IMG/VR virus record: IMGVR_UViG_3300043466_002290
Coordinates: 1-45,131 of that record
Direction: 5' to 3' (one strand)
Source of the DNA: a virus
Length of the DNA: 45,131 nucleotides
Made by a program: the position numbers and the translations under genes
The notes under the pieces: generated by a model
The model's database searches: none
What the model saw: only the letters and a program-made list of their open reading frames with translations
Told to the model about the DNA's origin: nothing
In this document: positions 1 through 45,131 of the stretch, piece by piece
How positions within the stretch are numbered: position 1 is the stretch's first letter
Layout of the letters: every line of letters starts with the position of its first letter

Positions 1-289
1 TTATAACAAATTTCCCATTTTTATAATGATAACCATCATTACCAATAGACCATTTACCTGAATGATATCTAGTAGCTCTTACACCACTTTTTGTTATGTA
101 ATCATTATAGAATCCGTTTAGAAATTCGTGACCATAACCGCCTGTTTCATATAATGATTCACCATTAAAGACATATTCACTAACTTTATCTTCGGTAATC
201 TCACTAACAAGATTTTTTGTTTCATTTTCAATATCCGATTCTGTCACATATACGAAGTGAAACCCAAGGTTTTCTTCTTTATTCTCCAT
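1..289 (-). CDS. hypothetical protein, C-terminus outside window
   Basis: Reads leftward from ATG at 289 and stays open to base 1, so about 96 residues are visible and the C-terminus is missing. The N-terminus is acidic; the visible end is rich in Gly, Tyr, Trp and Lys (HSGKWSIGNDGYHYKNGKF), which suggests a small beta-rich fold but is too short to assign. Its start overlaps the stop of the upstream gene at 279 by about 11 bases, so it is a distal member of the leftward gene block starting near 4721. No family recognised. Confidence 0.6.
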   Translation of the reverse strand, partial: MENKEENLGFHFVYVTESDIENETKNLVSEITEDKVSEYVFNGESLYETGGYGHEFLNGFYNDYITKSGVRATRYHSGKWSIGNDGYHYKNGKFVI

Positions 290-782
290 CCCACTCTTTT
301 TGTCTTCCATCTTCAACTTTTTTTTCAATATAGTTTCTAAGTTCTTCCATCGTTCTTAAAAACTCTTTTCTCAACCGGTGAAATTCTTCATCTTTGATTT
401 CATCCCAATGACTATAACTTTCAAAACAATAGTCAAACCCTTCTTCATCCATTCTATATTGAACGGACTCCCAAAGTTCCAAATCATCTTCTTCTTGTTC
501 CAAAGAAGACAATCCCAAGAAACTTCTTAATTGTTCATCAGATGGTCTTGCATTCTCGTGTTCATTTGGAATGGTGTATGTTCTTCCGTAACTTGTTGTT
601 AGAGGTTTTCCACCATTCATAATGTAGATGATACCTTTTGTGTTGGTCATCTCAATTATCTCGTGGGTATCATCCACGATTACGTAATCAGAGACACCAA
701 GTTTGTATGCTCTGAATGTATCACCTTCAAAATTTAATAACCCTAAGTGGGGTTTTCTACTTTTATTCTCGTATTTCGCCAT
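279..782 (-). CDS. hypothetical acidic protein, 167 aa
   Basis: Open frame of 167 codons, strongly acidic in the middle (EQEEDDLELWE) and charged at the C-terminus (RNYIEKKVEDGRQKEWDGE), with no signal peptide or membrane segment. The N-terminal half contains a hydrophobic beta-like stretch (VIVDDTHEIIEM). Start ATG at 782 lies inside the end of the upstream gene (stop at 763), and its own end overlaps the next start at 289, which indicates translational coupling. No family recognised; a conserved phage small protein is the likeliest class. Confidence 0.7.
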   Translation of the reverse strand: MAKYENKSRKPHLGLLNFEGDTFRAYKLGVSDYVIVDDTHEIIEMTNTKGIIYIMNGGKPLTTSYGRTYTIPNEHENARPSDEQLRSFLGLSSLEQEEDDLELWESVQYRMDEEGFDYCFESYSHWDEIKDEEFHRLRKEFLRTMEELRNYIEKKVEDGRQKEWDGE

Positions 783-945
783 TTGTGTGTTTTATTATTA
801 ACCTGTTTATTCTTCCTATTTTATTGAAACTATCTGCCCATTCTGCGTGGGTCTTTGGCTCACCAAAAACATCCAAATAAATTTCTTTGGACAAAGATAA
901 GGTTTTAGAATAAGATTTCCAATTACTTTCTAATTTTTTATCCAT
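763..945 (-). CDS. hypothetical protein, 60 aa
   Basis: I chose ATG at 945 because it overlaps the stop of the upstream gene (938) in the form ATGGATAA, an arrangement used again at 1649. A longer reading from 1062 would run far into the upstream gene. The protein is small and basic (MDKKLESNWKSYSKTLSL), containing the phrase FGEPKTHAEWADSFNKIGR. No membrane segment or signal. Function unknown. Confidence 0.6.
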   Translation of the reverse strand: MDKKLESNWKSYSKTLSLSKEIYLDVFGEPKTHAEWADSFNKIGRINRLIIKHTNGEIRE

Positions 946-1411
946 TGGTGTGTTGGTTATATAATTCTTCAACATCTCTGTTGAAATAAAACTCATTTTG
1001 GTCTTTAGTTGTGGTAATATTTGTTTTATATATTTCTTCCACCTTATGGACAATACCATCATAAAAATTACCAGTCGTTGTTATACCCATTTTGTAGTGT
1101 TCCTCCACCCTTTTTCCCATTCGGATAACGAAGTTAGACGTTGTTGTCACCCCCATTTTGTAGTGTTCCTCCACCCATATCTTTGTGATGTCCTTAATTT
1201 GTTGGTTATCCATACTAAAATAGTCTTCAAAAAACTTCCAAATTTCTCTATAATTCACATAAACATACCCACTTTTTTTATTATGTTGTAATATACATCT
1301 CCCATCTTTCATATGAAAAATATAATCAGGGTATTCTTTCATAATGAATGGTTCCATATGGTTGTAATTTTCATTCAACCACTTAATACAAAGTTTGTCT
1401 AATTTAGTCAT
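938..1411 (-). CDS. hypothetical protein with tandem C-terminal repeats
   Basis: 157 residues. The first ~80 residues (WLNENYNHMEPF, then IFHMKDGRCILQH) align with the rightward gene at 33731 (FLNNNYGGLEPF, IFFIKDGEIIIEF), so the two are paralogues. In the other copy the domain ends with a single motif W-I-I-E-N-Y. Here that motif is repeated: VEEHYKMGVTTTSNF, VEEHYKMGITTTGNF, VEEIYKTNITTTKDQ, and a partial VEELYNQHTNG, about 22-23 residues apart. The DNA shows matching direct repeats near 1084-1170. Function unknown. Confidence 0.75.
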   Translation of the reverse strand: MTKLDKLCIKWLNENYNHMEPFIMKEYPDYIFHMKDGRCILQHNKKSGYVYVNYREIWKFFEDYFSMDNQQIKDITKIWVEEHYKMGVTTTSNFVIRMGKRVEEHYKMGITTTGNFYDGIVHKVEEIYKTNITTTKDQNEFYFNRDVEELYNQHTNG

Positions 1412-1649
1412 TTGATTTCAAATTAAATTCTTTAATAATCATATTACTAAAATCCGTGATAATATCTATTTCATAATAATCGATAGTATTATTATAATCA
1501 CGTAAAACTGAATTAGTTAAACCCTTAGAAACACCATCAATTATTATAAACAAACCAACGTTAAATTCCATAGGTTTAAATTCAACAATTTTTCCTGTTA
1601 GGTGTTTAACATTTTCAATTACTTTTTCAATAAATTTTTCTTTATCCAT
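1404..1649 (-). CDS. hypothetical protein, 81 aa
   Basis: Start at ATG 1649 overlaps the upstream stop (1642) in the form ATGGATAA; the longer reading from 1790 would lie wholly across the upstream gene and was rejected. The N-terminus is an amphipathic helix (MDKEKFIEKVIENVKHL), followed by beta-like hydrophobic stretches (VGLFIIIDG, YYEIDIITDF). The stop overlaps the next start at 1411. No family recognised. Confidence 0.65.
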   Translation of the reverse strand: MDKEKFIEKVIENVKHLTGKIVEFKPMEFNVGLFIIIDGVSKGLTNSVLRDYNNTIDYYEIDIITDFSNMIIKEFNLKSND

Positions 1650-1833
1650 TTGATTCTTCATAAATTTTATAATCAAAATACCAAGGACTTGGGTCACCCT
1701 CATTTTCGTTTTTAACAATTTCTTCGGCAGCCGCCTTAGCCTCCTCGTAACTATAATACGATTCCATAAATTGACGAAAATCCACATCAATAAATGGCTC
1801 CCGGTGACTATTTCTCCAAACTATAATATACAT
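1642..1833 (-). CDS. hypothetical protein, 63 aa
   Basis: Short protein with an aromatic beta start (MYIIVWRNSHREPFIDVDF), an alanine-rich helix (YEEAKAAAEEIVKNEN) and a tyrosine-rich tail. It reads like one small alpha/beta domain. It overlaps its upstream neighbour by one base and its downstream neighbour by eight, so it is translationally coupled. Function unknown. Confidence 0.7.
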   Translation of the reverse strand: MYIIVWRNSHREPFIDVDFRQFMESYYSYEEAKAAAEEIVKNENEGDPSPWYFDYKIYEESNG

Positions 1834-2495
1834 TACTCAACAATATTTTTTCTCATACCACCCCACTTTTTGTTAAACTCCTCGTCGGTATTTAACTTCT
1901 CAATAAATTCTTCTTGTGTATGAGGTCTATACCCATATTGGAATGATGGGTTAGAGAAGTGTTCATATGAACCATCAAACTCAACTAAACAATTATCTAA
2001 ATAACCTTTTATTTTATCAAAACCATTTTTTACACCTTCAATAGTATGTACAAGATACCTCTTATACAAATCACCATAAACATCAACCTCAACTCCCGGT
2101 TCTATCTTAAACAAAGGAAACTTCTCACTCTTGATTTTATATTGTTCTCTAACCCACTCCTGTCTTCCATCATCAATCAAGGTTCTATTAACAATCTTAT
2201 CAATCTTCTTATCAATTTCCTCCAATAGTTTATCCGGTCCTTTATGACGGGACATATAGAATATATCGTTCATTTGATAATCCTCAAATTTGACACACAA
2301 CTTAGCAGAACGAGTATATGTTTCAACAATCTCAATTTCCACAGGCATATAAACGTGAGGTCCCACTTTACTCATTCTTTTATACCCATACTCTCCGTTT
2401 TCCATCGGAGGTGGTGGTGTTAGTAATACTCTTCTCGTTTTTGGTAGTTCACTACAAATGAATGCAACATACCTTTCCATTACACTTAATTCCAT
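1833..2495 (-). CDS. hypothetical protein, 220 aa
   Basis: Soluble protein with a proline-rich stretch (LLTPPPPMENGEYG) near residue 27 and a long charged helical middle. The C-terminal phrase FIEKLNTDEEFNKKWGGM resembles FIDKLLFDDDFYQKWGENC in the upstream gene, so the two neighbours share a small motif (F-I-x-K-L...F-x-x-K-W-G) and may be distant paralogues. The ATG at 2495 follows the upstream stop by one base. No known domain recognised. Confidence 0.7.
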   Translation of the reverse strand: MELSVMERYVAFICSELPKTRRVLLTPPPPMENGEYGYKRMSKVGPHVYMPVEIEIVETYTRSAKLCVKFEDYQMNDIFYMSRHKGPDKLLEEIDKKIDKIVNRTLIDDGRQEWVREQYKIKSEKFPLFKIEPGVEVDVYGDLYKRYLVHTIEGVKNGFDKIKGYLDNCLVEFDGSYEHFSNPSFQYGYRPHTQEEFIEKLNTDEEFNKKWGGMRKNIVE

Positions 2496-2496
2496 T

Positions 2497-3087
2497 TTAT
2501 TTTAATTTTCTTTTTGGTGTTGGTTCATAATAATCATTATCCCAATCAGGTTCATTAGTTGGTGTATATTCAAAACCAGTTTCATAGTTAATAGTGAACC
2601 ATAACCCATATCTTTCAATATAAGTTAATTCCTCACAACAATTCTCACCCCACTTTTGGTAGAAGTCATCGTCAAATAATAACTTATCAATAAACTCAAA
2701 CTTGTTTGAACATTTCACTAATTGACCTGCCTGTGAACCCATTAAATCGGCAACAGATTCTGCCTTATAATCAGGGTTCATTAAAAAATTCTTATACAAC
2801 CTATCAATCGTATCCATCGGAACAATATCCGGGTTAGGTTCACCACCTCGTAATTGATTTATAATGTCTTGGTCAATTTCTTTTTGAACTTCTTTGAATA
2901 TTTCAGAGGTGAGTTCATCGTGGTCCTTTTGTTTTTGGATTTCTTTTTCAAAAGTTTCCGGAGTTAATTGATGTAAAGAATCAATTTTGAAATGTTGGGT
3001 AGGTATTGTAAAAACAGTATAACCTTCCGTTGGATTACCATTAATTGTAATTCCGTTCTTTATGTATTCGTAAATTTCTCTATCCAT
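2497..3087 (-). CDS. hypothetical protein, 196 aa
   Basis: Soluble, charged protein with helix-rich middle (EKEIQKQKDHDELTSEIF) and an aromatic C-terminal part (YIERYGLWFTINYETGF). Shares the FIDKL...KWGE motif with the downstream neighbour. Its start overlaps the end of the upstream 65-residue gene (3080). Part of the same leftward coupled block. Function unknown. Confidence 0.7.
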   Translation of the reverse strand: MDREIYEYIKNGITINGNPTEGYTVFTIPTQHFKIDSLHQLTPETFEKEIQKQKDHDELTSEIFKEVQKEIDQDIINQLRGGEPNPDIVPMDTIDRLYKNFLMNPDYKAESVADLMGSQAGQLVKCSNKFEFIDKLLFDDDFYQKWGENCCEELTYIERYGLWFTINYETGFEYTPTNEPDWDNDYYEPTPKRKLK

Positions 3088-3277
3088 CTTTTTTTCTGTC
3101 TTTTTTTACTTGAGTTCGATATTGAAATAGTTTTTTGGTTAATGGATAGTCATCAAACCTATTGAGAAAAATATTATTCAAATTTTTCACATAATTAAAA
3201 TGTTCTCTTGTTTCGCAAGAATCTATGACCTTCTTAATCCAATTGAATACATCATATTTATTTTCTTCTCCCATCAT
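3080..3277 (-). CDS. hypothetical protein, 65 aa
   Basis: Small lysine/asparagine-rich helical protein (NKYDVFNWIKKVIDSC), two adjacent ATGs at 3277 and 3274 possible. Overlaps genes on both sides by 8 and 20 bases. No signal or membrane segment. Function unknown. Confidence 0.6.
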   Translation of the reverse strand: MMGEENKYDVFNWIKKVIDSCETREHFNYVKNLNNIFLNRFDDYPLTKKLFQYRTQVKKDRKKDG

Positions 3278-3452
3278 AGTTATTCTCTTGTATTTTGGTT
3301 TTCATATAATCAAATGCCGTTTCAATCGATAAACATCTATCCATTGTTGGATTTTCTTTTATTATTTTTTCAGATAATTCCAAAACTTTAGTTCTAATTC
3401 CAAAAAATTCAGATTCAATTAAAAGTTCCTCAATGTATTCTTCGTTTGTCAT
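3258..3452 (-). CDS. hypothetical protein, 64 aa
   Basis: Small mainly helical protein (MTNEEYIEELLIESEFFGI), charged and without membrane segments. It overlaps its neighbours by 20 and 23 bases. Function unknown. Confidence 0.6.
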   Translation of the reverse strand: MTNEEYIEELLIESEFFGIRTKVLELSEKIIKENPTMDRCLSIETAFDYMKTKIQENNYDGRRK

Positions 3453-3654
3453 TTTCGATTGTTTTTAAATGTTGGTTATATTCTATTAAAAGCTGTTCTT
3501 TTGTGTCTGTGAGGTAATCATTTTTTGATAACCATTCCATTAACTCCAACTTACCCAAATTATAAGATTCCATCATGGATTTCATGACGGAATCTTTATC
3601 TAAAAAAGAATTATGTTGGATATTTTCCTCGTATATTTTTTCAAATTTTTTCAT
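3430..3654 (-). CDS. hypothetical protein, 74 aa
   Basis: Small helical protein (MKKFEKIYEENIQHNSFLD) with basic C-terminus. Its start overlaps the stop of the RNA ligase gene by four bases, so it is probably translated from the ligase transcript. Function unknown. Confidence 0.65.
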   Translation of the reverse strand: MKKFEKIYEENIQHNSFLDKDSVMKSMMESYNLGKLELMEWLSKNDYLTDTKEQLLIEYNQHLKTIENDKRRIH

Positions 3655-4721
3655 GATTCAATTTCTTTTTGCCAAAATGGTTTGGAATAAGTAGGTCTTA
3701 TTAGATTCCAAATATATGAAGAATATTCTTTTTTATCAAACATTTTAAATAAAATCGGTTGAAGATATTTATCTTGTTTCAACACCCATTCAGCAAATAC
3801 TTTTCGGTCGGTCACTGGTTCTTCATCGTTGTACTTTCCATACATAAAATAATCAAACATCTTTCCCGCTCTTTCAGAGATACTATAATGAGTATATCTT
3901 AAATCCATTGCAACGGATTTAACCCATTTATCAAATTCATCTGGAACTCTTTCCAAAAACTCATTCATATCTTTCCCATCCTTTAATATCTCCCAAATGC
4001 TGATATTTGAAAATCCGGTCAAAATTCTATGAAGACGAACATATTCTTCCCCTTTTATTTTACACATACTACCATTTGAGAATTTAATTACAAACCCTTC
4101 TTGATTGTCTTTAATTGTAGATTTAAGTTCTTTAAAGTCCTTAATACCATCGTATTTTTTAACCACGTCAAACCCGTATTCTCTCCACATTTCTATGTTA
4201 TGTTCTTTTCCTGTAATATCAAAAGTTCCTAATAGGACTAAACCTTCGTAATCACCATAATCCACAACTATTCTATTTTCTTTCGTAATTAGTTCAAAAC
4301 AAAAAGTTAAATGTCTAAACATAATGTCAGTATTATACTTTTTAAGTAATTCACAACCTTTAATTGCTTGAACTGATGTGAATGAACCTTTACTAGTAAC
4401 AATCCATTGACCTTGATACCAAAAAACCAACAATAAGCTTCCATCCATTTTTTCATAAACCTCAAAGTTTTCGGTTGGTACGTATCTTCCTTCCTCTATG
4501 TTGAAGAATTTTTTGAAACTTAATGCTATTATGTTCCCATCATTATCGGTTACTAACCCTCGACAATGTAATGTCACCACATCCCACAAATTTTCATATT
4601 GTACCTTTCGTGTATAATTCCAAATGTATAAATCAAACTGTGGGTGTTTATTTTTGGTTAATAGACCATTATTTTCATATTCATTAAGAATTTGTATAGT
4701 TATGTAATTCTGTATTTCCAT
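3651..4721 (-). CDS. RNA ligase, T4 Rnl1 type
   Basis: ATP-dependent RNA ligase; T4 Rnl1 rejoins host tRNA cut in the anticodon loop by anticodon nucleases. About 356 residues, close to T4 Rnl1 (374). Motifs visible: nucleotidyl lysine K91 in YEKMDGSLLL (motif I); upstream CRGLVTDNDGNIIALSFKKF typical of this family; WIVTSKGSF (motif III); EGFVIKFSNG (motif IV); CKIKGEEYVRLH (motif V). I use ATG at 4721 rather than the TTG at 4745, because a promoter-like TATATTTG lies at 4743-4750 and would overlap the longer start. It is the first gene of the leftward block. A second, different RNA ligase is at 8139. Family assignment firm; tRNA as substrate is inferred. Confidence 0.9.
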   Translation of the reverse strand: MEIQNYITIQILNEYENNGLLTKNKHPQFDLYIWNYTRKVQYENLWDVVTLHCRGLVTDNDGNIIALSFKKFFNIEEGRYVPTENFEVYEKMDGSLLLVFWYQGQWIVTSKGSFTSVQAIKGCELLKKYNTDIMFRHLTFCFELITKENRIVVDYGDYEGLVLLGTFDITGKEHNIEMWREYGFDVVKKYDGIKDFKELKSTIKDNQEGFVIKFSNGSMCKIKGEEYVRLHRILTGFSNISIWEILKDGKDMNEFLERVPDEFDKWVKSVAMDLRYTHYSISERAGKMFDYFMYGKYNDEEPVTDRKVFAEWVLKQDKYLQPILFKMFDKKEYSSYIWNLIRPTYSKPFWQKEIES

Positions 4722-4742
4722 GTGTAAATTGTTATTATAGAA

Positions 4743-4750
4743 CAAATATA
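4743..4750 (-). promoter_or_regulatory. promoter -7 element for the RNA ligase block
   Basis: On the minus strand this reads TATATTTG, matching the Bacteroidota -7 form TAnnTTTG, 21 bases before ATG 4721. The -33 TTTG is not clear, so the call rests on the -7 match and position. Confidence 0.45.
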
Positions 4751-4815
4751 TAAAAAATATTTGAGTAAAAAAATATTTTTATCATATTCCTCACCTTTAA
4801 CTAATATTTATTGTT

Positions 4816-5550
4816 ATGGAAAAGATACATAAAGAAGGTATGATTTATTTAATAAAATTACCAAACGGTAAAAACTATGTTGGGAGATGGGTTAAAGATT
4901 TTGATAGTCTAGTTAGAAGATACACCGTTAAAGAGTTTATTCGAGGAAAAAGACCAATTAACAATGCAATAAGGAAATATGGTGTTCACACTGTTAATTT
5001 TATTATTTTAGAAAAAAACAATAATATAAGTAATAGGGACCTTAATCAAAAAGAAATGGACTATATTAAAGAATATATGTCATTAACTACCCAAAATGGG
5101 TATAATGTGTCTAAGGGAGGGGATTCAACGGACAATATAACTAACCACCCAAACAGAGAGATTATTGTTGAGAACATTAAAAAACGAATGAAAGACCATC
5201 ACCCAAGGAAAGGGGTTAGTTTAAGTTTAGAAACCAAGCGTAAAATTGGCGATAAAGCTAAACTCAGACTATCAGATAAAAAAAACCATCCAATGTACGG
5301 AAAAAAACAATCTAATGACAGTAAATTAAAAAATTCGGAATCTCAAAAGGGTAAAAGAATCGGTGAATTAAGTAAAACTTGGAAAGAACCAATACCAAAA
5401 GAGGATTTAATAATCGCGATTAATAATAATATGTCATACGTTAAAATGTACGATTTTTTTAATTGTGGTCAAAAATTAATAGAGAAGTCTTTAATTCACC
5501 ATTTTGGTACAAAATCTAAACCAAAAATAAAAGAATTATTAGAACTTTAG
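4816..5550 (+). CDS. GIY-YIG homing endonuclease with NUMOD3 motifs
   Basis: Free-standing homing endonuclease of 244 residues lying rightward between leftward genes. The N-terminus has the GIY-YIG signature (GMIYLIKLPNGKNYVGRW), followed by the conserved Asn/Glu region and the tail motif GYNVSKGG. The middle has NUMOD3-type DNA-binding phrases (SLETKRKIGDKA, HPMYGKKQS). An ATATTTAT element at 4804-4811 lies just before the ATG, as for other endonuclease genes here. No intron signs are seen around it, so it is probably an intronless mobile gene placed in the gap upstream of the RNA ligase. Confidence 0.9.
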   Translation: MEKIHKEGMIYLIKLPNGKNYVGRWVKDFDSLVRRYTVKEFIRGKRPINNAIRKYGVHTVNFIILEKNNNISNRDLNQKEMDYIKEYMSLTTQNGYNVSKGGDSTDNITNHPNREIIVENIKKRMKDHHPRKGVSLSLETKRKIGDKAKLRLSDKKNHPMYGKKQSNDSKLKNSESQKGKRIGELSKTWKEPIPKEDLIIAINNNMSYVKMYDFFNCGQKLIEKSLIHHFGTKSKPKIKELLEL

Positions 5551-5611
5551 ATAAAAAAAACCAATAAAATGATTTTAACAATTAGTTCGTTAATTATGTT
5601 AATATCTACTT

Positions 5612-5788
5612 TCATTTTTCTTTCTTTAAAATTCCTATGTAATGACCAAAAAGTTTAATCGTTTTACGATGTTTATATCTAATTGAAAATGGAACCCAAT
5701 CACTTTTAGTTGGAATCCCAAATAATCCTCGTCCGTAAATCCGGAACCACCATAAATTCTTACTTTTATAATAACTAAACATTTTCAT
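5612..5788 (-). CDS. small basic protein, 58 aa
   Basis: Short leftward gene in the gap between the endonuclease and the SPFH gene. Sequence rich in Trp, Arg, Lys, Tyr (NLWWFRIYGRGLFGIPTKSD), with no membrane segment. A TATATTTG element at 5793-5800 is only four bases before the ATG, which implies a leaderless transcript. Function unknown; the composition would suit an RNA- or DNA-binding peptide, but this is a guess. Confidence 0.55.
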   Translation of the reverse strand: MKMFSYYKSKNLWWFRIYGRGLFGIPTKSDWVPFSIRYKHRKTIKLFGHYIGILKKEK

Positions 5789-5805
5789 GATGCAAATATA
5801 AAAAA

Positions 5806-5831
5806 AAAATCCTCAATAAATGAGGATTTTT
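5806..5831 (-). terminator. intrinsic terminator after SPFH gene
   Basis: Hairpin AAAATCCTC / GAGGATTTT with a 7-base loop, flanked by A/T runs on both sides, just past the SPFH stop at 5849. It could work in both directions. Confidence 0.75.
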
Positions 5832-5848
5832 ACATTTTTTTTAATTTA

Positions 5849-7600
5849 TTATTTCAAACCGTATAATACTTGAGTATTACCACCTAACTGAGTTGTTGGA
5901 ACATTCCCTTTCCATTTCTCAATCCATTGTTGTTGAAGTAACATAGGTGTTAATGTTTGTTGTCTCAATCTGTTAGATTCAGCCTCAGCTCTTGCGTTTG
6001 CCAATAACGCCTCTGCATTACCATTAGCAGTTGCCACTTTAATTTTTGCTTCAGCTTCAGCCTGTTTTACTTTGTTTTCCGCCATTAATGCCGCTTGTAC
6101 CATTTTCTTCTATAAAAGTCGTAACACTTTTATACGTTCTCAGGATGACGTTTCCATGAACTGCTGTATATTACTATACAGATGAGACTATATCTTCACC
6201 TTCAGCATTACCTGTTAAGGGTTCCCCATTTCCATCACCATACACTTGTGATGTACTTGCTTTCGCAATAGTCGTTGAACCTTTTTTAAGAAGAGAAAAA
6301 TTATAAATTTTCTCAATTTGTTTATAAAAATCACTAATTGTGGATGTGTGTTTCATGTAATTACATTGAGAACAACAAGGTACCACATTATCAATAGTGT
6401 AACCAAAATTAGAATCTACTCTATCGATTCCGTTATAACTAATTGGTGGTTCATTTATGTGACCTCTAGTTATTAACATTTTATTTGTGACTTTTTTTGG
6501 AGAATCACCACAATAAAAACAATTTTTACTTATTATATTAACAAATTCGTCGATAGTTAATTCAAAATCATGATTTCTATTTTTAGAATTTGTTTTAGTT
6601 TGGATATACAAATAACCTTTCAATCCGTTTTGATAATTATTGGATTTTAATTTTTCTTTGTATTTGTTATCAACAATAATTAAATATGAGGGTCTTGAAG
6701 TTACAATCTTACCTGTAATAATATGTCTTGATTTCCATAACCTTTCAATACTTTTTTTATTAACTTTAATAACTTCTTCCAAAGTAATATATGGTCCATA
6801 TTGTTGTCCTTTGACAATATGATATTTTCTTGCGTTAATACAAGATTTTCTCTTCTTAAAACTTGGCTGCTGATTTTCCATAATGTTATATTTATTCTTT
6901 ATAAATAAATATCTTAATATTTGTTTTTTTTGAGAATGAATACAAAATTATTCGGAGGTTCCAGCAATTAAAGGATTTTCATTTGTAAATTTCTTCACAA
7001 CGTGCCCTACACTTGAGCATTATTCTTAGCATTGATTGCTTTCTTGAATGAATCCGGATATACTAAATTAGATGTAAATTGGTTGATTACAAATCCTTCT
7101 TTAAGTAATTGTGACTCTAACAATTTTCTAACCTCAATCTCAAACACTTCTCTATTACCAATCAAACCATCGGCGGTATATTTATTAGTTGCCAAACGGA
7201 ATGCGTCATATACGGCAGTTTTTAAGAATCCTTCCTCAATTTCACCTAAACTTCTTCTATATTTAGCAAATATTGCCGGAACTTTTTCCCTTTGAACTGA
7301 ATAGTTCATAATTGGAGAAACACTAAATTCCGAACCGTCTTTACTATTTACCACGAAAGAATTATCACCAGTATATTCTTTGTGTTGAATGAACGTTGGA
7401 AATTCATAAATTTTTGTTGTGATTGGGTTATAAAATACCCATCCGGTCACCTCTGTAACATCATTAACACCTTTACCTGACCCGTACATATCAACTTTGA
7501 CACCTACGTGACCTGCATCAATTCTTTCGCAAGAATTCATCAAGAATAAACTTGCGAACAATAACACGACTAACCCTAAAATAAAACTACTTCTACTCAT
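5849..7600 (-). CDS. SPFH/prohibitin-like protein, split by a group I intron
   Basis: Two exons on the minus strand: 7600-7016 (195 codons) and 6100-5849 (83 codons plus stop), giving 278 residues after splicing, the usual size for the HflC/prohibitin-like family. Exon 1 begins with a membrane anchor or lipoprotein signal (LGLVVLLFASLFLMNSC) followed by the SPFH start (ERIDAGHVGVKVDMYG). Exon 1 ends AINAKNNA and exon 2 starts VQAALMAENKVKQAEAEAKI, together restoring the expected coiled-coil region. SPFH proteins form ring or cage scaffolds on membranes; the role in a phage is unknown. Promoter at 7639-7669. Confidence 0.85.
6101..7015 (-). mobile_element. group I intron in the SPFH gene
   Basis: 915-base intervening sequence. 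The 5' splice site follows a U (exon end UGCU), and the guide GGCA 14 bases further on pairs with UGCU to give the expected terminal U.G pair (P1). A P4-type element (AATTGCTGGAACCTCC) lies near 6953-6968, and the P7 region GAAGATATAGTC near 6190, both typical of phage group I introns. The last intron base is G. Splicing joins codons for A and V in frame. Stem-loops after P7 can form P8 and P9. It encodes an HNH endonuclease. Confidence 0.85.
6174..6881 (-). CDS. HNH homing endonuclease inside the group I intron
   Basis: 235 residues. A central HNH domain is visible: CFYCGDSPKK, then NGIDRVDSNFGYT, then NVVPCCSQCNYMKHTSTISD; the two CxxC pairs bind zinc and the His/Asn residues form the active site. 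The N-terminus is basic. The last ~35 codons run through the intron core, including the P7 sequence, so RNA structure and protein coding overlap. An ATATTTAT element on the minus strand at 6905-6912 lies upstream of its ATG. Expected role: cutting intronless copies of the SPFH gene to spread the intron. Confidence 0.85.
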   Translation of the reverse strand: MENQQPSFKKRKSCINARKYHIVKGQQYGPYITLEEVIKVNKKSIERLWKSRHIITGKIVTSRPSYLIIVDNKYKEKLKSNNYQNGLKGYLYIQTKTNSKNRNHDFELTIDEFVNIISKNCFYCGDSPKKVTNKMLITRGHINEPPISYNGIDRVDSNFGYTIDNVVPCCSQCNYMKHTSTISDFYKQIEKIYNFSLLKKGSTTIAKASTSQVYGDGNGEPLTGNAEGEDIVSSV

Positions 7601-7638
7601 TTTTTACTTTTTTAAATTATTACTTTTTTAATTGGATA

Positions 7639-7669
7639 CAAATGTACCACTTTTTTTTAAACTTCCAAA
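7639..7669 (-). promoter_or_regulatory. promoter of SPFH gene
   Basis: Minus strand reads TTTGGAAG, then about 19 bases, then TACATTTG: a close match to the Bacteroidota TTTG / TAnnTTTG promoter. Confidence 0.7.
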
Positions 7670-7676
7670 TTATTTT

Positions 7677-7907
7677 TCATCTTTTTTTTTCATCATCCGA
7701 GAAAACACCTTTCATATTTTTAAGAAACATAACTATGTTATTCCCAAAATAGAATATTGGTCCCATTGTAATTGAAGCTAACAATAAAACCCCAAGATAA
7801 AACACATAAGTGTCACGATAGTTCATCAACTCAAATGACACGTTAATTAACTCAAACCAAACTGCAAATAAAACAACTACCCCTAAAAACTTTAATAAAC
7901 TTTTCAT
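7677..7907 (-). CDS. small membrane protein, two TM segments
   Basis: 76 residues with two hydrophobic segments (LKFLGVVVLFAVWFELI and FYLGVLLLASITMGPIFYF) and a charged cytoplasmic-looking tail. It lies between the RNA ligase group and the SPFH gene and may act at the membrane with it, but no family is recognised. Confidence 0.65.
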   Translation of the reverse strand: MKSLLKFLGVVVLFAVWFELINVSFELMNYRDTYVFYLGVLLLASITMGPIFYFGNNIVMFLKNMKGVFSDDEKKR

Positions 7908-7908
7908 A

Positions 7909-8127
7909 TTATTTTTGGATTAACATATTTGTATTTGAAATTGGTAATCTCATTACCGGAAGAGATGAGTTGGTTTCACCATCTTGTTTTTGCATCACTT
8001 CGTAATGAGCAACATTGACTTTAACTGTTGATATATTGTCAAATGTTTCCAATACTTTTGAGTCCCCTCTTGAACCTGACAACAACTGGACTCTTTTTGT
8101 TGTTGTGTTAAAAATTAATGTTTGCAT
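7909..8127 (-). CDS. hypothetical protein, 72 aa
   Basis: Small beta-rich soluble protein (TLIFNTTTKRVQLLSGSRG). One base from the downstream membrane gene and 11 bases after the RNA ligase, so likely in the same operon. Function unknown. Confidence 0.65.
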   Translation of the reverse strand: MQTLIFNTTTKRVQLLSGSRGDSKVLETFDNISTVKVNVAHYEVMQKQDGETNSSLPVMRLPISNTNMLIQK

Positions 8128-8138
8128 ATTTTTCTTAT

Positions 8139-9155
8139 TTATTTTTCATTTAACAAAAATTTATTTGATATTACTTTGAATGAGATTTTTCTATCCAAAC
8201 TTCTAATCACAATACCCTCCCTGTCAAAGTTGGGATTTAATTTAGATTTTTTGTCGGAGTAATTCAATAACTCGTCAACACTGTTAGGTAATTGGAAATT
8301 TCTATCTAACACCGGAACAGATTCTAATTGTAAAACATCTAATGTAATTAAGAAGTTAGGTAATCCATAATATTCTTGATTATCTATATCAAAAATGTTG
8401 AAGAATCTAACCGTTTGTCCTTTAATTTTGTATGGGTTTCCTTGGATTCCCTCACCAATTAATTCACCCTGTAAACAAATGTTTGAATTTAACTTTTGTA
8501 GTTTATTTTCTAAATCTAATTCACGGGCAACTTTCCAAAAAGTATTCCCTTCAGTTTCTATTAATTCCAAATTACGAGAACAAACACCAAATACTCCATT
8601 ATTATAATAAAATGTTGCAGATGAACCATCTAACTTCTCGGTTACGTAGTAAGTGTGTTTTTTCATTTCTTCATACTCACCCGCCAAGTTTTGGATTCTT
8701 TCCTCATCAGTTTTACGAATAAAAGATGGGAACAATCCTTTAACTTTTCCGGCTAGTTCTGCAGGAATTGGAGGTTCATATTTTACAATATTTAACATTC
8801 CTGTGACATCTAATCCCTCATAAACATCATCTGATGATACTCCGGTTGATAATAAAACATCTAATGGTAAAATTAGACCTTGAGATACCTGACCTCTTAA
8901 TTTAATTGTTTTCAAACGGAATCCTTCTTCGTCTCCCATTTTCTTGAATGAACTCTTACGTAAGAACTCAAATTCTTCTCTAATTGGTAAAAATGAGTCA
9001 ATCTCACAATACACAACCAAATCATTAATTTTGTGACCAACATTTTTCGCCACAACCACTTTCCAACCATCCACGATTGCCAATTCAATCATATCAGCGC
9101 CATCAATCGGTTGGATATCACTAATTCGTCTGATAGACGATAATTTTCTTTCCAT
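8139..9155 (-). CDS. RNA ligase, Deinococcus DraRnl (Rnl5) type
   Basis: 338 residues. The N-terminal ~120 residues form the OB-like domain typical of DraRnl (LSSIRRISDIQPIDGADMIE, YCEIDSFLP). The nucleotidyltransferase domain follows: K174 in TEKLDGSSATF (motif I), CSRNLELIE (motif III), GELIGEGIQGNPY (IIIa), EGIVIRS (IV), ISFKVIS (V). DraRnl seals 3'-OH/5'-phosphate nicks in RNA-containing duplexes. It is the second RNA ligase in the window and belongs to a different family from the one at 3651. Start ATG touches the stop of the upstream gene. Confidence 0.9.
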   Translation of the reverse strand: MERKLSSIRRISDIQPIDGADMIELAIVDGWKVVVAKNVGHKINDLVVYCEIDSFLPIREEFEFLRKSSFKKMGDEEGFRLKTIKLRGQVSQGLILPLDVLLSTGVSSDDVYEGLDVTGMLNIVKYEPPIPAELAGKVKGLFPSFIRKTDEERIQNLAGEYEEMKKHTYYVTEKLDGSSATFYYNNGVFGVCSRNLELIETEGNTFWKVARELDLENKLQKLNSNICLQGELIGEGIQGNPYKIKGQTVRFFNIFDIDNQEYYGLPNFLITLDVLQLESVPVLDRNFQLPNSVDELLNYSDKKSKLNPNFDREGIVIRSLDRKISFKVISNKFLLNEK

Positions 9156-9538
9156 TATATTAATTCAAATTTTGTTAATGTATCTCTTTTTTCCTCTTTG
9201 TTAATACCCATTAAATAATTCTTAACGTTATTAACAATTGACTTACTATAAATCTGAGTAATCGCACTGAATGTTATGGTTTTTTTTACCGAACTATTAG
9301 AGGCGATTTTTAATCTACCATTTTTATAATCACTGATAGCTTTAAGGATGTTGTTTTTATAACCACTACAACCATCAACTAAATTTATAGTATGTTCTGT
9401 GAATTGACCATTAACTATAATCCTAAGTAAATGAACTTTTTTAGATTTACAATAGGTTATAACATATTCGTCATAACCCATATGTGTAAATCCGGTATCG
9501 GTTTTTTGGTATTTAGCCACCTTAAATATATTCTCCAT
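9155..9538 (-). CDS. hypothetical protein, 127 aa
   Basis: Soluble, basic C-terminal half (KNGRLKIASNSSVKKTI). The N-terminal half looks beta-rich (YDEYVITYCKSKKVHLL). One-base overlaps with both neighbours show tight coupling to the DraRnl-type ligase, which could mean a shared RNA job, but no motif is recognised. Confidence 0.7.
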   Translation of the reverse strand: MENIFKVAKYQKTDTGFTHMGYDEYVITYCKSKKVHLLRIIVNGQFTEHTINLVDGCSGYKNNILKAISDYKNGRLKIASNSSVKKTITFSAITQIYSKSIVNNVKNYLMGINKEEKRDTLTKFELI

Positions 9539-9909
9539 TATACTCTTACCATTTTTTTAGGGTCTTTACCCATTTTTTTCAAAATTTCATTTCTCTCATA
9601 TGTGTCTTGGTCGATGATTTTTTTACACAATTTCATCAATTCCATTTTAGACATATCACCACACTCGTTATAAACCTCGGCTTGTAGTTTTGAGTAATCA
9701 CTCAAAGCTCTTTCAGATTCTCCCATTAATCCACGGAAGTTGGCTGATTGCATTTTTAACGAACCAAGTGAAGAACCAATCCATTTCGCCAACGAATTTT
9801 CATCTTTCAAATACAAACCATAAGTTCCGTATTTTGTGTAATAGAATGCCAAGATATTATCCTCTTTTGTCCATTCGTGTAATCCCAAAGTTTTGCTACG
9901 TGTTGCCAT
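9538..9909 (-). CDS. hypothetical protein, 123 aa
   Basis: I use ATG at 9909 (MATRSKTLGLHEWTKED); the longer TTG reading from 9942 would start inside the promoter -7 element at 9940-9947. Charged helical C-terminus ending GKDPKKMVRV. The phrase LHEWTKEDNILAFYYTKYG occurs in the first third. First gene of the transcript that continues through the DraRnl-type ligase. Family not recognised. Confidence 0.7.
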   Translation of the reverse strand: MATRSKTLGLHEWTKEDNILAFYYTKYGTYGLYLKDENSLAKWIGSSLGSLKMQSANFRGLMGESERALSDYSKLQAEVYNECGDMSKMELMKLCKKIIDQDTYERNEILKKMGKDPKKMVRV

Positions 9910-9939
9910 AATTGTAAATGTTTTTGTATTAATGTTCGA

Positions 9940-9971
9940 CAAAAATAAGGCGAATATTTCTATTCGCCAAA
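9940..9971 (-). promoter_or_regulatory. promoter with a terminator hairpin as spacer
   Basis: Minus strand: TTTG at 9971-9968, 20-base spacer, TATTTTTG at 9947-9940. The spacer is the perfect hairpin GGCGAATA-GAAA-TATTCGCC (9949-9968), followed by a T-rich stretch, which also looks like the terminator of the gene ending at 9983. Terminator and promoter therefore share bases. Confidence 0.65.
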
Positions 9972-9982
9972 TTTATTTGAAA

Positions 9983-10645
9983 TTATTTTCTTTTTTTACC
10001 GTCTTCAGTTTCAACTTCATCCGTGTGGTGGTCAAATAACATATCTGACATAATCTCACGTTTGTCCATCATTCGTATAATTTCATCCATATCATAGACA
10101 CCAAACGTTGGGTGACCATCCATACCGACATCCATTTTTTTACCTTTACCAAATCTTAATTCAGTTGGTAAATGAACGTGTCCGTGAAGGTGAATAACAC
10201 CTCTATTTAGGTTTTCCCAAGATGAAATTGGGAAGTGGAATAATTCAAATGTTTTGAATTTGTAAGTCATAATATCTGAACGAGAAACACTCGCAAACAA
10301 TTCCTGACAATTCCCTCGGTTATTTTTGATGTGGTGGTCGTGATTTCCTAATATTAAGTGAATCTCTTTACACACAATTCGGTCTCTAAATTTTTGGATA
10401 TTTTCAAATCCACCAAAAGACCAATCACCCAAGTGAATCAACACATCATCTTCACCTACCACACTATTGATTCCACTAATAATCGCTTCATTCATTTGTT
10501 CGATTGTTTGAAAATCTCTAGTTTGGTCAATAGGTATAGTACCATCCGGTAATCTCCAAGCCGTTACTCCACGGCAAATGTTTTTGTGTCCGTAATGTGT
10601 GTCGGATGTAACAAAAACTTTTCTATCTTTTTCTATCTTAATCAT
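9983..10645 (-). CDS. calcineurin-like metallophosphoesterase
   Basis: 220 residues with all metal-binding motifs: D15-x-H17 in VTSDTHYGH, GDWSFGG, GNHDHH, and HLHGHVH. Members hydrolyse phosphomonoesters or phosphodiesters using two metal ions; in RNA-repair settings related enzymes process 2',3'-cyclic ends, but the substrate here is unknown. C-terminus is acidic then basic. Overlaps the upstream gene by 8 bases and is followed by a terminator hairpin at 9949-9968. Confidence 0.9.
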   Translation of the reverse strand: MIKIEKDRKVFVTSDTHYGHKNICRGVTAWRLPDGTIPIDQTRDFQTIEQMNEAIISGINSVVGEDDVLIHLGDWSFGGFENIQKFRDRIVCKEIHLILGNHDHHIKNNRGNCQELFASVSRSDIMTYKFKTFELFHFPISSWENLNRGVIHLHGHVHLPTELRFGKGKKMDVGMDGHPTFGVYDMDEIIRMMDKREIMSDMLFDHHTDEVETEDGKKRK

Positions 10646-10895
10646 TATTTTTAATATTTTCTCTTTGGTTTAATTCATTTTTGATTAAATATAAAAAATC
10701 AATATCATCCCAAAATGTTTCTAATTTTGAATCATTAACCCAACCCATAATCAAATTACTATTCTCATCATCACCAATAACTTGGTATCTATAACCTTTT
10801 TGAAACATTCTATTACGTTCTGATTTATAAAATCGTAAAAGATTTTTTGTGTTCAGGTTTTGTAACTCTTGAATTGATTTTTTTACATTATTCAT
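10638..10895 (-). CDS. hypothetical protein, 85 aa
   Basis: Small soluble protein with basic helical N-terminus (SIQELQNLNTKNLLRFYKSE) and acidic aromatic C-terminal part (FWDDIDFLYLIKNEL). Overlaps both neighbours by eight bases. Function unknown. Confidence 0.7.
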   Translation of the reverse strand: MNNVKKSIQELQNLNTKNLLRFYKSERNRMFQKGYRYQVIGDDENSNLIMGWVNDSKLETFWDDIDFLYLIKNELNQRENIKNND

Positions 10896-11406
10896 ACTGC
10901 AAATTTAATTCTTTTTTTTCAAACCACAAAGGTTTTTCTCTTTTTTTCCAAGAAGCCAATTCACTTTTAGCCCCCATATAATAATTTCTATAAGATTCCA
11001 CGACGGAATCCACCTTAAACTCATCCGGCATTGCCATAGCCGGTTTAGTAAAACCAATATCCTGAATGTTTGGTTTATTTATAATACACCATTCAATCAC
11101 ATCAATTGATTTATGTCTTTTACCATATCGGTATGTATATTCTTTTCCAAGTTCCAATCCCAACTCACACAAATACAAGTAGTTTGATAAACTCTCACGA
11201 GCCCAAATCGCACAAGGATGGTTCTTATGTGACAACTTGTAGGGTACTTGATGGGTACTTGGTCGGTACTTGGTCGGTACTTGGTCGGTCATATGATGAA
11301 CACCACATAATAATTGAGCGGTTTCAAGAATCATCTTAACCACATGTTTATCCACATGATATTGTGCCGATAGTTTGGGATTTTCATCCAAGAAAAATAT
11401 ATTCAT
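10888..11406 (-). CDS. conserved phage protein, MNIFFLDENP family
   Basis: 172 residues with a strongly conserved-looking N-terminus (MNIFFLDENPKLSAQYHVDK, then HVVKMILETAQLL) and further fixed phrases (KNHPCAIWARES, AMAMPDEFKVD, YRNYY, WKKREKPLWFE). I recall such proteins as recurring phage proteins, sometimes annotated near pyrimidine-dimer glycosylases, but I cannot confirm an activity. A TACTTTTG element at 11411-11418 is only four bases before the ATG, implying a leaderless transcript that opens the 11406-9983 unit. Confidence 0.75.
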   Translation of the reverse strand: MNIFFLDENPKLSAQYHVDKHVVKMILETAQLLCGVHHMTDQVPTKYRPSTHQVPYKLSHKNHPCAIWARESLSNYLYLCELGLELGKEYTYRYGKRHKSIDVIEWCIINKPNIQDIGFTKPAMAMPDEFKVDSVVESYRNYYMGAKSELASWKKREKPLWFEKKELNLQYE

Positions 11407-11410
11407 GGGA

Positions 11411-11440
11411 CAAAAGTAGTAAAAATTTTTGGATTACAAA
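11411..11440 (-). promoter_or_regulatory. promoter, probably leaderless transcript
   Basis: Minus strand shows TTTG near 11440-11437, an 18-base spacer and TACTTTTG at 11418-11411. The ATG starts four bases after the -7 element, so the first transcribed base would be at or next to the start codon. Confidence 0.55.
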
Positions 11441-11444
11441 AAAA

Positions 11445-11591
11445 ATGAAGAAAAAAAAAACGAGTGGTTTCAAATTTCGGCGAAGAGTAAATTACCAAGA
11501 TACTATCATAAAATTTTTTGAGTCCCACTCGTTTAAAAGAAATATAAACAAGTATTTTGTAATTGTCAAAGGTAAAAAGGTGAAATGTTGA
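11445..11591 (+). CDS. possible small basic protein, 48 aa
   Basis: Short rightward frame with lysine/arginine-rich sequence (MKKKKTSGFKFRRRVNYQD) ending KGKKVKC. It overlaps the leftward promoter at 11411-11440 only at its edge. An inverted repeat (ACGAGTGG near 11460 / CCACTCGT near 11525) lies within it, so the segment could instead be a structured transcript. Weak call. Confidence 0.35.
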   Translation: MKKKKTSGFKFRRRVNYQDTIIKFFESHSFKRNINKYFVIVKGKKVKC

Positions 11592-11600
11592 GTATTTATA
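11592..11600 (+). promoter_or_regulatory. ATATTTAT-type candidate late promoter
   Basis: GTATTTATA 13 bases before ATG 11614; one of more than ten similar elements in the window (see findings). No -33 element is seen. Confidence 0.35.
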
Positions 11601-11613
11601 ATAAAATTGTATT

Positions 11614-12648
11614 ATGAGAATAAATTACGGAATAGGTCAATTATCTGCATCTGAAAAATCAGATATATTAAACCAACATAAAAGTGTTTATGATGGTTAT
11701 AGAACAATGCAACCTAATGTATCAAATGAACAACCATTATATGTTTTTGACCCTGCGGGAGATAAAGAGGGGTTGGTAGTTAATAATAAAGGTGAAGTTA
11801 AAAAATATACAAATTTTGGGATTAACGAACAAGTGGAATCTAAAAGTATGTGTGAACAATGTGGAGGTCAAATGACCGAAGATATTTGTGAACAATGTGG
11901 ACCAAATGAAGAAGAAGTTGATGAAAATTGGGGTGCGGTTGCTAGAATTGCAGCTCCAATCGCAGTAAATTACATCAGTTCGAAAATGGATGAAGAAACC
12001 GGTGAATTGGATGATATCTATAACCAAGAAGATTTAAACCCTGATTCCGGATTTGATTATATTGAAGGTGATTCAAATGATGTTGATACGTTTGAGAAAA
12101 TGCATAAAAATCTTTATAAGGAAGATGATGTTATTGACGATGACGGATTCGAAGATGAAGAATTGGAAACTGATGAACTTGATGAACAAGGTGGAAATGC
12201 TGATGACATGAATGTTGATTCAGTTGCTCCGGCATATGATTTTGATTCAAATGGACCAATTAATGTTTATCCGGTTAATGAATATGATGGTGAGGAAGAA
12301 GTTGAATATGAAAAAATGGAGTCTGCGTGGGCGGATGAAGAAATAGATGAAGTTGATGTTTCAGGTTCTCAAGGAATTTACGGAGATATGGAACCAGCAT
12401 ACGATTTTGATAGTGAAGGACCGGGTAAAGCGGGACCATACCAAAGATTCAGTTATAATGAAGAAGAGGATGAAGACTTTGAAGATTGGGAAATGGCAGA
12501 TGATGATGAATACTTGCGTATTAAATCGGGAGAAGGAAGAGACGAATTTGAAGATTGGGAAGAAATCGATACTGATTTACAGGAAGATTTTAAAAACCAA
12601 AAAAATAAAATATCAGAGATGTTTAACAGAATGAGTAGATATAATTAA
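11614..12648 (+). CDS. acidic probable virion-associated protein with zinc ribbon
   Basis: 344 residues. N-terminal motif SEKSDILNQHKSVYDGYR (res. ~13-30) resembles the starts of the genes at 14765 and 34068. Residues ~80-95 carry two CxxC pairs (CEQCGGQMTEDICEQCG), a zinc ribbon. The rest is very acidic with repeated phrases (PAYDFDSNGP and PAYDFDSEGP; FEDWEM and FEDWEE). Intrinsically acidic internal repeats fit a scaffold, capsid-interior or decoration protein, which is inference from composition and place at the head of a rightward block. Ends at a strong terminator. Confidence 0.75.
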   Translation: MRINYGIGQLSASEKSDILNQHKSVYDGYRTMQPNVSNEQPLYVFDPAGDKEGLVVNNKGEVKKYTNFGINEQVESKSMCEQCGGQMTEDICEQCGPNEEEVDENWGAVARIAAPIAVNYISSKMDEETGELDDIYNQEDLNPDSGFDYIEGDSNDVDTFEKMHKNLYKEDDVIDDDGFEDEELETDELDEQGGNADDMNVDSVAPAYDFDSNGPINVYPVNEYDGEEEVEYEKMESAWADEEIDEVDVSGSQGIYGDMEPAYDFDSEGPGKAGPYQRFSYNEEEDEDFEDWEMADDDEYLRIKSGEGRDEFEDWEEIDTDLQEDFKNQKNKISEMFNRMSRYN

Positions 12649-12680
12649 TAAAAAACCCTCCTAATACGAGGGTTTTTTTA
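12649..12680 (+). terminator. intrinsic terminator
   Basis: Hairpin AAAAACCCTC / GAGGGTTTTT with a 7-base loop and a T run, directly after the stop at 12648. Confidence 0.85.
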
Positions 12681-12720
12681 TAAAATTATTTATATAAATT
12701 CGAATTTTACTACAATTCAA

Positions 12721-12728
12721 TATATTTG
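12721..12728 (+). promoter_or_regulatory. promoter -7 element
   Basis: TATATTTG 15 bases before ATG 12744, matching the Bacteroidota -7 form; -33 not clear. Confidence 0.4.
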
Positions 12729-12743
12729 TTAATAAAACTTATT

Positions 12744-13055
12744 ATGGAAATTAAAGAAATAATATCATATTATTTAAATAATGAAACTAATATAATTGAA
12801 GTTTCATTTAGGACTATCGATGATGAAGAAGATGTTTTAAGAAACGATACGATAAATTATGACATAGTTGAAGAATACGGATTTGATTTAGTCACAGAAT
12901 CGTTGGATTTTTTTAATGATGATGACGAAGATGATTTTATGGGTGATTTTTACGAAGAAGAAAAAATAGAACTAGATGAAGATGAATTGTTAATATTTTT
13001 GAATGAATATTATATGGTCAATCCTCAACAATTACCAAAGAGTGAGTTCTATTAA
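12744..13055 (+). CDS. hypothetical acidic protein, 103 aa
   Basis: Start ATG 12744 is chosen over 12726 because it follows the promoter element and A-rich leader. Very acidic C-terminal half (NDDDEDDFMGDFYEEEKIEL) and a beta-like N-terminal half. Ends tail to tail with the leftward lipoprotein gene, the two stops overlapping. Function unknown. Confidence 0.65.
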   Translation: MEIKEIISYYLNNETNIIEVSFRTIDDEEDVLRNDTINYDIVEEYGFDLVTESLDFFNDDDEDDFMGDFYEEEKIELDEDELLIFLNEYYMVNPQQLPKSEFY

Positions 13056-13588
13056 GGACCCACTCTTGTTAAAAATATTGTCATTACTTGTTTTTCTCCA
13101 AGTTCACCATTAAACCAACCTCCGGAACTTTTTAATTGCAAACCTTCAAACCCATCATGTTCAATATGAAATGTAATTCTTCGGGATGTGCCGTTTTGGG
13201 TGATATAATCAAATTGTAAATAACCTAAGTCATAAGCATTATTGTTTAATACCCTATAAAATATTTCATTTGGAGATGTCCCATATTCCCAAATATCTTG
13301 ACCATAAGGAGTAACACCTAATAAATTTAATCTAATAGTTGAATAATCCATATGGATATAAAAATTATTAATTGGTATTACATTAAAAGGGTGTGGCATT
13401 GAGTCATTTATATAGGTTGACCCTACAAGATATAATGAATCCTGAGTTTGATTTTGGTCAACACTTGTTATATGTAATTTTGAAACTACATATTTTCCAC
13501 TAAGGGTTAAATCACTTCTATCTGTTACATATGCTTCACAGGAAAGTAATAAAAAAAATAACGATAATATTAAAATAATTCTTTTCAT
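13052..13588 (-). CDS. lipoprotein, 178 aa
   Basis: N-terminal signal MKRIILILSLFFLLLSC with lipobox LLSC, so the mature protein should start at Cys17 and be lipid-anchored. The rest is beta-rich with many aromatic and Asn/Gln residues (FYIHMDYSTIRLNLLG), like Bacteroidota lipocalin-type lipoproteins. It sits as a single leftward gene inside the rightward virion block and could be a host-surface modifier or superinfection factor; that is inference. Confidence 0.75.
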   Translation of the reverse strand: MKRIILILSLFFLLLSCEAYVTDRSDLTLSGKYVVSKLHITSVDQNQTQDSLYLVGSTYINDSMPHPFNVIPINNFYIHMDYSTIRLNLLGVTPYGQDIWEYGTSPNEIFYRVLNNNAYDLGYLQFDYITQNGTSRRITFHIEHDGFEGLQLKSSGGWFNGELGEKQVMTIFLTRVGP

Positions 13589-13640
13589 AAGGCTAAATTA
13601 CAACTATTTATTGTAATAACCAAAAAAAAATAAAAAAAAA

Positions 13641-13880
13641 ATGACCACAGATATTAATGCTCTTATTGATTTTTTCAAAAAATATACAACACAAATCGAT
13701 TTAAAAGATGAAATCGGTGAACAAGATGATGCTCCGTCTTCAGGTGGAGGTGGTGGAGGGTCAATCCCTAAGTGGTCTGACTCATATACGACAACACGAG
13801 GTAAAGCAAATATGTTGGGTAAAGCGGGAGAAAAATGGAATACCGGAATAAATCGTGGAGTGGCTAATCAGATTTGGTAA
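13641..13880 (+). CDS. hypothetical protein with glycine linker, 79 aa
   Basis: N-terminal helix (INALIDFFKKYTTQID), a glycine run (SSGGGGGGSIPKW) and a basic C-terminus (KAGEKWNTGINRGVANQIW). Begins the rightward set that continues to 16405. The layout of two short modules joined by a flexible linker suits a virion peptide or adaptor, but no family is recognised. Confidence 0.6.
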   Translation: MTTDINALIDFFKKYTTQIDLKDEIGEQDDAPSSGGGGGGSIPKWSDSYTTTRGKANMLGKAGEKWNTGINRGVANQIW

Positions 13881-13914
13881 TAATGATATATTTATAAAAT
13901 AAAATACTTGAAAT

Positions 13915-14757
13915 ATGGTACAACCAAAATATAGCCCTGAAGAGGCTTTAAATAGAGTAAAGTTGATGATGTCTTATGACATGGGAAAAACTTTAAACGA
14001 AAATAGAGAAATTATTTTTGAACAAGAATCTTTAGGTCCTAGTGAAACTTCGAATATTGCACGTAAAATTTATAAATCATTTATGGGTGATGTACAAAGT
14101 AGTGATTTACAAGATGTGATAGACATATTAACAGATGAAGTTATTGGTAAATCATTTGAGGACGGAACTTGTCTATTAAATAAAGTTGATTTGTATATTA
14201 AAAAAATTAAGAGTGGTGAGTTTTCGGATTATTTTACGACACTACAAGGAATTAGTAGTTGGTCGGGTGAAGACATGGAAAATAAAACTTTAGGTGATTT
14301 AATTAAAATGTCAAATGAAGAAAATGAACCTGAATTTATTGATATAAAGAATAAGTTAGTTGGTTTAATTAATACTGAAAGAAAAGGTTTTTGTGTAACA
14401 AAAAAGACAGAAGATAATAAAAAAGAAGAGGGTAAAAAAGAAGTATCTAAAGGTTGGGTAAAAGACCCCACAGGTAATAAAACATGGGAATATCAAGTGA
14501 GAAATTGTGAATGGATTGCCAGAAAAATAGGGACAACAACTGAATATAATATTAGTAAGGATTCAAAATACTCAAGTTCGGTAAATAAATTAGAATCATC
14601 ATATCCTAATTTACTTACGGGTTGTAAAAAACCTATTAAAGACACCGAAAAAATTAAAAAACAAAATACTCCAACACCTACAACCGACAATTACGATTAC
14701 GGGACTGAACCTGATAAACCTAAAGAAACCGAGGCTAACGACGTTTTAAATAGATAA
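13915..14757 (+). CDS. probable virion protein, 280 aa
   Basis: Starts SPEEALNRVKLMMSYDMGKT, then a short low-complexity region; the middle has an acidic helix pattern and a lysine-rich stretch (KTEDNKKEEGKKEV), and the end is Pro/Thr-rich (QNTPTPTTDNYDYGTEPDKP). An ATATTTATA element lies at 13888-13896. Eight bases separate it from the next gene, and the three genes 13915-16405 look like one unit. A head-internal or tail-associated protein is plausible from context only. Confidence 0.65.
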   Translation: MVQPKYSPEEALNRVKLMMSYDMGKTLNENREIIFEQESLGPSETSNIARKIYKSFMGDVQSSDLQDVIDILTDEVIGKSFEDGTCLLNKVDLYIKKIKSGEFSDYFTTLQGISSWSGEDMENKTLGDLIKMSNEENEPEFIDIKNKLVGLINTERKGFCVTKKTEDNKKEEGKKEVSKGWVKDPTGNKTWEYQVRNCEWIARKIGTTTEYNISKDSKYSSSVNKLESSYPNLLTGCKKPIKDTEKIKKQNTPTPTTDNYDYGTEPDKPKETEANDVLNR

Positions 14758-14764
14758 GAACAAG

Positions 14765-15739
14765 ATGAAATTAAATATAGATTCAAACGAAGTGAAACAA
14801 ATCTTAGAAATGCATTCTAAGTTGAGAAAAAAAGGGTTATTAGAACAAGAAGAGAAAGTTGTACCTAATCAAGATGAAATTGATAGAAAATTTCTTATGG
14901 ATTGTGAGACTGCCGGATGTTTAAAGAATGGTGAAATTAAACTACTTAGAGGAACTACAAAACCGGTATATCAAGCAACCACTTTAAATTCTAAAGAAGT
15001 TGTTTTATTTTATCCTGATAAAACTTATAAATTCCCAAAAACGGGTGAGACAGGTAAATGGAAATGTTCAAAAGTTGAACAAATGATGGCTCAACAAACT
15101 TTACAACAAAACGAAATTGAACAATTAAAAACACAATTTGGTTGGAAAACTCGAGAGGATTTAAAAAATGTAACTCAAGAAGAATTAACTCAGTTGTATC
15201 AAAAACATCCGAAATTCGAATTATATAAATTAAAGGTTGAATCTGGTAAAATAGGTGGGTATACTGATGTTCAACAAAAGTTTATCGATAATGCCAAAAA
15301 ATTAGGATATAAAGAAAGTTTAACATCAGAAGAAACCGCATCAGGTAAATATAAGCAATACCTTGTTCCAAATAGTGAACAATATTTCCCTGGTGGTTTA
15401 AAAATGTTTTATTCATCGGAAACTGCAATATCTTCAGGTGTTGATATTAAACAACAATTTAAAAATTCAGTAACAAATCAAACACCAACAAGTAAGAAGG
15501 ATTGTAGAGACACTATTAGTGCGTATTATAACGCGTGGAGAACTAAAAAAGAAATCCCTGATGTAGAATTTGAACCAATGAAACGAAAAGTACAGGCTTG
15601 TGTTAATGAGTATGATGGTAAATGGGGTGGAATTTTAAGTAAAATTGATGAGTATGTTGATGTTCTTAGAGGAGTTCAAGTTGGTGATATTAAAGGACCT
15701 TTGAGTTCTGGTGGTGATTCTAAATGGAGATTAAAATAA
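14765..15739 (+). CDS. probable virion protein, 324 aa
   Basis: Begins MKLNIDSNEVKQILEMHSKL, matching the E..xIL..H motif seen at 11614 and 34068. The middle contains Lys/Gln-rich helices (MMAQQTLQQNEIEQLKTQFG) and a cysteine-poor charged body; the C-terminus is Gly/Ser-rich. No known domain. Placed between two unknown genes of the same unit. Confidence 0.65.
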   Translation: MKLNIDSNEVKQILEMHSKLRKKGLLEQEEKVVPNQDEIDRKFLMDCETAGCLKNGEIKLLRGTTKPVYQATTLNSKEVVLFYPDKTYKFPKTGETGKWKCSKVEQMMAQQTLQQNEIEQLKTQFGWKTREDLKNVTQEELTQLYQKHPKFELYKLKVESGKIGGYTDVQQKFIDNAKKLGYKESLTSEETASGKYKQYLVPNSEQYFPGGLKMFYSSETAISSGVDIKQQFKNSVTNQTPTSKKDCRDTISAYYNAWRTKKEIPDVEFEPMKRKVQACVNEYDGKWGGILSKIDEYVDVLRGVQVGDIKGPLSSGGDSKWRLK

Positions 15740-15745
15740 AAGACT

Positions 15746-16405
15746 ATGTTAGATAAAAAAATTAGAAAGGTTATTTTAGAAACTAAAGATAGAAAAGAAA
15801 GATTACTGATTGAGGAAAATTTAGTAAAAACTAGAATTTCAACAATAGTCGAATCTCAAGAAATTATTGACAATTTTGAATTTTTACCTGAAGGTAAAAA
15901 AATGAAAATCGCAATGAATTTGATGGAAGAAATAAGATTTTTAGATGAAAATAAAATCTTAAATGAACAATTAATGGATTATTTAGGTAAGTTATTTGGT
16001 AGTCAAGGGTTAGGTAGTATCGTTCAAACAATTGTAGAACCTTTAGTTAATTCAATCTTAAGTGGAATTGGTATTCCTGATGGGTTTTTAAAAAACACTT
16101 TAATTTCATTATTCACTAAAAATCCTTTAGAATTATCAAGAGCGTTGAAAAGTTGTGAAACTCTTACAAAATTACTAGTACAATCAATATCTGAGGCATT
16201 AGTTATGATGTTACAAAAACAACAAGGATTAGAAAGTAAAGGGTATGTGTTTTTAAGGAATGCTATTGGAGGTGCAATCGCCGATAGTAAATTTGCAGAT
16301 ACTCTTTCAGGTCAATTAGAAGGTATTGTATGTGAAATATATAGGAATTTTAACAAAAAAGCTTCAGATGTTTATACTAAATTAACTCCTGAAGTTGCGA
16401 AATAA
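15746..16405 (+). CDS. probable virion protein with hydrophobic segments, 219 aa
   Basis: Basic helical N-terminus (KIRKVILETKDRKERLL), then a hydrophobic glycine-rich region (GLGSIVQTIVEPLVNSILSG) around residues 88-115 and another amphipathic region near 170. Could be a head-internal or ejected membrane-active protein. Ends 60 bases before a strong bidirectional terminator. Confidence 0.65.
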   Translation: MLDKKIRKVILETKDRKERLLIEENLVKTRISTIVESQEIIDNFEFLPEGKKMKIAMNLMEEIRFLDENKILNEQLMDYLGKLFGSQGLGSIVQTIVEPLVNSILSGIGIPDGFLKNTLISLFTKNPLELSRALKSCETLTKLLVQSISEALVMMLQKQQGLESKGYVFLRNAIGGAIADSKFADTLSGQLEGIVCEIYRNFNKKASDVYTKLTPEVAK

Positions 16406-16467
16406 TAGAAGTAAAACTCTATTATATAAATTAGATTTTTAAAACAAAGGGGGGGTGTTTATCTTAT

Positions 16468-16503
16468 CTAAAAAAAAAGAAGGTGTTTTCACCTTCTTTT
16501 TTC
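16468..16503 (+). terminator. bidirectional intrinsic terminator
   Basis: Hairpin AAAGAAGGTG-TTTT-CACCTTCTTT with A run before and T run after, lying between the convergent genes ending at 16405 and 16519. Confidence 0.85.
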
Positions 16504-16518
16504 ATTTAACTAAAATTA

Positions 16519-17265
16519 TTATTTTCTTTTAAGAATTTCCTTTTCATAGTATTCATCGAAACCTACCATCATATCTGACATTGATTTGTTTTTCTCAACA
16601 CCAACAATTTTGTCTATTAGTCCAAATTCTAATGCTTCATCTGAATTGAACCATTTGTCGTTTCTTGACGACTCTAACATTTCATCAAATGTTTTATTAC
16701 AGTTCTCTGCTAATATTTTAAATAACAAATAATTGTATTTTTCGGCTTCAAGTTGGTTGATTCGAGTATCTTGAATATTCCCTTGACTTCCGTGTGAAAC
16801 CATGTGAGTCATTACTTTTGAATATATTAAAGACGACCTTTTACCTTTAGCCCCTGATGATAATAATACCGAACCCATCGATGCACACATACCTAAATTA
16901 GTAGTTGCAACATCCGCATTTACAAAATTCATTGTGTCTCGAATACTTAACCCGTTTAATACACTACCTCCCGGAGTTTGTAAATAAAGATTGATGTCTT
17001 TTTTCTTATCCAAGTTATCTAAAAAGATAATTTGAGACTGAATAATATCACCCATTCTTTCATCTACAGGACCTGAAGCCCATAAAATTCGGTCCATCAT
17101 CAAACGAGAAAAAATATCCATTTGTGTTACTCTCATTTCTCTTTCTTCCAAAATATATGGAGTCATTGAGTTTTGAATGTGATTGTTAAAATTATGTAAA
17201 TCCAACGATGGTTTACCTAAATGTTTTGTGTAATAACTTTGAAATTCTTGTCCTACGTTCATCAT
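16519..17265 (-). CDS. ClpP-like serine protease
   Basis: 248 residues with the full ClpP triad: S129 in GMCASMGSVLL, H154 in VMTHMVSHG, and D203 in RNDKWFNSDEALEFGLID. Spacings of 25 and 49 residues equal those of E. coli ClpP. Substrate loop QTPGGSV is also present. The N-terminus is about 35 residues longer than bacterial ClpP, and two start ATGs are adjacent (17265, 17262). It could be the prohead maturation protease or a partner for host ClpX; nearness to the virion block favours the first. Promoter at 17282-17312. Confidence 0.9.
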   Translation of the reverse strand: MMNVGQEFQSYYTKHLGKPSLDLHNFNNHIQNSMTPYILEEREMRVTQMDIFSRLMMDRILWASGPVDERMGDIIQSQIIFLDNLDKKKDINLYLQTPGGSVLNGLSIRDTMNFVNADVATTNLGMCASMGSVLLSSGAKGKRSSLIYSKVMTHMVSHGSQGNIQDTRINQLEAEKYNYLLFKILAENCNKTFDEMLESSRNDKWFNSDEALEFGLIDKIVGVEKNKSMSDMMVGFDEYYEKEILKRK

Positions 17266-17281
17266 ATATTTAAATTTTTTA

Positions 17282-17312
17282 CAAAGATATGAATAATAAT
17301 TTAATTACCAAA
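17282..17312 (-). promoter_or_regulatory. promoter of ClpP-like gene
   Basis: Minus strand reads TTTGG near 17312-17308, a spacer of about 19-20 bases and TATCTTTG at 17289-17282. Confidence 0.65.
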
Positions 17313-17319
17313 TTAAAAT

Positions 17320-17646
17320 TTAATTTTCTTCATTTGGTGTTACTGTCTCAACATCATTCACATCAATATCCGAAACATTAGTGTCATTATTATCCATCAT
17401 GTTAACTGCAGTCCCTTCTTCCAAATCTTGTTCACATTTATAGATATGAACTTGGTCTTGGTATTTGAACACAATGACTTTTTTTACTTCATCAGATAAT
17501 TTAATATCTCCAACAATATCAACAACAATACCTTCACCTTCTCCAAATATATTACCTAACGCTCTGGCAAAAATTAATGATGAATTTAATAAATCTTGAA
17601 TGTTTTGTTCTTGTCCCGACTTTTCAGGGTTTGTGTAATTTTCCAT
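17320..17646 (-). CDS. hypothetical acidic protein, 108 aa
   Basis: Small protein with a Gly/Glu-rich hydrophobic centre (GNIFGEGEGIVVDIVGDIKL) that looks like a beta barrel fragment, and an acidic Asn-rich tail (MMDNNDTNVSDIDVNDVE). Lies directly upstream of the ClpP-like gene, with its own promoter for ClpP between them. Function unknown. Confidence 0.65.
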   Translation of the reverse strand: MENYTNPEKSGQEQNIQDLLNSSLIFARALGNIFGEGEGIVVDIVGDIKLSDEVKKVIVFKYQDQVHIYKCEQDLEEGTAVNMMDNNDTNVSDIDVNDVETVTPNEEN

Positions 17647-17691
17647 ATAATTTAAGTTTTTTTTTTAAGTTTAATAAAAAAATTTCAATAA

Positions 17692-17718
17692 AAAAAGGGG
17701 ATAAATCCCCTTTTAAAA
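17692..17718. terminator. hairpin with A/T flanks, terminator-like
   Basis: AAAAGGGGAT-AA-ATCCCCTTTT. It lies upstream of the leftward gene at 17646 and no leftward gene ends here, so it may end a short leftward transcript from 17719-17880 (tiny frames only) or insulate. Confidence 0.45.
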
Positions 17719-17904
17719 AATAAACTATTAAAATTCTTGTTTATGGTTTAAGATTTTCCAAATCTAATAACACCATTACTCATATATTATATGATTTCCA
17801 AAAAACCCAATATATAATTGGTCGTAATCATAATAATAAATATCTTTAAAATCCGATTTGAATCATTAAAATATTTTTTTTATCTTTATTAAAAAAATTT
17901 TATT

Positions 17905-18159
17905 ATGGCAGATTTTAGTACTTATGTTGAGATTGAACCGGATGAATTTATTCAAAATTGTTCGGATTCAGAAATTAAAGAATTGGTGGATATCCTTATT
18001 GAGGAGGGATATTTGGACGGAATCCCTGTAACTTCAGATAGACATCATAACTTACTGGATGAGGAGTGGAATAACCTTGTTGGTAAGTTAATTAAGTCTC
18101 GTTTATTGTTGTCAAATGAGGATGAAGAATTAATAAGAAGCATCGCCAACAAGTTTTAA
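17905..18159 (+). CDS. hypothetical acidic protein, 84 aa
   Basis: Helical acidic protein (FIQNCSDSEIKELVDILIEE). A TATCTTTA element near 17879 and an A/T leader precede it. Could be a small regulatory or anti-host protein; no family recognised. Confidence 0.65.
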   Translation: MADFSTYVEIEPDEFIQNCSDSEIKELVDILIEEGYLDGIPVTSDRHHNLLDEEWNNLVGKLIKSRLLLSNEDEELIRSIANKF

Positions 18160-18295
18160 GACTACTTATAATAAATAGGTATGTTGAATTTTTAACATAA
18201 TTTGGTTATATTATATAACAACAACTTTTTCAAAATCCACTTGTTAAAGTTAAGAGGAAGGATAATCCGACCTCATAAACGATAAAAAAGAGAGT

Positions 18296-18757
18296 ATGAA
18301 ATTAAGAACAATTTTATTCGCTTCGTTGATGATGTTAACTTCATTCACAACGATAAACAACACAGAGTCCGTATCAATAACCCACAAGTTATTATATGAA
18401 CAGATAACAGAAAAAAACATTAAATACCCTGAAGTAGTTTTCGCCCAAGCGGTGTTAGAATCAGGACATTTTAAAGCCCCAATCTTCACAACCAAAAATA
18501 ATTTATTTGGTATGAAGGTTCCCAAGAAAAGAGAAACAACGGCAGTTAACAAAGGAAAAAAGGGTTACGCCAAATATAATACTTGGAAATGTAGTGTTGA
18601 TGATTATTTATTGTGGCAAGACTTCACATTAAAAAACAAAAATCATCTAACAAAAAGTCAATATTTAGCCTTATTAGGTAGAATATATGCCAAAGACAAA
18701 GATTACGTATCATCGTTAAAACGAGTAATGGGTAAACACAAAAAAATATTAGATTAA
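18296..18757 (+). CDS. glucosaminidase-family endolysin with signal peptide
   Basis: 153 residues. N-terminal signal peptide (RTILFASLMMLTSF) then a glucosaminidase domain (LytG/FlgJ family): catalytic-type Glu55 in FAQAVLESGHF, followed by TKNNLFGMK and the late phrase GYAKYNTWKCSVDDYL. Such enzymes cut the glycan of peptidoglycan. The signal peptide suggests export by the host rather than holin-dependent release. Overlaps the next gene's ATG (TAATG). Confidence 0.9.
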   Translation: MKLRTILFASLMMLTSFTTINNTESVSITHKLLYEQITEKNIKYPEVVFAQAVLESGHFKAPIFTTKNNLFGMKVPKKRETTAVNKGKKGYAKYNTWKCSVDDYLLWQDFTLKNKNHLTKSQYLALLGRIYAKDKDYVSSLKRVMGKHKKILD

Positions 18758-19104
18758 TGGCACATCCAAATTTACATGCAAAATCATCCGCAAAAAAATT
18801 CGGTGGAAAACCGGAAGATTATATCCACTTACACGAATGGATGGATGAAACCAAAGGTTGGTATGGAGATTCTTTACATAGATTGTGGAGACATCATTCG
18901 GAAGGGATATTCGAAATGGAACAAAGATTTGGTTCCGAGTTTATAAATAGTGATGGTAAAATTGTTTATACCCGATATGTTGGTGAACAACATGTGAGAG
19001 AGGATTGTAATAATTACATTCCGACAGCAAAAGAATGGTTAATGAATTTGAATGAAAAAACAAGACCTCTTTGGATGATGAAAACAATGAAATTAGAAGA
19101 TTAA
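18757..19104 (+). CDS. DUF6915-like protein
   Basis: 115 residues rich in His and Trp: NLHAKSSAKKFGGKPEDYIH, then WRHHSEGIFEMEQRFG, then GEQHVREDCNNYIPTAKEW. This pattern matches, from memory, the DUF6915 family found in phages and bacteria, whose function is unknown. The many His and the HVREDC motif suggest metal binding. Coupled to the endolysin gene. Confidence 0.75.
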   Translation: MAHPNLHAKSSAKKFGGKPEDYIHLHEWMDETKGWYGDSLHRLWRHHSEGIFEMEQRFGSEFINSDGKIVYTRYVGEQHVREDCNNYIPTAKEWLMNLNEKTRPLWMMKTMKLED

Positions 19105-19105
19105 T

Positions 19106-19113
19106 ATATTTAT
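19106..19113 (+). promoter_or_regulatory. ATATTTAT candidate late promoter
   Basis: ATATTTAT four bases before ATG 19118. Very short distance; see the finding on this element. Confidence 0.3.
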
Positions 19114-19117
19114 TGGT

Positions 19118-19819
19118 ATGGAGAATGTATTAACACAAGAAGAATTAAAATATTTGGAGAGAATATCTCGTTATTTGTTATCAACAAATATGAAAAGAGC
19201 TTACATTAATATTGAGGCTGACCCTTATGATGGTGGTGCACAAATTGATGATATTGATTGGGAATATATAACCCATTTTGATTGGCAAGGTAGAATAGAC
19301 ATTCCATCAGGATTTATTGAAATTCTGAAAAAAATATTCAATTATATTGATGAGTCGGGAATTTATTCTGAACCGGATATTGATAGTTTAAGTTATAATG
19401 AGTTTATTGTTATAATTGATGCTGAAGATAAAGTTTTAACCATAACTAATGATTATCGTTATTATGATGTGGGAGGTGAAGTACAAACTGAAATAGACGA
19501 CGAACCTGAAATTATCAATGAGATAAAACAATCACTTGGTGAAAACATTCCTGAGGATGGAATTTTAACTGTAACTTATAGTGGTGGTGGTGATAGTGGT
19601 GATTTAAATGGTATGTTTGAGGAAACCGGAGATACAATACCGACAAATGTTGAGGATTTTTGTTATAATATTTTAGCGAGATATCATGGAGGTTTTGAAA
19701 ATAATGAAGGTGGTCAAGGAAGTATTATTTTTGATTTAAATAATGATTTGATTACAATTGAACATACAGATAATATTGAAGGACAAGAAAGTAATACATT
19801 ATTTGAAGTAAAATTTTAA
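19118..19819 (+). CDS. hypothetical acidic protein, 233 aa
   Basis: Acidic soluble protein with repeated beta-strand-like stretches (VIIDAEDKVLTITNDYRYYD; LTVTYSGGGDSGDLNG). The second half again shows FDLNNDLITIEHTD, which resembles the first half's VIIDAEDKVLTITND, so an internal duplication is likely. No family recognised. Confidence 0.7.
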   Translation: MENVLTQEELKYLERISRYLLSTNMKRAYINIEADPYDGGAQIDDIDWEYITHFDWQGRIDIPSGFIEILKKIFNYIDESGIYSEPDIDSLSYNEFIVIIDAEDKVLTITNDYRYYDVGGEVQTEIDDEPEIINEIKQSLGENIPEDGILTVTYSGGGDSGDLNGMFEETGDTIPTNVEDFCYNILARYHGGFENNEGGQGSIIFDLNNDLITIEHTDNIEGQESNTLFEVKF

Positions 19820-19833
19820 AAAAATAAAAAAAT

Positions 19834-20010
19834 ATGTGGGTAATAGTTAAAATGATAAAAAATCAATCCGGAATTGAATTACCGGTGATATTGGTAGATT
19901 CTCATTCTGAGATAATGAGTTTTGACACTGAAGATGAAGCATTAAAAATGAAAGAAATTTTTGAGGTAAATTCAGATTCAGGTCATAAATATGTGGTTAA
20001 AAAACACTAA
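19834..20010 (+). CDS. small protein, 58 aa
   Basis: Frame MWVIVKMIKNQSGIELPVIL... ending GHKYVVKKH. Beta-alpha-beta-like pattern with acidic middle (FDTEDEALKMKEIF). Starts 14 bases after the previous stop, so likely co-transcribed. Similar in style to the 63-residue protein at 1642 (a hydrophobic beta start followed by a D/E-A-x-x helix). Confidence 0.6.
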   Translation: MWVIVKMIKNQSGIELPVILVDSHSEIMSFDTEDEALKMKEIFEVNSDSGHKYVVKKH

Positions 20011-20031
20011 TTAAAAAAAAATAAAAAAATA

Positions 20032-20063
20032 TTTGACTTTTCAATAAACTTTTCGTAAGTTTG
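20032..20063 (+). promoter_or_regulatory. promoter
   Basis: TTTG at 20032-20035, 20-base spacer, TAAGTTTG at 20056-20063. Drives the short unit 20111-20295. Confidence 0.7.
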
Positions 20064-20110
20064 TGATAGTTATTAAGAACAAGGTAGAAATACCACAAAA
20101 TTTAGAAAAA

Positions 20111-20233
20111 ATGACAAGAAATAATAGACATATGAATGTAGTGATTTGGAAACAACAGTTTAGTAATTGTTCGTATCCGCGTATCTCGCATACAGATTCA
20201 GATGTTTTATTGAATGACTTGACGACTATATAA
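20111..20233 (+). CDS. micro-protein, 40 aa, in its own transcription unit
   Basis: MTRNNRHMNVVIWKQQFSNC... ending LLNDLTTI. It has its own promoter (20032-20063) and terminator (20262-20295), which supports a real short transcript; whether the peptide or the RNA matters is open. A similar promoter-micro-frame-terminator unit precedes the second tRNA cluster (34531-34700). Confidence 0.45.
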   Translation: MTRNNRHMNVVIWKQQFSNCSYPRISHTDSDVLLNDLTTI

Positions 20234-20259
20234 GAAGTTAAACATACAAAATACCATAA

Positions 20260-20295
20260 AATCCTGAATCTAAAAAGTTCAGGATTTTTTTTTTT
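20260..20295 (+). terminator. intrinsic terminator
   Basis: Hairpin AATCCTGAA / TTCAGGATT with 7-9 base loop followed by about ten T. Confidence 0.85.
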
Positions 20296-20314
20296 GAAAT
20301 TTTTTTTAAAAAAG

Positions 20315-20345
20315 TTTGGAAGTTAAAAAAAAAGGATTACCTTTG
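20315..20345 (+). promoter_or_regulatory. promoter of first tRNA cluster
   Basis: TTTGGAAG, 19-base spacing, TACCTTTG at 20338-20345. Strong match to the Bacteroidota consensus. Confidence 0.8.
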
Positions 20346-20365
20346 TCCCATCAAAATAAAGGAAC

Positions 20366-20385
20366 GTTATTTGACATATTGATAA
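20366..20385 (+). promoter_or_regulatory. boxA-like leader repeat
   Basis: GTTATTTGACATATTGATAA, identical over 20 bases to 34936-34955, both directly upstream of the first tRNA of a cluster and downstream of a promoter. The TTTGACA core resembles boxA antitermination sites (E. coli CTCTTTAACA). Antitermination would help transcription through many hairpins. Confidence 0.5.
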
Positions 20386-20393
20386 AAAAAATT

Positions 20394-20478
20394 GGAAGTG
20401 TGGACAGTTGGTTGTCGAGCGGTCTTGAAAATCGTCGCCCGTTTACTCGGGTTGCAGGTTCGAATCCTGTCACTTCCG
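20394..20478 (+). tRNA. tRNA-Ser(TGA)
   Basis: Acceptor GGAAGTG/CACTTCC, anticodon loop CTTGAAA, long variable arm (GCCCG...CGGGT) as expected for Ser, T arm CAGGTTCGAATCCTG. First tRNA after the promoter at 20315. Confidence 0.93.
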
Positions 20479-20482
20479 CGGG

Positions 20483-20571
20483 TTAGTTAAATAGTTTAAT
20501 CCACGCCCAAAACAGAATGTCCGGAGTATAGTCCGGGGCGAACGTAATTGTGGTAATCGTTCTTTAACTAA
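20483..20571 (+). ncRNA. structured spacer between tRNAs
   Basis: Closed by TTAGTTAAA/TTTAACTAA (9 bp). Inside, CGCC pairs with GGCG and CCGGA-GTATAG-TCCGG forms a hairpin. One of many spacers in the cluster bounded by a perfect inverted repeat. Could be a processing signal or a separate small RNA. Confidence 0.4.
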
Positions 20572-20580
20572 AAAATATTT

Positions 20581-20651
20581 TGCCCTATCGTATATGGGTA
20601 TTACATTGGTTTTTGACACCAAAAAAAGTGTTTCGAGTACACTTAGGGCAA
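20581..20651 (+). tRNA. tRNA-Gln(TTG)
   Basis: Acceptor TGCCCTA/TAGGGCA, anticodon stem TTGGT/ACCAA with loop TTTTGAC, T arm AGTGT-TTCGAGT-ACACT, end ACA. Confidence 0.92.
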
Positions 20652-20700
20652 CAATTATTCGTCTTAAAGTATATTTTTAAGTATTTTACAATTTAACCGT

Positions 20701-20708
20701 ATATTTAT
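20701..20708 (+). promoter_or_regulatory. ATATTTAT candidate late promoter
   Basis: ATATTTAT 15 bases before ATG 20724 of the HNH endonuclease. Confidence 0.35.
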
Positions 20709-20723
20709 AAATAAAGGTTCGAT

Positions 20724-21761
20724 ATGTATGTAAAAATTAAAAGTTTAGATAAAAAATATTTGACGGAAATTGTACAAGATTCTTCATCATATAATGAGGT
20801 CATCCAAAAAATTGGGTGTGAAAATAAAGGAAATATTAAAAAAAATTTAGAATATTTTTTAAAAAAAAATAATATTTCAGTTGAACATTTTACAAATATA
20901 AAACTAATGAAAGAATCTAAAGATAGATATAACAAAGTTAGGTTGATTGAGTTATGTTCTAAACACAAAGTTTTAAAGGATGTTCTTTTTGAATTAGGTT
21001 TAACTCCTATAACCACAAATTATAGAAAATTAAAAGAAAAAATGGTGGAATATAACATTCCGTTTGACTATCGAAAAGATAATGATGTCTATAATAGGGA
21101 CGAGTTAATAAAATTAGTTGAAGAATGTAATACTTTTGGAGAAATATTGGTTAAAACTAACAGAGTTAGAAAAGGGGGTAATATTAAAACATTAAAAAAA
21201 TACTTAAATAAGTATAATATTGATTACTCGAAGATTACTAATTTTAAATATAAAAAACCTATTAAAACAAATTTAGATGAGGTGTTAATAGAAAATTCTT
21301 CATATTATAACACTTCTAATTTAAAAGAACGTTTATATAATGAAGGTTTAAAATCTCGTAAATGTGAAAAATGTGGTCAAGGAGAAATATGGAATGGTGA
21401 AAAACTTTCATTAATATTAGACCATATAAATGGAGTTAATAATGATAACCGTTTAGAAAATCTTAGAATAGTTTGTCCTAACTGTAATGCAACATTACCA
21501 ACACACTGTGGTAAAAATTTAAAAACCAAAATTAAAGATTTGAAATTAAAAAAAGAGTCTGAACGAAAAAATAATAATGGTAGAACAACATCAGAAATTG
21601 AGTCAAGTATTAAATCCCGAAAAGTAGATAGACCTGAATATGAAGTGTTATTGAAAGAGATTGATGAATTAGGGTATTCCTCCACCGGTAGAAAATATGG
21701 TGTTAGTGATAACGCTATTAGGAAATGGGTTAAATATTATGAAAAATATAAACAATGGTGA
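20724..21761 (+). CDS. HNH endonuclease with repeated helix-turn-helix domains
   Basis: 345 residues. The first ~180 residues hold about three similar basic helical repeats (phrases SSYNEVIQKIG, HKVLKDVLFELG, NTFGEILVKTN), likely DNA-binding. The HNH domain follows: CEKCGQGEIWNGEKLSLILD, HINGVNNDNRLENLRIVCPN, CNATLPTHCG. A C-terminal HTH (LGYSSTGRKYGVSDNAIRKW) ends the protein. Its stop codon overlaps the first five bases of tRNA-Cys, so it was inserted exactly at the tRNA. Probably a free-standing homing endonuclease aimed at the tRNA cluster. Confidence 0.88.
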   Translation: MYVKIKSLDKKYLTEIVQDSSSYNEVIQKIGCENKGNIKKNLEYFLKKNNISVEHFTNIKLMKESKDRYNKVRLIELCSKHKVLKDVLFELGLTPITTNYRKLKEKMVEYNIPFDYRKDNDVYNRDELIKLVEECNTFGEILVKTNRVRKGGNIKTLKKYLNKYNIDYSKITNFKYKKPIKTNLDEVLIENSSYYNTSNLKERLYNEGLKSRKCEKCGQGEIWNGEKLSLILDHINGVNNDNRLENLRIVCPNCNATLPTHCGKNLKTKIKDLKLKKESERKNNNGRTTSEIESSIKSRKVDRPEYEVLLKEIDELGYSSTGRKYGVSDNAIRKWVKYYEKYKQW

Positions 21762-21828
21762 TATGGCCGAGTGGCTTAGGCACAGGTCTGCAAAATCTGT
21801 AACGTGGGTTCGAATCCTACTATCACCT
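21757..21828 (+). tRNA. tRNA-Cys(GCA)
   Basis: Acceptor GGTGATA/TATCACC, anticodon stem CAGGT/ATCTG with loop CTGCAAA, T arm TGGGTTCGAATCCTA, end TCA. Its first five bases are also the end of the HNH gene. Confidence 0.92.
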
Positions 21829-21829
21829 C

Positions 21830-21883
21830 AACGGGTTCGGTGGAAACCCAAGAGTAGATGATGAATCTATGTCCACCACACTC
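21830..21883 (+). ncRNA. structured spacer
   Basis: GGTGG at about 21839 pairs with CCACC at about 21873, enclosing TAGAT-gatga-ATCTA. GGGTT/AACCC is an alternative hairpin. Confidence 0.3.
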
Positions 21884-21955
21884 GCCCTCGTAGCAAACCG
21901 GTGTAGGCAACTGGCTTTTAACCAGTGGGGTCAGGTTCAACTCCTGACGGGGGTA
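21884..21955 (+). tRNA. tRNA-Lys(TTT)
   Basis: Acceptor GCCCTCG/CGGGGGT, anticodon stem ACTGG/CCAGT with loop CTTTTAA, T arm TCAGGTTCAACTCCTGA, end ACA. Confidence 0.93.
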
Positions 21956-21970
21956 CAAGATGTACTTAGT

Positions 21971-22008
21971 TTGTATGTTTATAAGTAGGAAGTTTAGAAA
22001 CATACATT
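21971..22008 (+). ncRNA. hairpin spacer
   Basis: TGTATGTTT / AAACATACA, nine perfect pairs with a 17-base loop, filling most of the gap between tRNA-Lys and tRNA-Val. Confidence 0.4.
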
Positions 22009-22010
22009 TT

Positions 22011-22081
22011 GCCTCGATGGCGTAACGGGAGCGTATTTCTTTTACACGGAAAGGGCGGGGGTTCGATTCCCTCTCGAGGTA
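22011..22081 (+). tRNA. tRNA-Val(TAC)
   Basis: Acceptor GCCTCGA/TCGAGGT, anticodon loop TTTACAC on stem TTTCT/GGAAA, T arm GGGGGTTCGATTCCCTC, end ACA. Confidence 0.92.
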
Positions 22082-22093
22082 CAAATTTATTCA

Positions 22094-22163
22094 ACCTTTA
22101 GTTGTAGTTGGTAAGAACAATCGGCGGGAGCCGAGAGGACACAGGTTCGAATCCTGTAAGGTA
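22094..22163 (+). ncRNA. tRNA-like element with four-base anticodon loop
   Basis: Short acceptor ACCTT/AAGGT, a D arm with GTT/AAC and a GG-containing loop, and a normal T arm (ACAGGTTCGAATCCTGT). The anticodon arm is TCGGC-GGGA-GCCGA: a perfect five-pair stem with only four loop bases, so no anticodon can be presented. Either a decayed tRNA (perhaps Pro) or a tRNA-shaped RNA not used for decoding. Confidence 0.5.
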
Positions 22164-22216
22164 AAAAGCACACCCTGATTAAGTCCGGTAAGTGTGGGAT
22201 GGAATAAATTAAATTT

Positions 22217-22299
22217 GGGAGTACGCCGGAGTTGGAGAGCCGGGGCAGTCTGTAAAACTGTTGCTTAACGCTGAGTAGGTTCGATTCCTACTACTCTCA
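22217..22299 (+). tRNA. tRNA-Tyr(GTA)
   Basis: Acceptor GGGAGTA/TACTCTC, anticodon loop CTGTAAA, long variable arm as in bacterial tRNA-Tyr, T arm GTAGGTTCGATTCCTAC, end ACA. The preceding gap contains a CACAC/GTGTG hairpin. Confidence 0.93.
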
Positions 22300-22301
22300 C
22301 A

Positions 22302-22441
22302 AATGATAATGGTTTTCTCTATCTACCGGATGTCGACAATCCAAGATAGGTCAAAGAATTCATACACCCCCTGCCGGTGCACCGTAAAACTTCGTAAAGC
22401 AGTTAAGATTGGAGCGAGATGGGTACTCCAACATTATCATT
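22302..22441 (+). ncRNA. multibranched structured RNA between tRNA-Tyr and tRNA-Phe
   Basis: Closed by AATGATAATG (22302-22311) and CATTATCATT (22432-22441), ten perfect pairs. Inside are CTATCT/AGATAG (22319-22324 / 22344-22349), TTGGAG/CTCCAA (22409-22414 / 22426-22431) stacked on the closing stem, and a CTGC/GCAG arm containing CGGTGCACCG. No reading frame fits the segment. A separate small RNA released by tRNA processing is possible. Confidence 0.55.
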
Positions 22442-22445
22442 ACTC

Positions 22446-22517
22446 GGTACTGTAGCTCAGGGGTAGAGCACTTGGTTGAAGCCCAAGGTGTCGTTGGTTC
22501 GATTCCAACCAGTACCA
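22446..22517 (+). tRNA. tRNA-Phe(GAA)
   Basis: Acceptor GGTACTG/CAGTACC, anticodon stem CTTGG/CCAAG with loop TTGAAGC, T arm GTTGGTTCGATTCCAAC. Confidence 0.94.
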
Positions 22518-22520
22518 CGG

Positions 22521-22590
22521 AGTCCTGAAATAACAGGAAACCCCCACTCCCATATGGCAGCCGGTCCGTTAAGCCGGTGAAGTGGGGTAA
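22521..22590 (+). ncRNA. structured spacer
   Basis: TCCTG-aaataa-CAGGA hairpin followed by CCCCACT/AGTGGGG (7 bp) enclosing a GCCGG-rich hairpin. Confidence 0.4.
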
Positions 22591-22594
22591 AAAT

Positions 22595-22668
22595 TGGTCT
22601 GAAGCTTATACAGTAAAGCACTCGACTGTTAATCGAGATTCTTGCAGGTGCAAATCCTGTCAGACCAG
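22595..22668 (+). tRNA. tRNA-Asn(GTT)
   Basis: Acceptor TGGTCTG/CAGACCA, anticodon stem CTCGA/TCGAG with loop CTGTTAA. T loop is TGCAAAT, where the usual first TT is TG. End GCA. Confidence 0.9.
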
Positions 22669-22812
22669 CAAACAAGGCGATGTCCCAACCGTAAGTATCC
22701 GGATACGAGAAGGTAAGAAAATTAAAGTTACAGATGGACTACTAACACCTTGGACTACTAAGATTGAATGATACGAGCCTCCAAAGTTCGAAAGGAGTCA
22801 GGTAGTAGTCAA
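22669..22812 (+). ncRNA. structured spacer
   Basis: Contains GTATCCGGATAC (self-complementary) and GACTACT/AGTAGTC (7 bp, about 22752 to 22810) enclosing CTCC-(11)-GGAG. No convincing gene on either strand. Confidence 0.4.
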
Positions 22813-22817
22813 AATTT

Positions 22818-22889
22818 GCGCTCGTAGTAGAATGGTTAGCACACATTCCTGATAAGAATGAAAAGAAGGTTCAATTCCTTCCGAGCGTA
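22818..22889 (+). tRNA. tRNA-Ile(GAT)
   Basis: Acceptor GCGCTCG/CGAGCGT, anticodon stem CATTC/GAATG with loop CTGATAA, T arm GAAGGTTCAATTCCTTC, end ACA. Confidence 0.92.
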
Positions 22890-22893
22890 CAAA

Positions 22894-23037
22894 AAACCTA
22901 ACAACGGTAAGTGAAGTTAAAACACAATAAAAGTGTCTTCGTGAGGTATCCGATACTGACAGCTCCTGCATATGAAGGGGTGATGGGTGTGAAAGCGGAT
23001 TGAAAAGGGTACATCTCAAACCCTCACTGATAGGTTT
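22894..23037 (+). ncRNA. structured spacer closed by a 7-bp stem
   Basis: AAACCTA (22894-22900) pairs with TAGGTTT (23031-23037). Hairpins ACAC/GTGT and GGGT/ACCC lie inside. No gene seen. Confidence 0.4.
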
Positions 23038-23039
23038 AA

Positions 23040-23222
23040 AATAAATTAAAGATTGGTGTAAAGGTTAGTTAGGGTGGACAGTTCATTACTTTGAAGCTAC
23101 TATGTAAGTTATCGAGAAAGTAAAATCTAATCGGCCGAAAAGATTTGATGATATTAATAATGGTCAAAAACATACCGTTCGTGGAGAGCGGAGTTCTAAA
23201 ATCCAAGGTCTTTAAAATATAT
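23040..23222 (+). ncRNA. structured spacer upstream of tRNA-His
   Basis: Hairpins TTACTTT/AAAGTAA (7 bp, about 23086-23131), AAATCT/AGATTT (6 bp, about 23131-23155) and CCGTTC/GAGCGG lie in series. No reading frame is convincing. The stretch is too hairpin-dense to be plain spacer. Confidence 0.35.
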
Positions 23223-23295
23223 GGTGGCTATAGTATAACGGTTAGTATGTTAGATTGTGGTTCTGAAGGTGGGAGTTCGATTCTCCTTAGTCACC
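23223..23295 (+). tRNA. tRNA-His(GTG)
   Basis: Extra G at -1 opposite C73, then acceptor GTGGCTA/TAGTCAC, anticodon loop TTGTGGT, T arm GGGAGTTCGATTCTCCT. The encoded G-1 is the expected tRNA-His identity element. Confidence 0.93.
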
Positions 23296-23301
23296 CAAAA
23301 A

Positions 23302-23461
23302 TTAAATTATTATAAAAAGAAGGCACCAAATGGTTGCTCAATGTAAAGAGACCAACAATAGGGGGTACGGGTGTATAAAAGACCGTGTTTAATTTATTTC
23401 CGTTGGGTTTGAGTGGATGAAACTATAACTGAGGTTTGAAACCGTACCTTTAATAATTTAA
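23302..23461 (+). ncRNA. structured RNA closed by an 11-bp stem
   Basis: TTAAATTATTA (23302-23312) pairs with TAATAATTTAA (23451-23461), eleven perfect pairs; GGTACGG (23364-23370) pairs with CCGTACC (23442-23448), seven pairs; TGGT/ACCA forms a third arm near 23331-23354. It lies between tRNA-His and a small coding gene. Confidence 0.5.
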
Positions 23462-23478
23462 TTAATTAAAAAATTGTT

Positions 23479-23736
23479 ATGGAAGAGAATGAAAAAATTG
23501 AAGAATTGGAAGGAGAAATTGTTGAATTAAAGTTTCAACTTAAAAAATCCAAGGATAAAGAAATGATTTATTTGGATATTCTCTCAAACATTGACACATC
23601 CTTAAAAGTATTGTTCAAACGGGAACAAGAAAACGAAAGGTTTAATCTTGGTGATGAGGTTGATTATCGGGAGTGTGTTAAAAACTTAAAATCCGCTTTG
23701 GATGAGTATAAACGAGTTTTTAAGTTAAGATTGTAA
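23479..23736 (+). CDS. coiled-coil protein, 85 aa
   Basis: Heptad-patterned acidic helix (MEENEKIEELEGEIVELKFQ) followed by a basic region and a second helix. Predicted coiled coil of about 35 residues. It is the first coding gene inside the tRNA cluster. Function unknown. Confidence 0.65.
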   Translation: MEENEKIEELEGEIVELKFQLKKSKDKEMIYLDILSNIDTSLKVLFKREQENERFNLGDEVDYRECVKNLKSALDEYKRVFKLRL

Positions 23737-23741
23737 AAAAA

Positions 23742-23844
23742 ATGTGTTGTTCCCGATACGGTACGCAAACCGTTGTGAGATGAGGGGTACTAAAAACTAG
23801 AGTATAAGTTCTCTACAATACAGAGGAATTCTCAACCTCAAATT
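23742..23844 (+). repeat. spacer module, copy 1
   Basis: Begins GTGTTGTTCCCG and ends with CAGAGG...TTCTCAACCTCAAAT. The same start and end occur at 23977-24083 with a different middle, each directly before a tRNA or tRNA-like element. ACGGT-(6)-ACCGT is a local hairpin. Confidence 0.5.
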
Positions 23845-23972
23845 GGTTAGGTGGCGGAATGGTAGACGCTATGAGAAAACCCAAATACTGAGGGCGTCCA
23901 TTTAGAGAGGAGTAAAGATAATGCTAGCTCATCAATCAGACTCTCGTACAGGTTCGAGACCTGTCCTGACCA
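23845..23972 (+). ncRNA. oversized tRNA-Leu-like element 1
   Basis: Acceptor GGTTAGG/CCTGACC, D arm GGCGGAATGGTAGACGC and T arm ACAGGTTCGAGACCTGT are those of a tRNA-Leu. Between D and T arms are about 80 bases instead of about 35. ATGAG/CTCAT can form an anticodon-like stem with a ~50-base loop; alternatively GACGC pairs with GCGTC. No standard anticodon loop is seen. Three sisters at 30967, 31199 and 38001. Confidence 0.6.
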
Positions 23973-23976
23973 CAAA

Positions 23977-24083
23977 GTGTTGTTCCCGTGAGAAAGGATT
24001 ACATTAAAGAGAAGTATTGAGTGAGGAGGAGGTAAAAGACACTAAGTATTCTACAGCACAGAGGAGTTCTCAACCTCAAATTT
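23977..24083 (+). repeat. spacer module, copy 2
   Basis: Same ends as 23742-23844 (GTGTTGTTCCCG at the start; CACAGAGGAGTTCTCAACCTC near the end), different middle. Confidence 0.5.
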
Positions 24084-24157
24084 GTCTCCATAGTTTAATT
24101 GGAAAAACACTTGAATACGAATCAAGAGACGTAGGGGTTCGAGTCCTCTTGGGGATA
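24084..24157 (+). tRNA. tRNA-Arg(ACG)
   Basis: Acceptor GTCTCCA/TGGGGAT, anticodon stem CTTGA/TCAAG with loop ATACGAA, T arm AGGGGTTCGAGTCCTCT, end ACA. Confidence 0.92.
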
Positions 24158-24164
24158 CAAAAAT

Positions 24165-24236
24165 ACCTCCATAATTTAATCGGAAGAATCCATCTCTTCT
24201 AAAGATGTTGTCCAAGTTCGAGTCTTGGTGGGGGTA
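24165..24236 (+). tRNA. tRNA-Arg(TCT)
   Basis: Acceptor ACCTCCA/TGGGGGT, anticodon stem CATCT/AGATG with loop CTTCTAA, T arm CCAAGTTCGAGTCTTGG, end ACA. Confidence 0.93.
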
Positions 24237-24249
24237 CAAAAAAATCGTA

Positions 24250-24316
24250 GTAACGTAGTGAGTTATGTTCTAAAGGTGATGTGGCCACTCACCGTAGGTT
24301 AATCGATATCCTACAG
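24250..24316 (+). ncRNA. structured spacer
   Basis: GGTGA/TCACC around a self-complementary GTGGCCAC, then GTAGG/CCTAC hairpin. No gene seen. Confidence 0.35.
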
Positions 24317-24321
24317 TTTAT

Positions 24322-24392
24322 ACATCGTTGGTGAAATGGTATCATTTTGAGTTCCAACCTCAAAGTTCAGGGTTCGAGTCCTTGGCGTTGTG
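24322..24392 (+). tRNA. tRNA-Trp(CCA)
   Basis: Anticodon stem TTGAG/CTCAA with loop TTCCAAC. Acceptor ACATCGT/GCGTTGT has one T-T mismatch. T arm CAGGGTTCGAGTCCTTG. Confidence 0.88.
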
Positions 24393-24400
24393 CTAAAATT

Positions 24401-24487
24401 GGAGAATAGATTAATATTGGTTCGTGATGGCATCCTGCTAAGATGTTCCGGGTAAAACCGGTGAGGGTTCGATTCCCTTGTTCTCCT
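24401..24487 (+). tRNA. tRNA-Ser(GCT)
   Basis: Acceptor GGAGAAT/GTTCTCC, anticodon loop CTGCTAA, long variable arm CCGG...CCGG, T arm GAGGGTTCGATTCCCTT, end TCA. Confidence 0.92.
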
Positions 24488-24493
24488 CAAAAA

Positions 24494-24563
24494 CCCGAGT
24501 TTATCCGGTGATTAGACATCTCTCATAAGGATGTTGTGATTGGTTCGACTCCAATACTCGGGA
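24494..24563 (+). tRNA. tRNA-Met(CAT)
   Basis: Acceptor CCCGAGT/ACTCGGG, anticodon stem CATCT/GGATG with loop CTCATAA, T arm ATTGGTTCGACTCCAAT, end ACA. Could be elongator Met or an Ile2 tRNA after lysidine modification; sequence alone does not decide. Confidence 0.9.
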
Positions 24564-24571
24564 CAAAAATT

Positions 24572-24643
24572 GGCTTTGTCGTATAAAGGTTATTACGGTT
24601 GACTGTTAATCAATTTATGGAGGTTCGAGTCCTCCCGGGGCCG
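24572..24643 (+). tRNA. tRNA-Asn(GTT), second copy
   Basis: Acceptor GGCTTTG/CGGGGCC with several G-T pairs, anticodon stem GTTGA/TCAAT with loop CTGTTAA, T arm GGAGGTTCGAGTCCTCC, end GCA. Not a close copy of the tRNA-Asn at 22595. Confidence 0.9.
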
Positions 24644-24658
24644 CAAAAAAAAAGGAAT

Positions 24659-24859
24659 ATGGAAACAAATGAATATATTAAGTATATGGAAATCAATAAT
24701 ATTCCTTATACAATCGACACAAGTCCAAATCAAGAAACAATAGGTAAAATTAAAGTTATCATTGAGAAAAGAGAGGAACAAGAAAAACTTTGGTATGAAG
24801 CAGGGTCTTTCATCCCTAAAAGAGGGGGTAAAGTTACTGTGTATCGAGAAGTGAAATAA
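24659..24859 (+). CDS. hypothetical protein, 66 aa
   Basis: Start ATG 24659 chosen because an upstream reading would lie in tRNA-Asn. Helical N-terminus (METNEYIKYMEI) and an acidic/basic helix (KVIIEKREEQEKLWYEAG). Lies between two tRNAs 15 bases after one and 4 bases before the next. Function unknown. Confidence 0.55.
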   Translation: METNEYIKYMEINNIPYTIDTSPNQETIGKIKVIIEKREEQEKLWYEAGSFIPKRGGKVTVYREVK

Positions 24860-24863
24860 AATA

Positions 24864-24935
24864 CGGGATATAGTCGCGGGGTGCGACGCTTGGTTTGGGA
24901 CCAAGAGGAGGCAGGTTCGACACCTGCTATCCCGA
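24864..24935 (+). tRNA. tRNA-Pro(TGG)
   Basis: Acceptor CGGGATA/TATCCCG, anticodon stem CTTGG/CCAAG with loop TTTGGGA, T arm GCAGGTTCGACACCTGC, end ACA. Confidence 0.93.
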
Positions 24936-24942
24936 CAAACTT

Positions 24943-25087
24943 GGGTAATCTTTCCGGTGTAGAGAATCGGGCCAACCTTTTACTGTTGGTGTCTAAAACG
25001 AATAAGGTTAATTGGAGTACAACATATCGTAATAGTTCGCGATAAAAAGGTATGTCAAGGCTCTCGGTGCGAATCCCCTATTGCCCA
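24943..25087 (+). ncRNA. tRNA-like element with large insertion
   Basis: Acceptor GGGTAAT/ATTGCCC followed by ACA as in the true tRNAs, a D-like arm, and CCAAC/GTTGG with an eight-base loop where the anticodon arm should be. About 70 extra bases follow, with ACATA/TATGT around TATCG/CGATA. The T arm is poorly formed (CTCGGTGCGAATCCCC). Decayed tRNA or non-decoding tRNA-like RNA. Confidence 0.45.
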
Positions 25088-25108
25088 CAAATTTTTTTTA
25101 ACATTTTT

Positions 25109-25139
25109 TTTGTCAATATAAAATTTATCTTTATCTTTG
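25109..25139 (+). promoter_or_regulatory. promoter of the ABC-like membrane gene
   Basis: TTTG at 25109-25112, 19-base spacer, TATCTTTG at 25132-25139, 17 bases before ATG 25156. Confidence 0.75.
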
Positions 25140-25155
25140 TAAAAAATTATTAGAT

Positions 25156-25998
25156 ATGGATAAATTAAAGTTAATGTTTCAGGAGAATTGGAAATCAATA
25201 TTGTTTTCTTATTCGTTATTCGCAATCAATTCAATTTTAATGGTTATGTACCCAAAAGTGTTGGGTAATGCGATTGACCACTTAATTGCCAAGGATTATT
25301 CCTACATTTGGTTTTTAATTGGAACGTTTGTTTCTATTATGTTTTTTGGGTATGTGAGTAAGATTTATGATACCAAGGTATTCTCCGGAATTTATCGACG
25401 TTTCGCATCAAATGAAACATCGAACCAAATTGAAAATGATGTTGAAACTAGTAAAGTTAATGGCAGATTGACTTTGATGCGCTATATCGTTCAGTTTTTT
25501 GAAAGGGATATGTTGGTTGTATTACAGACGATTATTGGTATTGTTGGTGCCATTTACTTCTTGGCATTGGTAAGTTTACCAATTGTTGGATTTTTGATGA
25601 TTACCACATTTTTAATATTGGGTGCCACGGCATATTATTCTCCAAAGATTGCGAGAATTACAAGTCAATATAATGATTTATCTGAGGAACAAACTGATAT
25701 TATTGCGACAAGGAGAATTTCATCAATCAATAATTTATTAATACGAGGACAGAAATTATCCCTTAAATTATCCGGAATTGACGCTAGGTTTTCATTATGG
25801 ATTCAAACCATTGTTTATGGTAGTGTGACGGGATTATTAACATATTATGTCATGTTTAATAATGTTACGGTTGGAAGTGTATTTTCAACATATCGATATA
25901 TGTTTGATTTCTGTAATGCTCTTCTTGGGATGCCGATGATTATTACGTCCTATATCAATATCAAAGACGTTATTAAAAGATTGGAGACTGAAAATTAA
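25156..25998 (+). CDS. ABC exporter-like membrane domain without ATPase
   Basis: 280 residues with about six hydrophobic segments (for example SILFSYSLFAINSILMVMYP, FLIGTFVSIMFFGYVSKIY, VVLQTIIGIVGAIYFLALV, LVSLPIVGFLMITTFLILGA) and intracellular-loop-like phrases (YYSPKIARITSQYNDLSEEQ), as in the transmembrane half of type IV ABC exporters. No Walker A, signature or Walker B follows; the next gene is unrelated. Either it partners with a host ATPase or acts as a dominant-negative. Own promoter. Confidence 0.7.
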   Translation: MDKLKLMFQENWKSILFSYSLFAINSILMVMYPKVLGNAIDHLIAKDYSYIWFLIGTFVSIMFFGYVSKIYDTKVFSGIYRRFASNETSNQIENDVETSKVNGRLTLMRYIVQFFERDMLVVLQTIIGIVGAIYFLALVSLPIVGFLMITTFLILGATAYYSPKIARITSQYNDLSEEQTDIIATRRISSINNLLIRGQKLSLKLSGIDARFSLWIQTIVYGSVTGLLTYYVMFNNVTVGSVFSTYRYMFDFCNALLGMPMIITSYINIKDVIKRLETEN

Positions 25999-26007
25999 AA
26001 AAAAAGT

Positions 26008-26038
26008 TTTGGCAGATTAAAATTTAATTGTATCTTTG
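26008..26038 (+). promoter_or_regulatory. promoter
   Basis: TTTG at 26008-26011, 19-base spacer, TATCTTTG at 26031-26038, 16 bases before ATG 26055. Confidence 0.75.
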
Positions 26039-26054
26039 TAAAAAAATAAACGAT

Positions 26055-26381
26055 ATGACATTAGAGAAAGAATTATTGGATTTTACAAATTGGTTATACA
26101 ATAACAATTGGAAACTAATTGGTGATGGAATGTGTTTGAACACAGAAACAAAGGAGATTGGTTTGGTTAAACAATTGGCGATGGAAAGTGTGTCTTTCGG
26201 TGATTATTACCCACAAGATTTTCAGGTGGGGGATAAAGTTAAAGAAGTTGATAGTGAAGAGATTGTTGAAATCAAAGAGGTTATTTATAACAAGTTTGAT
26301 GATGAATACCAATATTGGTATGAAGGTGAAGATGGTGAAGAGGTATATGGATTCTCCGAGGATTTTGAAAAAATAGATTAA
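26055..26381 (+). CDS. hypothetical acidic protein, 108 aa
   Basis: Start ATG 26055 is chosen over the TTG at 26028, which lies inside the promoter. C-terminal half looks like a small SH3/Tudor-like beta fold (FQVGDKVKEVDSEEIVEIKE, then YQYWYEGEDGEEVYGFSED). Function unknown. Confidence 0.7.
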   Translation: MTLEKELLDFTNWLYNNNWKLIGDGMCLNTETKEIGLVKQLAMESVSFGDYYPQDFQVGDKVKEVDSEEIVEIKEVIYNKFDDEYQYWYEGEDGEEVYGFSEDFEKID

Positions 26382-26392
26382 AAATCATTTCG

Positions 26393-26400
26393 TACTTTTG
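26393..26400 (+). promoter_or_regulatory. possible promoter -7 element
   Basis: TACTTTTG 13 bases before the tRNA-like element at 26414; -33 spacing is not ideal. Confidence 0.35.
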
Positions 26401-26413
26401 TACGGAATCTAAA

Positions 26414-26510
26414 GATTATCGCTTGGTGTAAGTGGGAATGAATACCACCTCGGGGTAGCACCGTGGAATATGTTCACGAGATACGGGTTCGAATCCCGTA
26501 GTGATAATCT
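26414..26510 (+). ncRNA. tRNA-like element with ten-pair acceptor stem
   Basis: GATTATCGCT (26414-26423) pairs with AGTGATAATC (26500-26509), ten pairs, enclosing a normal T arm (ACGGGTTCGAATCCCGT). The middle has GGTG/CACC in place of a D arm and CTCG/CGAG or CGTG/CACG in place of an anticodon arm; no anticodon loop with T33 is clear. It is a lone RNA gene with its own promoter-like element. Confidence 0.5.
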
Positions 26511-26527
26511 TAAAAAAAATATATTGA

Positions 26528-26785
26528 ATGGAATTTAATGAAAATATCAAAAATCTTGTTGAGGCGGTAGTTGGGTTATTCATTATCCACCCAAATCCCC
26601 AATTAAAAGGTAGAGAAAAAGAAGTAATGAAAATTGCTTATGAAGTTTTATCTAAAAAATTGACGGAACAAATGGAGAATGAATATGATATTGAAATTGA
26701 TGATGATTCAACATTTGATGATATTATGGAAGAGATGATAATGTATGAAATTACTAAAAATATAGATTATGATACCAAAGAATGA
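26528..26785 (+). CDS. hypothetical protein, 85 aa
   Basis: Helical acidic protein (EVLSKKLTEQMENEYDIEID), ending in a very acidic tail. Two bases before the next start. Function unknown. Confidence 0.65.
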   Translation: MEFNENIKNLVEAVVGLFIIHPNPQLKGREKEVMKIAYEVLSKKLTEQMENEYDIEIDDDSTFDDIMEEMIMYEITKNIDYDTKE

Positions 26786-26786
26786 A

Positions 26787-27017
26787 ATGAAACAGGGGTG
26801 GTATAAGGGTTTCTGTAGAAACAATTATATGGCGTATTGGGATGAGAAAGAACAAGTTTTTTATTATCTCACTTTTGCATTTACATATCATAAAGATAAG
26901 ATTGAACATTTTGAAGATGTTAAAGATAAAGGAGTTGATGGGTTTGTTCCTGTTGAAAGAATTGAGAGAATACCCATTGATGAACAATGGAGAATTAAAG
27001 ACGAAATAGGATATTAA
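26787..27017 (+). CDS. hypothetical protein, 76 aa
   Basis: ATG 26787 lies one base after the previous stop; an ATG at 26769 in the same frame is possible but would overlap the upstream gene. Aromatic beta-rich N-terminus (WYKGFCRNNYMAYWDEKEQV) and charged end. Function unknown. Confidence 0.6.
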   Translation: MKQGWYKGFCRNNYMAYWDEKEQVFYYLTFAFTYHKDKIEHFEDVKDKGVDGFVPVERIERIPIDEQWRIKDEIGY

Positions 27018-27026
27018 AAAATAAAT

Positions 27027-27404
27027 ATGAAAACAACTTACATTGACCTTAATTTACTGAATCAAATCGTATTAACAGTAAAAAAACAAACAAACCTTGA
27101 ATGGTTTGAAAAAATACCTTCAACAGATATATCATTCTTAGGAATAAAATATGGTAAAACTAATGGTATAAATGAAGGGTGGGGATATTACAGATTATCA
27201 ACAGAAGAATTGTTAAGGTATCACCCTAATTACGAAATTGACGAGGTAAATAAAGTGGTGTATGAAAAGCCTATGGTTTCATTATTTTTAGAAAATAAGG
27301 AATGTTTTAATCAGTATTTTGATACTGATGAAGAGGCTGAAGAATACGCCCTTGAAATCAATGAAGTGTCAGGTAAAAATTTATACGCAATAAATCACAA
27401 TTAA
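27027..27404 (+). CDS. hypothetical protein, 125 aa
   Basis: Alpha/beta pattern with a Gly/Asn turn (IKYGKTNGINEGWGYYRLS) and an acidic helix near the end (YFDTDEEAEEYALEINEVSG). That end phrase again follows the D-T-D/E-E-A pattern of the small proteins at 1642 and 19834. Function unknown. Confidence 0.65.
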   Translation: MKTTYIDLNLLNQIVLTVKKQTNLEWFEKIPSTDISFLGIKYGKTNGINEGWGYYRLSTEELLRYHPNYEIDEVNKVVYEKPMVSLFLENKECFNQYFDTDEEAEEYALEINEVSGKNLYAINHN

Positions 27405-27405
27405 G

Positions 27406-27624
27406 ATGATATATAATTTAGAATTAAAAAATCACATTTCTTACTTAATGGAGAAAAGAAATGATGAACTTGAGAAACTTATAAAAATTGGAGTAATTCC
27501 AATTTCTGAAAATAACAAAAGTGAAGAAGATTTTAGTAAAACATATGATGTAGTAATGAGTTTGGAAAAACAAATAAAGTTAAGTGAAAATTGTTTAGAA
27601 ATTTCTAAAATAATAAACTCATAA
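27406..27624 (+). CDS. hypothetical coiled-coil protein, 72 aa
   Basis: Mostly helical (SYLMEKRNDELEKLIKIGVI). One base after the previous stop, so co-translated. Function unknown. Confidence 0.65.
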   Translation: MIYNLELKNHISYLMEKRNDELEKLIKIGVIPISENNKSEEDFSKTYDVVMSLEKQIKLSENCLEISKIINS

Positions 27625-27681
27625 CAATATTATAAATGTAATATTCTCTAACTTATTAATTTTCAACAGGTTATAGAGGGA

Positions 27682-27707
27682 CAAATTAAAAAAATTAAAG
27701 TAAGATG
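27682..27707 (+). repeat. 26-bp direct repeat, copy 1
   Basis: Starts CAAATTAAAAAAATTAAAGT and ends AAGATG, the last bases being the start codon of the gene at 27705. The same sequence is at about 27944-27969. In one frame both copies code KLKKLK and a stop. Confidence 0.65.
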
Positions 27708-27965
27708 GATGAAACACCAATATATCGTTTAGTTAAATCTGTAAATGGGAAATGGGGGTTAAAGTATAATTATAAATTTATGCCAAAACACATTACCCGA
27801 GATAATAAAAACTCATATAACACTAGAAGTGGTGGAGAACAAAACTCAATTAGAGTTCCATCGTTAAAAAGGTCCGATAGAGTTTGGAGAAATTTTTATA
27901 ATTTATTTCCATTCCTTAAAGATAAAACAAGTTATAGGGGAATCAAATTAAAAAAATTAAAGTAA
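27705..27965 (+). CDS. hypothetical basic protein, 86 aa
   Basis: Basic, Arg/Ser/Asn-rich (RLVKSVNGKWGLKYNYKFMP; NKNSYNTRSGGEQNSIR). It is flanked by the 26-bp direct repeat, the second copy coding its own C-terminus GIKLKKLK. The upstream copy looks like the tail of a lost tandem duplicate. Possibly nucleic-acid-binding by charge; function unknown. Confidence 0.6.
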   Translation: MDETPIYRLVKSVNGKWGLKYNYKFMPKHITRDNKNSYNTRSGGEQNSIRVPSLKRSDRVWRNFYNLFPFLKDKTSYRGIKLKKLK

Positions 27966-27969
27966 GATG
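27944..27969 (+). repeat. 26-bp direct repeat, copy 2
   Basis: Same as 27682-27707; here it covers the end of the gene at 27705 and the start codon of the 27967 remnant. Confidence 0.65.
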
Positions 27970-28014
27970 ATAGATAATTTAGAAGTTATGTTATTCATAT
28001 TAAATACCAAATAA
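27967..28014 (+). pseudogene. displaced 5' end of the gene at 29056
   Basis: Codes MIDNLEVMLFILNTK then stop. It matches the start MIDNLNIVKTLLNFN of the gene at 29056: fifteen identical bases after the ATG, then partial identity. This looks like the original gene start, cut off when the endonuclease gene (28074-29066) was inserted with a substitute start at its own 3' end. Confidence 0.6.
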
Positions 28015-28050
28015 TTTATATATGTTGTTGTGTTTTTTGTAAAAAAAGAC

Positions 28051-28058
28051 ATATTTAT
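28051..28058 (+). promoter_or_regulatory. ATATTTAT candidate late promoter
   Basis: ATATTTAT 15 bases before ATG 28074 of the LAGLIDADG endonuclease. Confidence 0.35.
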
Positions 28059-28073
28059 ATATAAAGAGTGTTT

Positions 28074-29066
28074 ATGAAAAAATTAAATTTACCTAAAGAA
28101 GAAATTATTGAATTATATAATTCAGGATATGGTTGTTATAAGATTGCAAAAAAATATGGGTGTTCGGCATCGTCAATAAATAATTTATTAAAAAGTGAGG
28201 GTACTGATACTAAAAAAAATCCTAATAATTATAGAAAATATAAATTAAATGAAGATTATTTTAGTGTTATTGATAGTGAGCCTAAAGCATATTTTTTAGG
28301 TTTAATATACTCCGATGGATGTGTTAGTAAAACAAACTTAAGATTAAGTTTGCAAGAAAACGATGAAGAGATATTAATTAAGTTTTTGAATGAGATTAAA
28401 AGTGACGCTAAATTGTATCATATTTCAAAAAGAAAAACAACTCACAAGAACCAAAAATTAATTAGTATTTCCAATATTAAAATGGTTAATGATTTATATA
28501 ATTTAGGTGTTACTCAAAAAAAATCTTTATCTGTTAATTTTCCAACGAATGAACAAGTACCTGAAAAATATTTGAGTCATTTCATTAGAGGAGTTTTTGA
28601 TGGTGATGGTAGTGTGTTTTATTATGAAAGAGTTATAAACGGGAAAAAATATATTGAATCCGGAGTATCAATAATATCATCCAACTATTTTATATTAGGG
28701 TTATTGAATATTTTAAAGTTCGGTAATTTATATTCGACGAATAATGGTAAAAACTCTTATTTATCTTTTAAGAAAAAAACAGAATTAAGGAAAATATTTG
28801 ATTATCTTTATAGAGATTCGACAATTCATTTAACCCGAAAATATTCAAAATTTTTAGAAATTTTAGATATTAATGACAATAAAAAATTTTTTTATTCAGG
28901 TGAAAAAATAGTACAATATGATTTGAACAACGAGATAATTAAAATTTGGGATAATTTATTACAAATAAAAGAACAGACAGATTTTAATACTCAAACAATA
29001 TTAAGAAATATTAAAGGTAAAATAAAAACCTCTAACGGTTTTAAATTTAAAATATATGATAGATAA
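28074..29066 (+). CDS. LAGLIDADG homing endonuclease
   Basis: 330 residues from ATG 28074. N-terminal HTH (GYGCYKIAKKYGCSASSINN), then two LAGLIDADG motifs: YFLGLIYSDGCV and HFIRGVFDGDGSV, each with its catalytic acidic residue. The C-terminus has a NUMOD1-like phrase (VQYDLNNEIIKIWDNLLQIK). Its last 11 bases overlap the start of the next gene and supply it with ATGATAGATAAT. No intron structure is seen, so it is a free-standing mobile gene that splits off its neighbour's start. Confidence 0.9.
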   Translation: MKKLNLPKEEIIELYNSGYGCYKIAKKYGCSASSINNLLKSEGTDTKKNPNNYRKYKLNEDYFSVIDSEPKAYFLGLIYSDGCVSKTNLRLSLQENDEEILIKFLNEIKSDAKLYHISKRKTTHKNQKLISISNIKMVNDLYNLGVTQKKSLSVNFPTNEQVPEKYLSHFIRGVFDGDGSVFYYERVINGKKYIESGVSIISSNYFILGLLNILKFGNLYSTNNGKNSYLSFKKKTELRKIFDYLYRDSTIHLTRKYSKFLEILDINDNKKFFYSGEKIVQYDLNNEIIKIWDNLLQIKEQTDFNTQTILRNIKGKIKTSNGFKFKIYDR

Positions 29067-29655
29067 TTTAAATATAGTGAAAACACTATTAAATTTTAAT
29101 AATCCGGGTGATTTTTATTTTCTTCTAATCCTCAAGAGAAAGAAAGACCAACCGGAAGGTGAGAGAGATAACCACCAATCGGTTAGAACAATAAAAACAT
29201 ATTGCATTGATAGTATTGAACATCTTGAAAAAAGATACGATGAAATCAAACAATTATGTGAGATGTTCAAAGCAAGAGCATACATCCACGTTCAGAAACA
29301 AAACCATAGTGATGTTTCATTGGATATGTTGGCACTTCTTGCTGAGAGAATTAAAAATGGTGTGAAAAACCAAAAAGGTTTATTTGATTCAGTTGTAGGT
29401 CAAATTAAAACCCAAGAGAAGAGATGGGTTGTTGATGTTGATACAAAGGATAAACAATTCTTGAGAGACATAACAATGGATTTGATGGAAATCCAACCGG
29501 TGGGTAACAAAATTGAAAAAGTGATTCCAACCAAAAACGGATTCCATTTAATTACTTGTAAGTTTAATGTGATGGAGTTTAAGGAAAAATATCCGGACGT
29601 ACAAATCCAGAAAAAAAATCCTACATTACTTTTTTTACCGAGTAGTTTAGATTAA
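29056..29655 (+). CDS. hypothetical protein, possible AEP-primase-like fold
   Basis: 199 residues. Visible features: YIHVQKQNHSDVSLDMLALL; RWVVDVDTKDKQF, a D-x-D pair after a hydrophobic strand; IPTKNGFHLITCKF, a Thr-Lys-Asn-Gly-x-His motif. A D-x-D followed by a (S/T)xxG.H motif is the general pattern of archaeo-eukaryotic primase-type active sites, but the match is weak and a nucleotidyltransferase of another kind is possible. Its start was remodelled by the endonuclease insertion upstream. Confidence 0.6.
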   Translation: MIDNLNIVKTLLNFNNPGDFYFLLILKRKKDQPEGERDNHQSVRTIKTYCIDSIEHLEKRYDEIKQLCEMFKARAYIHVQKQNHSDVSLDMLALLAERIKNGVKNQKGLFDSVVGQIKTQEKRWVVDVDTKDKQFLRDITMDLMEIQPVGNKIEKVIPTKNGFHLITCKFNVMEFKEKYPDVQIQKKNPTLLFLPSSLD

Positions 29656-29723
29656 AACACCCGCTACGTAACGAAAGCGCTACGACACGTACTATCTGGC
29701 AGGTCAGGTCGGGTGTTTTTTAT
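29656..29723 (+). terminator. long-stem hairpin with T run
   Basis: AACACCCG / CGGGTGTT (8 bp) enclosing about 45 bases with smaller hairpins, followed by six T. Could terminate the transcript of 29056 or be another structured RNA of the cluster. Confidence 0.5.
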
Positions 29724-29816
29724 GGTCAGGTTGGATACAAGGTCGGTTCGATTCCGATGGAAGGTCTTGGATGACGGGTAGCACCCTGTAGAGAGGTTCG
29801 ATTCCTCTCCTGACCT
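29724..29816 (+). ncRNA. tRNA-like element with two T-arm-like hairpins
   Basis: Acceptor GGTCAGG/CCTGACC, the same as the tRNA-Leu-like family, and a T arm AGAGGTTCGATTCCTCT. In the middle is a second T-arm-like hairpin TCGG-TTCGATT-CCGA where an anticodon arm would be, then ACGGG-TAGCAC-CCTGT. No usable anticodon is seen. Confidence 0.45.
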
Positions 29817-29888
29817 CGGATGACGGAGAGTGAGTTAAGGGTAAAAGTCCGTTATGGTTACCCCTTGAGGGTCTCTCCTGAAGAAATT

Positions 29889-29959
29889 GGGATGAAAGCA
29901 CATAAGGATGTGCAAACGTCAGACGACGTGAGGCATGGGTTCGAATCCCAAACATTCCA
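29889..29959 (+). ncRNA. tRNA-like element with four-base loops
   Basis: Acceptor GGGATG/CATTCC and T arm TGGGTTCGAATCCCA followed by ACA. The D position is GCACAT-AAGG-ATGTGC and the anticodon position ACGTC-AGAC-GACGT: both perfect stems with four-base loops, so no anticodon is presented. Overall size is that of a tRNA. Confidence 0.5.
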
Positions 29960-30106
29960 CAATAAAGCTCACAAATTTTTAATATTGAGCTCATTTTATA
30001 ATGATTATGAGCCGAATATTACTTATCTTTGAGCCGTAAATTAAAATTAACAATGAAAAAAGAATTTGACGCTCATTAGGTTTAATAAACCTAAAATTTG
30101 AGCAAA
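29960..30106 (+). promoter_or_regulatory. leader region with repeated TGAGC/GCTCA and hairpin
   Basis: TGAGC or its complement occurs at least six times. A TTATCTTTG element near 30023-30031 may be a promoter. A tiny frame MKKEFDAH (about 30053-30079) is followed by GCTCA-tt-AGGTTT-aat-AAACCT-(6)-TGAGC, a hairpin just before ATG 30107. This could be an attenuator or operator array. Confidence 0.4.
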
Positions 30107-30283
30107 ATGAGAATTAAAAATTATACTAATAAGGAGTATAAGTTTCACAAAAGAAAAGAGTATAAAGAATGGGATACTTGGTTTGAAGATTATTGGAGTA
30201 AAAAATCCGGAATATGGTCTTTCAAATTTAGAGAATATCGTTCTTGGAAACACAATAGAAAAACGCAATATAAACAAAAGTAG
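30107..30283 (+). CDS. small basic protein, 58 aa
   Basis: ATG 30107 chosen over a TTG at 30098. Very rich in Lys, Arg, Trp, Tyr (MRIKNYTNKEYKFHKRKEYK; SFKFREYRSWKHNRKTQYK). Probably nucleic-acid-binding by composition. Two bases before the HNH gene, so co-transcribed. Confidence 0.55.
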   Translation: MRIKNYTNKEYKFHKRKEYKEWDTWFEDYWSKKSGIWSFKFREYRSWKHNRKTQYKQK

Positions 30284-30285
30284 AG

Positions 30286-30792
30286 ATGAGTAAGTATGAT
30301 AAATGTTTGGTTTTAGATTCGAGTTATATCCCAAGGAGTATAATCTCGACTGAAAGAGCGTTTGTCATTTCCTACAAGGGGAATGCGGATGTAATTCACG
30401 AGCATCCGGAATCATTCAAATTGATTAACCCGGAGTTGGATATTAAAAAACCATCTATAATTCGTGTATTCAAATATGTGAATCAACAAATTCATAAAGT
30501 TCCGTTGAATCGAGAAAACGTATTTAAACGAGATAATTTTTGTTGTGTATATTGTGGTAATGATAATCGTAAAACATTAACTTTGGACCACGTAATACCT
30601 CAATCTAAAGGTGGTAAAGACACTTGGGAAAATTTGGTAACTGCGTGTAGAAAATGTAATAGTGAGAAATCAAATTTGACATTGGAAGAGTATGGTAAAG
30701 AAATTCCACAACCAAGACGACCTCACTATTTGATGTTAATGAAACAGGTATCACATATACCTAAAGAGTGGGACGATTATTTATTTTATTAA
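30286..30792 (+). CDS. HNH endonuclease
   Basis: 168 residues. Classic HNH domain in the second half: VFKRDNFCCVYCGNDNRKTL, LDHVIPQSKGGKDTWENLVT, ACRKCNSEKSNLT, with two CxxC zinc pairs and the DHV / N / H active-site pattern, then IPQPRRPHYL. The N-terminal part (CLVLDSSYIPRSIISTERAF) is the one usually seen in bacterial stand-alone HNH proteins rather than intron enzymes, so this may be a packaging- or defence-related nuclease instead of a homing enzyme. Confidence 0.88.
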   Translation: MSKYDKCLVLDSSYIPRSIISTERAFVISYKGNADVIHEHPESFKLINPELDIKKPSIIRVFKYVNQQIHKVPLNRENVFKRDNFCCVYCGNDNRKTLTLDHVIPQSKGGKDTWENLVTACRKCNSEKSNLTLEEYGKEIPQPRRPHYLMLMKQVSHIPKEWDDYLFY

Positions 30793-30966
30793 AAGACAGC
30801 CCGATTCCGGTGCACAGGATAGGGAACGAAGCTCTCGGATGACGGGTTTGTTATCTTAACATTATTTGGCTTCGGTTTTTATAATGGATGACAGATTGGC
30901 GCGGAGGTCGGCTAAATCGTTGGTTAGGGTGAGTTGTGGCACCGAGTATTTCTTCCACAACAAAAT
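30793..30966 (+). ncRNA. structured spacer upstream of tRNA-Leu-like 2
   Basis: GTTGTGG/CCACAAC, seven perfect pairs near 30930-30960, and a CCCG/CGGG stem near 30800-30846. GGATGACGG-like phrases occur here and near 29768 and 29818. No gene seen. Confidence 0.35.
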
Positions 30967-31126
30967 GGTCAGGTGGCGAAATGGTAGACGCTAAGTTATA
31001 CGAAATCTTACTAGAGTTCCTTACTACCTAAGTTGGTTCTGCATGCTAGGCGACTTAGGATAATAAAATGGAAACAAGGCATGATAAAACATGGAACTCG
31101 TACAGGTTCGAATCCTGTCCTGACTA
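30967..31126 (+). ncRNA. oversized tRNA-Leu-like element 2
   Basis: 160 bases. Acceptor GGTCAGG/CCTGACT, D arm GGCGAAATGGTAGACGC and T arm ACAGGTTCGAATCCTGT of tRNA-Leu type. The middle is about 110 bases. GAGTTCC/GGAACTC (7 bp) could be an enlarged variable arm; AAGTT pairs with GACTT so that TAGGC at the end of an insertion would supply a Leu TAG anticodon. Both readings need an insertion of about 45 bases or more. Confidence 0.6.
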
Positions 31127-31127
31127 C

Positions 31128-31198
31128 AGAGTAACTCATAATTGAGAACTCCCTCAAGTGATATACCGGGTGTGGTTGGTTAATTGAAGTATCACAAT
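31128..31198 (+). ncRNA. structured spacer
   Basis: GAGT-a-a-CTCA-taat-TGAG-a-ACTC hairpin, then GTGATA/TATCAC (6 bp) around the remaining sequence. Confidence 0.35.
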
Positions 31199-31333
31199 GG
31201 TCAGGTGGCGAAATGGTAGACGCAAGCGTTTAAAAGGTATGTGGTAAACCTAAAAACGCTCCACTAAAGTAAGGTATGAAATGTAAATCCATTATGGCTT
31301 ACTCCAATACAGGTTCGAATCCTGTCCTGACTA
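31199..31333 (+). ncRNA. oversized tRNA-Leu-like element 3
   Basis: 135 bases with the same acceptor, D arm and T arm as element 2. AGCGT/ACGCT forms a five-pair anticodon stem. The loop is 26 bases; removing 19 bases between positions 33 and 34 would leave TTTAAAA, a Leu TAA anticodon loop. The variable arm AGTAAG/CTTACT is also enlarged to about 45 bases. Confidence 0.6.
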
Positions 31334-31354
31334 CAAATTTTAATACATTTTAAT

Positions 31355-31516
31355 ATGAATAAAGTATTTTTAATATCACTATTGTCGTTTATATTATTAT
31401 CGTGTGGTAATAATAAACATCACATTAATGAAACTAAAATTGTAGATTCACTACTAATTGATACACCGGTGGGTGATGATGAAGCTCGTGATTATTTAAA
31501 TGATACCATAAAATAA
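31355..31516 (+). CDS. small lipoprotein, 53 aa
   Basis: Signal MNKVFLISLLSFILLSCGNN with lipobox LLSC; mature part of about 37 residues is acidic (IVDSLLIDTPVGDDEARDYL). Related in style to the lipoprotein at 40522 (both have IVDS repeats). Probably anchored in the host outer or inner membrane; a superinfection-exclusion role is possible but unproven. Confidence 0.7.
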   Translation: MNKVFLISLLSFILLSCGNNKHHINETKIVDSLLIDTPVGDDEARDYLNDTIK

Positions 31517-31562
31517 TTTATACATATGACATTTCCCGGCGATAATCGCCGTTATTAACGGC

Positions 31563-31676
31563 AAGTATATGGCAAGTAGCCGAACACAAATGTTGATTAG
31601 AATTACAAATATTAATAAACAGCAGATAGTTTCTAAAATGCCTGACACGGCTATTTGTTATATACATTGTTAGGCA
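31563..31676 (+). other. attC-like palindrome A
   Basis: GTATATGGCAAGTAGCCG (31565-31582) pairs imperfectly with CGGCTATTTGTTATATAC (31648-31665), followed by GTTAGGC (31669-31675), which fits the attC core form GTTRRRY. The unpaired extra bases in one arm are typical of integron attC hairpins. Confidence 0.45.
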
Positions 31677-31685
31677 ACGTTTATT

Positions 31686-32009
31686 ATGGAATACAAAACA
31701 ATAATTATTGAAGGTGAGGAATTTCTTTTAATTCCAAAATCAAAAGAAGAAAAACTTAACAAAAAATACAAAATTAAGTTTGATAAGATATATACTGAAA
31801 CACATTTTGATGTGGAAGTATGGGGATGGTCAAAAAAATTCATTAACAATAGTGATAAAAGTGAAGATTGTTGGGTAACATTTAGAAGAACCGAAAAAGA
31901 AAATGGAGAATTTTTTTGGACAGATTGGAGTACAGGTGGTGTTGGTGCTAAAAAAGAAATTGCTCTTTTATTAGAAGGATGGTATCACAATTATATGAAC
32001 CAACGTTAA
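31686..32009 (+). CDS. hypothetical cassette-like protein, 107 aa
   Basis: Beta-rich start TIIIEGEEFLLIPK resembles IIIDGVEYELTPK in the gene at 32775. Later part Trp-rich (VEVWGWSKKF; FFWTDWSTGG). The gene begins 11 bases after GTTAGGC and ends just before TGTTGCCTAACG, which is complementary to GTTAGGCAAC: the boundary rule of an integron gene cassette. Function unknown. Confidence 0.65.
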   Translation: MEYKTIIIEGEEFLLIPKSKEEKLNKKYKIKFDKIYTETHFDVEVWGWSKKFINNSDKSEDCWVTFRRTEKENGEFFWTDWSTGGVGAKKEIALLLEGWYHNYMNQR

Positions 32010-32011
32010 AT

Positions 32012-32045
32012 GTTGCCTAACGATTACAGATATATACAGTTGTTT
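32012..32045 (+). other. attC-like site B, possibly truncated
   Basis: GTTGCCTAAC (R'' form RYYYAAC) directly after the previous gene, complementary to the cassette start at 31669-31678, but the rest of the expected palindrome is short. Confidence 0.35.
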
Positions 32046-32063
32046 ATTTAAATTAAAATATAA

Positions 32064-32312
32064 ATGATAGAAGAAAAAGAATACTTAAAAGCAAAGCAGA
32101 TAGTTCAAGAATACGAAAAACAATTGAATATATCTGATGTTAGTGATTGTAATGTGTTTAGTAGGAAACAAGTTAAATCATTATTAAGACAATTATGTTA
32201 TGATTGTATGACATCATATGCTTACTTCAAAGGATATAATAAAAAGAGAAGAATAATTTCTCATGTTAATAACATAATTAATGAATCACCTAAACACAAT
32301 TATTATCACTAA
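32064..32312 (+). CDS. hypothetical cassette-like protein, 82 aa
   Basis: Helical, charged (MIEEKEYLKAKQIVQEYEKQ), two cysteines near the middle (LCYDCMTSYAYFKGY), ends in His/Tyr. Placed between two attC-like sites. Function unknown. Confidence 0.6.
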   Translation: MIEEKEYLKAKQIVQEYEKQLNISDVSDCNVFSRKQVKSLLRQLCYDCMTSYAYFKGYNKKRRIISHVNNIINESPKHNYYH

Positions 32313-32382
32313 CGGTTTGCAGATACACGCTGTGAGCGTTGGAATGAGGGGGGAGAAATAGCGTGTATATGCTGTTATAGGC
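32307..32382 (+). other. attC-like palindrome C
   Basis: ATACACGCT (32323-32331) pairs perfectly with AGCGTGTAT (32360-32368), with outer CTAAC / GTTATAG arms and core GTTATAGGC at 32374-32382. Confidence 0.45.
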
Positions 32383-32424
32383 AGTGGTTTTATTAACTCA
32401 AAATTTAAAAACAAAAACAAAAAT

Positions 32425-32664
32425 ATGGATTACAGAATTATTATTGAAACAGAAGCAAGTGGTAAAAAATGGTACTACGTTCAAAGACGTTACTTGGTTT
32501 ATTTTTGGCGTTACTTGCGTGAAGTGCGTGATATTTCAATGTACGCATATAAAATAGGTTGGCATTCATTAGAGGAAGCAGAAGCACATATTCAGTCGGA
32601 TGTAAACGCAAGATACGCAAATGACCAAAAGAAAATTGTCAAACGTGAATATCTTATTAGGTAG
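32425..32664 (+). CDS. hypothetical cassette-like protein, 79 aa
   Basis: Basic, aromatic protein (KKWYYVQRRYLVYFWRYLRE) with a helix EEAEAHIQSDVNARYAND. Its region starts at GTTATAGGCAGTGG and ends at CCATTGCCTATAAC, complementary with one mismatch, as expected for a cassette. Function unknown. Confidence 0.65.
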   Translation: MDYRIIIETEASGKKWYYVQRRYLVYFWRYLREVRDISMYAYKIGWHSLEEAEAHIQSDVNARYANDQKKIVKREYLIR

Positions 32665-32671
32665 TGTCTTT

Positions 32672-32740
32672 ACCATTGCCTATAACGTCTGATGATAAAC
32701 AATCGTTTTAATGTTGTTTATCATTTGTTATATGAATGTG
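32672..32740 (+). other. attC-like palindrome D
   Basis: CCATTGCCTATAAC, then ATGATAAACAA (32691-32701) paired perfectly with TTGTTTATCAT (32713-32723), then GTTATA completing an outer pairing with TATAAC. Confidence 0.5.
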
Positions 32741-32774
32741 TTATTTTTGTTTTACCGATTAAAAAATTAAATTT

Positions 32775-33149
32775 ATGGAAAAGAAAATTATCATTGATGG
32801 TGTTGAATATGAGTTAACACCTAAGAAAGTTTTAACAGACGAAGAATTTGTTAACTATGTTTTAGAAAAACACAAAATTGACTTTAATATTGGTGATATT
32901 GTTTGGTATAAAGGAGAGACTATTAGAAAAGAATGTGGAGAAACTAAATTTAGAGTACTATCAATCGAACCGTATTTAATTGATGGTATAAGAGTTGATA
33001 CTTACCTAAATGTTAATTTGGAAAGTCTAACATCAGGTAATAAAGTTAGTTTCTTCACATCACATTTGGAAAAATACAGTGGTAAAGATTTTGTTAAAGA
33101 AATTATGATTGATGGAGTTGATTATGAGTTAACACCAAAACAAAAATAA
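32775..33149 (+). CDS. hypothetical protein with repeated IDGVEYELTPK motif
   Basis: 124 residues. Starts MEKKIIIDGVEYELTPKK and ends IMIDGVDYELTPKQK, so the motif occurs at both ends. The middle is beta-rich with a KOW/SH3-like phrase (FNIGDIVWYKGETI). The same motif begins the gene at 31686. Last gene of the cassette-like array; a weak TATATAAC lies after it. Confidence 0.65.
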   Translation: MEKKIIIDGVEYELTPKKVLTDEEFVNYVLEKHKIDFNIGDIVWYKGETIRKECGETKFRVLSIEPYLIDGIRVDTYLNVNLESLTSGNKVSFFTSHLEKYSGKDFVKEIMIDGVDYELTPKQK

Positions 33150-33247
33150 GATTTTATATAACTATAATATATACGTAATAGAATATATATGACTATTTAT
33201 CAATAACTTACCTCTTGGAAAATTCAAAAATTATAAAGATTACAATT

Positions 33248-33457
33248 AAAAAGTTTAACAACCGGGGTGTCCATACTCTAAAAAACTAATGGACTAGGTG
33301 TGTTGATAGGGGTGACCTCCCAATAGTAGCTGATTAAATTCGAGGATAGATAAGGACTAGTACGCCGGTGAGGAACACAACCAATTCCGGAATTCCCACG
33401 AGAAGAAATTCTCAAGTTGCCCGCTACGACCCGAGGGCGGGGTTGTTAAACTTTTTT
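33248..33457 (+). ncRNA. structured RNA closed by a 16-bp stem
   Basis: AAAAAGTTTAACAACC (33248-33263) pairs perfectly with GGTTGTTAAACTTTTT (33441-33456), followed by more T, so the closing stem could also act as terminator. Inside: GTCCAT/ATGGAC (14-base loop), TGTGTT/AACACA, GAGAA-gaaa-TTCTC and CCCGC/GCGGG. No coding frame fits. About 210 bases, next to tRNA clusters like the large phage RNAs GOLLD and ROOL, but much shorter and I see no match to either. Confidence 0.65.
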
Positions 33458-33461
33458 TATT

Positions 33462-33469
33462 ATATTTAT
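33462..33469 (+). promoter_or_regulatory. ATATTTAT candidate late promoter
   Basis: ATATTTAT 16 bases before ATG 33486. Confidence 0.35.
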
Positions 33470-33485
33470 ACATAAAACAAACCTT

Positions 33486-33722
33486 ATGGAACACGGAATG
33501 AGAAAAGAAATTGACAAATTTAACAAGTTCAAACTTAATGAATCGGAAAACTTGAATCTGTTTGAACAAGACGATAACAATTATACTGATTTAGAAAGGA
33601 TAGAGTATAAAATCATAAAATATTTAAATGAGGCTGACGATAAATTAGATTCTGATGATTTTAGTAGATTAGCGGACTCTATACTTGATTATATTGATGA
33701 AATAGGTAGAAGTAAGAGATAA
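33486..33722 (+). CDS. hypothetical protein, 78 aa
   Basis: Charged helical protein (MRKEIDKFNKFKLNESENLN), acidic second half (YLNEADDKLDSDDFSRLADS). Same unit as the next two genes. The phrase FNKFKLNES is common at the N-termini of virion proteins in large phages and may be a head-targeting tail; this is inference. Confidence 0.65.
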   Translation: MEHGMRKEIDKFNKFKLNESENLNLFEQDDNNYTDLERIEYKIIKYLNEADDKLDSDDFSRLADSILDYIDEIGRSKR

Positions 33723-33730
33723 TCATTAAT

Positions 33731-34051
33731 ATGAAATACATTATAACTGAATCCCGATTACACGATACCGTTATTAAATTTTTAAATAATAATTATGGTG
33801 GGTTAGAACCGTTTTATTCTAAAAAACATCCAGGTCATATTTTTTTTATAAAAGATGGTGAAATTATTATTGAGTTTACCAGAGTTAACGGACTTGCTTT
33901 GGTATCATATGAAAAAGTTTGGGATTTATTACTAAATTTTTTTGGATTTAATTTTGAAGAAGGTCAAGAAATAATTAAAAAATGGATTATTGAAAATTAT
34001 GATTTACCAGTAAAACACGTTACACAATATAAATGGAACATAGACCTATAA
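33731..34051 (+). CDS. hypothetical protein, paralogue of the 938-1411 product
   Basis: 106 residues. KYIITESRLHDTVIKFLNNN, YGGLEPF, HIFFIKDGEIIIEF and KKWIIENYDLPVKH line up with the leftward gene at 938-1411. Here the terminal motif is single. The start KYIITES suggests a tail shared with the gene at 34068 (MKIIITEEE). Function unknown. Confidence 0.7.
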   Translation: MKYIITESRLHDTVIKFLNNNYGGLEPFYSKKHPGHIFFIKDGEIIIEFTRVNGLALVSYEKVWDLLLNFFGFNFEEGQEIIKKWIIENYDLPVKHVTQYKWNIDL

Positions 34052-34055
34052 TTAG

Positions 34056-34063
34056 ATATTTAT
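34056..34063 (+). promoter_or_regulatory. ATATTTAT candidate late promoter
   Basis: ATATTTAT four bases before ATG 34068. Confidence 0.3.
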
Positions 34064-34067
34064 CAAT

Positions 34068-34493
34068 ATGAAAATTATTATCACTGAAGAAGAAAAGGAC
34101 GAAATATTAGGTCAACATAAAGACGATGGTCAAAAGTTAAAATTTAAAAACTTTTCCGATACTGATAAATGGGATACTAGAGACATACCAACAGGTAGAC
34201 GAATGTTAGACGCGGATTTAACACCAATGACATTAGCGAAAATTAAATCTAAAGGATTAACACCATATTACATTAATGATATGGATTTAATTGAGTTATC
34301 AGGACCCTTAAAACAAAAAGCATCTTGGGATTATAAACCAACTGAAGTATTTTTATTCAGTCCGGATGATTATGATAAGATTAAAAAGTTATCAGATAAT
34401 ATCAAAGAAATGATTGAACTTAAAAAGAAACAGATTGAATTATATAAACAATACATCCCATCTGTTGCGATTGAACTTACAAAGAAAAAATAA
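34068..34493 (+). CDS. probable virion-associated protein, 141 aa
   Basis: Begins MKIIITEEEKDEILGQHKDD, the clearest case of the EExxxIL.xHK motif shared with 11614 and 14765. The body is basic and helical at the end (KEMIELKKKQIELYKQYIPS). Function unknown; virion link is inferred from the shared start. Confidence 0.65.
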   Translation: MKIIITEEEKDEILGQHKDDGQKLKFKNFSDTDKWDTRDIPTGRRMLDADLTPMTLAKIKSKGLTPYYINDMDLIELSGPLKQKASWDYKPTEVFLFSPDDYDKIKKLSDNIKEMIELKKKQIELYKQYIPSVAIELTKKK

Positions 34494-34507
34494 TTTTTTT
34501 AAAAAAA

Positions 34508-34539
34508 CTTGACACTTTTGAAAATTAGTGTATATTTAT
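34508..34539 (+). promoter_or_regulatory. promoter-like region
   Basis: TTGACACTTTTG followed by TATATTTATC at 34531; combines a TTG element with the ATATTTAT element. Precedes a short unit ending at a terminator. Confidence 0.45.
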
Positions 34540-34565
34540 CAAACAAATACTTAATAAAGCAAAAA

Positions 34566-34637
34566 ATGAAAACATTAAATATCATACTTTTATCAGGGAC
34601 TGAGGCGGATACGTTAACTCGGAAGGAGATGGTATGA
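34566..34637 (+). CDS. possible micro-protein, 23 aa
   Basis: MKTLNIILLSGTEADTLTRK... The frame is very short; support comes only from the promoter before it and the terminator after it, as for 20111-20233. It may instead be a leader or small RNA. Confidence 0.3.
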   Translation: MKTLNIILLSGTEADTLTRKEMV

Positions 34638-34669
34638 TATATTGTGAAAACTAAATAAAACAACAAATC

Positions 34670-34702
34670 AAATCCATCTCCAAAAAAGATGGATTTTTTT
34701 TT
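34670..34702 (+). terminator. intrinsic terminator
   Basis: AAATCCATC / GATGGATTT with an 8-9 base loop and nine T. Confidence 0.85.
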
Positions 34703-34710
34703 TGAAAAAA

Positions 34711-34743
34711 TTTGGAGAATTAAAAAAAATATCCTTACCTTTG
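34711..34743 (+). promoter_or_regulatory. promoter
   Basis: TTTG at 34711-34714, 21-base spacer, TACCTTTG at 34736-34743. Confidence 0.7.
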
Positions 34744-34761
34744 TCGAAACAAAATTAAAAG

Positions 34762-34878
34762 ATGGAAGGACAAGAATTAAGTGGTTCAACGAACCAAGAA
34801 TTGAAAATGGTTTATTCACCAATTTTAGGAGTAGAATACATTTTAGTTGATGTAGAAGAAACTGAAGAAAAAGAATAA
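34762..34878 (+). CDS. micro-protein, 38 aa
   Basis: MEGQELSGSTNQELKMVYSP, ending in an acidic tail VEETEEKE. It has a promoter just upstream, and the next promoter starts just after its stop. Function unknown. Confidence 0.5.
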   Translation: MEGQELSGSTNQELKMVYSPILGVEYILVDVEETEEKE

Positions 34879-34884
34879 AAAAAA

Positions 34885-34916
34885 TTTGGTAGATTAAAAA
34901 AGATATTATATCTTTG
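34885..34916 (+). promoter_or_regulatory. promoter of second tRNA cluster
   Basis: TTTG at 34885-34888, 20-base spacer, TATCTTTG at 34909-34916. Confidence 0.75.
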
Positions 34917-34935
34917 TACCGAAATTAAAAAACAT

Positions 34936-34955
34936 GTTATTTGACATATTGATAA
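34936..34955 (+). promoter_or_regulatory. boxA-like leader repeat
   Basis: Identical over 20 bases to 20366-20385, again between promoter and first tRNA. Confidence 0.5.
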
Positions 34956-34962
34956 TATAAAT

Positions 34963-35034
34963 GGCCCGGTCGTCTAATGGTAAGGACATTTGGTTTTCAA
35001 CCAAAAAATCGGATTTCGATTATCCGTCGGGCTA
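34963..35034 (+). tRNA. tRNA-Glu(TTC)
   Basis: Acceptor GGCCCGG/TCGGGCT, anticodon stem TTTGG/CCAAA with loop TTTTCAA, T arm CGGATTTCGATTATCCG, end ACA. Confidence 0.93.
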
Positions 35035-35039
35035 CAAAT

Positions 35040-35111
35040 GGGGGTATCGTATAAAAGCTATTACAGTGGTTTTGCAAATCACAGAACACGGAGCGTTACC
35101 GTGTACCTCCA
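35040..35111 (+). tRNA. tRNA-Ala(TGC), unusual T loop
   Basis: Acceptor GGGGGTA/TACCTCC, anticodon stem GTGGT/ATCAC with loop TTTGCAA. The T stem CACGG/CCGTG is good, but the loop is AGCGTTA instead of TTCRANN. End ACA. The lack of the usual T54-A58 pair may weaken folding or mark a decaying gene. Confidence 0.82.
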
Positions 35112-35123
35112 CAAAAATTAGAA

Positions 35124-35579
35124 ATGATGAGTTTAGTAAAACAAGTGAATGATGACTTTATTGTTGCATTCAAACAAAAGGACACAATTGGTAAAATGGC
35201 GTTAGGTAATTTAAAATCAAAGTTATCAGATGCTGAAAAAATCAAAAAAAGTGAATTGACAGATGAAGAGGCGTTAAAAGTGATTGTATCAATTGCCAAA
35301 ACTCGTAATCAATCAATTCAAGAATACACCAAAGCAAACAGAATGGATTTGGTGGAAAATGAAAAATTAGAATTAGAGGTTATTGAAAAATACTTACCAA
35401 GTCAAATGACCGAAGACGAAATTAAAAATGAAGTTCGTTCTTTAATTTCTGAAATGGGTGAAGTAACAACGAATCCACAAGTTCTAATTGGTAAAACAAT
35501 GGGAGCCTTCAATAAGAAATTTCAAGGAAGGGCTGACATTAAACAAGTTAAACAGATAATTGAGGAAATGGTGGTATGA
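35124..35579 (+). CDS. YqeY/GatB-like protein
   Basis: 151 residues of the YqeY family (GatB-like C-terminal domain): KQKDTIGKMALGNLKSKLSD, EEALKVIVSIAKTRNQSIQE, EKLELEVIEKYLPSQMTEDE, VLIGKTMGAFNKKFQGRAD. In GatB this domain binds tRNA during Gln/Asn transamidation; the stand-alone function is not known. Starting 13 bases after tRNA-Ala, and next to tRNA-Glu, a tRNA-binding role is reasonable inference. Two adjacent ATGs at 35124 and 35127. Confidence 0.88.
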   Translation: MMSLVKQVNDDFIVAFKQKDTIGKMALGNLKSKLSDAEKIKKSELTDEEALKVIVSIAKTRNQSIQEYTKANRMDLVENEKLELEVIEKYLPSQMTEDEIKNEVRSLISEMGEVTTNPQVLIGKTMGAFNKKFQGRADIKQVKQIIEEMVV

Positions 35580-35956
35580 GTAAGGTTGAAGAATTAGAAA
35601 AAGAATTAGAGGTAGCACACGCCGAATATGATGAGGTGTTTGAAAATCTACCGGAAGGATTGGGATACGAAGAATTTCAAGAAAGATTAAAACCGGTTTC
35701 AGATAAAGTTTCTGAAATTAACCGTAAGATAAGATTGATTCAAGAACCAAAATTTGAGGACTTACCTGATTATGGTGAAGTAATGACACTAAAAGATTTC
35801 GTTAAGAATGTAAAAAGTGGTGGATTTATTGATTATGATGGGTATGGGAAATACGTTAAAGGTGATAAGATGAGTGATATCACAATTAATCCAAGTGACG
35901 TAAAAAATAAAAGTTTAAGAAAAGATTTTGAATCTATAATTTGGTTTAATCGATAA
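35576..35956 (+). CDS. hypothetical protein, 126 aa
   Basis: N-terminal coiled coil (KVEELEKELEVAHAEYDEVF), then a C-terminal domain with a Gly/Tyr segment (SGGFIDYDGYGKYVKGDKMS). Start overlaps the YqeY stop by four bases (ATGA). The end carries the promoter of the next tRNA group. Function unknown. Confidence 0.7.
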   Translation: MSKVEELEKELEVAHAEYDEVFENLPEGLGYEEFQERLKPVSDKVSEINRKIRLIQEPKFEDLPDYGEVMTLKDFVKNVKSGGFIDYDGYGKYVKGDKMSDITINPSDVKNKSLRKDFESIIWFNR

Positions 35957-35971
35957 TTTGATTTATCTTTG
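35940..35971 (+). promoter_or_regulatory. promoter of tRNA-Asp group
   Basis: TTTG at 35940-35943, 20-base spacer, TATCTTTG at 35964-35971; overlaps the 3' end of the preceding gene. Confidence 0.7.
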
Positions 35972-35987
35972 TCCAAGAAAAAAAAAC

Positions 35988-36076
35988 GAGAAGACAGGAT
36001 GCGGGATTCACCATCCGATTAACACGGTTCTTCTCCCGTCAATTGTTAAAGGATGGTCACCTTTGGATTGACAAAA
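35988..36076 (+). ncRNA. two structured segments upstream of tRNA-Asp
   Basis: GAGAAGA/TCTTCTC (7 bp) around GGATG-(10)-CATCC, then GTCAAT/ATTGAC (6 bp) around AAAGG-(7)-CCTTT. Near the transcript 5' end. Confidence 0.4.
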
Positions 36077-36079
36077 TTT

Positions 36080-36151
36080 GGTCTATTCGTTCAACGGCTA
36101 GGATGCTACCCTGTCACGGTAGAGATGAGAGTTCGATTCTCTCATAGACCG
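36080..36151 (+). tRNA. tRNA-Asp(GTC)
   Basis: Acceptor GGTCTAT/ATAGACC, anticodon stem CTACC/GGTAG with loop CTGTCAC, T arm GAGAGTTCGATTCTCTC, end GCA. Confidence 0.94.
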
Positions 36152-36201
36152 CAAATCATAGGAGTAATTAACCTATGACTGTCAGGTTCGAAACTGACGA
36201 T

Positions 36202-36303
36202 TGATTATGGTGTAATGGTGCACAGAGGAACGGAGTAATGGCAGGTGCCATAGCAACCGGTGAAAGGGGGCTCAGGAGTAAGGTTCGAATCCTTATTAGT
36301 CAG
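36202..36303 (+). ncRNA. tRNA-like element with enlarged middle
   Basis: Acceptor TGATTA/TAGTCA with one G-T pair, D-like GTG...CAC arm, T arm TAAGGTTCGAATCCTTA, end GCA. The middle is about 60 bases and contains ATGGC-AGGT-GCCAT, a stem with four-base loop. Just upstream are a perfect hairpin TCATAGG/CCTATGA and an isolated T-arm-like GTCAG-GTTCGAAA-CTGAC. Confidence 0.45.
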
Positions 36304-36367
36304 CAAAATAAATACAATGTGTGAGGTATATTTTCGGGTTGTGAAGTGGTTTTTCGGGGTTTTCTTG

Positions 36368-36375
36368 ATATTTAT
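36368..36375 (+). promoter_or_regulatory. ATATTTAT candidate late promoter
   Basis: ATATTTAT five bases before ATG 36381 of the HNH endonuclease. Confidence 0.3.
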
Positions 36376-36380
36376 ATTAT

Positions 36381-36926
36381 ATGGAAGAATTAAATAGATA
36401 TCAGAAAGCGGCTTTAGTTAGTAATACGAGAAGTCGAGAAAAATCGTTAAAAAAATATTACGAAAATCCTAACATTTGTAAGTGTTGTAATAAACCAATT
36501 CCGGTTGGTGAAAAACAAAAAGTGAGTGACATTAGAAAAAAAGTTTTTTGTAATAGTAGTTGTTCGGCAACATTTAATAATTTACAAAGAGAAAGTAAAC
36601 TTAAAAATAAAATCAAAACGCCAAAAAAAGAAAAATTTGAGTTTATTTTGAGTTTGACAAAAAAAGATTTAATTGATAAACACGAAATTTATTATAAATT
36701 CAGGGCGGTAATTAGGAAACATGCTCATTACGTGTTTAATAAACATCACGAACATCAAGAATGTAAAGTTTGTGGGTATGATACTCACGTTGAGGTTTGT
36801 CATATTAAATCAGTATCATCGTTTAGTGATGACTCTTTAATAAGTGAAATAAATTCTATAGATAATTTAGTTGGATTATGTCCTAATCATCATTGGGAAT
36901 TTGATAATGGTAAAATAGAATTATAA
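36381..36926 (+). CDS. HNH homing endonuclease with N-terminal zinc finger
   Basis: 181 residues. N-terminal zinc-finger-like part (NICKCCNKPIPVGEKQ, FCNSSCSATFNN), then HNH: CKVCGYDTHVEVCHIKSVSS and NLVGLCPNHHWEFDNGKI, with zinc CxxC, the V-C-H-I catalytic His and the final N-H-H. Lies within the tRNA cluster and ends 5 bases before a tRNA-Met-like gene. Probably free-standing. Confidence 0.88.
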   Translation: MEELNRYQKAALVSNTRSREKSLKKYYENPNICKCCNKPIPVGEKQKVSDIRKKVFCNSSCSATFNNLQRESKLKNKIKTPKKEKFEFILSLTKKDLIDKHEIYYKFRAVIRKHAHYVFNKHHEHQECKVCGYDTHVEVCHIKSVSSFSDDSLISEINSIDNLVGLCPNHHWEFDNGKIEL

Positions 36927-36931
36927 TATAT

Positions 36932-37002
36932 CGCAGTAAGGTGTAAAGGTTGCATGGGACTCTCATAAGGTCTACGGGGTGGTTCGAATCCACAATCTGC
37001 TA
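36932..37002 (+). tRNA. tRNA-Met-like (CAT), weak acceptor
   Basis: Anticodon stem GGACT/GGTCT with loop CTCATAA and T arm GTGGTTCGAATCCAC, end ACA. The acceptor pairs only GCAG with CTGC; position 1 is an unpaired C, and the three pairs next to the elbow are mismatched. An unpaired C1 recalls initiator tRNA, but the loss of elbow pairs suggests damage, perhaps linked to the endonuclease gene placed next to it. Confidence 0.6.
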
Positions 37003-37011
37003 CAAATGTGT

Positions 37012-37077
37012 CTCAATTCCCTGAAGAAATTCAAAGTTGAGGTCTCGGTAGACAGTACTAGTCTGAATCTACCCAAA
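37012..37077 (+). ncRNA. structured spacer
   Basis: CTCAA/TTGAG hairpin followed by GGTAG-AC...GTCT...CTACC. Confidence 0.35.
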
Positions 37078-37080
37078 TAT

Positions 37081-37152
37081 GCGAGTATGGTATAAAGGTT
37101 ATTACATCATCCTGCCACGATGGAAATTCCGTTTCGATTACGGATACTCGCT
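37081..37152 (+). tRNA. tRNA-Gly(GCC)
   Basis: Acceptor GCGAGTA/TACTCGC, anticodon stem TCATC/GATGG with loop CTGCCAC, T arm TCCGTTTCGATTACGGA. Confidence 0.93.
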
Positions 37153-37154
37153 CC

Positions 37155-37241
37155 AAATAGATTTGGGTGTAGGGTTACGATACGACATAACCCTTTCAAT
37201 GTAATCGTAAACATTGATAATCGCCGCAGCAAAATCTATTT
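37155..37241 (+). ncRNA. three-way structured RNA between two tRNA-Gly genes
   Basis: AAATAGATTT (37155-37164) pairs with AAATCTATTT (37232-37241), ten perfect pairs; AGGGTT/AACCCT (37171-37176 / 37189-37194) and TCAATG/CATTGA (37196-37201 / 37212-37217) form two inner hairpins. A clean three-way junction of 87 bases exactly filling the gap between tRNA-Gly genes. Confidence 0.6.
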
Positions 37242-37246
37242 TATTT

Positions 37247-37320
37247 GCGATTTTGGTGTTTAACGGCTAGCATATGACCCTTCCAAGGTTGGGGTACGGG
37301 TTCGAATCCCGTAAATCGCT
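37247..37320 (+). tRNA. tRNA-Gly(TCC)
   Basis: Acceptor GCGATTT/AAATCGC, anticodon stem TGACC/GGTTG with loop CTTCCAA, T arm ACGGGTTCGAATCCCGT, end TCA. Confidence 0.93.
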
Positions 37321-37327
37321 CAGAACT

Positions 37328-37402
37328 ACCCTCGTGGGCAAACGGAAAAGCCGTCTGATTTAGGCTCAGAAGATTTTGTGGGTTCGACTCCCACCGGGGG
37401 TA
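37328..37402 (+). tRNA. tRNA-Leu(TAG) with short variable arm
   Basis: Acceptor ACCCTCG/CGGGGGT, anticodon stem TCTGA/TCAGA with loop TTTAGGC, T arm GTGGGTTCGACTCCCAC, end ACA. The variable region is only about seven bases, whereas bacterial tRNA-Leu has a long arm; aminoacylation by LeuRS may be affected. Confidence 0.85.
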
Positions 37403-37403
37403 C

Positions 37404-37517
37404 AAATACTTTCATCCAAGCAGGTGAGGATAGGATACTAATAGAACTCGTCATTCAATTAACGTAATCACTCAAGATGATGACAACATAAAAGGGTTGC
37501 AACCTTTTGGAAGTACA
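37404..37517 (+). ncRNA. structured spacer
   Basis: TACTTTC/GGAAGTA (7 bp) encloses GTCAT/ATGAC and AAAAGG-(7)-CCTTTT. No gene seen. Confidence 0.4.
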
Positions 37518-37521
37518 AAAG

Positions 37522-37650
37522 AAAACCATCGATAATGACACGCACGGCAGCCGAAATGAAATAGTACTCAATGATTAGGCAATGCGAACGATGAAGACCG
37601 GATACCTCACTGTGCGTAGGTAAGTATCAAATCCGGTTGGTGGTTTTTTT
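37522..37650 (+). ncRNA. structured RNA with probable pseudoknot and U-tail
   Basis: Closing stem AAAACCATCGA / TTGGTGGTTTT (11 pairs, two G-U; 37522-37532 and 37637-37647) followed by T. A hairpin CCGGATAC.../...GTATCaaATCCGG has the loop CACTGTGCGT, whose GTGCGT (37612-37617) is complementary to ACGCAC (37540-37545) upstream: a pseudoknot. The terminal stem with a T run also suits an intrinsic terminator. No coding frame fits. Confidence 0.55.
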
Positions 37651-37654
37651 ATTA

Positions 37655-37804
37655 TACATTATCATAACTCGGTGAGATACGCCGCCAATTACCTCCTTAA
37701 ACAACGTGGGAACTGCGGTTCTCCCAATGTGGCCGAAGTGATGATGTAAAATAGTAGTTTAAGAGACAGAGTTGACTTCTACTTTAAAAAAATACTCTGC
37801 GACA
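37655..37804 (+). ncRNA. structured spacer closed by a 10-bp stem
   Basis: TACATTATCA (37655-37664) pairs with TGATGATGTA (37739-37748) with one G-U; TGGGA...TCCCA inside; then AGTAG/CTACT before tRNA-Thr. No gene seen. Confidence 0.4.
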
Positions 37805-37805
37805 G

Positions 37806-37877
37806 GCTTCCAAAACATAAATGGTGATGTATTCGGTTTGTACCCGAAAAAACGGGGTTCGATTCCTCGTGGAAGCT
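37806..37877 (+). tRNA. tRNA-Thr(TGT)
   Basis: Acceptor GCTTCCA/TGGAAGC, D stem ACAT/ATGT, anticodon stem TTCGG/CCGAA with loop TTTGTAC, T arm CGGGGTTCGATTCCTCG, end TCA. Confidence 0.93.
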
Positions 37878-37883
37878 CAAAAT

Positions 37884-37995
37884 GTTGGTGTGAATGGAGA
37901 CACCACTGAACGGTTAAAGGGTTCGTTAATAATAAAGAAGTTAAGAAGGTAAAGAGTATTAACGATTGTCCCTAAGCGGTTTACTTACAACACTT
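37884..37995 (+). ncRNA. structured spacer upstream of tRNA-Leu-like 4
   Basis: GGTGT/ACACC hairpin, then TCGTTAATA/TATTAACGA (9 perfect pairs), with TGTTG/CAACA as a possible outer stem. Confidence 0.4.
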
Positions 37996-38000
37996 TAATT

Positions 38001-38183
38001 AGTCGGGTGGCGGAATTGGATAGACGCAAGAGTTTAGTAAGGATAAAGTTGAGTCATTAAGTATGGTATCTGTTGAAAGTTCCTAAAATGATAGAGATGA
38101 ACGTAGTGGTGGCTAATACCCAGACAGATATGCCCCGAGAGAATAACCACAAATCCGTGCAGGTTCGAGTCCTGTCCTGACTA
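38001..38183 (+). ncRNA. oversized tRNA-Leu-like element 4
   Basis: 183 bases. Acceptor AGTCGGG/CCTGACT, D arm GGCGGAATTGGATAGACGC, T arm CAGGTTCGAGTCCTG, end ACA. The middle is about 135 bases and contains TATCTGT/ACAGATA (7 bp) and GTGGT/ACCAC. No anticodon stem-loop of normal size is seen. Same family as 23845, 30967 and 31199 by acceptor, D and T arms only. Confidence 0.6.
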
Positions 38184-38451
38184 CAATTGAGAGTGAGATA
38201 CTCAAGAATATGTGGTTTCGCATTATATGAACCGGTTAATACACAGGTGGTAACCGAAGTCCTTTAGGGGAAGCAACATCCGGATAGGGTGTAATGAGAC
38301 CTAAATGTGGTTAAAATACTGTGTTTCGGAGTAATGAGGGATTCTCTAACCTCACCGAATAAGAGTGACTTTTTCAAGGTGTAAGAACCGCAGGGTTTTC
38401 AATAGGAAAACCGGGAATATCCACATCAAGTAATCTCATTGATGGAAACAC
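38184..38451 (+). ncRNA. hairpin-dense spacer, 268 bases
   Basis: Series of hairpins: TTGAG/CTCAA, GGTT/AACC, TTCGG-(5)-TGAGG/CCTCA-c-CGAA, GGTTTT/AAAACC and CATCAA/TTGATG. No convincing gene on either strand. Confidence 0.35.
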
Positions 38452-38534
38452 ATCTCCGTGGTGGAACAGGTATACACGCATCTCTTAAACAGATGTCCCT
38501 TTATGGGTTGTGGGTTCGACTCCCACCGGGGATA
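38452..38534 (+). tRNA. tRNA-Leu(TAA)
   Basis: Acceptor ATCTCCG/CGGGGAT, D stem GTG/CAC, anticodon stem CATCT/AGATG with loop CTTAAAC, long variable arm CCC...GGG, T arm GTGGGTTCGACTCCCAC, end ACA. A normal Leu tRNA, unlike the four oversized ones. Confidence 0.92.
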
Positions 38535-38541
38535 CAAAATT

Positions 38542-38636
38542 TCAAACATTAAAGTGACATTGACAAATAGACCAAGTGAGGCACACGTAAAATTGTATCA
38601 GTCGAAAGTTGAGGTGATAGACCACCATATGTTTGA
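38542..38636 (+). ncRNA. structured spacer closed by an 8-bp stem
   Basis: TCAAACAT (38542-38549) pairs with ATGTTTGA (38629-38636). GGTG/CACC-type hairpin inside. Confidence 0.35.
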
Positions 38637-38717
38637 TATTTATATTTAATTGATTATATTACTAATATGAAAAACCAAAAACCCAACTCCACGTAGTTTT
38701 AGCTGTTAGCTAAAATT

Positions 38718-38948
38718 ATGACTCAGAAATTGAGAATTTGGAGAGTAGTTCCCGTTAGAAACGGTGTTCAGGCTCCCACTTTTTTTGTAGAAACTACAGA
38801 AGAAGGACGTGAGAAGGCAGAAGAATCTGCAATTAAACAAGCAAGGTTAAGAACCTGCTTGGGGAAATTTAAGGAATGGAAATTCCGATTGGAGAAACTC
38901 TCTGTGAGGGTTGATAAATTTGGTAGGTATATCCAACACCACCAATAA
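38718..38948 (+). CDS. hypothetical basic protein, 76 aa
   Basis: Arg/Lys-rich (LRIWRVVPVRNGVQAPTFFV; EESAIKQARLRTCLGKFKEW), beta then helical. A hairpin TTTTAGC-TGTTA-GCTAAAA lies just before the ATG and could control initiation. It is the only coding gene in this part of the tRNA cluster. RNA binding is plausible from charge; no family recognised. Confidence 0.6.
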   Translation: MTQKLRIWRVVPVRNGVQAPTFFVETTEEGREKAEESAIKQARLRTCLGKFKEWKFRLEKLSVRVDKFGRYIQHHQ

Positions 38949-39040
38949 GTCAAGAATCAAACCGCTGAGGGTTTTAAATTACTCAGTGTACTTTTTAGGT
39001 TAAAGTCATGTAGGATGTTTTTAACATCAAAACCTAATTT
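38949..39040 (+). ncRNA. structured spacer
   Basis: CTGAG/CTCAG hairpin, then TAGGTT/AACCTA (6 bp) around GATGTT-ttt-AACATC. Confidence 0.35.
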
Positions 39041-39042
39041 TT

Positions 39043-39117
39043 GTCCTCGTAGCTAAATTGGTGAAGGCGCTCGGCTCATAACCGAGAGATGTGTAGGTTC
39101 GAGGCCTACCGAGGACA
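39043..39117 (+). tRNA. tRNA-Met(CAT)
   Basis: Acceptor GTCCTCG/CGAGGAC, anticodon stem CTCGG/CCGAG with loop CTCATAA, T arm GTAGGTTCGAGGCCTAC, end ACA. The first pair is G-C, so not initiator-like. Last tRNA of the cluster. Confidence 0.92.
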
Positions 39118-39154
39118 CAAACAGTATTCTATAATTATCATTTTTAATTATTTT

Positions 39155-39188
39155 AACCCCTCAATGAAAGTTGAGGGTTTTTTTTTTC
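39155..39188 (+). terminator. intrinsic terminator of tRNA cluster
   Basis: AACCCCTCAA / TTGAGGGTTT hairpin followed by about ten T. Confidence 0.85.
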
Positions 39189-39195
39189 ATTTTTA

Positions 39196-39226
39196 TTTGG
39201 TGGTATTAAAAAAATGTTTACCTTTG
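39196..39226 (+). promoter_or_regulatory. promoter
   Basis: TTTG at 39196-39199, 19-base spacer, TACCTTTG at 39219-39226, 16 bases before ATG 39243. Confidence 0.75.
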
Positions 39227-39242
39227 TAAAAAAATATAAGAT

Positions 39243-39575
39243 ATGCAGACATTTATGATTATTATGTTATCAATCTGCGGATTGGTGTTGTTATTTAGTA
39301 AAGACATTGCGGGTTATTCTACTTGTGGATTACCTAAAAGTGATGAGGAGTACTTGGAAATTATTGAAAAATTTAAAACCAAGGAGATTGAATTAGTTAA
39401 TGATATGGGACATAGAGGGTTTATTTCGACTCTTACTGATGGTATTCCATTCATTTCAGGAAGTATAACTGGTCTTACTTTTAAGTATTATGTTAGTGGA
39501 TATGGGGCCGTCCCAAGATGGTATAAATCAAGTAAAGAAATAGATAAAATTTTTAACCAATTAGAGAATAAATAA
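39243..39575 (+). CDS. hypothetical protein with N-terminal membrane anchor, 110 aa
   Basis: N-terminal hydrophobic segment (TFMIIMLSICGLVLLFSK) then a soluble domain with GYG and PRWYKSSKE phrases. Probably membrane-anchored with the domain outside or in the periplasm. One base before the next membrane-protein gene, so part of an envelope-related operon. Function unknown. Confidence 0.7.
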   Translation: MQTFMIIMLSICGLVLLFSKDIAGYSTCGLPKSDEEYLEIIEKFKTKEIELVNDMGHRGFISTLTDGIPFISGSITGLTFKYYVSGYGAVPRWYKSSKEIDKIFNQLENK

Positions 39576-39576
39576 T

Positions 39577-40131
39577 ATGAAATTAAATTCAAATTCAATC
39601 AGTTCAAAACTGTACAGATGGTTCTACGGAACAAATGATTTACCAAACAACTTATGTCCATACTTTTGGAAGTTAGTTTTCGCTTGGTTTATTGTAATAC
39701 CATATTCCTTATTTTGTGTTCCGTTCATTTTAATGGAGTTGTTTGATAAAAATTATAAATTTACCGATAATTCAACAGGAAAAAGAATAGGATATAGTTT
39801 ATTAACTTATTCCTTACTATTTTTTGTGGGATGTATGTTGTCGAGTATAGTGTGGTTTTTTATTCAACCTGAAAAAGGTAGTTTTTATAACTTTATGGGG
39901 GCTTTAGGTTTCTTATTATGGGTTGCCTCGATTATTATTGGAGTAGTTGAAGGTTATAAAGCATATAAAGAGTGGAACTATAATCGTAAGATAAAATATG
40001 ACGAGAATGGTTATAGAATTTGGAATCAACCAAAAGAAGAAAAAACTTATTTAGTCGTAGAATTTGTCAAGGCAAAGTACAACAAGTATTGTCCAAAAAT
40101 AGAATGGAATGATGGAAACGAATCCCAATAA
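39577..40131 (+). CDS. membrane protein, 184 aa, about four TM segments
   Basis: Hydrophobic segments near residues 27-50 (KLVFAWFIVIPYSLFCVPFI), 70-95 (YSLLTYSLLFFVGCMLSSIV) and 108-130 (GALGFLLWVASIIIGVVEG). Charged aromatic C-terminus. No family recognised. Confidence 0.7.
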   Translation: MKLNSNSISSKLYRWFYGTNDLPNNLCPYFWKLVFAWFIVIPYSLFCVPFILMELFDKNYKFTDNSTGKRIGYSLLTYSLLFFVGCMLSSIVWFFIQPEKGSFYNFMGALGFLLWVASIIIGVVEGYKAYKEWNYNRKIKYDENGYRIWNQPKEEKTYLVVEFVKAKYNKYCPKIEWNDGNESQ

Positions 40132-40450
40132 TTATTTCAAATCCAAAAAAATAAAAATTAGAAAAATCGTTAAAGAATATAAGAATGCTACGGCAACTGA
40201 AATATTCGAAGGGGTTAAAGATAATTTTATTTTTGGATTTATTGGGGCGACATTGGTTGTGTTTATTGCAACAAGGACCGATATTGCGGTGTTATTGGGA
40301 TATTTGACTTATTATTTCTTCATGGGTAAAATAGTTAATCGACCAAAATATGTTACGGATTTAGGTAAATTAATTGTCTTCCCGGTTCCATCGGCATTAG
40401 GTGCTTTCACAGGATATAAATTGGCGTATTATTTATTACAAATGATTTGA
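40112..40450 (+). CDS. membrane protein, 112 aa
   Basis: Basic N-terminus, then hydrophobic segments FIFGFIGATLVVFIATRTD, AVLLGYLTYYFFMG and PSALGAFTGYKLAYYLL. Overlaps the previous gene by about 20 bases. Small membrane protein in the same operon; a holin role cannot be excluded, but the endolysin is 21 kb away. Confidence 0.65.
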   Translation: METNPNNYFKSKKIKIRKIVKEYKNATATEIFEGVKDNFIFGFIGATLVVFIATRTDIAVLLGYLTYYFFMGKIVNRPKYVTDLGKLIVFPVPSALGAFTGYKLAYYLLQMI

Positions 40451-40465
40451 CAAATTAAGTTTTTT

Positions 40466-40478
40466 AAAGTATATTTAT
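40466..40478 (+). promoter_or_regulatory. promoter-like region
   Basis: TTTG at 40446-40449, 20-base spacer, then TATATTTA at 40470-40477; mixed housekeeping and ATATTTAT character. Confidence 0.4.
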
Positions 40479-40521
40479 GGTCTAACAAGTTTATTACATT
40501 AACAAATTAAAAAAAAGAAAA

Positions 40522-40698
40522 ATGAAAAAAGTGATTTTGACTTTAGCTATTTTGGCTACATTTGCAGTAAGTTGCAAACAAGTAGAAACTAATTCTACAG
40601 AAACATCAACGGATTCAACCTCAGTGGTTGTTGATTCAACAATTGTAGATTCAACATCGGTTGATTCTGTAAAAGTGGATTCAGTTGAAGTAAAATAA
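40522..40698 (+). CDS. small lipoprotein with VDST repeats, 58 aa
   Basis: Signal MKKVILTLAILATFAVSC with lipobox FAVSC, then a low-complexity Ser/Thr/Val/Asp tail in which VDST or VDSV recurs about five times. Resembles the lipoprotein at 31355. Probably surface-anchored; function unknown. Confidence 0.7.
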   Translation: MKKVILTLAILATFAVSCKQVETNSTETSTDSTSVVVDSTIVDSTSVDSVKVDSVEVK

Positions 40699-40721
40699 TA
40701 GAAAAAAATGTTATGAAAAAT

Positions 40722-40750
40722 TAAAAACCCATCATATGATGGGTTTTTTT
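40722..40750. terminator. bidirectional intrinsic terminator
   Basis: AAAAACCCATCATATGATGGGTTTTT: perfect palindrome with A/T flanks, between convergent genes ending at 40698 and 40750. Confidence 0.85.
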
Positions 40751-41937
40751 TATAATAATTTTTTAATTCTTTCTACATTTTCATTAACTTTCTTTTGAAA
40801 TGGTTTTTTTATCATGTTTAAAATCCAAGGGTCAACTGATTTTTTATCAGTAGAATAACCAATTCTTTTTTCTTTCATTTTACCGGTTTCATCGTATTGG
40901 TTTTCAAATGGTTTAAATGGTATTTGTGCCAGATACGCTAAAACGGGGTCTGAATATGTTTTAGTTGACATATCTTTTTTTACTTTTATGTCTTCATCAT
41001 TATTTTTATTTGAAGAGTCTAAATTAACCCTTTTATTTAATGATATTTCTTTAAAAGAGGAATTTAATAAGGTTACCTCAACATCAGAATCTGTTTGGCC
41101 CAATAATTGACCTACAAAAACATTATCACCATCTTTTACTTTTGGATTGGTTATTCCACAATATTGTAAATATTTTGGTTCATTACCTTCAATTTTAATA
41201 ATGATTTGATTATTACACGAAGAAACATATCTAGAATTTTCAATAACTCCTGAAATAGGACTTTTAATTTTATCGTTAGAATTTTTTGGTATTATGATTT
41301 TCCCATAATTATTTTGTATGTTTTTTCCAAATGATACCGATTCTGTAATTTTATTTTCGGAAAAAACTGAACCAATATTTTTACCTATTTGATATAATAC
41401 TGGGTCAAAATCAGACGAATCAATATCTTTGGACAAACCTGATGTTATACCGTCAGTTGATGTTATACTATCAGTTGAAGTTGCTCCGGCATAATTTTGG
41501 TCAATCCATTTAATTAGTTCAACTATCTTATTTTTATTACCACTTATATCAACAGCCATTCCAACTAAAGGAGTTCCCGGGAAATTTTTATAATGTAAAC
41601 TACCACCAGTATGGACATTATCAACTTTATTATTTGGGTCTTTTTTTGCATAAGGATTTTCAGTTGTAACCAATCCCATAGAATCCGCTTTATCAATAAC
41701 TGACATAGCAACTTTCTTATCGGTAAACCCGATGTGTAAATGGTTTTCATGTCCTTTCCATTTGATATTTTTTTGTCTCACACCATTATTATAACCATAC
41801 CCTATTTCACCACCAACACCTGTTACTGGATTGTATACCAATTCATCAACACCCTTAATGTCAGCCTCAATAATTGATGGTTTATTTAATAAGATGTTTT
41901 CGTATAAGTCTAATATGTTTTTAATTTTTTTGTCCAT
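40750..41937 (-). CDS. putative peptidoglycan-peptidase-like virion protein
   Basis: 395 residues. HENHLHIGFTDK (res. ~44-55) and SLHYKNFPGTPLVGMAVDIS (res. ~113-132) carry His/Asp arranged like M15-type zinc peptidase ligands, though the usual order of the two motifs is reversed. Residues ~225-310 look like a lipoyl/M23-type beta domain (IKSPISGVIENSRY; VKDGDNVFVGQLLGQTD). The start MDKKIKNILDLYENIL recalls the N-terminal motif of other probable virion proteins. ATATTTAT-type element upstream (41942-41949). Activity uncertain. Confidence 0.6.
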   Translation of the reverse strand: MDKKIKNILDLYENILLNKPSIIEADIKGVDELVYNPVTGVGGEIGYGYNNGVRQKNIKWKGHENHLHIGFTDKKVAMSVIDKADSMGLVTTENPYAKKDPNNKVDNVHTGGSLHYKNFPGTPLVGMAVDISGNKNKIVELIKWIDQNYAGATSTDSITSTDGITSGLSKDIDSSDFDPVLYQIGKNIGSVFSENKITESVSFGKNIQNNYGKIIIPKNSNDKIKSPISGVIENSRYVSSCNNQIIIKIEGNEPKYLQYCGITNPKVKDGDNVFVGQLLGQTDSDVEVTLLNSSFKEISLNKRVNLDSSNKNNDEDIKVKKDMSTKTYSDPVLAYLAQIPFKPFENQYDETGKMKEKRIGYSTDKKSVDPWILNMIKKPFQKKVNENVERIKKLL

Positions 41938-41963
41938 ATATATAAATACCTCAATATTAAATA

Positions 41964-41992
41964 AAAAAATCCGACTATTTGTCGGACTTTTT
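41964..41992 (-). terminator. intrinsic terminator overlapping a stop codon
   Basis: Minus strand: AGTCCGAC-(5-6)-GTCGGATTTTTTT. The stop codon of the DUF2061 gene lies in the loop. Confidence 0.75.
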
Positions 41993-42358
41993 AGTGTATG
42001 TTAATTTTTTAAAAGGTTGTTGGGTTTCTTTTAATGTTTTAGGTTCTACTTGAGGTATTGGAGGTGGAATATTTGAATTTAATAAAACATCTTGGAAATG
42101 TTTATTTATTTGTCTTACATACGGTTTCTTTTTTTCTTTAACTTCAACTAATCCAAATTTTATCCACCTATACCAAACTCGTTCATGGATATAATATTGA
42201 ATTGGTTTATATAATAATTCTGCAACACCAAATGCTGCTCCAAATTCAATACTTCCGGTTGCCCACCACATAATTAAAAATCCTACTAATGTACTAATGA
42301 CTCGATAACTTATGGTTTTAGCTATGTGTCGTTTTGGAGAAACTTTGATTTCATTCAT
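41975..42358 (-). CDS. DUF2061 membrane protein
   Basis: 127 residues. The first ~75 match the DUF2061 pattern (RHIAKTISYRVISTLVGFLI, GAAFGVAELLYKPIQYYIHE, RVWYRW) with two hydrophobic segments. The C-terminal tail is Pro/Lys-rich. DUF2061 proteins are small predicted membrane proteins of unknown function in bacteria and phages. Six bases after the PspC-domain gene. Confidence 0.85.
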   Translation of the reverse strand: MNEIKVSPKRHIAKTISYRVISTLVGFLIMWWATGSIEFGAAFGVAELLYKPIQYYIHERVWYRWIKFGLVEVKEKKKPYVRQINKHFQDVLLNSNIPPPIPQVEPKTLKETQQPFKKLTYTKKSDK

Positions 42359-42363
42359 AATTA

Positions 42364-42567
42364 TTAATTTTGTTTTTCTTTAGGCATGAACAACCAAAAT
42401 ATAATATATGTCCAAAAAATAGGAAATGGTGTAAACAATAAAACGAAAAAAACAATTTTAACTAAAGTTTCATCAATACCTAAATAATCTGCCAAACCAC
42501 TACAAACTCCTGCAATATCACCACCACGTTTTCTTTCTAATCTTTTTTTTGTATTATTCATTTTCAA
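42364..42567 (-). CDS. PspC-domain protein
   Basis: 67 residues: KRGGDIAGVCSGLADYLGID followed by TLVKIVFFVLLFTPFPIFWT and a second hydrophobic stretch, the PspC fold. In bacteria PspC senses membrane stress. Next to the DUF2061 gene it forms a small membrane module that could guard the host envelope during infection (inference). Confidence 0.88.
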   Translation of the reverse strand: MKMNNTKKRLERKRGGDIAGVCSGLADYLGIDETLVKIVFFVLLFTPFPIFWTYIIFWLFMPKEKQN

Positions 42568-42745
42568 AATTTATTTTATTCATTTCTTTAATTGTGGTTT
42601 CATTGTGAATCCAAGATTTCCAAACATCAAAATCTTTTAATTGTTCCAATGTTTTCTCGTGAACCAAAATAAATCCTTCCGGGGCATTCCCTTCAAGTTT
42701 CCTAACTTGACCTTCTTCTTCTAATATCTTTTTAATGTCTATCAT
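42554..42745 (-). CDS. hypothetical protein, 63 aa
   Basis: Short soluble protein (IDIKKILEEEGQVRKLEGNA, FILVHEKTLEQLKDFDVWKS). Overlaps neighbours by 14 and 4 bases. Function unknown. Confidence 0.65.
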   Translation of the reverse strand: MIDIKKILEEEGQVRKLEGNAPEGFILVHEKTLEQLKDFDVWKSWIHNETTIKEMNKINFENE

Positions 42746-43314
42746 TTTAAAAAATCAATTAACTTTTCTTTTATTCCGGATTGTTTGATTCCTTCATTTT
42801 CTCTTGGTGTGTGAACAAAGTTTGATAATCCCCACTTTTGTTCTCTACCTTGAGTATCTGTCTCACCTAACTCCAAATCATCTATACAAGCCCAATGTGT
42901 GATTTCGGGATGGTCGGTTAGATATTGTCTAACTTCAATACATCTTTGTTGTTCGTACATCGTTCTTCTAACCCATTCAAACTCATCAGGTTTATCACAA
43001 CCGATGTATCTTTTGGTGAATGCGATTGGTTTTTTGATGATTCCTTCTGAAAGGTAATAATCCCCAAGTTCTTCTAATGTCGCATATAATCTCCAATCTG
43101 AAGATACAACAATTTCAGCCCCGGTTTCTTCCAATACCTGATTCAATACCTTGATTGCCTTTTTGTCAAAGTAATCAAAACGATATTTTGCGTCAACATC
43201 CGGGTCATTTAATATCATAGATATTTTATCTTTCTTTCGTTTTTTAACACGACTTCCCCAATTATTCGATAAACAGATAACTCCGTCATTATCCAAAAAT
43301 AATATTACTTTCAT
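42742..43314 (-). CDS. HAD-family phosphatase-like protein
   Basis: 190 residues. Motif I is FLDNDGVICLS (D8 nucleophile, D10), motif II VVSSDWR, and a later acidic pair in ACIDDLELGETD. The pattern fits the HAD domain group also found in Swiss-Army-Knife RNA-repair proteins (HAD_SAK type). Such phosphatases remove terminal phosphates from nucleic acids or nucleotides. With two RNA ligases elsewhere in the window, RNA-end processing is a reasonable but unproven role. Confidence 0.8.
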   Translation of the reverse strand: MKVILFLDNDGVICLSNNWGSRVKKRKKDKISMILNDPDVDAKYRFDYFDKKAIKVLNQVLEETGAEIVVSSDWRLYATLEELGDYYLSEGIIKKPIAFTKRYIGCDKPDEFEWVRRTMYEQQRCIEVRQYLTDHPEITHWACIDDLELGETDTQGREQKWGLSNFVHTPRENEGIKQSGIKEKLIDFLK

Positions 43315-43687
43315 CTTGTTCTCTTTTTGTTATATATGTTCTGTATTTAGGAATTATTCTTATTTCGTAAGGAATCCTTAATACCGCGATTTTAATATTC
43401 CCAAGACGATTAATATATCCTTTCAAATCATCTTCAGACAAAGGTAGTGATTTTTCTCTACGCTCTATAACATAATTTAATTTTTCTTGTTCAATATACA
43501 AATATTTTCGTCTCTCAATTAAATCCCATAGTAATTCCGGAGTTAAAAGTTTTAATTTTTCTAATGTAATAATTGAGTGGAAAGTTTGTTTATTTAACTC
43601 GATTATATTCTTTTTCTTTCCCTTTGCTCGTTTATAATTCAATTTTTTTAATGAATCAAAACTTCTAACTTTTATAATTCCTTTCAT
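43289..43687 (-). CDS. hypothetical basic protein, 132 aa
   Basis: Very Lys/Arg-rich with a long helix (LLWDLIERRKYLYIEQEKLN) and basic ends. Overlaps the HAD gene start by 26 bases. Nucleic-acid binding plausible by charge. No family recognised. Confidence 0.65.
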   Translation of the reverse strand: MKGIIKVRSFDSLKKLNYKRAKGKKKNIIELNKQTFHSIITLEKLKLLTPELLWDLIERRKYLYIEQEKLNYVIERREKSLPLSEDDLKGYINRLGNIKIAVLRIPYEIRIIPKYRTYITKREQDESNIIFG

Positions 43688-43941
43688 TATTTTTGAACTT
43701 TTGTGATTACACCTTCACAAATTAAATCATCAACAAAACCTTCCAAATGTGTTTTGAAATGTTCTAACTTTTTTTCCGGAAGGGGTGATAAATTGTTAAC
43801 AATATCGTTAATGTCACTTATACTTCTATAATCCTCTACAACACAATATAAAACCTCCATATAGAATTGACGAACAACATCTATATCTAATTGACCTTCC
43901 ACTAGTTGTGATATGTCTGTTATTTTTACTTTATTCTTCAT
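43687..43941 (-). CDS. hypothetical protein, 84 aa
   Basis: Helical acidic protein (VRQFYMEVLYCVVEDYRSIS; EKKLEHFKTHLEGFVDDLIC). One-base overlap with the next gene. Function unknown. Confidence 0.65.
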   Translation of the reverse strand: MKNKVKITDISQLVEGQLDIDVVRQFYMEVLYCVVEDYRSISDINDIVNNLSPLPEKKLEHFKTHLEGFVDDLICEGVITKVQK

Positions 43942-44221
43942 CGTTATATTTACTTATTTCAACCCAAATTTCCTGTGATGTGAATACTTCCGCCATTTCA
44001 CCGACAAACGATTTAATTCCTGTTCTGTATTCATTTGGATACCAATTTCCCTCTCCATTTAATCTAATAAAGGTTGAAAAAGCGTTTAAGTTCCATTGAG
44101 GTTGTTCTTTACTATTTGGATTATGAGCACAATCTCCATACCAAATATCAATACATCCTTCGGTACAATTAAATCGTGAGAATTTAACCCACCCTTCTTG
44201 TATTCTTTCCGGTGTTTTCAT
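43931..44221 (-). CDS. hypothetical protein, 96 aa
   Basis: Aromatic, cysteine-containing protein (GWVKFSRFNCTEGCIDIWYG, DCAHNPNSKEQPQWNLNAF). Three cysteines and a His could bind a metal. Function unknown. Confidence 0.65.
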   Translation of the reverse strand: MKTPERIQEGWVKFSRFNCTEGCIDIWYGDCAHNPNSKEQPQWNLNAFSTFIRLNGEGNWYPNEYRTGIKSFVGEMAEVFTSQEIWVEISKYNDEE

Positions 44222-44222
44222 A

Positions 44223-44564
44223 TTAATATAAATCTTCTGAATATAATGTTTTACTTTTACCTCTTGGTCTGTCGTTTATTTGACCTGCAGATTCCGCAAT
44301 TATCCATCCTTCCTCTCTATCCACAAATCTATTTTTGTTTGTTAGAAACCCTTGGATTGATTCTCCAACCTGTGCCGGAATGTCTCGTAATCCTGTGATT
44401 GCACACATTTGATAAATACAATTCATATGTCTCCATCCTGACACAACAACACCTCTATCCACATTATAAGGTCTAAAACCTCTTGGTTCCAATATTTCCG
44501 GTTTTACTAACGGAAGGTCTTTATACCATACCGCAGCACATAAAATATATTCTTTGTTTTCCAT
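44223..44564 (-). CDS. hypothetical protein, 113 aa
   Basis: Alpha/beta soluble protein (YILCAAVWYKDLPLVKPEIL, GVVVSGWRHMNCIYQMCAIT, NRFVDREEGWIIAESAGQIN). It reads like a conserved small phage protein of the macro/ADP-ribose-type size class, but no motif confirms this. Confidence 0.65.
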   Translation of the reverse strand: MENKEYILCAAVWYKDLPLVKPEILEPRGFRPYNVDRGVVVSGWRHMNCIYQMCAITGLRDIPAQVGESIQGFLTNKNRFVDREEGWIIAESAGQINDRPRGKSKTLYSEDLY

Positions 44565-44618
44565 TTTGCTTGTTATTTAAAATACTATTTCGTTTTCGTG
44601 CTCATAATAACGAGCATT

Positions 44619-44876
44619 TTATATGTAGGTATTAACTTTGTATGCTTCATAATCATATAGATTTGCCGAGTAATGAGAATACTTTGGGTCAACAAGATAA
44701 TCAATTACCTTACCGTTATTAGCGTTTATACTCTTCCATTCGTATTGTCCATTCTCATTTAATGTTGGTAATGTGAATACCACACATTTAATTCCCATCC
44801 CATATTCATATTCGTAATGAGTATCACCAACTTTAATCTCCTCAACTATTACATTTCCTTTTGTGTGTGTCTTCAT
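44619..44876 (-). CDS. hypothetical protein, 85 aa
   Basis: Beta-rich, Tyr-rich protein (EIKVGDTHYEYEYGMGIKCV). Start overlaps the stop of the upstream zinc-ribbon gene by four bases (ATGA). Function unknown. Confidence 0.65.
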   Translation of the reverse strand: MKTHTKGNVIVEEIKVGDTHYEYEYGMGIKCVVFTLPTLNENGQYEWKSINANNGKVIDYLVDPKYSHYSANLYDYEAYKVNTYI

Positions 44877-45022
44877 TTTTTCTTTTCAACTTTTGGTGTT
44901 AATTCACTTAATAATTTGCCACATTTGATACATTTGGGGTCTTTACTCGTATCCCAAACTTCATCCATTTTAAATGAATGATTACATTTCACATTTGAGA
45001 ATTTTTTAAATATTTTCAACAT
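44873..45022 (-). CDS. small zinc-ribbon protein, 49 aa
   Basis: MLKIFKKFSNVKCNHSFKMD followed by KDPKCIKCGKLLSEL: Cys-x-His and Cys-x-x-Cys pairs typical of a short zinc ribbon, basic tail. Coupled to the downstream gene by a four-base overlap. Probably binds nucleic acid or protein. Confidence 0.65.
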   Translation of the reverse strand: MLKIFKKFSNVKCNHSFKMDEVWDTSKDPKCIKCGKLLSELTPKVEKKK

Positions 45023-45023
45023 A

Positions 45024-45131
45024 TTAATTATTTAAAATTCTTATTGCTCTGTTTGCACATTCATTTGTTAATCCATACCCAAGGTCTAATGCGTCCGGAT
45101 GATTGATGTTATTACCCGTTCTAACAAAATT
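45024..45131 (-). CDS. hypothetical protein, N-terminus outside window
   Basis: Open from the window edge to a stop at 45024-45026; the visible 35 residues end NECANRAIRILNN. Contains NNINHPDALDLGYGL. Two bases before the zinc-ribbon gene start, so co-transcribed. Function unknown. Confidence 0.55.
   Translation of the reverse strand, partial: NFVRTGNNINHPDALDLGYGLTNECANRAIRILNN

Follow-up and report, generated by a model that had tools for sequence, protein, structure and literature searches.

In this phage DNA, about 20 structured RNAs lie in the gaps between tRNA genes; they recur in related viruses, with homologues in many phage contigs, and keep their sequence while the adjoining tRNAs are exchanged. 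We consider it likely that these spacers are independent RNA genes, transcribed together with the tRNAs, probably set free when these are processed, and acting in trans. The window, that is, the whole stretch of 45,131 nucleotides analysed (IMG/VR record IMGVR_UViG_3300043466_002290), is part of a large phage, apparently of the Bacteroidota type, and relatives of this phage are present in IMG/VR.

Judging from the consensus promoters (predicted at 20315, 34885 and 35940) and terminators (predicted at 39177), the spacers and tRNAs would be transcribed together. The two tRNA operons (about 20.3-25.1 and 34.9-39.2 kb) would give long transcripts, with some 20 structured RNAs (50-210 nt) and tRNA-like RNAs that have no anticodon arm interspersed among the tRNAs. 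The host RNase P and 3'-end enzymes would excise the tRNAs and thereby free the intervening RNAs, and the terminal stem or pseudoknot, where present, may hold the ends of the RNA together and slow exonucleases. The freed RNAs, if stable, would work in trans in the infected cell; binding to host proteins or RNAs is the most plausible way, either in regulation or as decoys against host defences. Every RNA element lies on the same strand as the tRNAs. The features of the operon 1 region are as follows, z here and below comparing the alignment of a family with column-shuffled alignments unless stated otherwise:

20315-20390 (+): predicted Bacteroidota-type promoter (TTTG-N-TAccTTTG) and boxA-like GTTATTTGACATATTGATAA, before tRNA operon 1
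20480-20580 (+): spacer RNA SerGln, closed by TTAGTTAAA/TTTAACTAA; 9 distinct homologues, mean identity 95%, z=-1.4, almost invariant
21829-21880 (+): spacer RNA CysLys, ~50 nt; 12 distinct homologues, z=-2.5; proposed pseudoknot GGGTT/AACCC, with loop GGTGGA pairing with TCCACC
22084-22210 (+): closed element with an anticodon-less tRNA-like arm set, a tetraloop hairpin replacing the anticodon arm; 3 sequences, z=-4.6
22303-22443 (+): spacer RNA TyrPhe, closing stem ATGATAATG/CATTATCAT and inner helices; 17 distinct homologues, z=-6.2
22519-22594 (+): spacer RNA PheAsn; 20 distinct homologues, z=-2.7, core in 24 viral contigs
22675-22815 (+): spacer RNA AsnIle, composed of two sub-elements, of which the second is also found by itself near tRNA-Pro in G014; z=-7.5
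22938-23040 (+): spacer RNA IleHis1, GAGGTATCC...ACCCTC stem; 8 distinct homologues, z=-3.5
23744-23843 (+): GTGTTGTTCCC...AGAGGARTTCTCAACCTC RNA, copy 1, middle hypervariable; z=-2.7
23845-23974 (+): tRNA-like RNA with Leu-type D arm, GTCAGG-type acceptor and CAGGTTCGA T arm, no 5+7 anticodon arm, middle variable
23977-24082 (+): GTGTTGTTCCC RNA, copy 2
24940-25091 (+): tRNA-like/closed element 3' of tRNA-Pro, GGGTAAT/ATTGCCC; 4 homologues, z=-2.1

Between the two operons lie:

26412-26511 (+): standalone tRNA-like RNA, 11-bp stem AAGATTATCGC/GTGATAATCTT at the acceptor position; ends conserved, hairpin variable, z=-6.0
29656-29719 (+): R29656, 3' of the 29056-29655 ORF, ACACCCG/CGGGTGT closing and U-run; 10 homologues, z=-5.6
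29723-29819 (+): tRNA-like RNA with a second, internal T-arm-like hairpin; z=-1.7, at another array position in C33984
29818-29888 (+): hairpin RNA GGAGAG...CTCTCC; 9 homologues, z=-3.5
29887-29961 (+): tRNA-like RNA, two tetraloop hairpins replacing the D and anticodon arms; z=-5.2
30967-31128 (+): tRNA-like RNA, variable middle of 109 nt
31199-31335 (+): tRNA-like RNA, variable middle of 84 nt
33246-33457 (+): R33250, large multi-pseudoknot RNA, 14-bp closing stem and U-run; 16 distinct homologues, z=-5.1

The operon 2 region contains:

34885-34959 (+): predicted promoter, boxA-like motif; both 5' of the tRNA-Glu/Ala operon
35985-36079 (+): tRNA-Asp leader RNA, immediately 3' of the predicted promoter at 35940; z=-2.0
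36153-36205 (+): two-hairpin RNA, T-loop-like RTTCGAAR loop on a covarying stem; z=-4.6, 6 of 12 pairs with two-sided change
36202-36304 (+): tRNA-like RNA, identity 88-92% at the ends, 38% in the middle
37005-37078 (+): two-hairpin spacer RNA with compensatory A-U to G-C pairs; 7 homologues, z=-4.3
37155-37241 (+): Gly-Gly spacer, 10-bp closing; single-sequence z=-2.9 and closing-stem p=0.009 against dinucleotide shuffles, homologue not found in the loci compared
37404-37520 (+): spacer RNA 3' of tRNA-Leu; one homologue, with stem changes
37536-37642 (+): R37520, widespread Bacteroidota-phage RNA, pseudoknot ACGCAC/GUGCGU
37653-37750 (+): spacer RNA R37650; z=-1.7, almost invariant, core identical across 33 viral contigs
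37752-37805 (+): R37752, probable H-type pseudoknot RNA, GTAG/CTAC with CAGAGT/ACTCTG (CAGAGC/GCTCTG in 2 of 9 sequences), A-rich loop; its nested fold does not exceed column-shuffled alignments
38003-38184 (+): tRNA-like RNA whose variable middle is the longest
38371-38450 (+): RNA 5' of tRNA-Leu(UAA); 11 homologues, z=-3.3
38536-38650 (+): RNA 3' of tRNA-Leu(UAA), TCAAACAT/ATGTTTGA closing; 7 homologues, z=-2.2
38959-39042 (+): RNA 5' of tRNA-Met; 5 homologues, z=-2.4
39158-39187 (+): predicted intrinsic terminator of operon 2 (39177)

An earlier note on this DNA had described most spacers as bounded by perfect inverted repeats and built on one plan. The six repeats that it named were all found, displaced by at most 1 nt: 20483/20571 (9 bp), 22302/22441 (10 bp), 23301/23462 (12 bp, A/T only), 37155/37241 (10 bp), 37655/37748 (11 bp including two G-U) and 38542/38636 (8 bp). 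When each gap is compared with 1000 dinucleotide shuffles, unusual closing stems are seen for Ser-Gln (p=0.007), Val-Tyr (0.005), Tyr-Phe (0.001), Gly-Gly (0.009), the Pro end (0.016) and 38186-38451 (0.023). Closing stems are thus enriched, as 6 of the 23 long gaps exceed shuffled sequence compared to 5.4% of 92 control stretches (all gaps, Fisher p=2.5e-5). With that number, and with six tRNA-tRNA gaps of just 4-8 nt, the word "most" was nevertheless an overstatement. Nor is there a common plan, since the families differ in fold, several have pseudoknots, and many have no closing stem.

The folding energies of the single sequences give a weak signal relative to shuffled controls, with 22 of 23 z-scores negative and five below -2. 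Being close to the shuffled values, they would fit the view that AT-rich DNA folds anyway and that the similarity among homologues reflects recent common ancestry. However, in addition to the enrichment of closing stems, 20 of the 24 families score better than column-shuffled alignments (z<-2), the median alignment-fold z being -3.0, and compensatory change among the homologues is clear. For the three families tested in detail, two-sided compensatory changes, pseudoknots included, exceed those in all 500 shuffles and in every slid control. In TyrPhe, 17 of 32 pairs change on both sides; in R33250, 98.1% paired, 11 pairs do so; and in R37520, 95.2% paired, the number is 11 of 21, with 0/500 shuffles reaching the value in each case. 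Together with spacers that are better conserved than genes, these results contradict chance structure for the main families, and as a general explanation it is scarcely credible.

It is important to point out that most of the relatives represent one phage lineage, and a single compensatory event may therefore be counted many times. SerGln, R37650 and R37752 are too invariant for a covariation signal. Among the six named examples, homologues exist for 20480-20580, 22301-22445, 37650-37750 and 38536-38650, while 23297-23478 and 37156-37246 have none among the relatives' loci compared. The closing stem at 22302/22441 does covary (3 of 9 pairs compensatory, 100% of cells paired), whereas that at 20483/20571 is nearly invariant, and covariation is therefore uninformative there. 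About nine spacer stretches are without a homologue among the relatives' loci compared; these could be unconstrained sequence, and for homologue-free spacers chance structure is a possible explanation.

The conservation of the spacer RNAs is usually higher than that of same-anticodon tRNAs (78-95% vs 66-81%). For six relatives, the median spacer identity to the window is 88, 95, 94, 84, 91 and 78%, compared to 79, 68, 70, 81, 67 and 66% for the tRNAs and 82, 74, 79, 78, 81 and 74% for coding DNA, in the same order. The tRNA arrays gain and lose tRNAs, and the neighbours of the RNAs differ from phage to phage: CysLys is found 3' of Cys, Gln or another RNA, PheAsn in the Phe-Asn, Asn-Ile or Asn-His gap, R29656 after ORFs that come in at least five different lengths, and R33250 between ORFs or near tRNA-Trp.

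These observations bear on the option that the elements act in cis, with hairpins that space the tRNAs, guide the RNase P/RNase Z cuts or carry antitermination through the untranslated operon. The elements are indeed on the tRNA strand, with ends often a few nucleotides from the tRNAs, and the Asp leader RNA lies immediately behind a predicted promoter. A boxA-like motif precedes both operons, is present in the same two places in L015 and was found nowhere else. Against this scenario, the elements are kept beside different tRNAs, R33250, R29656 and R37520 can lie at a distance from tRNAs, the six gaps of 4-8 nt have no element, and the conservation extends to unpaired bases and complex pseudoknots, beyond what a cut-site guide needs. 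We therefore judge a role in cis to be unlikely. The suggestion of processing guides in the earlier note is disfavoured for the same reason, namely that the elements stay as the adjoining tRNA changes and that some are far from any tRNA, while its suggestion of small RNAs is supported for about 20 elements by their conservation, covariation, pseudoknots and independence from the adjoining tRNA.

A separate class of about ten elements is tRNA-like, and to this class the earlier idea of decayed and reshaped tRNAs does apply. Like tRNA (RF00005), its members have acceptor, D-like and T arms, but the canonical anticodon arm is lost or exchanged for a hypervariable domain: a 5+7 arm is present in 0 of 10 Leu-type tRNA-like elements and in 5 of 5 ordinary tRNAs, and the ends are 79-95% identical compared to 23-39% for the middle. 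The tmRNA (RF00023) is likewise tRNA-like and lacks an anticodon arm; it has no match in the window, although relatives carry the gene. A rotated-ARAGORN scan of the window for circularly permuted tRNAs returned only adjoining ordinary tRNAs. We know of no earlier description in phages of an RNA design in which a tRNA frame carries a hypervariable insert.

The odd anticodon arms, together with the gain and loss of tRNAs in the arrays, could suggest that the spacers in general are leftovers of former tRNA genes. However, the non-tRNA spacers share no sequence or fold with tRNA and match no Rfam family up to E=5, tRNA scores being confined to the tRNA-like class. Decay is also incompatible with conservation above that of working tRNAs and with covariation, so that this origin is contradicted for the covarying families and very improbable overall. 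Another option is that the tRNA-like and some spacer RNAs mimic parts of host tRNA or other host RNA and absorb tRNA-attacking nucleases or other RNA-sensing defences, in which case the hypervariable middles would be the record of an arms race. The constant ends around a changing middle and the missing anticodon arm are consistent with this, and the phage codes for two proteins resembling RNA ligases, enzymes that are known, among other roles, to mend tRNAs that host defences have cleaved. On the other hand, relaxed constraint or insertion can also yield hypervariability, and the many nearly unchanging spacer RNAs are left unexplained; we regard decoys as a rather doubtful general explanation.

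Searches of the window against Rfam 15, at gathering and relaxed (up to E=5) thresholds, gave tRNA as the only meaningful match. GOLLD and ROOL, two structured RNAs of phages that often lie near tRNA islands, are of unknown function (PMC12286853). No match to the ROOL model, and none to GOLLD (RF02032) above the gathering score, was obtained in the window, while GOLLD scored 288-308 bits in three relatives, which served as a positive control. GOLLD members are often longer than 800 nt, and both RNAs form cages; the RNAs here are shorter (50-210 nt) and lie inside tRNA arrays. Theta ribozymes, which are HDV-like, adjoin the tRNAs of phages whose hosts are thought to be Bacteroidota and begin exactly at the tRNA 3' end (PMC10879173); the helices found here differ from that fold, and no HDV-like family appeared up to E=5. 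A further likeness by description is to T4 RNAC and RNAD, small RNAs of unknown role from a phage tRNA region (PMC3014915), which are also encoded on the same strand inside a tRNA transcription unit (here a predicted one); T4 has two such RNAs, the window about 20 families and tRNA-like RNAs in two operons. The E. coli 3'ETS-leuZ (as cited in PMC7154689) is a sponge RNA that derives from the spacer of a tRNA transcript and works in trans; the present elements differ in having complex conserved folds and in changing neighbours.

In a BLAST search of 21829-23045 against other phages, the annotated matches listed are at tRNA genes, and a distant search with R33250 in named phages gave no match. 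R37520 also occurs in phages without nearby tRNAs; in the Porphyromonas phage PP754928.1 it lies between the capsid and adaptor genes. It was not found in plasmids, and exact patterns of the R37650 core and of 45 bases of R37520 had no match in GTDB genomes. With stricter filters, the TyrPhe, R33250 and R37520 models gave no match in LR745206, LR756502, LR756504 and two Lak phages. A protein search with the 233-aa ORF before the array yielded four weak loci, three in records without a tRNA match and one in a record with two. R37520 links huge phages with small Bacteroidota phages.

Finally, long tRNA arrays in large phages are usually explained by codon usage or by the replacement of attacked tRNAs. 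Since the gaps here hold about 20 new folded RNAs, often better conserved than the adjacent tRNAs, the cluster resembles a mixed small-RNA gene cluster, and since these RNAs are more constrained than the tRNAs, a tRNA count misses much of what the array contains. The result is a set of RNA families, about 20 in number, to which Rfam has no match; boundaries are available for them, as are several folds tested by covariation, and they are ready to enter structural and functional tests. One can speculate, as a tentative possibility, that the tRNA array is an RNA arsenal of about 20 trans-acting structured RNAs and of diversifying anticodon-less tRNA mimics, in which a constant tRNA frame would display a hypervariable RNA domain as decoy or adaptor against the host, and the tRNAs themselves would partly serve as punctuation for release.

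All six inverted repeats named in the earlier note, which described most gaps between tRNAs as hairpin-bounded structured RNAs, are present in the window. Closing stems at the gap ends are also commoner than in shuffled sequences: p<0.05 was reached by 6 of the 23 gaps, compared to 5.4% of the controls (Fisher p=2.5e-5). The word "most" has to be given up, however, as the single-sequence tests support a minority of spacers only. When folding energies are set against shuffles, the spacer minimum free energies are low, but modestly so. Six of the tRNA gaps measure just 4-8 nt.

A syntenic contig, IMGVR_UViG_3300042946_000297 (loci L013 and L015), was found via a protein adjoining the array (window 40750-41937; 70% identity), and further contigs were gathered with patterns from conserved spacer cores, which gave 7, 5, 10, 33 and 24 hits; bacterial genomes were searched with exact patterns only. 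By profile search of the loci, 24 elements have at least three distinct homologous sequences, while for about nine spacer stretches no homologues were found among the loci compared. Median identity to six relatives, the relatives compared being mostly of a single lineage, is 78-95% for the spacer RNAs, 66-81% for tRNAs with the same anticodon and 74-82% for coding DNA. In each of the six comparisons the spacer RNAs are more conserved than the tRNAs, and they surpass coding DNA as well. Many tRNA genes have been swapped at an unchanged position, such as tRNA-Thr (57-64% identical), and the RNA directly preceding tRNA-Thr (37650-37750) is 94-96% identical.

Compensatory change among homologues, a check set beforehand, is borne out by three RNAs. 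R33250 (33246-33457, 16 sequences) has a six-helix fold including pseudoknots, in which 98.1% of the cells are paired. Two-sided changes occur at 11 pairs, which none of 500 shuffles matched, and pairing falls to 38-51% in a control where the partner is slid by 1-3 columns. TyrPhe, the RNA between these two tRNAs (22303-22443, 15 sequences), has two-sided changes at 17 of its 32 pairs, and the closing stem already named in the earlier note accounts for three of these. In R37520 (37536-37642, 15 sequences), every pair of the outer helix is variable, and the pseudoknot ACGCAC/GUGCGU becomes ACGAGC/GCUCGU in a Porphyromonas phage. A column-shuffle test on all 24 alignments gave z<-2 in 20 (median -3.0), where the shuffles keep shared ancestry in and compensatory changes are tallied per sequence, not per event. 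The RNAs SerGln (20480-20580), R37650 (37653-37750) and R37752 (37752-37805) either vary too little or are too knotted to be judged in this way; a proposed pseudoknot helix of R37752 changes from U-A to C-G in two of nine sequences.

Another, less likely possibility is that each RNA is a guide of a particular tRNA. The element maps show shifting neighbours. As regards INDEPENDENCE from tRNAs, the spacer RNA CysLys is preceded by tRNA-Cys, tRNA-Gln or another spacer RNA, and PheAsn is flanked by Phe/Asn, Asn/Ile or Asn/His. R29656 (29656-29719) lies 3' of ORFs with at least five different lengths, R33250 is located between ORFs or near tRNA-Trp, and the tRNA-like T29722 (29723-29819) turns up at two separate places in the array. 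Of the 21 viral-contig stretches that carry R37520, most have no tRNAs nearby; in Porphyromonas phage PP754928.1, for example, R37520 follows the major capsid gene. These observations favour RNA genes for which the array serves as a location over guides of one tRNA.

The window is an IMG/VR virus record of 45 kb. Its head maturation protease is nearest to that of LR745206.1, a 635-kb phage (56% identity), followed by Lak-type huge phages (about 42%). The + strand has 13 promoters of the Bacteroidota type, TTTG-N-TAnnTTTG, and the - strand 8, compared to 1.7 expected, and the host is therefore probably a member of the Bacteroidota. By ARAGORN and Rfam combined, the tRNAs cover all 20 amino acids; Rfam alone detected Ala-TGC (35040) and another tRNA for Asn (22595), with anticodons taken from sequence and folds. 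The predicted promoters and terminator of the tRNA operons are as follows.

20315: consensus promoter of operon 1
25109: next consensus promoter, downstream of the operon 1 start
34885 and 35940: consensus promoters of operon 2
39158-39187: terminator of operon 2

A boxA-like GTTATTTGACATATTGATAA occurs only upstream of the two tRNA operons, and likewise in a relative. A YqeY-family gene (PF09424, 35124-35579) lies within the Glu/Ala tRNA operon, and ORFs resembling homing endonucleases (HNH, LAGLIDADG) lie within or between arrays (20724-21761, 28068-29066, 36381-36926; L015:3499). In contig G001, an ORF that by eye resembles a GIY-YIG endonuclease is immediately upstream of the TyrPhe RNA. 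Relatives carry tmRNA genes (RF00023; L013:3768-4159, L031:13222-13613, L027:18725-19120).

About ten window elements retain the acceptor and T arms of a tRNA, and in most cases a D-like arm too, but have no normal anticodon arm. Four have common ends of the type GGTCAGGTGGCGAAATGGTAGACGC ... CAGGTTCGAATCCTGTCCTGACTACA. Identity over ten two-ended cases is 79 and 88% at the ends and 23% in the middles, which are 40-109 nt long; a 5+7 anticodon arm is present in none of these ten versus five of five ordinary tRNAs. T36206 (36202-36304), GluLike and the GTGTTGTTCCC family likewise have conserved ends (83-95%) and a variable middle (34-39%). The motif GGATGACGG (or GGATGACAG) occurs four times between tRNA-like elements at 29760-30900. 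At 31500-32800, imperfect inverted repeats (GCCTAACG/CGTTAGGC-like, TGCCTATAACG) recur between small ORFs and by eye resemble attC-like cassettes.

GTCAGG-type tRNA-like elements lie upstream of GOLLD in three relatives (L027, L029, L043). An apparent circularly permuted tRNA, about 0.6-1 kb upstream of GOLLD and with its own promoter-like sequence, is kept in three phages (L027:16227-16314; L029 about 6290-6390, - strand; L043 about 2190-2290, - strand, with a second possible copy in L043). Its stem GTGTGGGTGT/ACACCCACA encloses, in this order, a T arm, a capped acceptor-like hairpin and a canonical D arm GCTCAGATGGTAGAGC, with the terminal stem altered (GTGGACGT/ACGTCCAC).

The T4 tRNA region encodes RNAC and RNAD, of unknown roles (PMC3014915), and the cage-forming RNAs GOLLD and ROOL are found close to the tRNA islands of phages (PMC12286853). 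Neither GOLLD nor ROOL has a match within the window, although GOLLD (RF02032, 288-308 bits) is present in three relatives (L027:16951-17362, L029:5044-5449, L043:1008-1414). Theta ribozymes are situated at tRNA 3' ends (PMC10879173); no HDV-like match was found in the window. In E. coli, 3'ETS-leuZ is a spacer of a tRNA transcript that works as a sponge (cited in PMC7154689). A full-text literature search, mostly outside subscription papers and preprints, returned no report of RNA families of this sort in huge-phage tRNA arrays. The window spacer RNAs are best grouped with phage RNAs of tRNA regions, unusually numerous, together with a class of tRNA mimics.

The spacer RNAs are conserved and covarying, lie on the tRNA strand and fall within predicted transcription units framed by consensus promoter and terminator sequences. 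The tRNAs and spacer RNAs would be made on one transcript, from which the spacer RNAs would be excised as RNase P and 3' enzymes process the tRNAs. Terminal stems or pseudoknots, where present, may protect them, and once released they would work in trans. Two distinct RNA ligase-like proteins near the arrays (3651-4745 and 8139-9155; phrog_562, T4 Rnl1-like, and phrog_968) are consistent with a setting of tRNA cutting, without proving it. The main candidates for the roles of the spacer RNAs are host regulation and decoys against tRNA-attacking defences.
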